Program-made: the position numbers and the translations under genes
Shown: piece by piece, positions 1-64,000 of the stretch
How the letters are laid out: every line of letters begins with the position of its first letter
Numbering within the stretch: position 1 is the first letter of the stretch
Assembly (NCBI GenBank): GCA_033439295.1
Contig: JAVTLE010000008.1
Coordinates: 186,001 to 250,000 of the forward strand
Source of the DNA: Deuterostichococcus epilithicus
Taxonomy: Eukaryota; Chlorophyta; Trebouxiophyceae; Prasiolales; Stichococcaceae
Direction: 5' to 3'
DNA length: 64,000 nt
The notes under the pieces: model-generated
The model's input: the letters and a program-made list of their open reading frames with translations, nothing else
Database searches by the model: none
What the model was told of the DNA's origin: nothing

Positions 1-95
1 CTGCCGGAGCTGATCACATCGTCAGCTGCCTGTCCCCTCGAGATGTACTCCATGGGCTTCAGAGTGCACATCTTGCTCTCTTGTTGCCGCCGCAG

Positions 96-2320
96 GGCCA
101 ACACCCTGGGGCTGCTGGCGCTCATCGCTAACTGCCTGTCCTTCGCGGTGTACCTGCTCATCATGCAGCAGTTCCTGGCACGGCGGGGGCACCCCTTTTC
201 GGCATTCTTCGCAGCTTCTGTTGTCGGCGGCGCAGCGATCACCGCCATCGCATGGCCCGAGTTCTCCCAGGCACGATCTTTGCCCAGCAAACCCCCCGCT
301 ACCGCCCGAAGGGTGCTAAAAGAACCAAATTCCTCTTCCCCAAAGAAGGCAGAGGGCTGAAAATGAGGTCGTTGGCATAGCTGCTGACGGGTGCTGTGAG
401 GCAGGCTCGGCAGCCAGGGGCGGCAGCCTCAGGGAGGCAGGCCCCGCCCAGCCGTGTGGTGCCTAGGGTCAGAGACATGGGTGTGCAGCTCTCCAACGTA
501 GCATTGCATGCTGAGACGAGCACCGTTCGTTTGAATTGTTCGAAGGTGGACTGGGCGGCGGTGCCGGCGGCTGGCTGGGCGGCGCTGCTGTGGGCTGCGT
601 GGGGCACCAGCTTTGCGGCACACAGCGGCATCTGCTGGGCAGTCGGCCGCTGCGCCGCCGTCATACCCTCCATCTACGGCTGCCTCCAGGTGCTTCCTGT
701 GCTACCTCCGTGACATCCTCCATGTACGACTGCCTCCGGGTGGTTCGCATGCATGCTTCCCATCTCCAGGCGGGCCCCGGCCTTGCAGTATGGTCAGCGC
801 AGCAGTCTTGTTTCGTTGCTGTCCCTGGCGGGCGGCAAGACGCTCTGCTCGTGGCGACGGATGGGACCCCACCTGGACCAGGGTGTGTCTGCCAGCTTAC
901 TATTCTTATTCAGGGCAAGCAGCTGATCCCTGTGGTCAGCCGGGGCGGAAGTGACCATCCCGGGGTGGAGCTGCGCATCGGCCCCAGCCGCGGCTGCGAC
1001 CCGCAGCCTGACCCTGCCCTCCTGACCCTGCGCAGCCGCTGCTGACGGCGGGGCTGGCCGCGGCGGTGCTGGGGCAGATGCTCTCGGGGCGCGACGTGGC
1101 GGCGATGGCCATCATCCTGGCCGGCGTGGCGCTCGTCATCCAGTCCAGACTGGCCGAGGACGCCCGCCGGTGCGCTGAGGTTTAGGGTGCGATATTCAGT
1201 GTCTACAGTAGGAGCCCAACATATGTTGCAGGGCCTCGATCGGCACATCCATAAGGTTCGTGTGCCGCCTCCAAGAACCTGCTCCTTCTTGGCCGAGGTT
1301 GTGTCACCAGGGCGGCAGCATCCGAAGCCACCAACGCCAGCGCAGCGTGTCGTGCCGACTCACGCAATCGCTGACATCCGATGCAGGCGGGAGCAGCGCG
1401 CAGAGTACGAGCTGGTAGCGCAGAGCGGCGGCGATGGCAAGGGAGGCGGAGACAGCGGCGGCAGCGCGGCGCGGCCGCTGCGCCGATGCCCCAGCAAGTG
1501 GGCAGTATGCGGTCTCGACTCCACAGGTGGGCAGTATTTCGGTGAAATTCCGGCGTTTGTGACGGTAAGTGCCTGGAAGGCGAAGAGGGTACTGCGAGCG
1601 TGCAAAAACCCTGTGCGCTGCTGGGTGGGACTTTGGCATGGGATTTCTCCATGCGGAGCGCGCAGCTTTGCAGCAAAGCCGTCCTTTCAGCATCCACCCT
1701 GAAAGCAGGGTAAGCCTGTGCCCGGCTGGCTGCGACAAGGGGTGTACCAGGTGCAACCCAGATCAGGGCAGGCTGATGTCAAGCCGCTGGTGGTCATCGG
1801 CCAGCGCTGCGCTCCAAAGCCCAGCACCAAACGTCTAGTGCCGTGCGCCACAGGTCACATGCTGGCGCGAGACACCAACGGCAGTTCGGGCAACCTGGCG
1901 GCGCTGTCAGGTCAGCGCAGCGGCAGCTCCCGGCCCTCGAACCTGCGCAGGGGCGGAGGGCCAGGAGCGCCATGCCCTGGGAACGGCTCGGCAGCAGGCA
2001 GCCGGGAATCTTCTGGCGCAGGCGGCGGCGAGTTCGGCGACGCGGTTTCGGAGATGGATCTGGAGGCAGGCGTACCCGGCGCTAGTGCGGGTTCGCAGGC
2101 CGGCAGGCATACCCGGCAGCGGCAGCCGCCAGCGCCGCCCTGGCGGCTGCGGCTGCCGCAGCTCGCGGGTGGGGTGCCGCGCTGGGCGCCCGGCGGCAGC
2201 AGCAGCGGCAGCGGCACAGGGGGCCAGGCCTGGCACCCGGTGCACAGGGTGGAGAGCGCCGAGGCGGAGCTCGAGGACGAGGGTCTGCAGTTGCTGCCGC
2301 AGCACTGTGCTGATGCGTGA
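96..2320 (+). CDS. EamA/DMT-family membrane transporter, 3' part
   Basis: Partial gene entering from the left edge. Likely a drug/metabolite-type (EamA) carrier in a cellular membrane; substrate unknown. Exons supported by phase: about 96-270, 546-689, 1036-1169, 1387-1526, 1854-2320. Residues from the first exon (TLGLLALIANCLSFAVYLL) and from 1036 on (PLLTAGLAAAVLGQ, then AIILAGVALVIQS) are hydrophobic helices. The join IYGCLQ|PLLTAGLAAAVLG is the typical EamA motif before the penultimate helix. After the last helix a hydrophilic Gly/Ser-rich tail (AEYELVAQSGGD) runs about 200 residues to a TGA at 2318-2320. The donor at 271 is GC (gcacga), which is weak. An alternative end is the in-frame TAG at 1183 if the 1170 donor is not used. 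Family fairly sure, tail less so. Confidence 0.6.
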
Positions 2321-2571
2321 TTTAACCTCGTTGTTGCGGTTGTGCATCATCCGCTTGTACCATGTTTCGGGATCGATTAGAGTCAGTTTCATCTGGGTCT
2401 GCTGGCCAATCTGGATTGTGTCTTGATGTCATCTCCCACGCGGGACTTGACAAGCATACAAGAGACCCACACGGGCACAAACCACGAACGACACTGGAAG
2501 TAAGTCAAGCTACCCATCGGCATGCACCACCTGCGACTTCAGCCAGCAGCTAGCTGCTGTGCGCATACCCA
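2321..2571. other. Intergenic, convergent 3' ends
   Basis: Short spacer between the end of the plus-strand transporter and the end of minus-strand copy A. No gene, RNA or repeat seen. Confidence 0.5.
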
Positions 2572-5500
2572 TCAAATGCAATCCGTAATTGCGAATTCCT
2601 GCTCAGCCTCCGCACTGATGAATGCAGCAGCCTCGCCCACAGCGGCAGCTGCTGCGGCGGCCGCCTTCTTCCGTGCCCTCTTCTGGGCCGCTTTGGACAC
2701 CACCTGGCCGCCGGCTGGCTGCAGCTGCCCCTCCAGGCCCGTCGTGGCCGCCTCCTGCGCGGTGCACGGTCGCTGAACCTGTCACTAACAAATTGCTTGG
2801 GGGCGCCACTTGCATGATACCTGCAGTCGGACACTGTCCCTCTCGGTTCAACAGATGCCGGTGACACATGTGGGTGATGCACGGCAGCAGCTCTCGTGAA
2901 ACAGGCTCACGGGCCTGCAAACATGTAAGAAATCGATCGGCTGTGGGTACCTGCTGTGCCGTCACAGCGCTTGCTGATGCTGCGCCTTCGACGTCTGCCG
3001 CGCACGCTGCTGGCGCCGTGCCATCCCCTCGGTGCAGGCTGCTGTCCCCACCGCTGGCCAGGGCCGCTGACACACCCGCCGCCGCTGGCTCCAGCTGCTG
3101 CCAGGCCTGAGCCGGCAGCCGCTTCCGCAGCGCCGCCTCCATCTGGCACCAGCCTGCCTCGCCGCCTGCGTCCAGCACGGTTCTGGCATCGCTGTGCCCG
3201 GCCACTGCCGCCAGGGTCGCACAGGAATGCGCCAGCGCCTCCTGGGCCAGCACCTGCGGCAGCCGTCTGGCAGCTGCCAGCCACCGCAGGAGCTGGCTGG
3301 CCGCCTCAGCCGCNGNGGCCGCCGCCGCGGCAGCGGGCGGCGAGGTCGGCCGCAGCTCCGGTGCGACGGCCGCCAGGGTGGCCGCGCCGGTCGCCGCCAG
3401 CCGCAGGGCCCGGGCGCTGACCTTCCCGCTCCCGCTGCTGCCGGGTCTGCCGCCGCTCCTCTGGCTGCCGGCGGCCGCCTCGAGGCTGGCGTGCGACACC
3501 GCCGCTGCCACCAGCGCTGCGGTGCTGTCCACCACAGCTGCCGCCACGCCTGCCGGCAGCGGGCCACCCTCCTTGAGGATGTCAGCGGCGGCGCCGCCGG
3601 CGACGGCAAGCGCCTGGCACGCCGCCAGGGTGGCAAAGGCAAAGCTCTTGTCACCCAGCCGCTTGATGTCGCGGAACTGAACCTCGTGCGGCAGCTGCAG
3701 CATCGCCGTGAGGCCCTGTGCAAACCAGATCGGTGAGCTGCACCGAGCTGTGGACACGTGCTTGGGGGTGGGGCCTCCCAGCTGTGTGCCGAAACGTCCC
3801 GGCAGATCACCTGTTGCAGAGGCTCGATAGTTTCCGAGCTGCACGCAGCCGGCATGCCAGCAGCGCCTGGGCAGAGCTTGCATAGGCAAGACAGAGCAGG
3901 TCGGGCCGACCGGCTGCGCCGCCGTCAAGAGCACGAGCCTCAGACCACATTCCAGACCCTACAAACGCACCAGCCGACAGGATCCCGGTGCATCATGCAG
4001 CCGAAAGCCGCGAGCTCCATATGTCCAAAATCCCAGAGCGATAGTTCACCTGCAGCGCGCCGTGATTCACCAGGTGACCCAGGGTTCTGGCCACCGTCGC
4101 GCCGCCGCCGCCGCCGCTGCAAGCGGGCTCCCAGCAGGCGGCGCCGCACAGCTGCAATGCCGTCGATGCCAGCAGGTCGGCTGCCGCCTTGGCCAGCATC
4201 GACGCGTGCGGCAGCAGCAGGCGATTGGCGGGATCTGGCGCATCATCGTCGTCATCGAGCAGCTGCAGTAGGAGGAACTGCGGACTCAGGCGCGATCACA
4301 TGGAGAACCCTGCATGTCCTCTTCCGAGGGCAGGCTCGTGTTCAACAGTCGAGGCCGATTCCTGTGTGTGCTGCAACCTGGCGACAACTTGAGAAACCCC
4401 CTCGGAGATGACGCTCAACGCTGATGTGCAAGGCTGCGACGGCACGGTTCGAGGGCGGCCGGCGCACACCTGGATGCTTGCTTTAGTCTGCAGCATCCGC
4501 ATGCCGGCCTCGCATCGGCACGCTTCCAGCAGGCCGACCAGGATCTGCGCCGGCAGGCGCAGCCGGTCCTCCAGCACGGCATTGTTGCCGCCCGCACCGG
4601 CAGCCGTCGCAGGGTCTTGGTCGCATGTCGTGCTTAGCAGCAGAGCCAGGAGCATGGCCACGGGAGCCGCCGCGCAGGCATGCGCCGGGCCTGCCGGCTT
4701 GTCAGCCCAGCGGCGGCGCAGGTGGCCGGCNAGCCGGCGGCGGAACGCGGCGCGCTCGGCCGCCGACGCCGCCCGCATCGCCGCGTCCAGCAGCTGCCCC
4801 GGGCCCTGCGTCCGCCACAGCACATCTGCGGCGTCCTGCCCTGCAGCCGGCGCCGCCACCGCTGCCGCCAGCCGGTCGATCATCGCCAGCGCACCGGCGG
4901 CGGCGTCTCTCGGCAGCCGGCCGCCGAGGGTATCAAGCACCAGTCCAACGGCCAGCAGCGCCTGCGTCTGGGCAAGATCCAGCGCCACTTCTCCCACGCG
5001 CTCCGGACCCGCCCCCGCCGCCGCCGCCGCCGCCGCCGCCCCGCCGCTGGGCCTCCGCCCGGTCTCATTGTGTGAAAGCCCCGACCACAATGCACCCCCC
5101 AGGCTGCCAGCGACAGGCCGCCGCGCCGCACACCTGCTAGCGTGTCCGCCAGGCGGTCGGCCAGGGCTAGGCCTGCCGACAGCAGCTCGGCGCGGGACTC
5201 CGTCAGCCGCGCCGCCGCGGGGTGTGCTGCAGCGTGCAGCAGCAGCGCTGCGCATACCTGCGCCTGCCGCGCATGCAGCTCTCTGCACGCGAGCGAGTGA
5301 GGCAAGAATTCGGAATTCAGGATGCTCACACTTGCAGCAGCGCTGTCAAGGTGCAGGCAAGGAGCAGCTGCAGCATTCGAGAACGGTGAGGTGAGTGGTC
5401 TCAGAACCTTGCTGTCAAGAAGGCAGCTAGTAGGACACTTGCAGCAAATTGGTGTTTGTAAGCACTTCAGCTGCACGAGCAGGGGATGCAACCGGAAAGG

Positions 5501-6600
5501 CAGCACCTGGCCCCTCGGATCTGCCCTGCAAGCCTGGCTGTGCACGAGGCAAGTCACGGGTTTCAGCAGGTGCAAGCCACACAAGATTGGCCGCACGTCG
5601 TGATCGGCGCGGCCGCTGCCGCCGCCGCCGCGCAGGCGGCGGGCGCCAAGTGGCTGGTGGCGACCAGCCTGGCTGCTTCTGTCTCCTCCCGCGCCAGTTC
5701 GCCTTCCAGCATGGATGCCGGCTGCGCCGGGGGCTTGAGGAGGGCGAGCACGAGCAGCGGCAGGGTGTCGGGTTTTATCAGCGCGGCGGCTTTCAGCACC
5801 GCCGGCCGCCTGCGGCGCGTGTCAACCCGTGGAGAGTGGAGGAGACACTGTCAGATACAGGGCAGAGTCTCAGCTGGAGATCGGCAGCGGCCGCCACTTT
5901 AGGCAGAGAGCCACCAGCATCAAGGGCGAGGGCAAGGGCCCCCCATGTAGGATGGCACCCGAAGCCATAAGTGCGCCTGACACTGCAGAACAGCACGAAA
6001 TCGGACAGCAACCTGCTGGCCACGTGCAGCTGCCATCACACAGCAGGGTTTCTGTCCAGACGGAAAGACAGAAACAGTATCCCCAGGAGGATGAACACGC
6101 AACACCCGCACCGCGCAGCCGCCGCAAAGAGCGCTGTGTGCTCCAGCAGCTCGGCAGCCATGATGCCGTACGCCCTGGGTTCGACATCGTGGTCCACGAG
6201 CAGCGCAAGCGCGGCCAGGGCGGCTGCCGCGAGGTCGACCACCTCGCTCCGCAGCAGCCACAGCGGCAGCGCCAATCTGACCCGCCCGGCTTCGCCGCCA
6301 CCACCCTGTGTCCCGGCAGGGGCGGCGGTTGACCTGCAGGCACAACTACCTGTAGGCATGGCACCTGGAAGTCTGCAGGGTGCCGCACAGGGCTACACAT
6401 GTGGCATAGCAGGGGTCGCACCTGCGCTGGAAAGAGATGCCAGCCGCCAGGAGCTGCTCCGGCCACCGGCTGGCCGGCACAGCAATGAGGTCGAGATGCA
6501 GCCGCGCCTGCAATGTCCTGGCGCCGGCGCTGGCGCCCAGCGCCTCTACGAGTTTGTTGACGTCGCGCGACCTGCGATGTCGCCAGGGTCGGTTGGCCCT
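2572..6600 (-). CDS. Ala-rich helical-repeat protein, paralogue copy A
   Basis: Function not recognised. Exons with matching phase: 2572-2778 (last), 2951-3715, 4050-4262, 4470 to about 5056; further exons near 5133-5290, 5590-5815, 6090-6335 and 6430-6560. The 5' end is not resolved. The product is a long string of Ala/Leu amphipathic helices, ARM/HEAT-like in texture (for example DVNKLVEALGASAGARTLQA near the N-terminus). The C-terminal exon ends in a basic stretch (SKAAQKRARKK) followed by poly-Ala. Segments align with copy B: RPAVLKAAALIKPDTLPLLV versus RPAVLDAVAAIKPDALPLLV, and LPAQAWQQLEPAAAGVSAAL versus LPPKAWQQLEPAAAEVTAAL. N bases at 3314, 3316 and 4731 fall in exons. A nuclear transport-receptor-like solenoid is possible but unproven. 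Coding status is strong, exact model partial. Confidence 0.6.
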
Positions 6601-7138
6601 GCACCTCAGAAGAAACAACCGAAAGGGAAGCGGTGCAAAGAAGGGCGTCACCTGTGGGTTGACTGTGCCATGATGAGCTTTCCTGCAGATCTCTGATCCA
6701 CTTGATGATCAACGCTGAGGACTGTCAGCAAGGTGCAAACAGTCCATGCATTCGCACGACATCTGAAACAACTCCGACTGTCTGTTTGGCTGGTGCAGTT
6801 CGCGCTGACAGAGCGGACACCACAGCAAACAGCGAGCAAAAGCCATATGAATACGCAGCAATCAGCATGCAGAATTGCGAAAGACTGGCACACAGCTGGG
6901 AGGTGTTCTCCACGTGGACACAGGTCACGTGCCTGTATTGCAACGCCCTGCACCCTGACACCGTTCTCTGCCCTCTTGCTGAACAGCAGAGCAATCAATC
7001 AGCTTGCAACGTCCGCTGATCCGTCTCTTTCAAGGTACACGACATGCTGCAGAAACCCCAAGCTCCATGCGCAAGGGGTGCGCACAAGAAACATCTTGCC
7101 GTCGGCGAGCCAGCACAGTTTCGTCGCTGTCCACTCCA

Positions 7139-10100
7139 TCATGAATTGCATCCGAACGCGCCGCTGCCTAGTCCATCCACATCCGCAGGCTCCCCAGCAG
7201 CGCCCTTTGTGCCTCCGGCTGCCTGCCCAGCAGCAGCGGCTGTTTTCTGCGCGCGCTTCAGCGCCGCCCTCGTTGGCCGCTGGCTGCCTGCTGGCAGGTC
7301 CTGCCCCGGTGCCTGCAGCAGCAGCCCTGGTGATCACGACGATGGTCCTGGAACGTCGACACGCCAGTGGGGCACACCTGGTAAGAGAGTGCCGGCTTCC
7401 CAGGAACACCCACTCACTGTCATCGCGCGTGCAGAGACAGGCAAGTGCACCATGTTGAGTCGGTTGTCGATCTGCACCTGCGCTGGGGTGACTGGCCTTG
7501 GCGCGCCGCCGCCGGCAGCCGCCGCTGCAGCGCCCACCGCCGGCTGCCGACTGCGCCCGCCGTCCGCCAGAGCTGCCGTCACTTCCGCTGCCGCCGGCTC
7601 CAGCTGCTGCCAGGCTTTTGGCGGCAGCCGCTGCCGCACCGCCGCCGCCGAGGGCCGCCCATGCGTCTGCGTGCGGTGCCGCTGCCGCCGGTGCTGCGCA
7701 GGCGTCCTCCATCGCCAGCTGAACTACGGCCGCCGGCATCCGCCTGGCCTCTGCCAGCGCCTGCAGCAGCAGGACAGCCGCCTGCACATCTGGGGCCGCC
7801 GCGGGCGACGCCCGCGCCGCCCCCGGCCGCAGCGCTGGGACCACAGCTGCCAGGACGGCCGCCCCGGTTGCAGCCAGCCGGAGAAAAGCCTGCATGCTGA
7901 AGCCGCCCCGGCCGCCGCCGCCGCCGCCGCTGCTGCCTGGGCTGCCGCCCGCCTGCTGCTTGCCTGCGCCGCCGGCCCCTTCGCCCAATCGTGTTGCCGC
8001 CGCCACCACCGCCGCCACGCCCTGCACCACTGCTGCCATCACGTCGGCCCGCAGCAGGTAGCCGTCATCCAGCAAGTCGGCGGCGGCGCCGCCGGCCGCC
8101 GCAAGCGCGTGACACGCCGTCGTGGTGCAGTGAAAGCACTAAAGGCCCTACACGATGAACAGGTATAAAATGTTGCAGCCGGGAAAGAGAAGGGGCACAG
8201 GCGCCACACCAGACCTGCACAGGGGCACAGGACTGCAGCCGCAAGCCGGCGGCACTGCCGCTCAGTGTGCCGCGGCCCATGAGGATGGCCGAAGGCAGCG
8301 CAAGGCGGTCGTGCAACACCCCAGCGGCGCCGCCGGGGCCGCCCGCCGCCGCCGCCGATGCCGTCGGGGCCGGCAGCGGGTCGTGCGAGGTCACAGTGCT
8401 CAGGGTGTGCGCCAGCACCATCGCCGCAGAATTCGCCGTGGCCATGGCGGCTGGCGCCGCGCCGCGCTGCCTGCCCCAGAGCTCACACAGGCCGTCAGCC
8501 AGCTGCTGGCACAGCGATGCGCGGCCGGCGGCTGGCGCCGCTGCGACAGCCAGCTCCAGCAGCTCTTCGTTGCCCCAGATCGACCACAGCGCCTCGACCG
8601 CGTGGGGTGCGGGCAGCAGCGCCGCCGCTGCCACGGCCGCCAGCCGGCCCACCGCCGCCAGCGCTGGCGCGGCGGCGGCGGGCGGCAGCTGCGGGCGGCT
8701 TCTCCCCGGCAGCGAATCACGTGTTACCATCTGGGTGAGGGGCTGGATTTGACGCTGCGCCTTCCTCTTTATCTGTGCATCCAGCGGCGACGCCGCGGCT
8801 GCCGGTGCCATGGCATGCTGGTCCCGACGCGCGCGCGGGATGGCTTGCGGGCTGCGCACAGTGGCCGCCGCACAGGCCCAAGGTACAATCGGATGGCCGC
8901 TCCGATCCAGGGCTTCCAAACTGGCCGCCAGGTGCTCCAACAGCGCAAGGCCACCCAGGACCACATCGCCGCGGCCGTCCGTCAGGTCCGCTGCTGCCGG
9001 GGGATGTGCCGTATGCAGCAGGAGCGCCGCGCATGCATTTGCCTGCTAAAAGTGCACCTCCGCTGCACATACGAAACCACACAGTGACCAGTTCGGCTTG
9101 CTGCTTGGTGAGATGGCGGGGTGAGGCAGAAAGGATGACACATCGGCATGTGACGGGTGCAGCACCTGCGCGTCTACCCAGTGGACGCTGCGCTCGGCCG
9201 GCTCCGGGGACTTTCAGCGAGCTGGCGGCAAGACACAACTGCAGAGTGCCCCATGACAGGGGTCACAATATACACTTTCAAGCCGAATGACACTGCAGCT
9301 GCCGTGTCACAGACGAGAGGTTGCATTATGCAGAACCACATGTGGAGGACCGGCCAGTGTTAATGGCGTCCTGCCTCGTCATGTTCACTGCGGCGGCCAC
9401 CGCCGCATGGCACGCGGCTGGCGCAAGCAGGCGTCGGGCGGCATAGAAAAGCCCCCTTCATCGCCCTCGGAACCATCCGACTGTCGATTGCCGCGTGGTC
9501 CACGACCCTGACGACGGGGTCCAGGCACCCCAGGACGAGCAGCGGCAGCGCGTCAGGCTTTATTGCCGCCACGGCATCGAGCACCGCGGGCCGCCTGCGG
9601 CATGATCGCGGATGTTTAAGAGTCGTGCAAGCTTGACTGCACCGGCGACAAGCGCCAACACCTGATGTCTAGGCGCCGCGCACGGCCCAGGTGCAATTGG
9701 GGCATGTAGGCATGTAGGAGGCACGGCCAAGTGGCGAGAGTGCCCGCAGCTCAGGCCGGCAGTCTCGGTGCCAGCCTGAGCTGCGGCCACTGCCAGCTTG
9801 ATTGTAGTTTGCACTTGATGTGTTAACGCTGTGGTGATGGCATTTGCAGGCCAGGTTCCGAAGGTAGTCGCTGCTAGGAACTCGAGACGCACCCCGAATT
9901 TGAGCGCAATCACATGCGCGTGCGGCACTGCTTGGATCGGACGCTCAAGAGGCAGGAAGTCCTGCTTACCTCAGTGCTGCCGCGACGAGCGACCCATGCG
10001 CCTGTAGAAGGTCCACCGTGACGGCATATATGATGTGGTCGGCGTCGCCGTCGAGCCACAGGGAAAGTGCTGCGAGTGAAGTCGCCGCCAGGTAGACGTC

Positions 10101-10340
10101 GTCGCATTCAAGCAGCCACAGCAGCCATGATGCCGCCTCGGCGGGAATCCTGAAGCGCAGCGATGTCACCTCGAACGGCGTACTTCGACCGCAGGCTGAC
10201 TGCAACGTTTGTTGGAGCGCATCTCGGAGGAAGCACAGCACCGTTGAATAGCCACTGCAGAGCCTCGCGACAGGGAGCATGGCGCCTTTGAACCGACCGC
10301 GCAGCGCCTGGCTACACACCTCCTCGTTGGGGGCTGCAGT
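7139..10340 (-). CDS. Ala-rich helical-repeat protein, paralogue copy B
   Basis: Paralogue of copy A in the same orientation, about 0.5 kb upstream of it. The last exon 7139-7312 (phase 0) encodes LKRAQKTAAAAG and ends GCNS-stop. Other exons lie near 7495-8110, 8190-8760, 8800-9060, 9360-9600 and 9970-10330. Matches to A recur in order: ANACAALLLHTAHPPAAADL versus AQVCAALLLHAAAHPAAARL, LHDRLALPSAILM versus LEDRLRLPAQILV, and LAAAGGAAADLL versus LAVAGGAAADIL. The N-terminal exon has LAATSLAALSLWLDG, equivalent to LAAAALAALALLVDH in A. It is shorter than A and has lost some segments. The order of shared blocks argues for tandem duplication followed by strong divergence. Function unknown; start codon not fixed. 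Confidence 0.6.
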
Positions 10341-11371
10341 CTTGACTCGAGAGGTGATGAGAGCACCTGGACTGTGTTGAGTCGTAACTGAGGTCCAGCA
10401 GACGCTGCGGCTGCTGCTTGAGTCGCACCAAGTTCTGACTGACTGACTGTCTGACTGAGGTTCAGCGCGGCATTCCAAGGCTGCGCGGTAGCGTTCCGCG
10501 TGGCAGCGTATGGGACAGGGGGGGGGATGATCGGAACTTGCAGGCCGCTCTCAGGAGCCGAAGGTCGTTTGCCTGGCACAGTGTTGCACGTGCTAAATAT
10601 ACTACAACCAGTACCGCAGAACCAGCTACCATATGATCGTTGCTCAGAGCTTCTTGTCGCCCTTAGACATACGAGTTATACGAGACTTCAGGGTTTCGTT
10701 CACGCGCGGCGCCTGCACTCCGACATGCAGCAGCAAGAGGCCACTGCTGCTGCTGCTCTGCTCAGCGTCCTCGCAACGATGCTGCTGCTGTTGCTGTTGC
10801 TGCTGCAGCAGCAGGAAGGTCAAAGCATTGTGGATCGAGAATGCGGCCCTCAAGGAGGTGGGCCAGTACCTGAGCAACCCCATTCCCACCGACCATTGAC
10901 ACAAGTGCGCACTAGCCCCGCGAACGCACACACGAACACCGTGCCCTTACCCATCGCTATGACTTCCAGTGGCGTCCTAGCCAGGACTGTCGTGGGGAGC
11001 TTTGACGAAGCCGTCCGCAGCGCCGCCCTTCTTGTCGATGAGCACGTCCATGTGTCCCATTGTGTCTTCGCCTGCTTCGTCCGACACCACGACGCCGTTG
11101 ATCTTCACCTGCATGCCGTCAAGCCAACACCTCCAGGATTGCAAGGATGTTAGACCCACAAGAAGCTGCTCTGGCGGGGGCAGACATGATGTGCAACGAC
11201 AGCACTGTGCGCGCGGCCGCCTGCGGGCACTTGGTAAGCGCATCTGCGGGACGCCCGTCGTCGCATGCCTGTCCTCAGATTGGAGCGACACTGAGCCGGG
11301 CCGTTGTGTGGCCAATGTCGAGCTGCGACAAGCTCTGCCCTTAGTTGCAGCCCGTCCTGGCTGAGCGATTC
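10341..11371. other. Spacer between copy B and SGNH hydrolase gene
   Basis: Holds a CTG/CAG run near 10784-10812 and one isolated minus-strand open segment (about 10977-11130) listed separately. Several mutually overlapping open frames exist because of GC content; none can be tied to a family. Confidence 0.4.
10977..11130 (-). CDS. Possible last exon of an unidentified protein
   Basis: A minus-strand open frame after a plausible acceptor (catgcag) reads VKINGVVVSDEAGEDTMGHM, then MDVLIDKKGG, and ends with a stop just after DSPG. The composition is protein-like (mixed charge, few low-complexity runs), unlike its overlapping frames. No upstream exon was found that joins it convincingly. It might be an alternative 3' exon of the SGNH gene, a remnant, or the end of a small gene. 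No function can be given. Confidence 0.25.
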
Positions 11372-14300
11372 CTAAACACTGCAGCGAGCGGTGACGGCGG
11401 CAAAGCGGCGCGCCTTGTGCTCGCCAGATTGGGTCGAGTCGCGTACCACCACCTCAATGCGGCACACGGGCGCTTGGCTGACGGACACCTGTAGAGAAAT
11501 GCACATGACGATCAACTCACGCGCCACCCTCACTGCGGCTGATATGGGGATGAAATACACGTGATCAATTTGCAACACTCGGCGTGTCCATCCTTCCAAG
11601 CCGGTGATGGATTGCTAGGTGGACATCTCGAATGAGACATGTGGAGCAGATGGTCCAACTCACCAGCCTTGCGCAGGCTGAAAGCAGGCTTCGCAAGCAG
11701 ATAAGCAGAACAAGACAAACCTGCGAGACCCAGCAACCATTGATGTGAGACATACAAAGCCGGCAAAACAACCTTGAAGGGCACCAGCTGCGAGGTGCGG
11801 TCGCTCCAGTGGCCGTCCATGACCGTCGGTTCGCAGGTGCAGCCCTCCACGCACTTTACCTCTGCGGCCATCAAAAACGGACTTGATTGTATGGATTTGT
11901 GCTCGAGTTTGGGCATTGCATGCAGCAGAAACCATGCTGCAGCTGGCACGCACGCGAGGTCGTGGTCCGGGCTCAGCCGCAGGGTGCAGAGCCTCTGCAA
12001 TCTGCCCAGGCTTCTCCCTCCGAGCTGTCGCCTGGCCAAAGCCACAGCAGGCTGCTGCATCTCCGCAGCAGGATCGGCGCACCAGGTGATGCTCATAATC
12101 GGCACTTGCCTGCCTGCCCCATGTGCTCGTACGAGCACAGCCGGCTGATGGTGACGGCAGTGCGGGCCGCCTCGGCCTCCGGCGCGTCCGGCCGCCGCGC
12201 CGTCGCCGCACTGTCGATGGTGAAGCTGAGCCGCGCGCCCGGCCGCGTCGCCACGAAGCCCGGCTGCGCGGGGAGCACAGCGACAGGTCGGACTCGCAAA
12301 TCATGGCAGCCGTGTCCTCAGAGACAACCTGCTGGGGAGTCAGGCTTGCAGCTGCACGACGCTCTCGCAAACCTCGAGATGCTGGTCGACGACAGCAGCA
12401 GCGCGCGGCGGCGTGACCATCCAGTGCAACCCGCTTCAGCGGTGCCAATTGCTTCGGTACACCGGCCGCGGCGCCGAGCCGAGGCCTCGCGATTATCGCT
12501 TGCCGGCACCCGCGCGAGGCTGCCATGACCGAGCCTTGCGGTGATGCTGAGTCCAGAAGCGCCCTCGGCTGTCATGACGCAAGTGCAGGAAGCAGGAAGC
12601 ACCTTGGGGCGGCGCCCATCTCCGCCGCCCTCCTCGATCCATTCGAAACCCTCCACGTGTGCTGCCGCGCGATGGAACTCCTCGTCCATGATGCAGTTTT
12701 GCGTGTCATGTGCATGGTTGCCCTGCGGCGTCCCAGGGACAGGTTTTAGGGTCTGGACAGGCCTGCCAGGTGCATGGTTGAAGTCCAGACCGAGGCGGGG
12801 AGAGGAGCAGCGGCAGGCGCGTTTGCAGGGTTGTCAGCACAGCAAGTGTGGAGCCGCACGTGCAAGTAGCAGCGTGTGGCACACTTGCCTGCTGTTTTCG
12901 AGAAGGTGTTACGGCACATACCATATGGCGGATGCAACAACGTTTGGCAGCCCGCGACGTGCAACTTAGAAACATCTGCACTCTGTGAGCAACGGGCTGA
13001 GGCTGCATGGCCTTGTCGTTCAGCAGTTGCGCCTCCTGAACAGACGATTACCCTCTTCGCTCGCTTGACTCAGCGCACAAGCAGGGCCAGCAGCTGAGGC
13101 TGCCGCTGTGACTGCTTCGGCCCTGCTGCACTGCGGAGCGGCCTACCGACTGCACGCGCGACGGCAGCGGCACCTGCTGGTCGACTGCCTGCTCGTCCAG
13201 CGGCAGGGGCTACCAGCATGCCGCAAACAGCGCGTATTACTGGAGCGTTCCCGGTCTCGGCACCGTGGAGCGGCTGCAGACCGGAGGCGCACCGGCAGCA
13301 TGGGCGGCAGCAGCTCCATGTCGACCGCCTGCTCGTCCAGCTCGTCGAAGGGCCGATGCCGCAGGCCGCGCCCCACGCTCTGCAGGTAGCCTGCTATCAG
13401 GTCCGCTATAATCCTGCGCGGAGCGACATCAGCGTGTTTTGCCTCTGTTTGAACGCAGCCGTTCACCAGCAGGCGATGACGCGTTCCTGCACCAGCGCTT
13501 GTGCATCGCGACGCGTATATGTCTGCAGGGCTGCTGTTGGTGAGGGCATGGCAGGTCAGCGCCGCAGCGGCAACCATCTCAAGTTCCACCCTGGAGCGGC
13601 TCCAGCCGTGCAAGTGCCAGAGAGAAACATACCAGAACCCTCATGTGCGATACTAGAGTGTGATGCCTTTGCAACTGTAACACGTCCCGCGCCGGACAGG
13701 TGCATGCGCCAAGCCCCGCCTCTTGACATGTGGAGCAGGGCCGCACTGGTGGCCGTGGTCGTTGGGGTGGCGCCCGTCGGGCGTGAACTCCTCCTTCGCA
13801 AAGCCAGGCTCGCCCCGCAGCACGGCCGCCCACAGCGCGTCGCGCCACGACAGGCTCGGCAGCCCATAGTACTGCGCAAAGACGCCCTGGTGGTCCTCTG
13901 CCGAAAGCCAGAACCAGCTGCAGTGGTGGAGGAAACAAAACAGGAGATGAATGAACCCAACCTCACATCCGACTGAAGAAAGGCATGTGCGATGAGGCTA
14001 CCACACTGGGAAAGACGGACGGGGGTTCATCCCCCGAGCGCCGGAACTAGCTGCAGCGGAGCCATGGCGCTGCGTCCCTATTCCAGCAGGTTGTCAGGGG
14101 TAGAGGCAGCCTTGATAAGCTCTCCGGCCTGGTGGCTGTGGATGCTGCCTGCATGCAGGCGCCGCGCTGCCGACGCTGTCGTGTGCAGGGCGTACGGCAT
14201 TGCACATGATCAGGGAGGGGATGTTTGTGCAATTGCCAGGGGGGCGCACTCGTTCTCAAAGTTGTGGATCATCAGCAGCGCAACCGCTGGGCGGCGGGGG

Positions 14301-16067
14301 AAGGCCAGCAGCCGGCGCAGCAGCCGCTCGAAGGCGCGGCGGTGGATGGCGCTCGGCAGCGGGTCCGGCGACCAGCCGTCGTTCAGCGCGTACTCCACTC
14401 CACCTGCGGCGATGCCGCCATTTCGCACTTTTTGCGCCGATGTGTCACTATCAGGTTGCTTTTGCTTGTGCGCTCGGTACATGTCACCAAGCAGAGACTG
14501 TCGAAGTCAGATACGAGTCCTGCCCTACACCCGAACTCCTGCAACAAGCTGTCCAGGAAGCAGGCACACCACCACAGCAGACGGCAGCATACAGCAAGGC
14601 GGAGTAGCACTATGCAGGGTTTGTTAAGGGGACAAGCGGCACACCAGCACGAGATCTGCGCCCGGGGGCACGTGCCAGTTGACGCACAGCGCCATGTAGC
14701 CCGACGGCGTCCCTGCAGCAAGCCGATGCGCAGGGGGTGAGCATGATGAAGCATGGAGTGCTCGGGGATGAACTCACATGACTGAGCTGAAGCTGCTGCC
14801 GCATGTCTGCCGCCGCAATGCCGCAGGCGCCATGATGACTTGCAGAACCGCCGCTGCGCCTCCTGCCGCATTGCTGCCCGTGTGTTGCTCGTGCAGCCAT
14901 GCCGACATGGTGCCAAAGCAACTCGAATGCTGCGCGGATATGTCAAACATCAGCAGCCGGCAGATGGGAGACATTGCGCACCCGGAATGGCACCATTATG
15001 GTACACATGACCAGGGTGTGGAAAAGTTTCATTGATCCAGGCGAAAAGGCGCGGCCCAAAGGACATTTGGGCGACATCCGACGCCCCGTGGCCCCACGCG
15101 CAGCTGCCGCCCACGATCGCTGCGCCAAGGCAGCAGCCAGTCGGTGTGCAGTCTTGGCGATGCTGCTCCAGCATTGAAGGGCAGGGTCAGGCACGGCTAC
15201 AACAGGAGTTTGATGACGGCTGGATCAGCTGCCGTGCGCCTGTGTCCATCCTTTGGTGCAGCCTAGGCACAGGGCTGTTCGTGCTAGCGCGCACAGCAGC
15301 CCGGTGGCTGCCGCTGCCAGCAGTTTGAAACCGCATTCTCAGGCGGCTCACCAATTGTGACGGACTCGCCCGCCAGAAGCTTCGTGACCAGGCGCCGCAC
15401 GCGACCCTCGTCACCGCGATAGGCAATGCCCAGCCTGTGCAACGAGGAACGGGCACGGTTCGTGGGCAAAGGAGGCGCCCGGGGGAGGCGCTGTCAAGAC
15501 AGTGCGCCCGCTGCATGGCAGCCTCCAGGATGTTGTTGGATGGAGGCAGAGCGATTCATGTCGCGCATCACTCAGCACCTGATTTTGGGTTCGTCCAGTA
15601 CTGCCTGCGGTTTCGTAACCCAGGCTCCGCCGTGCCCTTTCGTGGCCAGATCGCCTGCGGCTGAGGTGTTGCCTGACACCTGCACACCGGCTACGGCTCC
15701 GGTTGTGCCCGGGTCGCCGAAGCCCTGCACCCCAGCCTTAATGGTGATGATGAGATGCGGCCGACAGGAGGAAACGGTGATGTTCATGGCCTGCCCTGAA
15801 CAATATGTGCGCTTGTCCGAGACGACTTCGGGCTGGAATCAGTAGATCCAGGAGGCTGCGGCTCTGCCAGCTCACATCCAGATTCTGCCGACGATTGACC
15901 GCGTTTCCTCGCAGAGGCGCCGATCTCGTCAGATATCCAATGACCAGGCCCGTGCACATGACCGCGATCAGGCCAAGTGCTCGACCTCTGAGAGCTCCTG
16001 AACCGCTGCGCAGTGGCGCCGGCGACCACCTCTGGCCTGCCATGCATACTGTCCGGGGTTGCACCAC
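11372..16067 (-). CDS. Membrane-anchored SGNH/GDSL-type hydrolase
   Basis: Likely an esterase/lipase or glycan deacylase anchored by an N-terminal signal-anchor (RALGLIAVMCTGLVIGYLTR). Exons from 5' to 3': 15876-16067, 15579-15736, 15352-15434, 14982-15119, 14645-14712, 14250 to about 14403, 13747-13917, 13293-13413, 12603-12722, 12110-12263, 11773-11861, 11372-11488, giving about 519 residues. SGNH blocks: IVGGSCAWGHGASD (nucleophile Ser), YHNGAIPGTPSGYMALC, EYALNDGWSP (Asn) and FTPDGRHPNDHGHQ (catalytic Asp/His). The C-terminal half has the conserved GFVATRPG, CSYEHMGQA, a Cys cluster (KCVEGCTCEP) and a final beta-rich piece. Intron 10 has a GC donor (gcaagt). A TGGAG repeat at the start of the sixth exon breaks the frame by five bases. 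All other junctions are in phase. Substrate unknown. Confidence 0.8.
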
Positions 16068-16437
16068 TCTCCACGTATTGATATTTCAAGATGGCAACCA
16101 GCGAATCAACAACTGTCGGAGGATGGCTTGCAGCGATGTGACTCCGTCAGTGCAGCAGTGCTTCAAATTTTAACATGTCATGGGTCGATCAAACTGAGGC
16201 CGACATCAACAAGTGTTCGCTCTCGGTTTCGGGTTTGGTGAACGTTGCTGACGTCAGCAGCCGCACGTGGCACACGAGGGAGCTGCCGCCAAGCGGCAGT
16301 GGTTGACGGACCACCCGGCGGCGCTACAGGCCTCTCAGCAGCCTGATGCACTGCAGCTGGTTGCAGCCCTGGCGCTGACGTCGTCCGGCAGCAGCACGTC
16401 TGAGGACGGTGCTACCGCGCCTCCCCAGCTGCGCAAC

Positions 16438-16500
16438 CTGCAGCAGCAGCGGCAGCAGCAGCGGCAGCAGCGGCAGCAGCAGCGGCAGCAGCAGCAGCAG
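16438..16500 (+). repeat. CAG-rich repeat (poly-Gln/Arg potential)
   Basis: Interrupted (CAG)n with CGG interruptions. It lies in a plus-strand open frame (16267-16515) that would encode a Gln/Arg run. It is upstream of the SUMO-like gene and could be a 5' exon or leader of it, but no phase-correct splice was found. Confidence 0.6.
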
Positions 16501-16530
16501 GCAAGCAGCGCTTGACGACGAGAATGATGC

Positions 16531-17008
16531 ATGAAATCTGCTACCATTACACAGCATGCAGCATCTGTGCGCTTTTCGACTTCCGCACCCACCTTGCGCA
16601 GGCAGACGGCCATGTGGGCGGTGCCAGCAGCAGAGCATGTGGGGGAGTCCATCCGATTCACTTTGATGAGCCAGGATGGCTCAGTCGTCTACCTCAAGGC
16701 TGCGTCTGCATCAGGCTTTGGGAAGGTCAGTCAGTCTCGGCTGATCTCGGAGGCTAGTGCAGGTTTCTGGAGAGGGGAGTTGTGCACAGCGACGGCGCAC
16801 ATCTTGGGCTGGTAATGCATGCCTACGGTCGACTTTGCTGTTCAATCTGCAGGGACACTCGGCAGATGCCACGAAGCTGGGCCTCGACCCGGATTCCCTC
16901 ATGTTCCTATGTGACGGTTTCAGGATGAGGTACGAAGACACATTTGACGGCATTGGCCTTATAGACGGCGATGTCATCGAAGTGATGACAATGACTCTTG
17001 ATGTTTGA
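16531..17008 (+). CDS. SUMO-like / Rad60-SLD ubiquitin-fold protein
   Basis: Two exons, 16531-16725 and 16853-17008, join in phase to about 116 residues, the usual size of SUMO. The beta-grasp core is clear: ESIRFTLMSQDGSVVYLKA, then LGLDPDSLMFLCDGFRM, then DTFDGIGLIDGDVIEVM. This matches the SUMO pattern of a central F-[LC]-x-DG turn and the GD-x-I-E/D-V-M strand. It ends TMTLDV-stop, with no C-terminal di-glycine, so as read it cannot be conjugated like SUMO. It may be a Rad60/SLD-type domain protein or a non-conjugating Ubl. The N-terminal 35 residues are less certain; an acceptor at about 16602 could replace the chosen ATG at 16531. Confidence 0.7.
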
Positions 17009-17499
17009 TCGAGCTTATCGAAAATCTGATAAGCATTGCCAGCTGAAGCCAGTCGGCAGTCTGGAATGGACTGCATGCGCCGCGCCCAACATTGCATTGA
17101 CGGAGCGTTGATTATGTTAAATATATTGATTATATTGTAGCATCAGGGCCGAAACATATGGCCGCAATGTTGCACATGCAGCAATAAGTTTTAGCAGAAT
17201 TCTCGTCTCGGACTCGTTCTGAGAGGCTGCTATGCCTTCTCCCAAATACTTTTGGGAAACCTCCAATGTCGGTGGGCATGTCGTGTCGGTGGTCACCACC
17301 ACCCAGATATGTTCTTGGTACTACAACTAGTGATGCTTGAGTCTTGGTGTTAGCATGCACATCATCATGCAGGTGCTGCCAGCAATGCTGGCTGTTAGCA
17401 CCGCAACCCACGACACGCCCCGCAAGCCGGTCGAGCAGCTGTGCGCTGCCGCGACGGTGGCTGTCACCCTCCTCTGCGTTTGCCAGCCTCTCTTGTGCA

Positions 17500-18072
17500 C
17501 TAGAGGTTGCCGCTTCTGAGTCCGACCGTGAGCATGGCATCAGCAATCGCTGTTGTCTCGGCACAGGTGCCGCAGCAACCCTTGACCGCTACCAGCGGAG
17601 CAGCAGACACGGCATTGGAAGCCGCCCCGCTTCCGGCGATCAGTCTCGATGCCGAGACCTTGCGGACGCCGTAGCTGCGTGCTGTGGAGGTTGCGGCAGG
17701 GCCATCGGTTGAGACTTCTGGATCAGGCGCCTTTACCTTGCGCTCCCGCCCTCGTGGGCGCGCTGGCGGCGGTGAGGAAGGGCTTTCACGAACTGCGTGA
17801 TTAAGCATGTCCAAAGACCCGCAGATGAACTGCTGAACGTATGCACGAGTTTCAGCCAATGCATGGCCTTCAGTGCGCGCATCCCGGCTGATCATTTGGT
17901 GACAAGCTGGCGGTGGCTGCTGGCGGTCGCAGCTCGAGACGGTACCTTCAAGAGGAGACGATTGCTGCACTGTGCACGTATAAAGTGGTGTGCGGCGATT
18001 TTGAGTGAGTCGCACCCGCTGTGTCTGACACCCCACGTGAGGCTCATCTTCAATACTTCGCATCCGGCACAT
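17500..18072 (-). CDS. Hypothetical protein, possibly nuclear
   Basis: A 190-residue minus-strand open frame in less GC-rich DNA, where long chance frames are rarer. It is hydrophilic, with a basic/proline segment (RPRGRERKVKAPDPE) and a Ser/Ala-rich end. A neighbouring minus segment (about 17400-17560) reads SDSEAATSSAQERLANAEEG and could be a downstream exon. No family recognised. A plus-strand frame of 215 residues overlaps (17797-18444), so the strand is not settled. If real, it would lie convergent to the SUMO-like gene and divergent from the phosphatase. Confidence 0.3.
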   Translation of the reverse strand: MCRMRSIEDEPHVGCQTQRVRLTQNRRTPLYTCTVQQSSPLEGTVSSCDRQQPPPACHQMISRDARTEGHALAETRAYVQQFICGSLDMLNHAVRESPSSPPPARPRGRERKVKAPDPEVSTDGPAATSTARSYGVRKVSASRLIAGSGAASNAVSAAPLVAVKGCCGTCAETTAIADAMLTVGLRSGNL

Positions 18073-18476
18073 CTCAGCGCAAATCCAACGTTCGTTACGC
18101 AGCCAGTAGAGTGCGGATCTGCGCTATCACTCACGAGAATGACGCCAGCGCTCGTAGCAAGGCACTGCGTGGATGTCTGCAATCTCCACTGCGGCGGCGA
18201 TCCCTGCAAAAGTTTACTCAGCAGACAGCCTCGATCCAGAGCACTTCTTCAGAGGTGTCGTACAGAGCTCCCAATCCAGTGCTCGCACTCACTAGGTAAA
18301 GCCTGGCGACAAGCAAACCGTTGGCGGGCGCTGCAGGTGATCTGTGAGCTGGATCATTTGCTCTTTTCCGCCATGAAAAGCATCTGCATCCAGATGGCTG
18401 CTGCAGGCATGCCTGCGAATGCTGAAGCGTTTCTGAGGCGATGACGCGGTTGTGTGACACGGTGCGCATTCAGATC

Positions 18477-20414
18477 ATGGCGGCGGCAGGCGACGGTGCC
18501 GCCGGCAACAGTGACAAGACCAAAGTTCTGTTCGTCTGCCTGGGTGAGTATGTTGGAACAAAGTTGTGCAAATTTCTGGGCGGTCGCAACTTGGAAGCAA
18601 TGACAGGCATTGACGTCCACAAATGCATGTGCTGCGCACAACCCCAAGCCGTAGTTGGAGATCTGCACCGCCCTCATGCTTCGCAATGAGCACGAGTGCC
18701 TCGAAGACACCGTGGCCCTGCTGGCGCAGGCAACATCTGCCGCAGCCCCTCTGCAGAGGCGGTATTCAAGGCCGTAGTTGCCCGCGAAGGGCTGGCCGAG
18801 CGCTTCTTTATCGACTCTTGCGGCACTGGTGGCGGCAACCCCGACTGGTACCGCACAGAGGACCCACGACGGCGCTGGTCCTACCACGAGGGCGACGCCG
18901 CAGGTGCTATTCTTGCGAATGAGTTGACCGATCATCTCCTCAAGTCCTCGACCTCTCGCCATCATGATCTGCCTCGACCAGCTGTGTGGCAGTGAGGGTT
19001 CTTCTGGTGAGCTGTGTCCCTGCGGCAGCCTGGCTGCAACACTGCACTGCGCAGAAAACAGCATGGCGCAGCAGCAAGCACCGCAACAATCTATCGACGG
19101 CAGCCTGCCGGCGGGCACCCTGTATGACCTGCACACCCATCCACGCAGATCAGGTGCATTTGCGAGATGGAGGCTGCATCAAGCCAGCTGGTCCTTGCTG
19201 CTGGCATGTTGGAGGCTGTGGACGCGCGAGCGTTTTGCGTGAAGCAGCCTCGACGGGGTTCTGCAAGTTGCAGGAAACAACTCTAGATATGTGCCGCTGC
19301 ATACCTTCAGATGCTCCGCACACCGTGCAGACCCGCGGATGCGGCAGGCGGCACAGCGGCGGGACATGCACCTGACATCGCGTTCGCGGCCGCTGACGCC
19401 TGAGGACCTTACGTCTTTTGACTACATCATTGGCATGGACGCCTCAAACCTCGAAGCCATTCAGGTGACTTCTATGGACTATGTGTCAATGGAAACATCA
19501 CCTGAGAGAACAGCTGCACCAGTATTGCGGGTGTGAAGTGCTGGCAGTAGCAGGGGAGCCTGGTCACTCCTGTGCATGGCAGCAGCTGGACGCCGTGTCA
19601 GCCGTGCGCGCCACTGACAGTCGATATAGATACATCTGATCGTCCATTTGCAAGCCAGTCAGTCGGCTGCGAATACTGGCAGTGTCTCTGCTCGCTCATA
19701 CAGGTGGCAGCAGACCACTGGGCGACAGAGCATGAGGTGCCGACCGGCTACAAGAACAAGGTGGTGCCTCTGGTGCTTCCTCTGATGCTTCCCCTAGGTT
19801 TGCAAGGGACGGGCCAATGCAGCCTCTCAGATTCCAGCCTCCACAGAAGGGAGGGTTCCTCGTGCATGTCAGTGGTTCTCGTCATGTGGCCGTGACTGTC
19901 GTCAAGCTGCCCACCACTAGTCATTATGCATGCAACTGACCGGCGCCAGTGCCGGGAATCTGCCTTTGCAGGTCAAGAAGATGACCAGCTACCTGCGGGC
20001 GGACAAGTTCAAGCGCTATGACGAGGTCCCGGACCCCTACTTTGCAGCGCCTGGCCAGCAGCAGGGCTTCGATTTGGTGGNCATTGAACACCCCCCCCCC
20101 CCCCGGCCCAGTTTGCTACACGCCCCTGCTGTGAATTGGTCAAAAGCTAATCATCGATGCACTCTACCTGTGCGCAGAGCAAAACCTGCTAAGAAAGTGG
20201 GCGCTGTGAATCGGTTTGAACACCGGTTGACACACAAGGCAGATTCCTGCAGCTTAACGAGTACTTTAAACAATGACAACCTTGGACAGAAACAAGTTCT
20301 GCTTTGCGGAACTCGTTCGACAATCTTGTTGACGGCGCGGTACAGGTGCTGGACCTGCTGGAGGACGCATGTGAGGGGCTGCTCGAGGAGACGCTCAGCG
20401 CCAAAGCTTGCTAA
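18477..20414 (+). CDS. Low-molecular-weight protein-tyrosine phosphatase
   Basis: Cysteine-based phosphatase (LMW-PTP fold) that removes phosphate from tyrosine or small substrates, probably soluble. Six exons in phase: 18477-18543, 18730-18903, 19331-19464, 19704-19760, 19972-20076, 20346-20414, giving about 201 residues. The signature P-loop VLFVCLGNICRSPSAEA is formed across the first splice junction (Cys nucleophile, Arg at +6, Ser). The general-acid Asp lies in VPDPYFAAP. Other family blocks are WSYHEGDAADPRM, FDYIIGMDASN and a final DLLEDACEGLL helix. The region before SYHEGD (GGGNPDWYRTEDPRRR) is longer than in the animal enzymes. An in-frame ATG at 18441 would add 12 residues. Intron 5 holds an N at 20081 and a 14-base C run, so sequence there is weak. 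Confidence 0.9.
20091..20104 (+). repeat. Poly-C run
   Basis: Fourteen C in a row inside intron 5 of the phosphatase gene, ten bases after an N. Probably a sequencing trouble spot. Confidence 0.9.
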
Positions 20415-20651
20415 TTTGGACGATAATCAACAATGACATGATCATCGGTGACCGGCGGGCTATGCAGGACAAAACGCTGCTGCACGCAGGAGACCGAAGC
20501 CATACATATGGCTAAACGCGGTGAACAAGCCGTAATGTGATCCATTCACAGATCGGTGATGTTCTTCTCATTCAGATCTAAGGTGTGCATGAATACTTCG
20601 TGGTTGTGACAGATGCAACGAGCATTTCACCTTCTTTACTGCCCGCTCAGC

Positions 20652-21350
20652 CTATACCAGCACCGGTTCATGGCCTGACAATGTATCGCAGGTGCAGCGC
20701 AGATGCTGCCCCAAGGGGCTTCCCATAATGCTGTTGTCCCTCGCCGACATGAGAGGCTCACTTCGAGCTTCAAGAAACCTGTCGAAGAGCCCTTGCCGGT
20801 CGTGAATCTCTACCGCGTAGAGCCCACCTTCTGTCAGCTCAAAACTCTTCAATTCAGCTATTGTGCAAGCTCTGTCCAACATTGAATTGTGAATGTTCAG
20901 GCGAAAACAGCTGGCCAGTGAAACTTCTTCACACGCCGCCGGAAAACCCGCATCTGGGCCAGAAGCCCTCGCATGTGCCGGATGTCGGAGCCAGCCTGTT
21001 GATTGCAGTGTTGGCAGGACTGCACCAGAACAGCGTGCGTACCACACTGCCAGCTGCCGGCGGCGGCACTCTGCGCGCTGGCCGCCTCGCTCGAGAACTG
21101 CTGGGGCTGGTCGCCCGAGTGGGGCACCGGGTGGTGCATCAGCGGCATGAGAACGGCGAAGGGGTCCTTCAGCCGGGCGCTGCGGTGGCCGGATGTCGTG
21201 CAGATTGCTGAGTCTATGCTGCGAAGCTCTGCGGCGGCCCCAGCGACCTTTGCGGCGCAGGAGCTCGGAGCAGACAGCTTGCGGCTGGCGCCAACCACCA
21301 TCGTGCCGGTCCTGCAATGCTGCGCTCTGCACCTGTCTTTTCTATTTAAA
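20652..21350 (-). CDS. Hypothetical protein, two minus-strand exons
   Basis: One candidate exon at about 21040-21314, after the acceptor gcattgcag, reads TGTMVVGASRKLSAPSS and later LKDPFAVLMPLMHHPVPHSG. A second at 20652-20880 contains IAELKSFELTEGGLYAVEIH and RQGLFDRFLEARSEP. Both are protein-like with high GC in third positions. However, an antisense plus-strand frame over 21003-21389 has equally high GC3, so the strand is not certain. No family recognised. It would lie convergent with the phosphatase gene. Confidence 0.35.
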
Positions 21351-21498
21351 TTCGCGAACGCCTCGTTGAACTGCTTTGCACAGTTGTAAATTAGCACTTG
21401 GTGGCGGTGACGACCCCTGCGCTGCAACGCTCCTGCAGCGATGGGAGCGCGCAGTCGAGTGCAGCGACCTGCCTGCTCGCAGGTGTGTCAACACGAGC

Positions 21499-24251
21499 CG
21501 CATGGCGCTGTGGAAGGTGCGCGGCCCGGCGGCAATGGCGTTGGAGGTGAGCCGCGGCCTCACCTGCGGGCGGCTTGCCGCCAGCGCGCTGCTGCTGCTG
21601 GAGCTGCTAGCTGGCTGCATCGGGCTGGCGGAAAGTCTCAGGACCACAACTGCACGACGGACGAGTTCTTCCAGCTTCTGGAGGCGGCAGCCGGCGCGGT
21701 GGGCTGCCTGGGCGGCGCCGCCGCCGCCTCGCTGGAGCCGCAGCTGGCGGCGCAGATCCTGTCGGTGCTGCAGCACATGACAGAGTGCACCGGCGTGCCC
21801 ACCAGTGATCGGGTGCGCTTGCCGCTACCTCAAGCACCTGTGGATGCTGCATACAATGCACGATAACAGGTACACATGGGCGTCCGCTGTGGTGCTCTCA
21901 CCCTCAGAGAACGCGCCAACAGACTGCGAGCCGCTGTGCGCCAGCGTTACAGCTGCCTCTCGCACATGCTTCGGCAGGGAGGCTTGTACGACAGCCCTGA
22001 TCCCATGCCCTGCTCTCTCCGCTCGCCCTGCTGTGCCGGCCTGTGCTGGCTGCATGTAAAGTGGGGGCAATGCCAGCCCCTCACCTGCGCATCCTCGCCC
22101 ATGTCGGCGCCTTCCCCCGTGCTGCTGCAGGCGGCGCTGCTGGGTGCCCTGTGGCGACACAGAACGCCGCTGGCGTGCCTGGCCTCCGTCTCGGCGCCGC
22201 ACGCCAACCTGGCGCGCTTCCTGGAAGCGGTCGTGACTGCAGGTCTGGCAGCGCTGGACCGGACTCTGGGGCCGCTGGCGGAACCCGGCGAGGCAGGCTG
22301 CCATCCATGGAGGTGTCTGAGCTGGCGGTGCTCGCAAGCCTGCTGTAAGCGGCCGGTCACCCGCCAGCTGCGCCGCCGCTGCAGCACCAGACCATCGCGC
22401 CGCGCTGCTGCTGGGCCGGCTGGTGCCCCGGCTGCTGGCCTGGTTGGACGGCGCCACGGCGGCGGCGNTCGACGCGATGCCTGCGGCGCCGCGGACAGGG
22501 GCGGGGCCTGGCAGCCGCGTCAGCTCCCGGCTCACCACCACAGTCGACGGACTGCTGTTGCAGGCGCTGTGCCACTGCGCCGAGCTACTGGCGCACTGCG
22601 GGCAGCGGGCGCTGGGGGGCCTGGATGAGGGGCAGCCGCCTGATGATGCGCCCGTGCAGGTATGTGAGCCAATGCATGGGAGCGCAGCTACTGCTCCAGC
22701 TGTAGCCCCTCGGCCAGGCATGCCGTGGCATGGCAGCGTGGTGTGTGGCCAGGCGTTGTTGTGTGATTCGTTGAGCAGGAGTTTAATGCGGCCTCACGCT
22801 GTGTGTTCCCCGCAGGTGCTGCGGCAGCGGCTGCGGCAAGCGGAGGTTTTTGCTGCGACGGGCGCGCTGGACATCCTGGTGCTGCTGCACGCAGCCAAAG
22901 GCTCTGGTCGGTGCAGTGAGCGGGACAGTTGCCAGCACAGCGACGACGCGGCGTCGCAGGCGGACACCGAGCTGTCTGGAAGCAGCTATGAACAGGCGCG
23001 ACTGACCGTGGAAGCCTCTTCGAGCCAGCTGGCCCAGCTGGTGCTTCAGTGCAATGCTGCCGCTGCGAGTGTGAGCTGCTTCAAAAAGGATTGGGATCAT
23101 GCATACTTGAGATGGGCCTTATGGGTGGCCACTGCCTGCCAGGTTGCTGCGCGCCAAATGATTGCGTCACCGTCCAGCAAGCAAAACGCTGAGACACCCC
23201 CTTCCCGCGCAGGCGGCCTCAACTGCGCTGCAAATGATGACGGCGTGCGAACAGGGCCTGACGGCTGGCGGGCGTCGGCCGACGAAGGGATCGAGGTTCG
23301 CTTGCGGCTAAGCCCTGGCGGCAATGCAGCTGCGCGGCAGCCTCATTATGGACAGGAGCGGCTGCCCAGGTGGGGCTGTCACCTGCGGCAGTATCCACTG
23401 ACTCGTGCACGGTTTGCTGACTTATTGTACACTTCTGGTCGCTGCAAGGACTGCCAGGCGCTGATCCGCCAAAGCAGAGGTCGGAGCAAAGGCCGGCCGA
23501 CCCCCCCTTTCCCTGTGTACGTCTGAATAGCATCCTCGGATGCTCATTCTCGGATGAGAGAGCTACCCGAAAGCTTGCATCGTGTGATGCCAGTTGCATC
23601 CGGCTGCTGCTGACAGCTACTGGGTGGGTTCGCACCCGCAGGTGTGCGCCGCCTCGTGGCGAGCCAGCTGGCGGTCTTCCGCCGCCGCCCGCAAGGCGGC
23701 TTCGGGGCTAGCCCTATCCCAAATTCCTCGCTTGCGCGGTCCGACAATCAGGTAGCACTGCCCTCATGGCAAATGCTGTCCTGCGTCGGGAGCTTCGGGA
23801 AGAAGTGGCGTGCGCTCACACCAGAGCTGGCAGGCGCCCGGTGTCAGGCTCTGTGATGCATGGCCGGCAGCCGCTCGCTCGAGCCATGGGCAGCCACGAG
23901 TCCATTGCACTGTGTGCCTGGCTTCTGACTGACTCCTTCAATTCTTTTCGACGTAATGGGCCTATCGGAAATGCCATGCAGGCAGCAGAGCGGCCCGGGG
24001 CCGGAGCAGATATCAACTCCAGCGGCACTGCGGTGCCCAGCTCCGGGGCGGCACGGCCGGCCTCTGGCGCCGACGTCGCAGTCCCGCCCCACCTAGCGGC
24101 CGGGCCGCCAGCCATTCCCGCCACGCCGCCGCCCGCTGCCGCACAGTCCGGTGGGCAGCCCGCCCAGACTCGGCCGCTGCCACACCCGGAGGCTGTCGTG
24201 CTGCGTGGCATCCTCGACACCCTGCGGTGCTCCATCATGCATGTGGGTTGA
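21499..24251 (+). CDS. Ala-rich helical-repeat protein, candidate copy C
   Basis: Plus-strand gene of the same texture as A and B. Open segments: MALWKVRGPAAMALE from 21499 (donor gtgagc); about 21690-21800 (LLEAAAGAVGCLGGAAAASL); about 22130-22320 (RFLEAVVTAGLAALDRTLG); about 22380-22659 (DGLLLQALCHCAELLAHCGQ); 22816 to about 23160 (TGALDILVLLHAAKG). A Pro/Ala-rich final exon near 23990-24251 ends at a TGA. The segment 22660-22815 starts gtatgt, ends cag and is 156 bases, a multiple of three, so it may be an intron or read through. An N lies at 22468. Membership in the paralogue family rests on composition and helical pattern only; no block as clear as A/B was found. Function unknown. Confidence 0.45.
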
Positions 24252-24931
24252 TCTGCGCTGCAGATGCGGTGTGGCTGCAGAGCTAAAACCTGCACAGCTG
24301 GCTTCTACGTTGTGAGCATGCTGTCAGCTTCCAGCTACGTCTGTGCATTGGTGCTCAATTCTGCACTCTGACACGTGATTAATTGCTTTCCAGCAGTGCT
24401 GAGCAATGCTGCGTCCGACTGCCACAGGAAGTGATGAGAGAAACACCTACGAGCGAGCCGCCATCACGCGGTGGCTTGCACGAACAGGCGGTCGCCCCTC
24501 ACCAACCAGTCGCTGAGCGACACGAGGCTGGTTCCAGACCATGCCCTGAGATCTCTTGCTGCAACGGTGTGTGAAGCCGCTGCAGTCGATGCGCTCGACC
24601 AACTTGACGTCTGACTCAGTCTGCACGTCCTGCCATATATCATAGTGTCTGGCGGGATGAAGGGCGATGAAGGGCGTGTTGGCAATGGCTTTGGTTTGCA
24701 GCGAGTTGATCAGCGGTGTACAACTGACCTGAACCAAAGTGGGTTTACTATAAACTCCCAGACACAGCCAACGTGCCCACACAGTTAAAAGCCCACGTGA
24801 GTACTCGTGTACCACTGTCAGCCGAGCCTGGGCGCAACGCCAGACTCGCAGCGCCTCTGCCAGGCCAAATGCAGCCGCCATCTGTAAACCGGCTGCCTCG
24901 AGGCTGCAGTGGCAGGGACGCCGCCGTGCTG
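24252..24931. other. Spacer between convergent copies C and D
   Basis: Contains a minus-strand open stretch (about 24447-24760) with protein-like text (PFIALHPARHYDIWQDVQ). It lies 3' of the copy D stop. No start, splice partner or family could be assigned, so it is not called as a gene. Confidence 0.35.
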
Positions 24932-27900
24932 TCATGTAACCGCAGGGCCACCAGTCTTCCTTCGAGCGCGCTTCCCTGCCGCCTTGTCGGCCGGCTTGCC
25001 CCTGTGGCCTTCCTCCTCCTGCATGGCAGGACGTTAAGACCCTAGAACCAGAAACTTGATGCATGCCTACTTCCGTCAAAGAGGCCACGTATCATGCACA
25101 GCAGAAGCAGTCCTGCAGGCCCTGTGGCATGCCTTGCACTGCGGCCTCAGCAGCCGACGCTCGAGTCGGTGAGTGAGAACAGGCGATCGGATGCAGGCGC
25201 GTCTGGCTAGGGATGGCCTGCGTGCAGCAGCGCCAGCAGAGCGTGCGCGGCGCATGCAGCTGTGTGAGCTGCGCTTCAGGCAGTCATGCCTGAAGCACTA
25301 CGCTGCGAGCGGCCGTGCGAGGCGTGCGGGGAGCTCATCAGTATACAGGTTCCAGGAGGTCGCCCCACCAGGAGCTCCTGCATGGCGGCGTCTGCGGCGG
25401 CCTGCTTCAGCGCTAGCGCCGCGCTGCCGTCCAGCGCAGACTTCACCTGCGGCCATGCGACTCCCTTGCTCACAGGGCGTGAGCCTGCGGCATGGTCCGC
25501 TGCAGCGTGCCGGTTGTGGCGCTGCAGGGGTTGCAGCGGTGTACCTGCACCGACACAGCGTGGACGCAGATGCAGGCCCGGTCAAGACGCGGGCACATGC
25601 TGGAGCTGGGATCAGTGTAGCGGCACCAGTGCTCGGGGTCCATGAACCCTCAGCCCTAGGGCGCGACGGAAACAAATTTACACGCGCCTGCTGCAGCCCG
25701 GGCGCGAATTCGCGCTCGAGGCCGGCGGCCCGCGCAGCCCGCCGCACCGCTGCCGCCACGTCGTGCCACTTCACCGCTGCCCGCGGGCCCAGCATCGCGT
25801 CGCGGGCAGCCGCATCAGCTGCGATGAGCTGCGCCGCCAGCGCATTGCAGGCCGCGTCGAACGCTGGCAGCGCCGCTGCGCTGAGCGGCAAGGCTGCTAA
25901 GGCGAGCACCGCCTCGGCCAGTCGCCGGCCCGCCTGCAAGAGTGTGTGCCAAGAAGAAATCACTGGTCGAGATTTGCTTCTCTGGTCCTGGACCCGATCC
26001 GAGTCCCGCTCTAGCTGCGGAGCAGGTCGGCAAAGCCCCGCAGGCACCAGGGACACTGCTGCAACCAAGATCTCACATCAAGCGTGGGACTTGACTGCAA
26101 AGGCAAGGTCTGCAGCACTTGACAGGCCAGTCCACCTCAGCGCGCGCCACTAGGCCGGCAGCCTGCGCGCCGCTGGCGGCGACGCCGCCGATGACCTCCG
26201 CGCCCAGCTGGATGCAGGCCAGCTGCGCGCTGGNATCGTGTGCCCCGGCGCGGCCGCCTTGCTGGCCCGCCGCAGGTGCCGGCACCGCCGCCGCCGCTGC
26301 GGCCGCCCCGCCGCCGCCGCANCCGCAATGCGCTGCTCCACGCCGCTGAAGGCGAGCACGGCCGGCCCGAAGGCAGACGCCGCCAGCAGCAGCCGCTCCG
26401 ACGGCCGGCTGGCGCGGGGCAGCAGCTGCGTGACGGCGGCCGCGAGCGCGTGCACCGCGGCCCGGTCACCGGCCAGCACCGCCGCAGCTCCGTCGCCGGT
26501 TGCGGCGAGCCGCCGGGCAGCGGCCTCCAGCATGCTGGGCGGACACCTGATATAACGATCAATGGTCAAGAGAAGGGCCCTGGTTCAGGCTCCAGCAAGC
26601 TAGTGAGCATGCCGGGCTTCCATTGGCTTGCCGGCTGGACCTGCATCGGTGACGCTGTGACGCGACTTCAAGAACGTTCTCTGGCGGCGGGCGAGCAGGC
26701 CGCTGCTCGAAGTGGCCCTGTCCAGCAACGTTGGTGGTCATGCAAGGAGGCAGTGAAATGCGCAGGCCGCACTTGAGGCTCCAGGGGACGCCGCCGAAGA
26801 GCCACGCCGTGACAAGCGCCTCCAGGGCAGCCGGGCCGTCTGCGTCGCCCAGCGCCACGCGGCGGCGGNCGGTGTCCGCAACGGCCGCCGCCAGCGCGTC
26901 TGCCGTCTGCAGCACCTGCCCTGCCAGCTTCCCCGAGGGGGGGCCGAGCGGCGAGGCCCGCTGCTGCTGCTGCTGCTGCAGCTGCTGCTGCTGCTGCCCA
27001 GCCCACGCCGCCGCCGCGCCGCCGCCGGCCTCGACAAGCCAGGCGCCCACGGCGGCGGCGGCGCGGCCGCAGCGCGGCGGCCCAGCCGTCGCCTCCCCCC
27101 GCGCCCGGGGCGGCCTGCAGCAGCGGCTGCGCCGCGCAGGCCAGCTGCGCGACCGCCAACGCGACGGCCAGGTGTGGCAGCCGGCAGCCGGGCTCCCCNC
27201 CGCCGCCTGGCTGGGCCGGCGCTGGCGGCGCGCCCGGCATGCTCCGGTGGCTGAGCGTCGCCGCGATGCTGAGCGACTGCGCCAGGACGCCGAGCAAGGC
27301 GTGCGCATGGGCACTGTCAACGGGCGAGCTGCCGCTGGCCGCCGCCGCCGCCGCCGCCACCGCGGGGCAGGCGGCGCGCAGGCTGTCGACTATGCCCGCA
27401 TCGAAGACGCCACGGGCCGCCTGCGAGGCCGCCTGCCCCGCCAGCGCCAGTACCCGAGCCGCGAGCTGCGGCGCCATGCCGCTTTTGCACTTGCATGCCG
27501 CCGCAAGCGCCACCCACAGGCCGCAGGCGGCGCCGTTGAACGGTGCGGCCTGCAGCCTGACGTTCTGCTGCCCCGCGATCGACGCGGCTGCCGCCTGCGC
27601 GACGCGGTCGACGAAGCCGAGCAGCGACACGAGCTGCTCCTGCGCCGCAGCGCTGTGCCGCCACTGGCCTGCTGATAGGGCCGTCGCCGCCTGCTGGCCG
27701 TTTGCAGCTGCTGCGGCGACTGCTGGCTGCGGCGCGGCGGCCGCTGCCAGCAGGTTCGCCAGCCCGGCGGTGCGGATAAGGTGCTCATTGTACGGCGCCC
27801 ACCGCTGGCTGGCCGTGCCCGCCCACCTGCGCAGCGCGAAAACATGCTGGCTGGTGCGACCATGTGGAGCGGCGACACGTGCCAAGGACGAAGCTTTGCT

Positions 27901-28818
27901 CTATTGTCCAGGCGGGAAATGATCTCACATCAGTCGGAATGTGTTGTGTGACGGATGGCCAGCACTGCATACCTTGCAGGTGCAAGCGCCAGAAGAAAGT
28001 TTGACTGTATGCAGCAGCTCAGCCCCTCGTGGCGGTGCCGAAAAGGCAGAGCAGCGATTCGCTGCCCACCTCAGGGTGCGCTCCGTGTGCGGCGCAAGCA
28101 GCCTGCACACCGGACGGCCGGCCGCGGCGTCATACGCTGCAGCCGACAGGACCAGCCTGCCGACGGCGCCCGGCCGCTGCGTGTCCGCATCGTCGGCCAC
28201 GCCCGACCGCGCCAGGGCGTCGGCCAGGTGCTGCGCCAGGCCGTGCACGATCTGCGCGCGCTGGGGAGCTCCCACACTCATGAAGCCCTGCGGTCAAATA
28301 GCACGATGCATCCCTGTGCACCTCGGGCCGCGGGCTGGACTGTGTTGTGCGAATGGGCGTGGCCGTGGGCGTGTGTATGGGGGTGCACAGAATGCCACTC
28401 AACGTGCTGCGCTGCAGGCGCAGACTTGTTTGGCGTACCTCCTCGGTGTGGTCGAACCAGGTGCTCAGCGCCGCCAGCTTGATGGCTGCTAGCAGGTCCG
28501 ACGTGGATTCCAGGCTGAGCAATATGCTGCGCAGCTTGAACTCCCACTCCTCCTCCGAAAATTCTTGCAAGTCCTCGGGCACCTCCCTGCAGCCAACGGC
28601 AACAGCGAATCAAGGAATTTGACGCCATGTGCTGATTTTTGGTCCGATCTGCTGCTGTCGCCTTCTGATAGCACTCACCATTGATGCTCGCCGTGATGAT
28701 AGTAAGTGCTCCAGGACATGTATTGGCACTCGGGGCGAGTCTGGATGAAGTCGAGCAGGTCTTCATCGAGGTGCTCAAACTCCCGGCCGAGCGCACTCCT
28801 TCTGCCGCCGAGCCTCAT
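24932..28818 (-). CDS. Ala-rich helical-repeat protein, paralogue copy D
   Basis: Start at the ATG ending at 28818 (MRLGGRRSALGREF). Exon 1 is 28679-28818 and exon 2 is 28439-28586; they join in phase as HQW|EVPEDLQEFSEEEWEF, then SDLLAAIKLAALSTWFDH, equivalent to the LAALSLWLDG block of B. Middle exons cover about 27925-28280 (RAQIVHGLAQHLADALARSG), 26690-27870 (LLGFVDRVAQAAAASIAGQQ) and 25300-26560, all Ala-rich helices. The last exon 24932-25018 reads LQEEEGHRGKPADKAAGKRA then RRKTGGPAVT-stop, sharing the basic KAA-x-KRARRK tail with A. N bases at 26234, 26322, 26869 and 27199 are in coding sequence. No catalytic motif seen; function unknown. Confidence 0.6.
26958..26997 (+). repeat. CTG/CAG trinucleotide run
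   Basis: Interrupted (CTG)n on the plus strand. On minus it gives poly-Gln (QQQQQLQQQQQQ) inside copy D. Confidence 0.8.
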
Positions 28819-29201
28819 CTTAGATCGCCGATCGGCTGCGTCGCTCGCTGTGACGGTGCCATTCAACGTGTCGAGCACAAGTTGCGCATCAAACTTTCGG
28901 CACGTGCCTGCAATCCGCCGTGGACGAATTTCACGGCGGAGCTTCGGACCGGGTCACCGGGGGCGGAAGCCTGGAGAGAGCGAGCGAGAGAGAGAGAGAT
29001 GCTGGCCACCATCAGCTGCAGCGCCCGGGCACGCAATAGCAAAGATCGCATTAGCATCTCGGTCGTGGCGAACGCCCATTCAATAACGAGCACGTATGAA
29101 AATCTCTGTGGAGGAGGGTTGCGCGAGAAACTGACATTATGAAATCAGTTTTGTATAAATTCATCATATTTGTGTGAAAACCGAAAAGATTACGTAACCT
29201 T
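28819..29201. promoter_or_regulatory. Upstream region of copy D
   Basis: About 380 bases between the copy D start and the tRNA-Pro gene, becoming AT-rich near 29130-29200. Holds the GA run and presumably the copy D promoter. No defined box recognised. Confidence 0.3.
28974..29000 (+). repeat. GA microsatellite
   Basis: Imperfect (GA)n just upstream of the copy D start codon, in its probable 5' leader or promoter. Confidence 0.8.
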
Positions 29202-29307
29202 GGGGCAATCCGCGAATTGAACGCGGGACCTCTCGCAAATTAGCCTGGTCCGGCTGAGAACGGTTTGTGAGCCCTAAGCGAGAATCATACCACTAGACCA
29301 ATTGCCC
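29202..29307 (-). tRNA. tRNA-Pro (anticodon AGG) with intron
   Basis: On the minus strand the acceptor stem GGGCAAT pairs with ATTGCCC. The D arm is GGTCTAGTGGTAT, the anticodon stem CTCGC pairs with GCGAG, and the T arm is CGCGTTCAATTCGCG. The anticodon loop TTAGGG gives AGG (Pro, reading CCU and, with inosine, CCN). A 34-base intron sits at the canonical 37/38 position, starting CTCACAAACC. Mature length is 72 bases. The body closely resembles plant nuclear tRNA-Pro. No CCA is encoded, as expected for a nuclear gene. Confidence 0.93.
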
Positions 29308-30509
29308 GAAATCCTGGTAAGGACTTGCACAGATGTCACATTTGCCATTTTCACATGATAAGAATGCAGACACGCCGCAAATGCAGAAATACGTCTTGGT
29401 CGTGGCTCTCTGAGCCTGCGATGCAATCCCGTTGAAAGGCAAAGGGGTCCGTCTGACGACGCGTGCACCCCTACTGGAATTGCACCATGCGTTGCCTGTG
29501 CGGTGCGTGGTCTCCGTCATTGAGGACGAGTTGTGGCGCCAGCCGGCGCAGGCACAATGGCGGCAGTGGCGGCAGACCAGCAGCAGCAACAGGCAGCAGG
29601 CGCAGGCACAGGAGCGGCAGCAGTGACGGCCGCAACAGGGGCGGTGCCTGCTGGCGGTAGTGGACGTTTGGTGCATGCAAAGTTGGCGGGTTGGAACGGG
29701 GGAGTTGGCTGACGCCTGCCATAATGGGCTACGGGCCCAGGCTGGCGGCCCGCCGTATCCTAGACGGGCAGCGGACTGCGCGGACGGGGCCACCGCAGCT
29801 GGCCCTGCAGGTGCAGCGGGCGGTCACGTTGCGCTTCTGGAGTCGGTGTCCCACAGATATCGGAGGTTAAGCGGCCTTCGTTGCATGGGTGGTCGAGGTC
29901 CGCCGCCACCCAGGGCCCCTTCATCGCAATGTGCCGATTGATGCGTGTCCTGTGACCGCTCCTGGCGGGCTGGCATCACCGGCGATGCTCCGGCACAGAG
30001 CTGCAGAGGCCTGCAGCAGAACACTGGCGGCTGCAGGTGCACCCGATACTACTGCAGCTGACTTGGCGCCTGATGCAGTAAAGGCCATGCCGGCCCGCAA
30101 CGCGCTGTTCATTGCAAGCTTAACGTTACCAGCTACCAGCGAGAGCTGGTAGCTGGTAGCTGGCAGTGTCCCCCCATTACTGCAGAAGGCCGAAGATGGC
30201 CGACAACGCTTGTGTGACGTTTCCTGAGTCAGGCGTTCGTTTGCGTGTGCTGCATCAGTCTGCTGGATCCATGTTCCACAAAATTCCACAGACCTTTCAG
30301 TACTTGCTGGTAGATTCTCAAAAGCCTGGATTGTTCATCGCAATCCTCCGCAGCCCGGCAGTGTGTGCATCAGGCACGGATGCCTCCCTTCATTCTTGGT
30401 ACCGCACAACAAGCACTAGGCGGAATGTTGCCGCGCGGAGCACTGCGGTCAGCACCTCGAGCAGTGCTCCCATCGCTCTGTCTGCTGCATCCTGCCGTGC
30501 TGCAGCCTC
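29308..30509. other. Region between tRNA-Pro and copy E, uncertain coding
   Basis: Both strands have overlapping open frames. On minus, 29921-30200 reads LVAGNVKLAMNSALRAGMAF and further Ala-rich helical sequence that could be 3' exons of copy E. Plus frames are equally long, so no call is made. A perfect hairpin sits at 30127-30158. Confidence 0.3.
30127..30158. repeat. Perfect inverted repeat (14-bp stem, 4-base loop)
   Basis: The left arm taccagctaccagc and right arm gctggtagctggta are exact reverse complements around a gaga tetraloop. Each arm also contains a repeated agct/accag unit. Confidence 0.9.
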
Positions 30510-31880
30510 CTACATGCTGACCACTGTGCTAGGACTGTGCAGCTGCGCATCGCTCCCTGGAGAGGGCTGAGCGCTGCCAGCCGAGTGGCTGTCCTGCAGA
30601 GCCCTGTCAGCGCTGGCACCCGCCGCAGCAGGAAGGCAGGCAGCCGCCACGGCAGCATTCAAAGGTTGCATGGCACTGGCGGACTGTGCAGGGTCGAGCT
30701 GACCAGACCTGCATATGGCCTGCGCAATGCTGCTGCGCAGTTCCGCCCAGTCGCAGCGGCCGCCTTGTCGCAGCACTGCTGCCGCCTCAGGCAAGCTGCA
30801 GAGCATCGTAAGTGCCACGCAAGCGCCGCTAAAGGCTTCTGCAGCCGAGGGCGCCTCGCCCATTGCAGCTGCCAGCCAGCGAGCCAGATCATAGCCGCCG
30901 CCAGCGCCTCGACACATGCGGCAATGTCCGGCGCCGGCCTGCTGCCGCCCTGCTGCCGCAGCAGGTCCTGCTCGCACATCCGAGTCCGCGCCCTCACGCT
31001 GCGTGACATTCAAAACATGTAGTGGGGATCCGGCCGAGGCATGGCTAATGGCGCGCGGTGCGAATGACAAAGCAGCCGCAGCCGCCCGCCCTGGTTTGGT
31101 GACCTGCCGCCAGCAATTGCAGATAAATGGGCTTGAGTATGGCTGGATGAGAAAGATCAAATCAAGAAACGTGATGATGGCTCAATGGTCTGCCAGCGAA
31201 GACGGAAGCAGCAGAGCGAGAATATAGCACGTGTCGAGTGCAGTGGATGTCAACTAGATCAGTATTTCAGACGGCAGGCACAAGGGAAACAGGTAGGGAT
31301 TACTCTTGTGCTGGATTGAAATGATCAGGCGCACCAGGAAAGCGGGGACCTCGATCCTGCTCACGCCGCTGCCAACAAGCGCCGCCGGAAACCATGCAAA
31401 TTTTACAGTGCCAAAGTCGCAAACTCCCGGCCATTGACGACCATGTCGCCTGCAGTGAGCCGCTGCCGCAGCCCAGCAATTCTCGGCATCTGCAGCTCGC
31501 ATGGGTCCCAGGTCACCTCGAGAGTCAGCGTCAGCGCCCAGCGGGCTGCCGCACGCCAAAGCCGGGCGAGCGCGACTGCTGCTGTCCCGGGGCATGGCAT
31601 GTCCAGCGAGACCAGCAAAGTTACGCAGGCCGCCATTGCCGCAGGCTCGGCTGCCTCAACCGCAGCGGCGAGGCCGGGCCGCAGGTTCAGCACGGCCAGG
31701 AGCGCCCTGCGAATCTGCATGCAGAACGACTGCGCTTTCAACTGCGAGCGGATGGACAAGTTGCACAAGATGCTTGCATTTCTATTCAATAATTTGAACC
31801 GGGAGGTCCGCCGAGTGATTGACTTTGCCTCAAACCTCCTCAGCCCCTCATCAGTCGATGGCAGCTCGAGTGCGGGCTGA
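30510..31880 (-). CDS. Ala-rich helical-repeat protein, paralogue copy E
   Basis: Minus-strand segments of about 31403-31880 (ELPSTDEGLRRFEAKSITRR, then IRRALLAVLNLRPGLAAAVE) and 30510 to about 30960. The latter reads LARWLAAAMGEAPSAAEAFS, then VLRQGGRCDWAELRSSIAQA. It aligns with LLRWLAAARRLPQVLAQEAL and VLDAGGEAGWCQMEAALRKR of copy A, and RRALLAVLNLRP sits where A has RRPAVLKAAALIKP. Shorter than A and D. The stop used is the TAG at 30510-30512; further 3' exons may exist to about 29920. Function unknown. Confidence 0.5.
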
Positions 31881-32363
31881 GCTATGTGTACATACTTTCT
31901 GGACCCTGGAAGGCACCGGCATGGAAACCGCCTGACACTGAACGCTCACCCCTTTGAGCACTTGATGACCTGGTCATCGGCCATGCTGATAGCCTCGCTG
32001 TGTGATCAGGGCTGTTTGGCTGCACTACTGCCAACTGTGCTGCAGAATTGCTGAGAGATCAACGCAAACCACGACTCGCTTCGTCTCGCAACACATTCCT
32101 GACAGGTGCCTCGAATGGATAAACAACAGGACGGCGTCATCGTTGCTCTGTTTCGACATCCAATATGATCATGCAGAACCGCACATCGGGGTTTCCTGTG
32201 TACAAAGATCTCAGATCCTCGACGGGACCTCGTACGGGCAGCATTTGCCTTGGAAGGTCCTGGTCCGAAGTTATCAGAGTTGTGCCTGCGCATAAGTGAC
32301 CTTGCAGTACCTGAATTGTGATTCTCCGGATCGAGCACCAGTGCTCAAGCTGCCTGAAGGACA
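31881..32363. promoter_or_regulatory. Spacer between divergent copy E and Ubl gene
   Basis: About 480 bases separating two divergently oriented coding regions. No gene recognised; likely contains both upstream regions. Confidence 0.35.
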
Positions 32364-33301
32364 ATGGTCCGGCGGCGCCCCGGCAGAGGCAGCACCACCC
32401 TCGGACGGCCGCTCAAGCGGCGCCTTGGCGGGGACGGCGCCAGCGTAGCAGCCGCAGCCGGTGGCGGTGGCGGCTGACATTGCTGCGACGACGGCGGAAA
32501 CTGCCGCTGCGCCCCTGGCGGCGCCTGCTGTGGCGGAGGAGCCGCCGCTGGCGAAGCGGCAGCGCAGTGCACAAAGTGCTGGGCTTGGGCCGCAGCACCC
32601 GCCTGCACCGCAACAGAGCAGCGGCGGGTCTGGCGCCAGTACCAACTCAGCCAGGAGCAGGTTGGAGAAGGATACACTCAACCCTGTTCTATGCGGTTGA
32701 TGTCTACAGATGCTGCACGTCTGTTCATCTCGTTGCATGCACCATGCCAAGCACATAGAGCGCGGTATCACGGCGTGCTATGCGAGTCGCAAAACCGTGT
32801 GAATTAGTAGTTATTTCGGTGTTTCGATGCGGCCATGTGCTGCAGTTCGGCCAGATCGTCGCGGCGCACCCCGTCGCCGACGGCAGCATCATCGTGGGTG
32901 TCCACGACCATGACAGGAACCTGGCAGCCTTCAAGGCGCAGCCGCACACTCAGGTGTTAAAGGTGGGCCACATCTTTCAGCTTCTATGCGGGAGGTGGGC
33001 CGCATCTATTCAGCCTTGTTCAGCTGAGCCAGGGGGCATGTGCCATAGTGTGCCTGTTATTTCGTGTCCTTGGCTGTGCATCGGTGCATGGTGTTGTCAA
33101 CACACACCTGCGGCATGTGCGCAGGTCTGCGGCTGGTACAGCCGCGTGAGCGGCATGGACCCCGGAGAGTTCTTTTTCCTGTGGAACTGCCGGCGTGCAG
33201 GCGGCCATGACACCCTTGCCGGGCTGCGTGTCAAGCACGGCGATATCCTACAATGTAGTTTTACCCAGGTGGGGGACTGGCCGCCGCCAAGCGACAAGTA
33301 G
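32364..33301 (+). CDS. Second ubiquitin/SUMO-fold protein with basic N-terminal region
   Basis: Two exons are clear and in phase: 32846-32962 (FGQIVAAHPVADGSIIVGVH) and 33125-33301 (GMDPGEFFFLWNCRRAGGHD, then TLAGLRVKHGDILQC), ending PPPSDK-stop. The pattern of a hydrophobic strand, a helix and an FF-L-W/F-x-G/C-R turn, followed by T-L-x-x-L-x-V-x-x-GD-I, is that of SUMO or Rad60-SLD beta-grasp domains. There is no di-glycine end. A probable first exon starts at 32364 (MVRRRPGRGSTTLGRPLKRR) and continues in another frame as TTAETAAAPLAAPAVAEEPP and LAKRQRSAQS. The frame changes within the GGTGGC run near 32455-32473, either a sequence error or a tiny intron. Role inferred only from fold. Confidence 0.5.
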
Positions 33302-34215
33302 AGCCGCCACGTGGCGAGAGCAGCCATACTGGCGAACTGGCGACTGGAGGAAGTGTACAGTTTGTGAAAAGGCTTGATTGCTGCACGAGTTACAAGTGGG
33401 TAGGCTTTCGAGTTGTTTGAAGCTTTGCTTTGGAACACCAATCAGTGCGCCGCCGTGCCAAAGCGCATCAAGGGCATTGAAATATGTGCAACGGCAAAGC
33501 ATGACCCAGCAATGGGTTACTGGGCTTCGCTGAAATGTCATCACGCTTTGTCCCAGCCCAACAACTATTGCATGTCCGCGCAAAGCAGGCATAGCAGGGA
33601 GTAGCAACACGTCATGCTGACGGATATAACCACGTGCATACCAACACTCACACAGGACACAACGCCACTGCAGATCGATCGTTCGACTGATTTAACAGAC
33701 AGGCAGCATTTGCGACCTCAGCACACTTTTGCTTCCACCTGCTGGCCGCTCGCCTGCATGCGCTGCCAGACACCACAATCTTACAAGCACCGTTGATCAG
33801 ACATCAGTCCTCCGGCACAGGCCCGAACAGCACTTGCTGACAGAAGCTGTGTTTCTGCATGCCCTCCAGTACTCGTGGGCGTCGAAACTGATACAATCAA
33901 GCGATCTCGAGGTTGAACCATTTGGCTCCAGGAAAATGGTGGACTTGTGGGGGCCTTTGACTCGTGATTTGAAGCAGCAGGATGTGCAGCACGGACTTGG
34001 CGAATGATCCTGTGCTGCTATGAACGTAGCACGCTGACTAGCGACATGGACACAGAAACGTGAGAGGGGACCCTGTCTGTTCTTGTCAACTTCGGCTGTG
34101 GTCAATCCATCCTGCGGTGCCCGCGGTGCCCGCCTTGTCACTTGCGCCCGTCATGCACGACCGTTGGCCCTTCCCCTGTAGCATGGCAAGGTGCTGACAC
34201 TTGTGTCTTCCGCAG
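33302..34215. other. Spacer before copy F; upstream exons unresolved
   Basis: About 0.9 kb, moderately AT-rich. Short plus frames such as 33729-34007 (SSDLEVEPFGSRKMVDLWG) exist, but no splice-consistent link to copy F was found. The first exon of copy F probably lies here. Confidence 0.3.
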
Positions 34216-37200
34216 GTTTTTTGTGGCAGCATATTTTGCGGGATGTGCTGCACTGTTCACCCTGTATATGGCATTTTCGGCCTGGTTGAAACGCTGGATG
34301 GGGAAACACGTCGAGGCTAGATTGCCTGCCTGGCGGCAGATCCTGAAAGCCGAGCAGCAGCACACCGACAGGTGGGCACACATTCACATCTCTCCCGCTT
34401 GCTGGCGCTTTGGGAGACTGTTGGGCCCGTGGGAACGGCCAGTGAACCCAGGATGCTCCTCGCAGCTGCAAGACCTCGAATGAGCTGCATGGTTCGACAG
34501 GACTCCGCACGCCAAGCAAGAGGCTCAAGTGAAATGCCCACTCTCCTTAGCCTGGGGGTGCCACGCCGCAGCAGGGAGACGTGCACCGTCCGGCTGGCCG
34601 AGAGGCTGGGCCGGCAGACTGAGCTGACGGCGGCGGCGGACACCCTGGCGGCGCTGTCGTGGATCGTCGAGCAGACGCCGCTCACAGAGGCTACAGCAAA
34701 AGTTCTGCGGCGGTACTCCGAGGTTCTGGCCCGCACCCTTGGGCGCTACCGCTTTGCGACGGCGGCGGCGGCGGCGCGGAAGCACTCGGCTCACGTGATG
34801 GTTGCAGCGCTGCTGGCAGTGACTCGTGGGCAGACGCTGCCGCAGCGGCGGCCGACGCTGGCGGCGGCGCTGCCCTACGCATCAGGTGTCACCGCCTGGG
34901 CGGTGGACGATCCGTCACATGTCCCGTCGCTGCGCTTGTTGCAGCTGGGCACCGCTGAGCTGCTGCGGCTGGCGGGCGAGGTGGCAGCAGGTCGCCACGC
35001 ATTTTATGAGGACATCATTCGCGCGGCGCCGCTGCCGGCAGTCGCGCTAGCGGCGGCGCTCTCGGCTGTGCCGGCGTATGCGGAGGCGGCCCTGGAGTAT
35101 GCCGGCAGCGTCACCCGCGCCGGCTGCATGGAAGATCGCCGCACATACATGGTCCTGCAGGAGGAAGCACTGCAGGTGTGTCGCCCCTGCAGATACACGG
35201 AAGACGCTGCTTGCTTGACTGTGCTTTCAGTCTCCTTTCATAGAACATCTCCTTTCATAGAACAACAAGCTATGGCGCGGGCGTCTGGCATCCCGCCGAG
35301 ATGCTGCACTGCGCTGGACAAGCAGTATTGGCCAATCAGACTCGCTGCCTGGTGGTGTGTGGTGCCCTTCATGCACAAATCTCTTGGAAGACAGAGCTGC
35401 GGTTCTGGTTCTCGATGTGGACCAGGCATTGCAGTGCAGCAGGCAGAAAGTCGCATAGGTCCTGCAGCCAGCCGCCTGAAAATTTCTGTTCCTCGACCCC
35501 TGCGCAGGCGCTGCTGCGCAGCCTGGATGGCGCGGGCCGAACATGGCAGAAGCTAGGGGAGCAGACGCTGACGCCGCGGCAGGCGGACCATGCGGGCCGG
35601 GCGCTGACGCTGCTGGCGCAGCCGTTCACGGCCCGGATGCTGCGCATAAGCGTGAGCTTCGCGCAGATCGCAGCGCACAGCGCCTGGCTGCCCGCCGCAG
35701 CACTGCCGGCGCTGCGGCCGGCAGCGGCGGACCGCTGTGCTGCGGCAGTGGCAGACGCGGTGGAAACCGTGCTGCGGGCGTCGGCGCCCGGCGCGGAAGA
35801 CAGGGGCATGCAGCTCGGCATGCTGGCGGCGCTGGCTCAGGTCTTTGCGTCCTGTTGCCGGCACGTGCCGCCGGCGGCGGCGACAAGGCCAGCGGCAGTG
35901 ACGAAGTCAGCGGCGGCGAGTGCAGCGGCACAGCCGGCACAACCTGCGGCATGGCCCGGCTTCCAGCTGCCACAGCGGCTGCATCCGGCGCGGGCGCTGG
36001 GAAGCGTCCTGTCAGTCTGTCGCATCCGCGCCTCCCAGCCGGCAAAGGCGACAGCAATGGTGCCTGCCCCGCAGCTCAGCTTCAGCCTGGGACGGCGACT
36101 GCAGCTGGCTCGTGCGCTGCTGCGGCACGGCAGCACATTCGACAGCTCTAGTGCTGGCCGGGAACCGGCGCCCCTGGCTTTGCCAGGCTGCGGCGGCGGC
36201 GGCGGCGGTGACGGGCAGCAGACGCTGGCGCAGCAGGCAGGCTGCCTGGTCGACCACGCGACGCAGGCGCTGGCGGCGACGGCGCTCTCTGCCCTCGGCA
36301 GCGGCACCTCGTGCAGCTTCAGCGGCGGCGGCTCTGGCGGCAGCGGTGGCTCTTGTGGCAGCGGCGGCTCGAAAAGCCAGCGGCAGCCGCCGGCTGAGTA
36401 CCTGGCGGAAGTCGGCGCGCTGGCGGACCTCACTGCGGCTCTGCTGTGCATCAGCGAGCGGCAGGAAGCGGGACGCAGCCTGCCTGGCGGCTTCTGGGCG
36501 GCCTACAATGCCCTGGCAGGTGGTTGTTACGAAGGCTGACCCTCGGAAGTTGCGCCACTTCCCCAGCATGTGGCGCAGGCATTGCCTGTGCCTCGCGTAC
36601 ACGATGCGTTCATAGCATCTTGCAGCGCAGTCAATGGTCCTGCAGTCCTGATGCTCATTGCCTCTTTTAAAGCGCCAAACCTCATGAGCCTGACGGGTCA
36701 AACTTGTCTCTTGCGCAGCTTATTCTAATCATGTTCGATGCAATCAATGCAGCGGCGGCGGGTTGCATGGAGGCTGCCGTCAGCTCGCTGCAGCTGCCGT
36801 CGCCGGCGCTGGCGTCCGCGGTCGCAGCGGCGTGCGCCGCCACAGTGAGAGCTGGCTGCCGCGCGCTGGCGGCGCCGAAGCCTGGCAGCAGTGGCGGCGG
36901 CAGCAAATCCGCAGCGGCAGCGGCTGCCCGCCCCCAGACTGGCAGCCGCGAGTGCCGCATGGTGCTGACCGCCTGCGAGATCATGGCGGGCTTCGCGGAC
37001 AGTTTCCGCATGCAGAAGGCAGCTGCCAGCCAGGGCGGCGCGAAAGCGATGGCGGAGGCGCTCGCCGTCGCCGCCCAGGTCGGATTCGACACTGCACTAG
37101 GCAGCTGCTCCTTGTCTAGGCACATGGCGTTCCTCCCTCGATTTGAGAACAGCAGGTGGTCTGCCAGCAGCCTGCTCTCAGTCATGACCCTCTGCACTGT

Positions 37201-39263
37201 TATACATGTGGCTGCAGTTGGATGCCGCAACAGCGGCTGATGAGCATTCTGAGCATTCTCCCGTGCAATGCGGCGTGGACTGCGATGGCATGCACTCTTG
37301 GCGCTGCCGCTCCAAGAGGCACAGTCAGCGACGCAGTCCGACTTCGTTTGGGCAACTAGAGCTTGTAGATTATCAAACTTTTCGGTCTGACACACATTCA
37401 GAGGGCGTGCAGTCGCAATTTGGTGGCACTGGCGGCTGTGCAGCCCAACTCGCATCTGGGGTCCTGCGAAGGCAAGAGTCTCCTTGTGTCTGCAGTCCGA
37501 CATGGATCCGGAGGGGATGCAGTCGCTGCTGTCGGAGGCGCTGCCGGCACTTGCGCAGCTGCTGGGCGAGGACGCCGCTGGCCGCGCGGCGCTTGCGCCT
37601 TGCGGCCATATGCCGTGGGAGCCCCTGGCGCAGCGCCTGGCACGGCGCCTGCCGGCAGGCGGGCAGGAGCTGGCTCTGCTGGACGCCGTTGGCGACGCAG
37701 CGGCGGCGCGGCCGGCCGTGGATAGGTGGGCGGCGGCAGCCGAGGTCGCCGCGGCAGAGCTGCTGAAGGTTGGCAATGACACCTTCCTTTCCGCCCAAGC
37801 CCAGCAATGCTGCTCCCGGCAGGAATGCTTGGTCGCAAGCCGCTGCAGGCTCTGGCAGGGCTGGCCGGCACCGACACGGTGGCAAGGAGCCTGTTGACGC
37901 CACCATGTGCCTGCATTTCGCTCAGCCAGGTGGAATCGCTTGCGTCAAGATCAGCTGGCAGCTCGATGACTCTGCAGACAGTTTGAAGACGGGATCATGT
38001 TCGCCGGCTTAGTGCCTCGCAACTGACCTGGACTTTCAGCAGCTGACCGCTGCCCTGCTCTGCTACAGGAGCCACGCAGGCCCCGACCGGGACCCTGACC
38101 CTGCAGTGGTATCGAATGAACTTGCCCATGTCCATGAGCAGGAGGAAGAGGCAGCGGCAGAGACGGAGGGCGCCGCTTTGACGTCGAGCCTGCGCCAGCT
38201 GCGGGGCGACAAGAAGCCCACAGCCGGCGCGGAGGCGCCGCCTGCCAGGCCGCAGTCGCCGGCATCAGTATCCAAAGCGGCTGACAAGGAGCCTACGGCC
38301 GGCGCAGAGGCGCCGCCTGCCGTGCCGCAGCCGCCGGCGCCAGCCGCCGAAGCAGCTGACAAGGAGCCTGCGGCCGGCGCGGAGCTGCCGCCTGCCAGGC
38401 CGCAGCCGGCGGCATCACCTTCCGAAGCGGCTGACACAAAGCCTGCGGCCGGTGTGGAGACGCCGCCTGCCAGGCCACAGCCGCCGGCGTCAGCGTCCGG
38501 AGCCATTGACAAGAAGCCCGCCGCCGGCGCAGTGGCGCCGCCTGCTATGCCGCGGCACCGCCCTGACGGCCGAAGCGGCTGTCAAGGAGCCTGCGGCCGG
38601 CGCAGAGGCGCCGCCCGCCGCGCCCCGGGCGCCACCGCTGACTACCGAGGTGGCTGAGCCAGCCGAGAGGGCGCTCGCGGCTCGTCCGGAGGCGCCGCCT
38701 CCCCTTGGCACCGAACTGCCGCTCACTGGGCCGCAGGCACGTGCGGCGGCGGGTGAGGCGGCTGACGCGAGTGTTGCTCGCTCGGCGCTGCCGCCTGCTG
38801 AGTCACAGCTCGTTACACCACAGTCCGCCGCGTCGCATCCCGCCGCGTCCTAAATGTCGAGGCAGCCACTGCTCAGTCGGCGCCGGCGCTAGTGCCCGCA
38901 GCGCCAGCGGCTGCAGCGCCGGCGGCCGCCGCACCCCAGCCATCAGAGGTGGAGGTGGTCGACGCAGCCAACGCTCAGCCGCCGCCACCTGTCGCCAGAC
39001 AGGTTCGTGTCTGCACTTGCGATGCAGGCGCTTATGATTTCAATTTGAGATGCGAGTTTGCTAACTCTGCATGGCTGGGGAGCTAGTTGCATTCTCTCTC
39101 TATTTAGGAAGCTCCCAAGGACCTTGGGCCTTACGGTTCTGGGGTGTCAAATACTTCGCACACTGCAGCAGTCGCGGCTGATGGCAACTCTGCCCGGTGC
39201 TGCACAGGAGGCAAGCGCGGAAAAGGCGACAGTGCGGCACCCCAGGACAGCAGCAGTTGCTGA
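34216..39263 (+). CDS. Ala-rich helical-repeat protein, paralogue copy F, with repetitive tail
   Basis: Exons in phase: 34216-34371, 34575-35175, 35508-36519, 36753-37078, 37496-37768, 38040 to about 38850, and 39108-39263 (last). The 5' end is missing. It begins with a hydrophobic stretch (FFVAAYFAGCAALFTLYMAF), then TAAADTLAALSWIVEQTPL, matching the LAAL block of A, B and D. Long Ala/Leu helices follow, then HMPWEPLAQRLARRLPAG, resembling W-x-x-x-[EA]AL-x-x-RL-P in A. The tail from 38200 is a Pro/Ala/Glu-rich set of 75-base repeats that changes frame near 38555 and again near 38830. The last exon reads EAPKDLGPYGSGVSNTSHTA and ends SSSC-stop. The C-terminal architecture differs from the basic tails of A and D. 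Function unknown. Confidence 0.55.
38200..38640 (+). repeat. 75-base tandem coding repeat
   Basis: Five in-frame 25-residue units of the form KEPTAGAEAPPAVPQPPAPA + EAAD (positions 38213-38587), followed by a sixth unit that continues in a different frame (VKEPAAGAEAPPAAPRAPP). Unit-to-unit divergence is moderate. It encodes a disordered Pro/Ala/Glu tail of copy F. Confidence 0.85.
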
Positions 39264-39422
39264 TGGTGGCCCAGTCCAGCGCTGCCAACGCAGCGGCCTC
39301 ACGGTCTTGGTTTGGGAGTATATTCCAGGTACTACAATCTACCTGTTTGACGGACAATTGCCTCTAGAACAAGGGGTACCCATCATGCACGAGGACAGAG
39401 CAGACTGCTGAAGTGATGCACC

Positions 39423-39474
39423 TCTATGGCACACACATTTTCTATGGCACACACATCCTCTATGGCACACGCAT
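39423..39474 (+). repeat. 18-base tandem repeat, three units
   Basis: Units of tctatggcacacacat plus two spacer bases at 39423, 39441 and 39459; the third has one substitution (cacgcat). Lies 3' of copy F, non-coding. Confidence 0.9.
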
Positions 39475-39494
39475 CCTTCACTGCACATGATCGT

Positions 39495-40013
39495 CTAGCC
39501 GACTAGCAACACCGCATATGGCCACACGTTACATTGGTTCGGTATCACCGAACAGTCGGAGCCAGCCCACTGCGCAGCCGTCTCGCTCGTCGTGCCTGCC
39601 TGCGGCGGCGTAGCTGGGCCAGCCGCTGCTAGTCGCATGGGGGCGGCAAAAGCCGAGGCCGCCTCACTGCTGCTTGCGCTGACGCCGGCAAGCGCTTTGC
39701 AGACCCTTTGAAGACTGCCCGCCTGCCCAGTACCGGGCTCCTCGCCCGCATCTCGTGTGATCAGCCACATTGCTGCACGTGCCAGCTGCATGGCCGGGCT
39801 CACTATGTGAAGCTGCAGCCGGCGCCGCTTGGTCATGGTGTAACGCAGACGCCTTGACGCTTCACCGCGGCGCAGCTGTTTATTTGACACGACGCCACTG
39901 CCTGGCATGCAACAGTTGATCTGGTCTGAGGATGTAATGTATGTAGCGATGTTCATCTTGTCATGCTTGCATGAGGTGTACCTTATTGGTTGCTCCACAT
40001 GACCGATCAGCAA
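39495..40013 (-). CDS. Hypothetical protein
   Basis: A 172-residue minus-strand open frame between copy F and the U-box gene. It contains a basic stretch (RRLRYTMTKRRRLQLHIV) and an Ala/Ser-rich C-terminal half (ASSSEAASAFAAPMRLAAA). No family or splice partner seen. It could be a real small gene, a terminal exon or a chance frame. Confidence 0.25.
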   Translation of the reverse strand: MLIGHVEQPIRYTSCKHDKMNIATYITSSDQINCCMPGSGVVSNKQLRRGEASRRLRYTMTKRRRLQLHIVSPAMQLARAAMWLITRDAGEEPGTGQAGSLQRVCKALAGVSASSSEAASAFAAPMRLAAAGPATPPQAGTTSETAAQWAGSDCSVIPNQCNVWPYAVLLVG

Positions 40014-40085
40014 TCAGCAAACGTTTGGCAGAGTATTTGTGATTTGGTGCCTCATCAGCCTAAGTGAGGCTGGCGGGTGTGACAA

Positions 40086-40103
40086 TCTCTCTCTCTCTCT
40101 CTC
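40086..40103 (+). repeat. CT microsatellite
   Basis: Perfect (CT)9 in non-coding DNA. Confidence 0.9.
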
Positions 40104-40344
40104 AGTAGGACAGATTAGGAATCACGCATGAACGCATGCTAATAAACAGTATCGTTCAGACTCGCTGATAATGATTCCCACTTGAAAGTGTGAAAGCGCT
40201 GCCGATCATCACAACAGCCACCAATTAAAATGGTGATGGCGATCAGGAGCTCCCGAAGCAATGTTGGTCGAATGAATAGACGCCGCCACCCTTGATACTA
40301 CTCTGCGCTGTTGCCAACAATGACATGTTTGCACCAGCTGCATC

Positions 40345-41577
40345 TCAGCTGCTGCCGCCACCAGGTTCTGGGTGCTGCGCCTGTCTAAAGTCCCGAATTG
40401 CGGACCGCAGCGCATGGTTCATGATCGGCAGCCTGTCGCTGGGCAGCTCGGCGCCAGTCATGGGACTCGTGCTGTGCGCCATCAGCCATCTGCACATGAC
40501 CGCGACCAGGATCGGTTGCTAGGTCTCTAGTCCTGCATGCACTGTATGTAGATTCGGAAGGGCTGACATCACATGCATGCCGGTGTCATCAGCAACAGAT
40601 GCTGATGAGCTGAACATCAGGACAAGTACAAGATCTGATGGCACAATGGTATTGTGATGCGATCCTGCAATTTGACAACAGCGCACCGGGCCAGGGCGCT
40701 GTGCTCATAGTTGAAGCCGTCTGCTGCGGTTACCGGGTCATCCATCAAATCCTGCAATATGGGACCCAGGTAGTTGCTGGTGTCGTCTTGGCAGCAGTGA
40801 GCGTGGCATGCATGCACGCCTGGATTTGCACACAGCAGCACGACTATTTGATATCTTGCAGTTCGTGCAGGCCTTTGCCTACCTGCGTGATCGGGCAGAT
40901 GTAGAGGTCAGGCGGATCTGGCCTTCTGTCAGCCCTGGGGTGCGCCCATACAGCTGAGTGGCGCCCCTCTGCGTTGCCCTCATGTCGCGCAAGGCCATCA
41001 GGCAGGCCTCCTGGGTGCTGCACCTCTGATTGCTGATCCACTGCAGCGTGGGCTGAGCTGCTGCCTGCATCCCTGCCCTGGTGGCCTGCCGCTGCCGCCG
41101 CCGCCTGCCCTGCGCCTGGGCTGCATGCTGGTGGATCCGCCACACTCATGAGCACTGCCTCTATGCGATGCACGCCGTCAGCTCTGCTGCCGGCTGCTGT
41201 CCAATTGCTCATAGGAGCAGTTTGTTGCTTCCTGTCGTCCCGGAAGTATTTTCGTGCTGCCGCAAGAGCTGCAGGGTCACTTGCTGCTGCAGTGCAGACG
41301 GCCGCACCGCCCTCGCCGCTGACGGGGTCGGCGGCTGACGAGGGCCAGGTGGCGACGCCGCTCTCGAAGTCGACGGCTCCTGCAGAAGGTGAATCATGTT
41401 TGCTTAGGTCTGTCATGCAAGCCTGATGCATGCTGCAGCACATGGCGAGCCTGATGAGGCAGCGCATCTGGTACGGCAGCGCGTTGCCAATTCTCTACCA
41501 GCGGCGAGTCTTGCATTGCACTCACCAGGATCGAAGCGCACGGCTCCCGGCTCAAACATGTACGATTCTGCCTCCAT
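40345..41577 (-). CDS. Small U-box E3 ubiquitin ligase-type protein
   Basis: Four exons, all in phase: 41526-41577 (start MEAESYMFEPGAVRFDPG), 40883-41379, 40687-40751, 40345-40489, giving 252 residues. The C-terminal U-box is complete: PPDLYICPITQ|DLMDDPVTAADG, then NYEHSALAR|WLMAHSTSP, then MTGAELPSDRLPIMNHALRS and IRDF. U-box domains recruit an E2 enzyme and stimulate ubiquitin transfer without zinc. The hallmark ICPI, DPV, DG-x-x-Y/F-E and SP-x-T/M-G positions are present. The N-terminal 170 residues are Ala/Gln-rich, with no ARM or kinase domain as in many plant U-box proteins, so its substrate recognition is unclear. It shares a roughly 650-base intergenic region with the divergent flotillin gene. 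Confidence 0.88.
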
Positions 41578-42230
41578 AATCTATCTTCCTGAGAGCAACG
41601 AATTATGACGTGTATCAAAGCAAGTGCGTCAAGCTGGCCACCAGGGACTGGACAGCTCCGCTGCTGCAACACAAACTACACGCAGACGGCTTTGATGGTC
41701 CTTGGAGTGCAAATGTCGCAGTGTAACACCTCAGTCCTGTGACACAATGCTGGAGACGAGAGGATCGAGTCCTGACACGACTTGAACTCCTGACACGATT
41801 TGAGTCGTGCCGCAAGATTCCTGACTCCTCCGAGACGCCTCAGGCTGTGCGATATGTCCTTCACTCGCAGCTCCCGATCGCCACTTGCCAAATTTCACAA
41901 TCTGTCAAAAGAAACCCTCTTGCGCTCAGCTGTGGCCCGTGCGCGTGCTTGCCGGCCGCCGACGAGTGATCACCAAAACCGACTCGTCAGCAGGGAAACC
42001 TGCACCAGGTGAAAACCAAGAACCTGTTGTCGGCCTCATGCAGCTGCTACACACATGCATGATTGACTGCTCACTCCGAATGTCATCCCTGCACAAGCGA
42101 TGTGCAGTCGATGTCGAGTTGCTCGTTCTGTTGTGCGTGTGCCTGCGGCACAAGTCCTGGCGTCGCGACGAGCGTGCATAACGACGCGTCGAATATTGGA
42201 GTTTCAGGAACACGACAGTGGAGATTAACG
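41578..42230. promoter_or_regulatory. Bidirectional upstream region of U-box and flotillin genes
   Basis: 653 bases between two start codons pointing away from each other, so it presumably carries both promoters. Near 41770-41830 a short imperfect repeat (tcctgacacga) occurs twice 18 bases apart, followed by gagtcgtg. No TATA box is clear. Confidence 0.4.
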
Positions 42231-45200
42231 ATGGCGCACCACAGCCAGCCGACCGCGGCCGGAGCCTTCAGGCGCCCTGCCAGCCACGTGGTCCGAAACG
42301 GCGCCTTCCTTGGCTTTGCCTACAGGTGCTGCTGACCACCACCATTTCTTCCTGCCAGCTCGGTATTTGAGTCCTTGTTGGCCCGCTTTTTGACGGCTGC
42401 TTTCCGCATGCGCACCTTGCCGCACCTGACTGTTGACGATGATGGATGCGCAGGGTGGCGGCGCCAACAGAATGGCTCTATAAAACGGGCAGCGGTGCCA
42501 AGCAGGGCATCATCGCCAAGAAGTCGCTGCAACAGCCGTTCCAGCAGGTAACCTTGAGGTCGAGTGACCCAGAGTGCCGGACATACATGAAGGGTTTCCG
42601 CACAGCAGAATGGGCCCATGCGATGCACACGGTCGCATGTTGGGATGGGATGCCTTGCACATGTGATCTGCTCTCCTTCGCTGTTTGAGCCCGGAGACTC
42701 TGCCGCCATGCAGCATGTGATGATCACACTTTCCATAGATATGTTGGACACACCAATTGCATAAAGTGTCAGTCCGAAGTCCCAGTATGGCTTCGATTCT
42801 CCCATGCGGCTGCTGTCGTGCTCTGCAGGTGGCATACGTCGACTGTGCCCCGATAAATTACCACTTTGACGTGTTCTCGATGAGCAGCGAGATGGTGCCA
42901 TTCCAGCTGCCCATGGTAAGCGGCCGATCTTGCTCAGATGCCAGTATTCTGCGTACAGGGTCAACTTATTACTGCGCATGCTACATACAAGTCTGTGTTG
43001 CTGTCCTGGTCCTCAAAACTGCTTGACGACCTGTGACCAGCATTTGTCCGCTGATACTGGTGCAAGTTCTGAGCGAGTCATGATGCAGGTATTCACGATC
43101 GGACCAGTGGACCCTACTGTGGACATGAAAGGCTTTCGCATCTACTGCCAGCGCCTGTCGACGCTGTCCCGCGAGTGAGTTGTACTGGCCTTCTGCCACA
43201 GTCCTGTTTGAATCTGCTGTCAGTACCATACTGTCCTGTTGTCGAGTGAGCACAGAAGAGGGGGGGAATCGACATATGTTTGTTCTTATGATTGTGAATG
43301 GTTGGGCTTCTATTTCTCTGCACTGACATCATGTATGCATGTATGCCCATGCAACGAGCGCGCATTGCAGAATACTCGCAGTGAGGCTGACGAGTGCGTG
43401 CTTCCCTTGCGAATAGTGAGATCAAGCAGATCGTGGAGGGCGTCATCCAGGGCGAGGTGCGCTACTTTTACGGGTTAGGGTTTGCCTGCCCTACCTCCTG
43501 CTTGTCGTCGAGCAGCACTCCGAAGGAGACCTGCGATGTGAGCTGTTGCACATGTCACGAGCTCCAGTCGACGGTGTGGCAGCAAATTTCCGCAATGGTC
43601 AGCTTGACTGAAGACCAGCGCCGTACACTGGCGTTGGTTGCAGCTTGAGTCTTGTGTCCTGGACGCCAGGTGCGGGTGCTGTCAGCGTCGCTGACGATCC
43701 GGCAGATGTTTTCCGGGCGCGAGGAGTTCCGCGCCAGGATCACCGACCATGTAAGCTTCGTCAGGCCAGCCCATCTGACCCCTTTCTGCTGTTTTGCCGG
43801 CCTGCCGCATCTTCCGTCGCTAAACGATCAAGAGAATGCTGTTTCTCGGAACGCTCTGAACATGGCTGCTTGGTGCAGTGCTCGACTGCACCAGAGGGAA
43901 CCCGAGTACAATGTTTGTCACCAATTTTGAGGTGCGACTTGTTGCGGCTTTCCCCCGCAGGTGCAAAAGGACCTGGAGCCGATGGGTTTGTTGATCTACA
44001 ACGCCAACATTGCGGAGCTCAGTGACATGGACGACGAGAACAAATGTGCGCTCGCACTCTACTGCTGCCACTCGCTGCATAAGGCATGCTCACCAAATTC
44101 CGTACAGCGCAGCGGCTCCTTCATCTTGCAGTCGTTTCCAGTGCGGCGCTTGTACGGCATCCATCATGGTTGATGATATCTGCCCTGCCGGCCCCGAGCT
44201 AGCATGGCATGATACAGGGGTCTGCCTTTCCGGTGCCATCTAGATTGTGCAATTTCTGGTTTTTGGTGCGCAGACTTCGCCAACTTGAAGATGAAAGCGC
44301 TGGAGGGCGCAAACACAGAAGCCCGCGTCCAGGTTAGTATATCTCTCATGAAGCCGACCAAAATGTTGCCAGGGATGCAAGGTCCGGTGGCATGCATGGC
44401 ATCGTGATAAGATGTCGAAAAAGATGTCGAGTTGAAACACATGGTTTTATTCGCTTCAGTGCGTGACAATTGTTTTCATCCCTGCACACAGGTGGCCGAG
44501 GCCCGCAACCGTGGCGACATTGGTGAGGCAGAGAAGAGGGTGCGCATTTCACTTCGTTGTGATGCCCGCAGGCCTCTGTTGCTGGTCTGGGCCTGTCAGC
44601 AGCCTTCTGATATCCGATTTGAAAGCTCATTTGCTGCGACCATTCGCTTACGCACTCCTATGTAGGTGTGTACGAACTGCAACGCATTGCCATGTCGTCG
44701 GTTGAACCTTATTGTCCAGCCACGCGGCTGCAACACTGGGGCGACTTGCAAACGCGCAGGCGGACACCGTCACACGGAAGGCAGCAATCGAGGCGGATGT
44801 CACCCAGAAGAACAACCTGCGCAACCAGGTGAGCCGTCAAATTCAGTAGTGCCCTGCGCCTGTCGTCTGGCGAACAATCCCGTGCCTTTCCACTCATATC
44901 TGGCGGCTTCGCGACTCGGACTTGTGTGGGGATCGGACTGCACTTTGCTCAGCGAAGTCGACCTTTGTGCTGCTTTTGGGCTTCTGACTGCCCAACAAGG
45001 CGGATTATTTGACTGAAACCGACAGGCGATCGTGGAATCGAATGCCGACCTGGCGGTGAAGACCGCAGAGCAGAAGCGGCGCCAGCTCGAGGCGCAGGTG
45101 GACTCCGACATCGCTGTCAGGCAGCGGCAGGTGCGTGTCGCGGCGGCCGCAATATCAGCATCATGTGCAGATCGTGTGCACAGGTTGTTGATGCAGAGGT

Positions 45201-47427
45201 TATATCTGGTGTCCTCCAGGCGGCAGAACAGCACCTGGTTAATGAGGCGTCAGCTGCGCAATCAGGAGCCGCCTGACTGGGCGGTCACCTGCGCCTGGAG
45301 GTCGGCCAGACCTGGCGCCGCCGTCTGCCAATGAGTGTGGTTTTGTGTAGGTGGAGCTGGAGACGGCATTGGCCTCCAAGCAGGGTGACCAGCGGCGGGA
45401 GGTGCTACGGTCCACCAAGCTCGCCGAGGCCGGCGTTGAGGCTGAGGCGAAGGTGTGCCGCCGCCCCATGCCATGCACCAGCAGCGATGAGTCACTCCCT
45501 GGTTTCTCGTCCTGATGGTCAGGCGTTCTCACTTGAGAAAGGAACGCCTGCCTGAGCCTGTCATCTGCCATGTTGGTCTCGATATGCCATGCGCAACATG
45601 GGGGAGCCTGCCCAGCTCGGCTTCACCACGGAAGCGCTGCTGCTGCTGCTGCTGCTGCTTGTATGGCGGCGGCGACAGGCGGTGCTGCTGCCAGTGGCAG
45701 TCGCATCGTGCAGAGTCCGGGAAGGCTGCTCCGATCCCTGAACATCACGCCGCCTGTCGGCGGTGTTGAAAGGCTGCGTGCCAGGGCCTTGGACGCTTCG
45801 GCGCCTCTCTTGTCTATCTCTGTCCATTCAGTGATGGCCCACACACGAAAACTGCAGGTGCGGCGCGCGGAGGGCGATGCGCTGGCCAAGGTCAAGCAGG
45901 CCGAGGCGGACGCCGCGGTGGTGCGCCTGACGGCAGAGGCATCGCTGTACAAGGAGCTCAAGCGCGCCGAGGGTGACTCTTTTCGCAATTTGTCCTAGAG
46001 TTGATGCTGGAATGGGCTAAACCAGCATTGCATGCATCCAATTCGCAGGAAGCATGCCGAGGGTGTCCGTCAATGAGTTGCCTTGGCTGGCCTTTTCTCT
46101 CTGTTGGAAGTGACAATTGAAACCCCAACCTTTTCGTTTGAGTCTGCAAAGAAAGCTCAACAAGCAGGAAATTAGCGAATGCGCCAATGAGTTGTTGCTT
46201 CAAAAATGCTTGCGAAACACAACTTAGCAGATCCGGATTGGCACTTCTTGACGGGCATTCCGGCAGCGTCACCAAACCCTGAGATGCAATCGGTGATTGC
46301 CGGCAAATAGCTGCTGCAAAGTCGTTGCACGTCCTGATGCAGAAGCGATCCGACTGGGCCATGGCCTGCCTTGTGGGGTCCTGGGGGTACATGGATGCTA
46401 GCAGTTCGTCCTGCCCTGTCGCAGGTGTGCGCACACTGGCGGAGGCGCAGGCGGCTGGGGTCGCGGCCGTTCTCGGCGCCACCGGCGGCAACACGGTGAG
46501 GTTGCATGAACCGGCGCTCTGCTTCCCCAAGACCACGCGAGCAAGCGGCAGATGCAGTGCTTGTGCTTCTGCAGCTCTGACCAGCCTCCCTGCGAGGTGC
46601 TCGCCGCACACCAGCTTATGGCCGAGCACCTTGCAACTTCTGCCATGCATCGATCCTGTTTCGATCGACACGGCTCTTGTCCGACCACAGGACCTGGCGA
46701 AGTTTTACATGGGCCTGGAGCGCGGCCTGTTCACGGACCTGGCGGCGCAGACGGCGACCGCCATCAATGGCCTGCAGCCCAAGATCAACGTGTGGAACAC
46801 TGGCGCCCAGGGTGCGATGAGCCCCCGAGCCATAAGGCCCTCTGACACCAGCAGTCGATCTCCATGAGGCATCAGAACCATGCTTGACCTGCATGATTTC
46901 CGGCAGCTGAGCAGGTTCGGCTACTCGGAGCTCGTCAAACGTCGACGAGCAAGTGTGGACGAGCTGCATGTCATTGCATTTTCAACCACTACTGGGTAGA
47001 CCAGTTCAGTGCTTCCCTAACGCCCATTCTCAGGCGAGGGTGGCGGCGACTTCATGGGCGCAATCCGCAACCTGTTCACTGGCATGCCGCCGATGCTGGA
47101 TGCGCTGGCGCAGCAGACCAACGTGCAGCTGCCGGCCTTCATGCCGCAGCAGGTGTGTAAACTTGGGGCATTTGCGCGCATGCCGCCCGACTATGCTTGT
47201 GTGACAGCTCGCAGTCGACAGCTGACGCGCACTGTGGGCTCTGCCGTGCGAGTTTGCACGCTGCTGCCCATTTCACGCAATCTATCAGCATCACGTGGTA
47301 ATTGACGCCGTTTCAGCAGGGTCAGCACGAGTCTGCACTGGGCATCAGCTTGTAAACAGATAAGTTGCTCAATTTGCAACAGGCCCAGACCAACGGCAAG
47401 GCGCTGCAGCCGTCATTGGCTGGGTAA
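42231..47427 (+). CDS. Flotillin-like protein (SPFH/PHB domain)
   Basis: Membrane-microdomain scaffold of the SPFH family, peripheral on the plasma or endomembranes. Seventeen phase-consistent exons: 42231-42325, 42454-42547, 42829-42915, 43089-43174, 43417-43456, 43670-43750, 43961-44045, 44274-44332, 44492-44539, 44760-44828, 45026-45130, 45351-45452, 45858-45972, 46425-46495, 46691-46811, 47034-47152, 47383-47427. They total 473 residues, the normal size. N-terminal PHB: TEWLYKTGSGAKQGIIAKKS, YHFDVFSMSSEMVPFQLPM, VFTIGPVDP, QIVEGVIQGEVRVLSASLTI, GLLIYNANIAELSDMDDENK. Then a long Glu/Ala/Lys coiled coil with flotillin EA repeats (VAEARNRGDIGEAEKR, VKQAEADAAVVRLTAEAS). C-terminal end: GLQPKINVWNTGAQGEGG, then IRNLFTGMPPMLDAL. 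No signal peptide, as expected. Confidence 0.95.
45641..45660 (+). repeat. CTG run in intron
   Basis: (CTG)n in flotillin intron 12; non-coding. Confidence 0.7.
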
Positions 47428-48288
47428 CGGGCTTGAGAAGCAGCTAGATACCTCCACAAGACGAGCATCAACAAAGCTCGCCGTTGAGGACGGGGGGCGC
47501 ACAGTTTGGAAGTCGCATCTGGTGATGCTTTTACGTGGAATTTTGTCCGCGTCAAGCCACTGCTCGTGATTGTGCAACTTGGAGTGCTTTCTGTGACAGC
47601 CACAATGTTGATCCCAGCGCCAGGCCATTTTTCTCCATTGCATAATTTTGCGCCACTACTCTCATTATGATTGTATGTCAGTGTACTCCTGTCGGCAGCA
47701 TTGAACGATGCAGAATTTATAAAGTGTATATTGTGTATGCTTATGAGAAGGTAACGAGAATGGAGGAAAACATATGCAAAGCAACTTGAAGCCTTGCCTT
47801 ATTGCGCTGTGTCAATCATTGTGCGCAAGCGCCCAGCGGCATTGCTGGAAGACTGCCGCGTCTGCTGTTCAGCACCCAGCACGGCGAGGAAAATGCCTGC
47901 CGGTCTTTTGTACCGGCGAGTGCTTGACCACCAGGGCCATAGTGTCGCAGATTAACCTAGAAACAGCTCGGGTGCTGCTCAGCCATCACCATCGCATATG
48001 GGAGCAGCTCTGCCAACTGGGCGCTGTGCCCAGGCGCCTTGTAGTTGTCAAGCTGCCGCCTCGTCAAGCACGACTGCAGCAACCCCGGCGCGCGGTGCGG
48101 TGCTGTCCGCTGCCCGGACCATCCCCGACAGCACGGCTGCACAGGGTGCGCCCGCCAGTGCAGCATCACACAGCAACTGCCGAGGACTGCCCATGGCCCA
48201 CATATAAGGCTACTCGTGTCTTGGGACACTCCAGACTCGCCTTGAATTTGAAACTTTTTGACACGTTGCTTGGCGAATATCTATGCAG
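47428..48288. other. Spacer after flotillin
   Basis: Contains flotillin 3' sequence and an AT-rich stretch near 47640-47770 with ttataaagtgtata. A Ser/Thr/Ala-rich plus frame (48049-48200) may be an upstream exon of the next hypothetical gene. Confidence 0.35.
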
Positions 48289-49350
48289 GCCGGCGGCCGC
48301 TGTCGTACCCCCTCACCGCAGCACAGGTGCTTGAAGGTGCGCGCGCCCTCCTGGGGCGGGAAGCTAACATGTTGCCAAATTTTGTGCAACAATTGCAAGT
48401 GCCCTTGTGAGTCCCGTCGTATCTATCCTCTACGACCGCCCTCTCAGGACTTTCTGTTCATTCAGCATGCATTGCTGTCTGGCAGGTGCAGGCGGTGCAG
48501 AATGGGGCATCTGGGCCACTGCCACGACCAATCCTAGGTACCAGCATGACGACAGATGCAAGACGTTTCAAGAGTCCGGGTGTGTTTAGATGGCGACGCC
48601 TGCGCGCTTAGCGTGTCTGCAAAATTCCGGCTGGTGCATGCTGTGCGGCAACAAGATCAAAGGGGAGGCTGCAAGAATGTCTGCACATACAGCCGCGCTG
48701 CGGCGGTACGTATGCAGGCATTGGACCTGACTGATTTTTCAGCGTTTTAAAAGGTCTCCAGACAGGCACAATGGATATAGACTTTCCAAATGAGTATACA
48801 CCCACAACCACATCATCGTCAGCAATCTGTCTGAAGACAGATGTCGCAGGCAGAAAGGCGAGAGCGTTCCGGGACCGCATAGTATGCCGCCGCCACTCCA
48901 CGGCCAGGGGCAGCTGGCCAGGTTCCTGCTGTATCACTCGTGGTGGCGCCGCCGAACACTGCACACTGCAGAGCTCCTGCGCTGACTGGGCATAGCTGAC
49001 TTCGATCTTGTGGCAGTACGTAGCCCGTTCTGTACTATGTCTGCCGCAACCCCAGATCTCACAGGCGCAGCAGGACGCTGTGGAAGCGATTGCCGACTAT
49101 TTGGTACAGCTGCATGATGGCATGCTGAAGCGGCAGCCTGATATTCAGCCGCTGACACAGAGGCTGTACGAGCAGCAGCGCGGCATGATTGAACACATAG
49201 CGGAAGCGCGCCAAGCTCTGCTGCTTCGAGGCTGCCCTTCGGGAAGTGCGACTGCGGCATGCCTGAGGCGCCCACCTGGAAGAAAGCTGCCAATGCATCC
49301 TCCTCGTCCTTCCATGCAGCTTCGCCTTGGCGCCGCCGCTGACGCCCGCA
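48289..49350 (+). CDS. Hypothetical multi-exon protein with coiled-coil segment
   Basis: Exon 48289-48398 (RRPLSYPLTAAQVLEGARAL, then EANMLPNFVQQLQ) joins in phase to 48486-48537 (VQAVQNGASGPLPRPIL). Further downstream, after the acceptor atctcacag, about 49065-49240 reads AQQDAVEAIADYLVQLHDGM, then LTQRLYEQQRGMIEHIAEAR, a likely amphipathic helix. A segment at 48591-48705 with CMLCGNKIKGEAARMSAHTA could be another exon but its phase does not fit. The C-terminal end is uncertain (PWRRR-stop near 49350 is one choice). No family recognised; a nucleoporin-like or other coiled-coil protein is only a guess. Confidence 0.35.
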
Positions 49351-49574
49351 TGCCGCCGCTGCCCGTGGCGCCCAGGCGGTTGCGGCTCTGCTGGCCGCCT
49401 GGCCTCCGGCCGTGCGGCTGCTGCCGCCGCAGCTGGGAGGCAGCCGCCAGCCGCCTGTCCCCGCATCGCCTCATTGTATGCTTGCGGGAACATCAAGGAC
49501 AGCACCACGAAGGCGACGCAGTTGAGATAAACCTTGCAGACAGCCGAGGTCCTCATGTTTTCAGAGATGCAGAC

Positions 49575-50003
49575 TCATGCTGCCCTCGCTGACGAGCTTG
49601 CTGACTTTGACATATTCGTTATTGCTGTCAAATAAAGGGAGCAGCGACCAGGGCTGCTGCTGGCAGTAAGGCGCAGCTGCATGCCGAGATGCTGTTTGAA
49701 GATTGGCATGCTGCAGGTGTCGCCTTCCATCCAGCCGGTGCACATCGCCAGCAGCCCGGTCTGCTGGCACAGGCGTGGCAGGGCGCAGCAGTTGGCATTC
49801 CTGGTGGTGTCAGTGCAGTCCCGCTGGGCATGCAGGCCAGCTGGCAGCGGCGCAGTGTTGGAGTCAGCGGCGACCCTTGCTTTGAAGCCATTGGCCACGT
49901 ACGAGAAGCACCGCCGCGCCCTCTTGAGCCGCGACGGCTGCCACCCTGTCGAACGTATCCGCGCCGGTTTTCTGTCCAGCTGCAGCGACTTCGCCGCCGG
50001 CAC
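49575..50003 (-). CDS. Possible Cys-rich secreted-type protein segment
   Basis: A 142-residue minus-strand frame with regular cysteines: HAQRDCTDTTRNANCCALPR, then CQQTGLLAMCTGWMEGDTCS. GC in third positions is high, but the antisense plus frame (49681-50082) is equally open and GC3-rich, so the strand is unsure. No signal peptide or family could be assigned. Confidence 0.25.
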   Translation of the reverse strand: MPAAKSLQLDRKPARIRSTGWQPSRLKRARRCFSYVANGFKARVAADSNTAPLPAGLHAQRDCTDTTRNANCCALPRLCQQTGLLAMCTGWMEGDTCSMPIFKQHLGMQLRLTASSSPGRCSLYLTAITNMSKSASSSARAA

Positions 50004-50549
50004 TTATGCTGGCGACACTCAGTATTTACGCCCTGACGGAGCTGAGCGGCGGCAGCAGCTGCAAGTACCACTTTCCTTTTAAACTCGTCTGATGCGTGCA
50101 GCAGGTGGGCTCACTGAGTCCTCGAGCACGGGTGAGAGTCATCGCTCAGATCGCCTTGCCAGGCGGTTATGGGTCTGCGATGTGAGCACTGGTGCCAAAG
50201 TGGCCAATTTTCTGCTGATGGAACTGCAACGAGCTGTGCGCCTCTAGCATGCGCAGAAAACCTGAGCGACGACCTTTACTGCATCTGGGAATGTGCCCCC
50301 GCTGCGCCACCAATTTTATACTGACCCATACCTGAATTGTTCCATTTTCACACTTCTTCTGAACAAGTAACACATACACTTCTGAAAGAACTGATCCTCG
50401 CTCCATTGGCTGCTGCTCGTCATCTGTGACTGAGATGCGACATGTTGACTGACGATGTTGCCGCCAATCGCCAATTGCCCGAAGCGTGCCCCGAAGTCTT
50501 GCAATGGTTCCCAAATCCCCACACTCCAGGTCGACACCTGATCGGGGCT
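50004..50549. other. 3' spacer downstream of the MIP gene
   Basis: Largely AT-richer DNA 3' of the MIP channel stop on minus. No gene or RNA recognised. Confidence 0.4.
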
Positions 50550-53500
50550 TCAAGCCACAAGCGGCACCGTGATGTACATGCTGCGAATGGCAGCGAACAG
50601 GCCGCCGCCCGCCAGCCCACCCAACAGGCCGCCCAGCAGCGGCACCTGCGTGCACGCGCACGAAGCAGACTGATCGTATGCTTCAACGATGCTGGCACCT
50701 GAGCAGGCGCCCAGTTCGACCTCGCAACGACAGTCTGGCGCAGCGCGTGCGCCCGCAACGCACTGAAGCACTTTGTGAATGCAGCAACTGCTGCCGCTCA
50801 CCGGGGCGTACGCCCACTCGCTGGACCCCTTGCCGGGGATGGGCAGCAGCCAGTGCGCCAGGCGGGGTGCGATGTCCCTCGTTGGATTCATGGCGATGCC
50901 TGCAGGTACGGGGATGGCCCGGTGGCTCTGTGCATTGAACGTGGTGCGACAGAGCGAAGCCAGGGCAAAGGACAGCAGAATTGATGGCTCGAAAACCAAG
51001 CAGCGCGCTGACAGCAAGCAGCCTGAAGGTCTCTTGCACGGGAGCTTGCTTGCAGGTGGTCTAGCCGAGAGCGTCACGGCACACAGCCAGGCATCACAGG
51101 GCCAGACAAAGTAAAATAATAAAATAAAATAAACCTGTGGGCCCCCCGAGGCCGACGACCAGCACGAAGACCAGCCAGCCGACAAACGCCGCATCGAAGG
51201 GCCGCCACAGCGCCTGCAGCTGCTCCGTCAGCTGCTCGCCCTGCACAGGCCAAAAAGGGGATGCGCTGAGCGTTAAGGCACGACCAGTTGCGGAAGTCGT
51301 GGACGGCACGTGCGCTGCGAGTCAAAGCACAGAAAGCATGCCCTGTTGCTGGCGGCATGCCTCCATGCAGCTTGCAGGAGCTGTCGCGCCAGACTCCGTG
51401 TCGTCAGCCGTTTCAGCGTCCAGCCACTGCCCGCCGCAGCAGGCAAGGCGGTGCGCAGCTGCTGCCGATGCTGTCAGGATGGCTTTGGCGGCGGCACGGC
51501 AGCCGGCACCGTCTCATCTGCGGCTGACATCGCAGGTACTGCGCCACTGCATGACATCGGGCTGCTCAGAGCAGGGCCGAACCTGCAATCCGATCAACTC
51601 AGCGCCGGCAATCAGGGTGGCAGTGCCCAAGAACTCGGCGATGAAGTTGAGCAGCGGCGCCCGCACCGCCGGCCGCGTTGCAAACACCGACAGCTTGACC
51701 GCCTGGTCTAGCCGGATCGCTGACTGCGTGGGAGCAAGAACGTTGACTTCTGGATGGGCTGGCGACTGACCAAGAACACAACATAGGATGCTCCCCGATG
51801 AAAGTTTGTGATGAGAGTCGACCACGTCAACGACAAGTGCAGTTGATGACCGCACGAGAGCGAATAGTGCTTGAACTGTGCGCGGTCGAATCTGAAGCTG
51901 GGCCCAACGTCGGCTCTCCAGGCTGCTCGACACGGCGCTCAGAACAGACAACCAAAAGGGATTTCAGCATGTTTCGACGGGAAAGCAGCTGGAGGCAAGG
52001 TGTACAATGTGTGGCGCGCGACCAGGGAGTTCAAGCTCGCACCTGCATCAGCTCTTGCTGGCGCTGTGCTTCCGATATTGGGTGCAGCGGCGCAGGACGC
52101 GCCGCGGGGTGACCGTTGGAGAGGGAGCGGTCAAAGTCCTGCTCGTCCTTCGCCGCCGCTGCAGCAAACTTCTCGACCGCCTCCTTGTGCCGGGGGTCCG
52201 GCTGTCGACCCTCCGCCACCTCTCCCAGGCAGACGCTTTCGGCTCGCCTGCATGTGGCATGTCGCTGTCTTCGGTGCACCGAAGGCAAGGCGTGCATGCA
52301 CTGTGCGCCAGCCGCGCCAGAAGCAGCGTGCAGCTGCAGGCCTGGTGCTCAGTAGACAGAATGACACGCACACATGCCGCAGCGTGACCCACAGTGTTGC
52401 CTTCGCAGGTCATGTCAGCAAAGGGGTTTCCCAGTAGCCTACCTCTCGGTGTGCGCTCGCCTCAACAACGAGATCGATGTCAGCACAGCACCCCTGTCCA
52501 GCACTGTCAGCAGGTGGCCAGGCGGCCATCCAACCAGGCAAAGTTTAGGGCCATAACTGCACGCACCCGAGGCGGACGAGATCGTCGCGCAGGTCGTGCA
52601 GGTCGGCGTGCGACAGCTCCATCCGCTTGTGAGCGTCGGCCACCTGCAGCCAGGGGCAGGAGCGACACAGCTTTTCCGGCAACCGAGTTCTGCTGGGGCT
52701 CCAGGAACTGTCTCATGTCCTTGTCGTCGGGCCATGATCGAGCATGATGGGAGCAATCCACTCAGCAGGCGCCAGCGCCATGCCCACCTGAATGCTGCGC
52801 CGCCGCAGGCCGCCCTCGACGTCTGCAAGCCCGTGCCGGCCCAGCGCAGCCACCTCCACCTCGTTGCGCCGCTGCTCCGGCAGCGCCGACTGCGTGTAGA
52901 AGCGCAGGTCGCCGAGACTGTCCAGCAGCGCCGCCTTCGCGCCGCCCCCCTCCGTCCGCTGCTGCCGGTGGCCAAGAACATTAGGCGCGGGCCTTCCGGG
53001 GGCCGCCCACGAACAAAGTTCTGGTGGCAGGGTCTCAGCTGTGCTGTTCCTGCTGTGAACCGGCAATGTTTCTGTTTTGTCAGGCACTACATTGCGGCAG
53101 TGGCAGTTGCAGGACCGCATCACTTTGACCAACAGGCAAGGCGCAGTCCACCAGAAGGCACCAACCAACGTTGCGTGCCACCTGCAACTCAGAACGCGCA
53201 CCGGCTTGAGCTGGGCATTGTACGAGGCGATGAGCCGCGAAGTTCCCGACTGCACATCTCCAGGCTCCAGCAGCGTCGTGTCCTGGTGCCCAACAGATGG
53301 CGGCATGGGAAGCGTCCTGCAGCATCACTCGTCAAGTTCGACGCGGAGTGATCTGACGGTGGATGTTCACCGTTCACACCCCAGAAGGTATCCTTCATGG
53401 CGTGTGGCAACCAGTATGAGACTCGAGCTCACAGGTCGAATCCCATCCAAGCAACACAGTCGTGTCCCCCTGCAGCGCCACCTGCAGCCGCAGCCGCAGG

Positions 53501-54484
53501 TTGCAGAGCGGCATCGAGGCGGCAGGTGACAAGCTGCTCTAGAATAAGACGCATTGAGATGAAGACTTTGGACCGCGGCGTACGCAGCTCTGCGAAGCGC
53601 CGCGCCTGAAGTGCGGCAGGAAGTGCAGCCAAACGAGCACGGCGCCAACAAATGCGCCCGCAAACTCCGCGGCGCCAAGCGCAAACACGTCGCCGGCTGA
53701 CAGCTCGCCTGTGGCAGTGCAACAACAGCGACATGAGCAAAGGCATCGAGCCAGCGGCTGACGTGTCGGGTTGCTGCAGCAGTCTGTCAGGTCCAGGATT
53801 CGAAAGAGCTCATTTGGAAGCATGCTTCAAATGCACCGCACCTAGTGCCCATAGCGATACAAGCGATGCCGGGTTCAAGTGTGCGCCTGTATCGTCATCA
53901 CAAAACGCCACTGCTCAGCGACAAAAGACACGGACACATTCAGGCGGACGACAGGTGCAGGCAGGCACGCAGGCACGCACTGATTCGGTTGAAGATCGCG
54001 AGCGAGATCCCAAAGGCGGTCCCAAAGCCTGCACCTCGACATCAACCGTGCTCAGTATTCGGGCAGTCCCGGCCTGTCCATCTGGAAGCACTCGAGCTGC
54101 AGCAGGGTGCAAAAGGCTGGCCTAGATATACTGGTCATCCAAAGCAACACAAGGAGAGTGTCATTTGCAGCCCGTCCCACCTGCTGACACGAAGCCGAAT
54201 GACATGCCGTGCCCCTTGGTGCGCGGCAGCTCCGCGTTCGCCACTGCTGACTCGCCCAGAAAGATGACCAGCATCAGGCCTGCAGCCAGTGAAGCTCTCA
54301 CCAGGCTTCGCTCTCACTGCACGTACTTGCAGAACCGCTCGTGTTGCGGGTCCATCACCAAGCAGCGGGGTCGGGTGCGCCTTCCGGTGGAGCAGCTGCC
54401 TGTCTGCAAGCGCTGCTACGGCTGCTCACCCAGGAACTCGGAGGCACAGCGCGTCCCCAGGCTGTATGGGCCCGAGTATACCAT
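50550..54484 (-). CDS. Aquaglyceroporin-type MIP channel with long loop C
   Basis: Six-helix major intrinsic protein passing water, glycerol or small solutes. Twelve exons in phase from ATG 54484: 54430-54484, 54181-54279, 53981-54028, 53842-53886, 53584-53708, 52788-52961, 52567-52643, 52043-52247, 51583-51702, 51135-51240, 50802-50899, 50550-50645; about 415 residues. TM1: [20 protein letters not shown]. First pore motif: SAHLNPASL (NPA). TM3: [22 protein letters not shown]4: [22 protein letters not shown]5: [18 protein letters not shown]. Second pore motif: GIAMNPTRD, that is NPT in place of NPA, with the Arg of the selectivity filter and the Asp typical of glycerol channels. TM6: [19 protein letters not shown]. 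Between TM3 and TM4 about 150 charged residues are inserted. The junction 53584/52961 is the least certain. Confidence 0.88.
51114..51133 (+). repeat. AAAAT-type repeat
   Basis: Short (ATAAA)n run in a MIP intron next to the donor of the 51135-51240 exon. Confidence 0.8.
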
Positions 54485-56111
54485 CTTGAAGCGCCTAATG
54501 CGAAGTGGAGCCCTCTACAGATGCGTTTGTCAGGTTTCCAGGGCGTGTATGTGCATGCTAGCCGCAGTATCGCGTCCAGTTGTTGGGCCTGCGCGAAAGT
54601 CATGACATGCAATGAGATGAGATGAAACTTGACAACTTATCAGGTTGGGTTTCGCAAACAGGGCATAGGCCCAGCGGCGGGCAGACAACCTGCAGCCGCA
54701 CGCTTGCAGCAATAGACAGGGACAATGGCGAGCAGGACATCGGCGAGTGTCCTTGTACAGAGCACAGCGCACATGACGTGTCGCGGGCCTGTGCTCCTAA
54801 TGCAATCAGCACCAAATGTACCAGACCACAGCGCGCCGCAACTCCCAGCTAAACTACCAAGTAGCAGAGGCTGCGTGCCGAGTGGATGAAGATCCTTCTT
54901 CACAGCAGACGGAGAAAACTCAGCACGACTGAGATCACGCTGCTGTTGCAAAGGTGCACCGCAAAGCCGACTCACTGCAAGCTGTGCGCCCAGTTGTAGT
55001 GCGGCTCGCGATACAGATAGGTCGAGCAGCACCACGTGGCCGAGTCTTAATCTTTCGAGACGAGACACTTGCTCTTTGAGGCAGCGATGGCAATCTGTCG
55101 GAACTTTGGTCCCGGATTGCGTACAGAAGTCCTGCTGCTGTGCAGCCGCTGTCTGCCGATGTAATGCAGCTCAATAAGGTGCTGCACCTACTTCCGCTCA
55201 AACTGACGATCTGAGGCGCAACATACTATCTGCAAGCGAGCGGTGTAGAATGTTGCCTTAGTCATTATTACGTGAACAATGTACGATCCATCGCTTGCAT
55301 CTCGGAGGCCTGCAGATGCATACCGAGCAGCTCCAATTTGCCTGCCAGCCCCACCTGCTGAAACGAGCTTGGGACGGCTTCAGATTGCCAGCCCTAGGCT
55401 ATCGCAGCCGCCATCGTTGCCGCCGCCGCCGCCGTCGCCGGCGCTCGCCGCTACTCCGAACAGGAATTGATCGAACTTTGTCTCGCGCGTTGTCATGGCG
55501 ACTACCCACTGCATCAAATATGTATGCAATGAGTGTTCAGCGTCCTCAAGGCTCTGCTGCTGCTGCTACTTCTGCTGCTGCTGCCACTGCTACCTGAAAA
55601 AGGTAGAGCAAGCCATTGGATAGTCTAGAATGACCTCGGCAAGTCCCAACCCCGGCGATTGTCACATCGCAATCAGCAAGTGCAGACAGTACTGCTCACC
55701 AATTTTCTTGGATGAACCAATTTGAGTCACCACGTGCATCAGGTGCAGGCAGCAGGAAGCTGCAGCGGCGCCTGGTTGATGCACCGCTAGACATGAAAGA
55801 ATCAACCCATCCAGACCTCTCCGTCCCCAAAAGTGATCACAGACGACACTGTTGGCCTTCGCGATCAGCGCCCCGCGATCAGTGTCTTCATTTCGTGGTG
55901 CTGCTAGGTCTGGGCCTCTGCTGTCCCCCAGTGCAAGACACTTGAGTGGGCCCGACGCTTAACACTGCCAGTCTATGCCACCAGATCGCATTTCAACGGG
56001 CTAGCGACGTCGTCGGCCGGAGTCGTTGAGCGGTGGCTGGAATCACACCATCCCGGAAGGCCGGAAGCTAGGCCACAGCAGCCTGGCGCTGCTGACGCCC
56101 ACAGCTTAGAG
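54485..56111. promoter_or_regulatory. Divergent spacer between MIP and APC permease genes
   Basis: About 1.6 kb between two start codons pointing apart. Open frames exist in several phases (for example minus 54640-55068, plus 55279-55597) but none shows family features. A CCG/CGC run lies near 55420-55440 and a GCTGCT run near 55553-55590. It presumably contains both promoters. Confidence 0.4.
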
Positions 56112-56473
56112 ATGGTCGGGGCTGCTTCCGGCTCCACGCCGGAGGCAGCCGACTTGCGGGAGGCGCTGAATGCACGAGTGGCAAATGATGCGTCCGGCAC
56201 GCTGCTGCAGCGGGCGACGTCCACTGCAACCAGCAGGGCGCGGCGGCACAAGCGGGCCAAGCCGCTGTCGCTACTGCCTCTGGTCGCGCTCTGCTTCTAC
56301 GACGTCTCAGGCGGCCCCTTCGGCATCGAGGTCGGTCGCTGTGTCTGGGCCTGCAGGCGGCGCATTCCGGTCTCATGGCGCACCGGTTGCGGTGTACAAT
56401 TCCGGCACTGGATATCCAAAGTGATAAATTGTGGCTCTGCAGCCTGCCAGTCATGTCTTTGAGGTCCTGCCGG

Positions 56474-56508
<35 letters not shown>

Positions 56509-59500
56509 GATTCACCCAAGCACTGTAATACTCCACTGCACAAGTCGTGTACCCCTGCCGCCGCAGGACGCGGTCAGCTCTGGCGGGCCGCTGCTGGCGC
56601 TGATCGGCTTCTGCGTGCTGCCGCTCTTCTGGAGCGTGCCCGAGGCGCTGGTCACCGCGGAGCTGGCGACCGCTTTTCCCGAGGACTCGGGTTATGTGGC
56701 TTGGGTCACTGCCGCCTTTGGGCCCTACTGGGGGTTCCAGGAGGGCTTTTGGTCCTGGTGCGCATCGACTGCCGGGATCTGCACAATCTGTACCCAACAG
56801 CCCATGTGCACTCAAGTGTCGAGCCTTACTCGATCAGGCATCCGCACATGGCTTCAGAGGAGGCAGCAGGGGAGGGGGATGTGGGAGCACTTGAGTCTCC
56901 AGCATTGAATCTGAGCACTGCTGACAGATTCTGGTGGGGGCGCAAGGCCCGATTCATCAGCGTGCTCAGAGCGCTCTCAAGGCCCGCCCCTGCACCCCCA
57001 ACAGGTTGAGCGGTGTGACGGACAACAGCCTGTACCCGGTCATGTTCATGTCCTACCTGGACGTGCTGGTGCCGGGCATCAAGGAGAGCTGGTACCGCAC
57101 GTGCGCACTCGTCCGGCCCAGTCTCCCCAATCTGCTGTTGTGGTCGTTTTTTGTTGGTCTGTTGTGCAACTAGCTGGCCGCATGTGCTCGACTGATGACT
57201 GAACACGTCCTGCAATGATCTTACAGCGTGAATGTGGGAGTAGTCGGCAGACAGTCGCTTCCCGCCTGCGAGCAGCATTGTCTTCCTCCCAGAGTCGACT
57301 GGCTGGCTGGCACCTGTGGCGGCCGCCCCGGACGACATCTTCTGTCCCGCCGTGCAGGGTGCTGCTGTTTGTGCTGTCCATCTCCCTGTCGTACCTGAAC
57401 TACCGGGGCCTCCACATCGTGGGCAACGGCGCCATTGCTAGCACGGTGTACATCATCGTGCCCTTCCTGGTGCTGGGGGCGCTGGCCATCCCGCACGTGC
57501 AGCCGTCCAACTGGCTGGTGCAGGACTGGGGCGCCGTGAAGTGGGGGCCCTTCCTCAACGTCATGTTCTGGTGCGCGGCATTCTGAACTTGGCATCTGTA
57601 TTAACATTTCGTTCTACCTTGTGTGGTGGTCCTAGCGCCCTTCCTCGATGTTCTGGTGCGCATGCGGCCCGTCAAGCACCTTGCAAACTCCAGCTCGCAG
57701 GCCCCCTGCCCGCCGCAGGAACCTGATGAACTGGGCCTCGGATTCCACGCTGGCGGGGGAGGAGCCACAAGTCAAATTCAGGAAGCCTGCCAGTTGGCTT
57801 ACCCCTGGCTTCCTGACAGGAACCCTGCCTGATCCTGGCTTTGCGACGCAGGAACCTGAACTACTGGGACTCGGTTTCCACGCTGGCCGGCGAGGTGGCG
57901 CACCCGCGGCGCACCTTCCCACGCGCGCTCGGCATCGCGGTGGCGCTGGTGGTGGTCATGTACGTGGGCCCGCTGCTCATCGGCCTGGGAGTCACCACCC
58001 AGTCCTCCGACTGGGAGCTCGGCTACTTCACCCGCGTCGCCCAGATCGTGCGCATCTGCACGAAAAGTCCACTTGTTCGTCCATGTTCTCTTCGCTGTGG
58101 GGCTCGCCGGCTGCATCGCTGGTCACTTTGTAGGCCGGGCCTGGCCCAGGATGCAGGGCAAGCCCCCAGCCACCGCATGGTGTGGCAGCGGTGTCGAGAC
58201 TGCGCGAAGGCTCTGCTGCAGCAGCTGAGACTGCGCGGCCGGCTCGATCTGAATCTGGATCTGACTGAGACTCGTCCTGGGGGCCTGCACAGCTTCGGCT
58301 CACCGTCCTGGCAATGCTGCAGGTCGGAGGCAGCTGGCTGGGGTGGTGGATGGTGTCCGCCGCAGCCATCAGCCAGATCGGACAGTTCGAGGTGGGCACG
58401 ACGCTCTTTGAAATGACAGCTCGAGAAACAACTCTTCCAGCTCTCGATCACGATGGACGTCTGCTGCGCACTGCCTCGCGCATTTGTGCATGGCGCCCTG
58501 CAGATACGGTTGGCCAACGCGTCCTCGGGTTCACACACCGCGTGCAGGCGGAGATGTGCAGCGACAGCTTCCAGCTGCTGGGCATGGCACAGCGGGGTTT
58601 CCTGCCGGCGGCGCTCGCTCGGCGCTCCCGCCACGGAACCCCCACGCTGGCCATCATCCTCTCCAGTGTCGGCGTCATGGCCCTGGTGGGTTCTGGGGCT
58701 GGGGCTGCTGCCTGACCTCGCAGAACAGAAGCATCAGCACCAGGCCTGGCGGTGGAGGTGTACATCGGACTCTTGCAATGACACAAAGCGTTGCAGGAGC
58801 TGACAAACGCTTTCGCTGCCAGGCCTTGGTCATTTGACAACTCAGCCAACCAGTAGTCACAGGAAGCATGCCTCTCTTTCTGAGACCCGCCCTTCACATG
58901 GTTCGTGGACAGCCTTACTTAACGACATCTGCAGCACGATGGTCAGTCCTGCATGCAGACCTTGTGCCTGATTATGGCGAGCCGCGCCGTTCGGAGCCTG
59001 GCTGCGTGGAATTGACATTGCAACTTTTCTATTCTATCTATGGTTTTCTAACCGATCCACCTCTCCGCCCGCGCCACAGGTGTCGTTCGACTTCCTGAGC
59101 ATCGTGGAGCTGCTCAACATCATCTACTGCCTGGCGCAGCTGGTGGAGTTCACCGCCTTCATCTACCTCCGCATCAAGCTGCCCCACCTGCCGCGGTGAG
59201 ATGTAAATGCATGCTTCGCCCCCCCAGCCTTGCCCTGCAGCGGCTTGCACTGCCTCAGTCTACCCGCACACCACGCTTCCTCACCTGCCGGGGTGAGGAC
59301 ACATGCAGCTTTGACTCAGCCTCGGCTCGCTGGCATGCTGCCAGCGCTGGGAGCGCCTGCAGCCAAGCTGCCGAATCTGTCGCTGTGGACAGCAGGCGCC
59401 ACTTTCGCACCTGTTTGGGTGGTCGTGGCCCGCTGTCTGCCAGCCTTTCAGCATGGGGCAGGGTGAGCATCCTTAGCTTGGCATGCAGATCTGCCGCTGG

Positions 59501-60693
59501 CTGCGACAAGCTGTTGGCTGCACGAGGTGGCGGTCCTTGCCGGTTGGCAGCTGGGATCACACAATTTGAGACTGTATCAAACATTTACTCGATGCTTCCT
59601 TATTCGTAAATTGAAGCCTGGTTTTGTCTGACAGGCCGTACAAGGTGCCGCTTCCGACGTGGGCGCTGGTGCTGATGCTGCTGCCGGCCATGGGGCTGCT
59701 GCTGACCATCATCGCCATCCCCTTCGTCACGTTGCAATACAAGGTGCTTCATGCGAGCCCTCGTGCTGTCAGTGCGCATCCATCCATTGGAGCATCCCTG
59801 TGGCTGCCTACCCGAGCGTCTCTGTCGGGGGGTTTTGTTTCTGGCAGCGGGAGCCGAGACGGCCATCTCCAGGGCAGAGTCAGATCATCAATCCCAAATT
59901 GCCAAGCTGTCTTCTGCACACGCCAGACGTCAATTTAAAACGTAGACGCAGGGGGCAGTGGCGCCGGGCGCCTTCCGGCACCTGCTGCTAATGGGCTGCC
60001 ACATGCTTGACCACTGTCCACGACCAACTGCCCCACTTAAGGAGCTCTGCACACACGTGCGCAGACGATGACGTGGACGCTGGGGGCAATGGCGCTGGGC
60101 GCCTTCCTGCACCCGCTGCTGCAGGCGGCGCGCCGCAACGGCTGGGTGGACTTCGTGGAGACCTCCCCGGAGAAGTTCTACGAGAGCCTGCTGGGCTACG
60201 AGGCGTCCGCCGCGGAGGGGCTTATGACCGCCGCATCCGCGGCTGAGATCGAGGAGCCTGAGGAGGTGCCGCCGGAAGACTACAAGGTGTGGTTCAGATT
60301 CCTCGGCTGGTGGATGCGTCTCGTCACAGCTGTTTGGGAAGCGAAAGACGATCGGATGGAGCATGCGGAGGAGGAGGCCGGCCCCGCCAGCCCCTGATTT
60401 GCCACCTCCACTGGGATGGCCCATGTTCTTTCCCACGCTTTTCACCATCTTCGGCAAGCTTTGTCTGCAAATCGCAGGAGGAAGAGGAGGGGCCGGCCAG
60501 CCCCTGGTACGCCACCTCCACGGAGACGGACACGGAGTCCCTGCTGGGCAGCATCCCGGAGGAGGGGGACGACGACGAGTCCGGCAGCGGCAGCGGACGC
60601 GGCGGCGGCGGCCGGCGGCGCGAGGACGGCGATGTGGAGGCCAACGGCCAGCGCCTCAGTTTCAGCGCCTTCGGCTCAATGCCCAAGCGATGA
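56112..60693 (+). CDS. APC-family polyamine/amino-acid permease (plant PUT/LAT type)
   Basis: Proton-coupled uptake carrier of the amino acid-polyamine-organocation superfamily, in the plasma membrane or endomembranes. Eleven phase-consistent exons: 56112-56330, 56567-56757, 57005-57100, 57358-57570, 57852-58047, 58323-58391, 58548-58685, 59080-59195, 59635-59743, 60065-60286, 60478-60693; 594 residues. Family marks: LVALCFYDVSGGPFGIED in TM1, GGPLLALIGFCVLPLFWSVP, ALVTAELATAFPEDSGYVAW, FWSWLSGVTDNSLYPVMF, MFWNLNYWDSVSTLAGEVAH, and HGTPTLAIILSSVG. About 12 helices are followed by an acidic Ser/Gly-rich cytosolic tail (TDTESLLGSIPEEGDDDESG). These match the Arabidopsis PUT/RMV1 group, for which polyamine uptake is known; the substrate here is inferred. 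Confidence 0.92.
56477..56507 (+). repeat. CTG run in intron 1 of the permease
   Basis: About ten CTG units, non-coding. Confidence 0.85.
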
Positions 60694-61606
60694 CGGCGGC
60701 CGGTGGCCACCGCGCACTCGCGCCGGCGGCGGCAGCTGGCGTTGGTGGTGGTGATGGGGCAGCGTCCAAGGGTGGCGATTGGTCCGTTTGCATAAGAACA
60801 GGCATAATTTCCGCCTGGAGCGGGGGCGGGCACAGCCGACATCGACGGCAGATGCTGTGGCCGACCGTGGGGCCGAGTGCGGCCATCGCCCCGCTTGATG
60901 AGTGGTAGTACTCAGCGGCAGCGTGTGGTGGATCTGGCCGCGCCTGTGGCTTGCCTCTGGGAGGCGCCGGGCGGTGAGGCCTCCTCCAGTAGGCACACTC
61001 CACAACTTGCCCGACATGGTCTAGCACAGGTTGTGCTACTGGCCAGTGGCAGCTGTGTGTCAGCGGTGCTCGAGGTCGTCAGGAGGGACTGCTGATGTCA
61101 CACGAGCTCGGCTCGTTCGTGCCATTCTGTGAGCAGCTTCGTTATGAATCGGCATACTATTTGTTTGCAGATGCGCAATGCCACACCCTGCGCATGTAGG
61201 GTTCAAATGCGCCGCATACAAATACTGTTCAAGACACCTGTGAGCGTGCCCAAAATTGTAGGTACATTCCCACACCTACGTCTTCCCCGGCTTGCGTCCC
61301 GTCATTATGCAATTGGCCAACAGTGAATTCAATGCATGACTTGCGACTGCCTCTTCTCCCCCTCAGCTGAAGAGCGAGAGCGTTTTCACTGTGACTTCCG
61401 CAGGCGTGCATGCCTCTGCAAGCGTGCATTGTTCGTTTGCATTCTTTGTTGGACCTGTTTCTGCATGCAGAAGACGGTGCAATTCCCACGGAATTTGGAC
61501 TTGCGCTAGCTTTGACGATTGACCGATCACCTGACGGCTAAGGGCGAGTGCACGCAGAGATCGAAGGCAGAGATTTCGGAGACTGCAGCAGTGAAGCTGC
61601 TTCGTT
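60694..61606. other. Spacer between permease and eIF2A genes
   Basis: About 0.9 kb, dropping from GC-rich to mixed composition after 61100. Holds the permease 3' UTR and the eIF2A upstream region. No gene, RNA or repeat recognised. Confidence 0.45.
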
Positions 61607-64000
61607 ATGGTTGCGGCAGATCTGAAAGTGCTAGGTGAGCTGTGAGGCGTCAGGCATCGCACGCATGAGCGCATGGCGGCAGTGCCTCATGCCAACCCTC
61701 CCAACTGACATCGTTGCCCTGCCTGCAGTCCGCCAACCTGACACGGCTACGCTGTACAATGGCGTGCCGGACATCAAGCCTAGCAGAACTTTCAGCGGGT
61801 GAGCAGAAGCGCCTCCAGTGGCTGGCTGCTTGCCTCGACCTGATCCAGCCGGTGAATTGCATGCGGCGGATGCAGTCAGTCGTGGACTGTACTCCCACAC
61901 CGGTCACAGCTGCTTCCGCCATAGAGGGTGTGTCTGGTGTTGCTGCGGAAGGCGTGCAACATGAGCGTCACTTTGTGGCGCAGCGTGCCCCTGAACAAAG
62001 TGGAAATCAGTCCTGACGGCACGCGCTTTGCGGGGCTGACGATCGAGGGCATCACCATCTACGACACCGCCACCGAAGAAAAGGTGGCTACATCGTGTCG
62101 ATCATGTTACAGTCTTGGGGCAGAAATGGCATGCGGCAACCGCCTGCTGCACGAAATCACTGCACTGCGAGACATCCACACAGAGGGACATCCCGAGAAG
62201 CAGGTGCATGGCGCCGGCATCACTGCAGCTCGACCGGGAATCCCCCAGCCCGCATGCCACTTCCTGCCGCCGCAGGTGGGCGGTGTGGACATAAAGGGCG
62301 CCATCGCGCTGGCGTGGTCGCCAAAGGGTGGCCTCATGCAGACGTACGAGCGGCCGGACCGAGAGAAGGGCAACGCCCACAAAAACCTTAAGGTGGGCTC
62401 GGGCGTTGCTCAAGCAGGGTGTGCAGGCTAGCGGGATGTGGCGTGATTAGGTGTTTCAATACCCGATTATCCCGTGAATTTAGATGTCAGCAAGATGAGC
62501 ATGACATGGAGTCTAGGGAGGTGGAGCTTTGGCTTGATGCCGAATCCTCCTTCGGCTTGGTTAGAAGAGGCACCTTGGGCCGGACACGATGCTACTTGCT
62601 CAAGTGACCGGCTGCCGTGACGCCGCGTGCGCAGCTGTGGGATCTGGCGACGGGGCAGGTGCTGCTGCAGCTGTTCCAGAAGAGCTGGAGCAAGGACGCC
62701 TGGCCGTCCATACAGCTGTCGCCAGAGGAGGACGAGGCCTTCCACGGCCAGGCAAACGCCGTCAACGCGTACGCCACCCGCGACTTTGCGGCAGGTGGGG
62801 CTTTGCGGCAGGGTGGGATGTTGCGGCAGGGGGAGCCGTCTGCCCTCCGAGCCGCGGGCTCCTAACGCGGTGCCGCCGCTCGGTCGGATGCGCTGCCCTC
62901 GACGCGCTGACCCGGCAGCGGCGGAACGCCTGCACGGGTGACGCACGTGGCGTCCTGAAAACGCATCGCCAAGCTGCCTTGCACCTGGGGGCCAGCTCTC
63001 AGTATGCACGGCTGCTCTGGCGGCATCGGGCGAGACCAGGACAGCTTGGTCTCGCGCAGGCGTCCAGAGGAAGCTGCACCTCAAGGGCCTGGGTGGCTTT
63101 GCGGTGGCGCCTGGCGGCGGCCCCCACATCGCTGCGTACGTCCCCGAGGCGAAGGGCAGTCCCGGTGCGCTGCTACAACCTCTGCACGGTTGCTGGCATC
63201 GCCAAGCCAGCACGACGACCTCCCCAATCGGCACCTGTACAACATTGCCCTGCACAGCAGCTGATCCAGCACAGGCGACCAGACAAAAGTAGGCGCTCTC
63301 ATCTAATCAATCACAGCAGCAGACACCTTGGCCTGGCCGCACAGGCTTTGTGGCCATCTACGATCACACGCAGCTGGTCAAGTCGGGCGACGCGCCGCCG
63401 CCGCTCTGCCGCCGCAGCTTCTTCCGGGTGCGTGTGACACAACACTGCTCCAACGCCGTGCTGAGGCGTGCTCCTCCACTGACAACCGCTTTGGTGTTCG
63501 AACTACCATCGCAGCTGCATGGCACAGCAGCCTCCCAGGGCCCATCCCTGCGGCAGCGCGGTCGCTGTGGCTGCAGCTCCAGCCTGCGACGAGCGCCTCT
63601 TGCTGTGTCATGTGTCCGCGTGTGTGAAGCAGCCTCGAGACATGTGTCTGCGTTGAAACAAAGGCCAGCCAGGTGCGGCTGCGGTGGGCGGCCGGCGGCG
63701 GCGCGCTGCTGGCGGAGACTTCCGCCGACACGGACGCCACCAACAAGAGCTACTACGGCGAGACCAAGCTGCACTTTCTGTCGGTGCGCCTCGTCCGCCT
63801 TCCGACCCCTGCAGAGGCTGCGCCTCCTAATTCCTTCCGGCACATGCACATGTTGCGGCGGGTATGTGCTCCAGACGAGAGGACCACCCCCCTTCCCCAG
63901 TTTCTGCATCCTGTCTGCACACCGGGCAGCCCTCCGCCTAGTGTTCATACCGAGAGCGTGGGCTCTGGCTGGTGTGCGCAGCTCCAGTAGCGGAAGGCCT
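61607..64000 (+). CDS. EIF2A: Eukaryotic translation initiation factor 2A, 5' part
   Basis: WD40/beta-propeller factor of cytosolic translation that can deliver initiator tRNA to the 40S subunit. Exons: 61607-61634, 61729-61798, 61927-62083, 62276-62392, 62635-62794, 63060-63164, 63345-63427, 63664-63783, all in phase (280 residues), then leaving the window. The start is well supported: MVAADLKVLVRQPDTATLYN agrees with the family opening (xxLVRxxDGxxLYNGxP). Other matches: SPDGTRFAGLTIEGITIYDT, LWDLATGQVLLQLFQKSW, AYVPEAKGSPGFVAIYDHTQ, LCRRSFFRASQVRLRWA, and the signature KSYYGETKLHFLS. The exon 3 acceptor (atagag at 61926) is weak but is the only one found that keeps the frame. The gene is truncated at the window end. 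Confidence 0.9.

Follow-up and report, generated by a model that had tools for sequence, protein, structure and literature searches.

The genome of Deuterostichococcus epilithicus (GCA_033439295.1) contains, on contig JAVTLE010000008.1 at positions 186,001 to 250,000 of the forward strand (hereafter the window, the whole stretch of 64,000 nt that was analysed), a run of Ala-rich genes that raises the question of which family they belong to and which of them are sound. A first-pass annotation had counted six genes (A to F) and had proposed a lineage-specific expansion of a solenoid protein, perhaps ARM/HEAT-like and possibly nuclear. The analysis presented here leads to a different placement: the cluster is probably part of a lineage-specific, fast-evolving family of U-box (E3 ligase-like) genes under birth and death.

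Gene models were made with a splice-aware HMM, self-trained on a 264-kb region, which returned A and B joined (2572-9603, minus strand), C (21502-24286, plus), D (24818-28818, minus) and F (33936-38853, plus). The short blocks on which the earlier reading was built were found in the frames it had assigned to them: RPAVL, KPDxLPLL, LAALSLW (B), AALSTWFD (D) and RWLAA (A and E). Because A, C and D contain single ambiguous bases, assembly errors are possible. The first two genes have the following features:

2572..6333, minus strand: A, a 774-aa Ala-rich helical model in nine exons, of which two are tiny and thus doubtful exons of the model; U-box not found
3035..3301, minus strand: W-block of A (RWLAAA...LDAGGEAGW...LPAQAWQQLEPAAAGVSAAL), five helices predicted
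2572..2754, minus strand: last exon of A, a Lys/Arg-rich linker (SKAAQKRARKKAA), with the stop at 2572
7168..10140, minus strand: B, a degenerate-looking paralogue of A (model alone 7168-9603)

Judged from sequence, A and B are true paralogues, and for this pair the proposed tandem arrangement is right. They share blocks in the same order (best blastp E 2e-8, 3e-8 and 5e-6 with the low-complexity filter off; with the filter on, only one antisense pair at E 1e-4), among them RPAVL (5794-5808 in A and 9579-9593 in B, both on the minus strand) and KPDxLPLL. A Smith-Waterman z of 34.6 against local shuffles excludes mere composition as the source of the A-B likeness. With A as the query, a genome search (E<=0.01) matched A and B only. 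B seems to have lost one exon, there being no counterpart of the A exon at 4050-4277, and to have shifted frame before its W-block; the gene model leaves out its N-terminal block, an ORF at about 9966-10140. A, which may start further upstream, is colinear with g11, a gene of the flank (618 codons compared, 36% identity; Smith-Waterman z 13.4). Behind the last exon of A, no U-box was listed by a profile built from the U-boxes of this genome.

Sequence modules allow the cluster to be linked to the genome's U-box genes. A layout in which a long helical N-terminus rich in Ala is followed by a W-block, AADAAMxxLL, a phase-0 intron, EEE, a Lys/Arg-rich linker and, at the C-terminus, a U-box was found in U-box genes on three contigs (U1 at C7:675.5k, U2 at C7:687.4k, U13 at C13:331k and U14 at C14:1045k), the U14 5' end and the U13 start being cut or uncertain and the W-block of U1 having Phe in place of Trp. 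These four are the only ones with the full layout among the 11 U-box loci read: U3 (C7:683.8k) is irregular, with a 382-aa model; two genes on C11 have a different layout; at C7:170k, C7:176k and G, three of the 11, the long helical part was not seen; and C is described below. In Pfam searches of four proteins, U1, U2 and U13 passed the U-box cut-off (PF04564) and g11 had no match. Counted exon by exon, the genome has 43 U-box matches, 41 of them over the cut-off, and the U13 tail has matches at E<1e-6 in 19 places other than U13 itself. Two relatives, g10 and g11, are located beyond the window (C7:141-147k), and U-box members lie on other contigs as well.

The remaining helical members of the cluster, apart from C, are as follows:

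24818..28818, minus strand: D, a 732-aa Ala-rich helical model
25369..25933, minus strand: W-block of D, then AAADAAMQELL, a phase-0 intron and EEE (profile p2, intron model)
30456..30905, minus strand: relic E, with a W-block (30606-30905), an in-frame TAG (30510-30512) and AADRAMGALLE (30456-30509)
33936..38853, plus strand: F, a 937-aa Ala-rich helical model with a Pro/Ala-rich tail, U-box not found
37496..37768, plus strand: W-block exon of F, ending in AEVAAAELLK, then a phase-0 intron and EEE (profile, intron model)

Membership was assessed with three W-block profiles, two of which exclude A and B, each run against 100 shuffles; p1 was made from the four U-box genes and p2 from six members outside the window (those of p1 plus two flank genes). 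No shuffle reached the score of A or B with any of the three; with p2, none reached A (39.0 bits; shuffle maximum 25.2), B (30.4; 23.1), D (28.1; 23.4) or E (15.4; 14.3, a marginal difference). Shuffles reaching the score of D numbered 37 with p1, 0 with p2 and 1 with the third profile, and for E the counts were 1, 0 and 0. The match of F, reached by 1, 2 and 2 shuffles (2 for its score of 19.5), is confined to the LLEEE end. Among 5,366 ORFs scanned with a profile of the four U-box genes and g11, A scored E 2.4e-5 and the best reversed control 0.048; in the ORF scans, A or B were rivalled by one other ORF at -23.7 kb (E 7e-4) and three at 0.012-0.016. These scores link A and B to the putative family, and D and F less strongly. 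A, B, D, E and F gave no match to the Pfam U-box, and six-frame scanning of the DNA with the genome's own U-box profile gave none near these genes, which are filed as relatives of U-box genes and not as U-box proteins. The sharing of RWLAA by E (30867-30881) and A (3272-3286) holds good, but E, formerly counted as a gene, is a fragment with an in-frame stop.

Two U-boxes do occur in the window, one of them behind C:

21502..24286, plus strand: C, a weak Ala-rich helical model (coding log-odds 93, splice 81)
24428..24566, plus strand: broken U-box behind C, in pieces that match the U-box profile at E 1.6e-4 and 1.8e-3
40345..40883, minus strand: G, the next gene after the cluster, a U-box in three exons (CPITQ / DLMDDPVTAADGFNYEHSALA / RWLMAHSTSPMTG...) with an open frame

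The best reversed control for the same U-box profile reached E 0.44. The relic behind C begins with EVMRE, where members of the family are usually spliced; its DPV..DG stretch is missing and its frame changes. G (C7:226677) is over the curated cut-off for the Pfam U-box with 23.0 bits and matches the own-U-box profile at E 8e-7 and 2e-6; gene modelling upstream of it gave no long helical part.

That these resemblances are purely compositional, Ala-rich sequence matching Ala-rich sequence, is very improbable. Ala makes up 28% of A/B, 27% of D and 26% of F, the region median being 14.5%, and with the HMMER composition correction on, under which shuffled controls reached up to 13 bits, the whole spliced proteins of A/B, D and F were absent from the best 16 rows with both outside profiles. 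In Smith-Waterman comparisons of nine family candidates (E left out) against 80 local shuffles, z exceeded 3 in 14 of 36 family pairs (including F-U14 5.3, A-F 5.2, D-F 4.1, D-g11 3.6 and C-U1 3.2) versus 1 of 42 other pairs, that one control pair having z 4.1. Many pairs fell inside the shuffle range (A-D 1.3, F-g11 1.0, U1-U14 0.0), and querying the genome with C, D or F turned up no paralogue. For C, no W-block stands out from shuffled sequence, its score being reached by 92, 39 and 36 of 100 shuffles with the three profiles. Against composition as the whole explanation, local shuffles never reached A or B with the three profiles or D with p2, and D and F have in common an intron position and phase that are independent of composition. 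The LL/EEE phase-0 intron is present in D, F, g11, U1, U2 and U13, with no example observed in A, B and C; in U14 the site precedes QRIG, and U3 has only EEE after a phase-0 intron. Three of the 464 modelled introns of the region fit the pattern (g11, D and F), which was defined after the cases had been seen.

A helical fold is predicted for parts of the cluster: the AF2 model of the A W-block (pLDDT 78.7) has five helices, and the F exon is modelled as helical at pLDDT 42. Together with the blocks shared by A and B, the W-block profiles and the Smith-Waterman pairs, this upholds the earlier description of a local cluster formed by one diverged helical family. The ARM/HEAT-like character proposed for it is a possibility. 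Pfam ARM, HEAT and importin gave no match at E<1 in the six models or in four relatives, although a diverged repeat could escape; none of the 25 listed Arm matches in the genome is on C7; and neither a significant fold match for the W-block model nor sequence relatives of F and g11 in the PDB were found. An importin- or exportin-like nuclear solenoid having no kinship with U-box proteins would account for the Ala/Leu-rich composition, the predicted helices and the Lys/Arg-rich C-terminus of A, but is also a very doubtful explanation, considering that tail modules tie A, B and D to the U-box genes. A nuclear location is possible, its sole basis being the Lys/Arg-rich stretch in A and its relatives.

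A further explanation is that the locus is a pure graveyard, in which A, D and F too are non-functional leftovers of U-box genes, their frames staying open through chance and GC-rich composition. B, E and the U-box of C do look broken, and dN/dS is high for A-B and A-g11 (0.71 each) compared with two other paralogue pairs of the region (0.19 and 0.46), albeit below 1. With the cluster withheld from training, the HMM still recovered A/B, D and F (coding log-odds 362, 266 and 218), against 130 and 132 for the best gene in reversed sequence of the cluster and of 60 kb of flank, and gave C 93 and E 17. Per-codon scores are lower in A/B (0.32), F (0.25) and C (0.29) than in the sounder flank genes (0.40-0.49) and are not above the range of reversed sequence (0.27-0.49), so that their support comes from length and splice sites. 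Since A, D and F have splice sites and frames that stay open for hundreds of codons, their death is unlikely, if less so than the two preceding explanations. The original count of six genes is reduced to about three fair models (A, D and F), with C weak, E a relic and B degenerate-looking.

The sequence shows the layout, the breaks and the family links of A, B and, less strongly, D and F, and the fast-evolving U-box family is the probable explanation of the cluster. An intact member would have about 400-700 aa of Ala-rich alpha-helical N-terminus, the W-block, the LL/EEE phase-0 intron, a Lys/Arg-rich linker and the C-terminal U-box, and would most likely have E3 ubiquitin ligase activity, with a client protein bound by the helical part and a ubiquitin-loaded E2 recruited by the U-box. 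A, D and F retain the helical part without a detected U-box; hence their products, if made, could only bind clients, perhaps as decoys, inhibitors or partners of an active copy, unless these genes are on their way out. B, E and the U-box of C would be broken parts, and G a U-box with little else. It is improbable, more so than the graveyard, that the helical proteins, many joined to a C-terminal U-box and some free of one, form a large, fast-diverging repertoire for client recognition in an immune-like or self-recognition system of a unicellular alga, with the members lacking a U-box as natural decoys or regulators; the likeness would be to the turnover of plant F-box or NLR clusters. Viral or symbiont proteins are possible targets of such a system.

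Anonymous Ala-rich genes thus gain a probable place in a family that can be defined and whose biochemistry can be tested, which points to algal U-box proteins with the helical part ahead of the U-box and to relatives without one. Such clusters, like the F-box and NLR arrays of plants, may offer a route to what single-celled algae recognise and destroy.

Among known systems, UFD2/UBE4 (E4) has a C-terminal U-box after a long helical core and CHIP/STUB1 has a helical client-binding N-terminal part and a C-terminal U-box, the same order as in the alga. UFD2/UBE4 is a small, conserved family elsewhere, and its Ufd2 core is absent among the Pfam matches listed for three U-box members; in comparison with CHIP/STUB1, the alga's N-terminus is much longer and TPR is absent among the matches listed. 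The PUB-ARM ligases of plants (such as SPL11, PUB12/13 and SAUL1) carry the U-box ahead of the ARM part. They resemble the alga's family in combining a U-box with a long helical region, presumed to bind clients, in a multi-gene family, but the alga has the helical part N-terminal and the U-box C-terminal, and the ARM profile is unmatched. For Chlamydomonas, a survey counted 30 U-box genes, without an Arm-PUB subfamily among them (PMC4378952). Decoy E3 ligases without the E2-binding domain include engineered examples (PMC6483598). A, D and F likewise retain a putative binding part without a U-box, but here the loss is natural and the decoy activity putative.

Two pieces resembling a U-box turned up among the gene models and prompted genome-wide mapping of U-boxes in the assembly (46.8 Mb in 21 contigs, with the window at positions 186001-250000 of contig C7), which gave 43 exon-level matches, 41 of them above the cut-off and one inside the window, at 40.7 kb. 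Four of the U-box genes, U1 (C7:675.5k), U2 (C7:687.4k), U13 (C13:331k) and U14 (C14:1045k), have a long Ala-rich N-terminus and share a W-block (LxxGGxxxW...LP...LxPAxxxVxxAL, with Phe for Trp in U1), an AAxAAxxxLL site and a Lys/Arg-rich linker ahead of the U-box; parts of this family layout recur, with breaks, in the Ala-rich cluster (loci A to F). U3 (C7:683.8k) has the linker and U-box in an irregular gene model, and two U-box genes of C11 are laid out differently. Three family-type U-box genes, one irregular, stand in a row on the minus strand of C7:675000-692700, where the plus-strand gene among them is presumably a PfkB sugar kinase. The cluster and its surroundings also contain:

C7:141326-146650, 39-45 kb or so to the left of the window, g10 and g11, further family members
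C7:170436-170624, flank, U-box exon, no long helical part in the model
C7:176060-176263, flank, U-box exon split between frames, no long helical part in the model
18477-20414, plus strand, gene for a low molecular weight phosphotyrosine phosphatase, lying between B and C
50550-54484, minus strand, gene whose MIP (aquaporin-like) match is just above the cut-off
56112-60693, plus strand, amino acid permease gene
61607-64000, plus strand, eIF2A gene (Pfam E 1.4e-57)

The C-terminus of eIF2A has a NAAKRARKKA stretch similar to the family linker, probably by coincidence. At E<=1e-5 the genome has 28 matches to PF00504 (light-harvesting protein), consistent with a photosynthetic eukaryote, and the high G+C and the splice signals learned in gene finding suggest a green alga.

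A splice-aware HMM trained on 264 kb around the window converged on donor G[T/C]G[C/A]G and acceptor GCAG, and predicted long Ala-rich genes for A/B, D and F, with a weaker model at C. After a second training with the cluster excluded, total coding log-odds were 362 for A/B, 266 for D, 218 for F, 93 for C and 17 for E; reversed sequence did not exceed 130 within the cluster or 132 over 60 kb of flank. Expressed per codon, the values of A/B (0.32), C (0.29) and F (0.25) are lower than those of the sounder flank genes (0.40-0.49) and resemble reversed sequence (0.27-0.49); D reaches 0.39. The models of A, D and F are thus fair by length and splicing, not by codon quality. The first-pass annotation had proposed six genes, and its quoted peptide blocks were found in their frames, but C is uncertain as a gene and E is not one.

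A profile of U1, U2, U13 and U14 searched over 5,366 ORFs matched g11 (E 7e-13), B (6e-4) and A (0.006), with a best reversed control of 0.065, and one other ORF at -23.7 kb (7e-4). Adding g11 to the profile gave A 2.4e-5, versus 0.048 for the reversed control, g10 0.0018 and three further ORFs 0.012-0.016; because other ORFs score too, such scores alone are no proof. With composition correction, none of A/B, D and F, taken as whole proteins, appeared in the best 16 rows of either outside profile. In 100 local shuffles per protein, with the correction off, no shuffle of A, B, D or E reached the score against a profile of six outside members, but 2 of F and 39 of C did (16, 23 and 11 for three control proteins); against the four-gene profile the counts were 0 for A and B, 1 each for E and F, 37 for D and 92 for C. 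The W-block match exceeds that of shuffled sequence for A and B with both profiles and not for C; it depends on the profile for D, is marginal for E and is weak for F. Smith-Waterman comparison (80 shuffles) gave z>3 in 14/36 family pairs versus 1/42 others, although these sequences contain the W-block and so overlap with the profile test rather than being independent of it, and in two of the 14 pairs the score was equalled by one or two shuffles.

A phase-0 intron follows LL or LM (plus at most one residue) and precedes EEE or EED in D, F, g11, U1, U2 and U13; U14 has the same site, but before QRIG. Among 464 predicted introns of 57 region genes, the loose pattern, composed after the cases had been seen, picks out three, those of g11, D and F; a stricter one picks out F alone. 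Judged from sequence comparison, A and B are shown to share descent with the U-box genes; D and F are probable members, by intron site and pairwise scores, and membership of E is marginal.

The region was searched with a profile built from five U-boxes of this genome (best reversed control 0.44), which matched at -15.5 kb, at -9.9 kb (split between frames), at the U-box gene of 40.3-40.9 kb (G) and at 24.4-24.6 kb in C; among the matches listed, the others have E 0.3 or worse, the level of the controls. The relic in C, which ties this locus to the family, starts where the family's U-box exons normally do, but its DPV..DG stretch is missing and its frame shifts. In E, an in-frame TAG separates the W-block from AADRAM. 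A retains the Lys/Arg linker, but its LLEEE site was not seen, and this profile found no U-box in A or in g11, which is modelled as 687 aa and is colinear with A.

A and B have blocks in common in the same order, as first described. A direct genome search with A (E<=0.01) found no match beyond A and B, and searches with D, F and C found no paralogues. The counterpart of A exon 4050-4277 is missing from B, which shifts frame before the W-block, so B is degenerate unless the assembly is wrong. Eight of nine single ambiguous bases (3314, 3316, 4731, 20081, 22468, 26234, 26322, 26869 and 27199) lie within loci A, C and D, which suggests a poor consensus where the sequence is richest in G+C and Ala. 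The dN/dS ratios (NG86) of A-B (0.71 over 379 codons) and A-g11 (0.71 over 618 codons), values that G+C bias can raise, fit weak constraint or fast change; two other paralogue pairs of the region gave 0.19 and 0.46.

Modelled from an alignment with E, D and F, the W-block of A forms five predicted helices (pLDDT 78.7, pTM 0.61), with no significant fold match found; a single F exon gave an all-helical but unreliable model, and no Pfam repeat family matched the cluster models or tested relatives. The solenoid initially proposed is thus plausible, not proven.

U-boxes recruit E2. That of this family probably does likewise while the long helical part would bind clients, and members devoid of a U-box would bind clients without tagging them. 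Clustering, divergence and broken copies together suggest birth-and-death turnover. Literature searches found no description of a helical N-terminus, W-block, linker and C-terminal U-box in this layout. The available part of a Chlamydomonas survey counts 30 U-box genes, among them one tandem pair, and reports no Arm-PUB subfamily (PMC4378952); that of a comparative study of Trebouxia gives one U-box orthogroup, with one-gene changes (PMC11523091).
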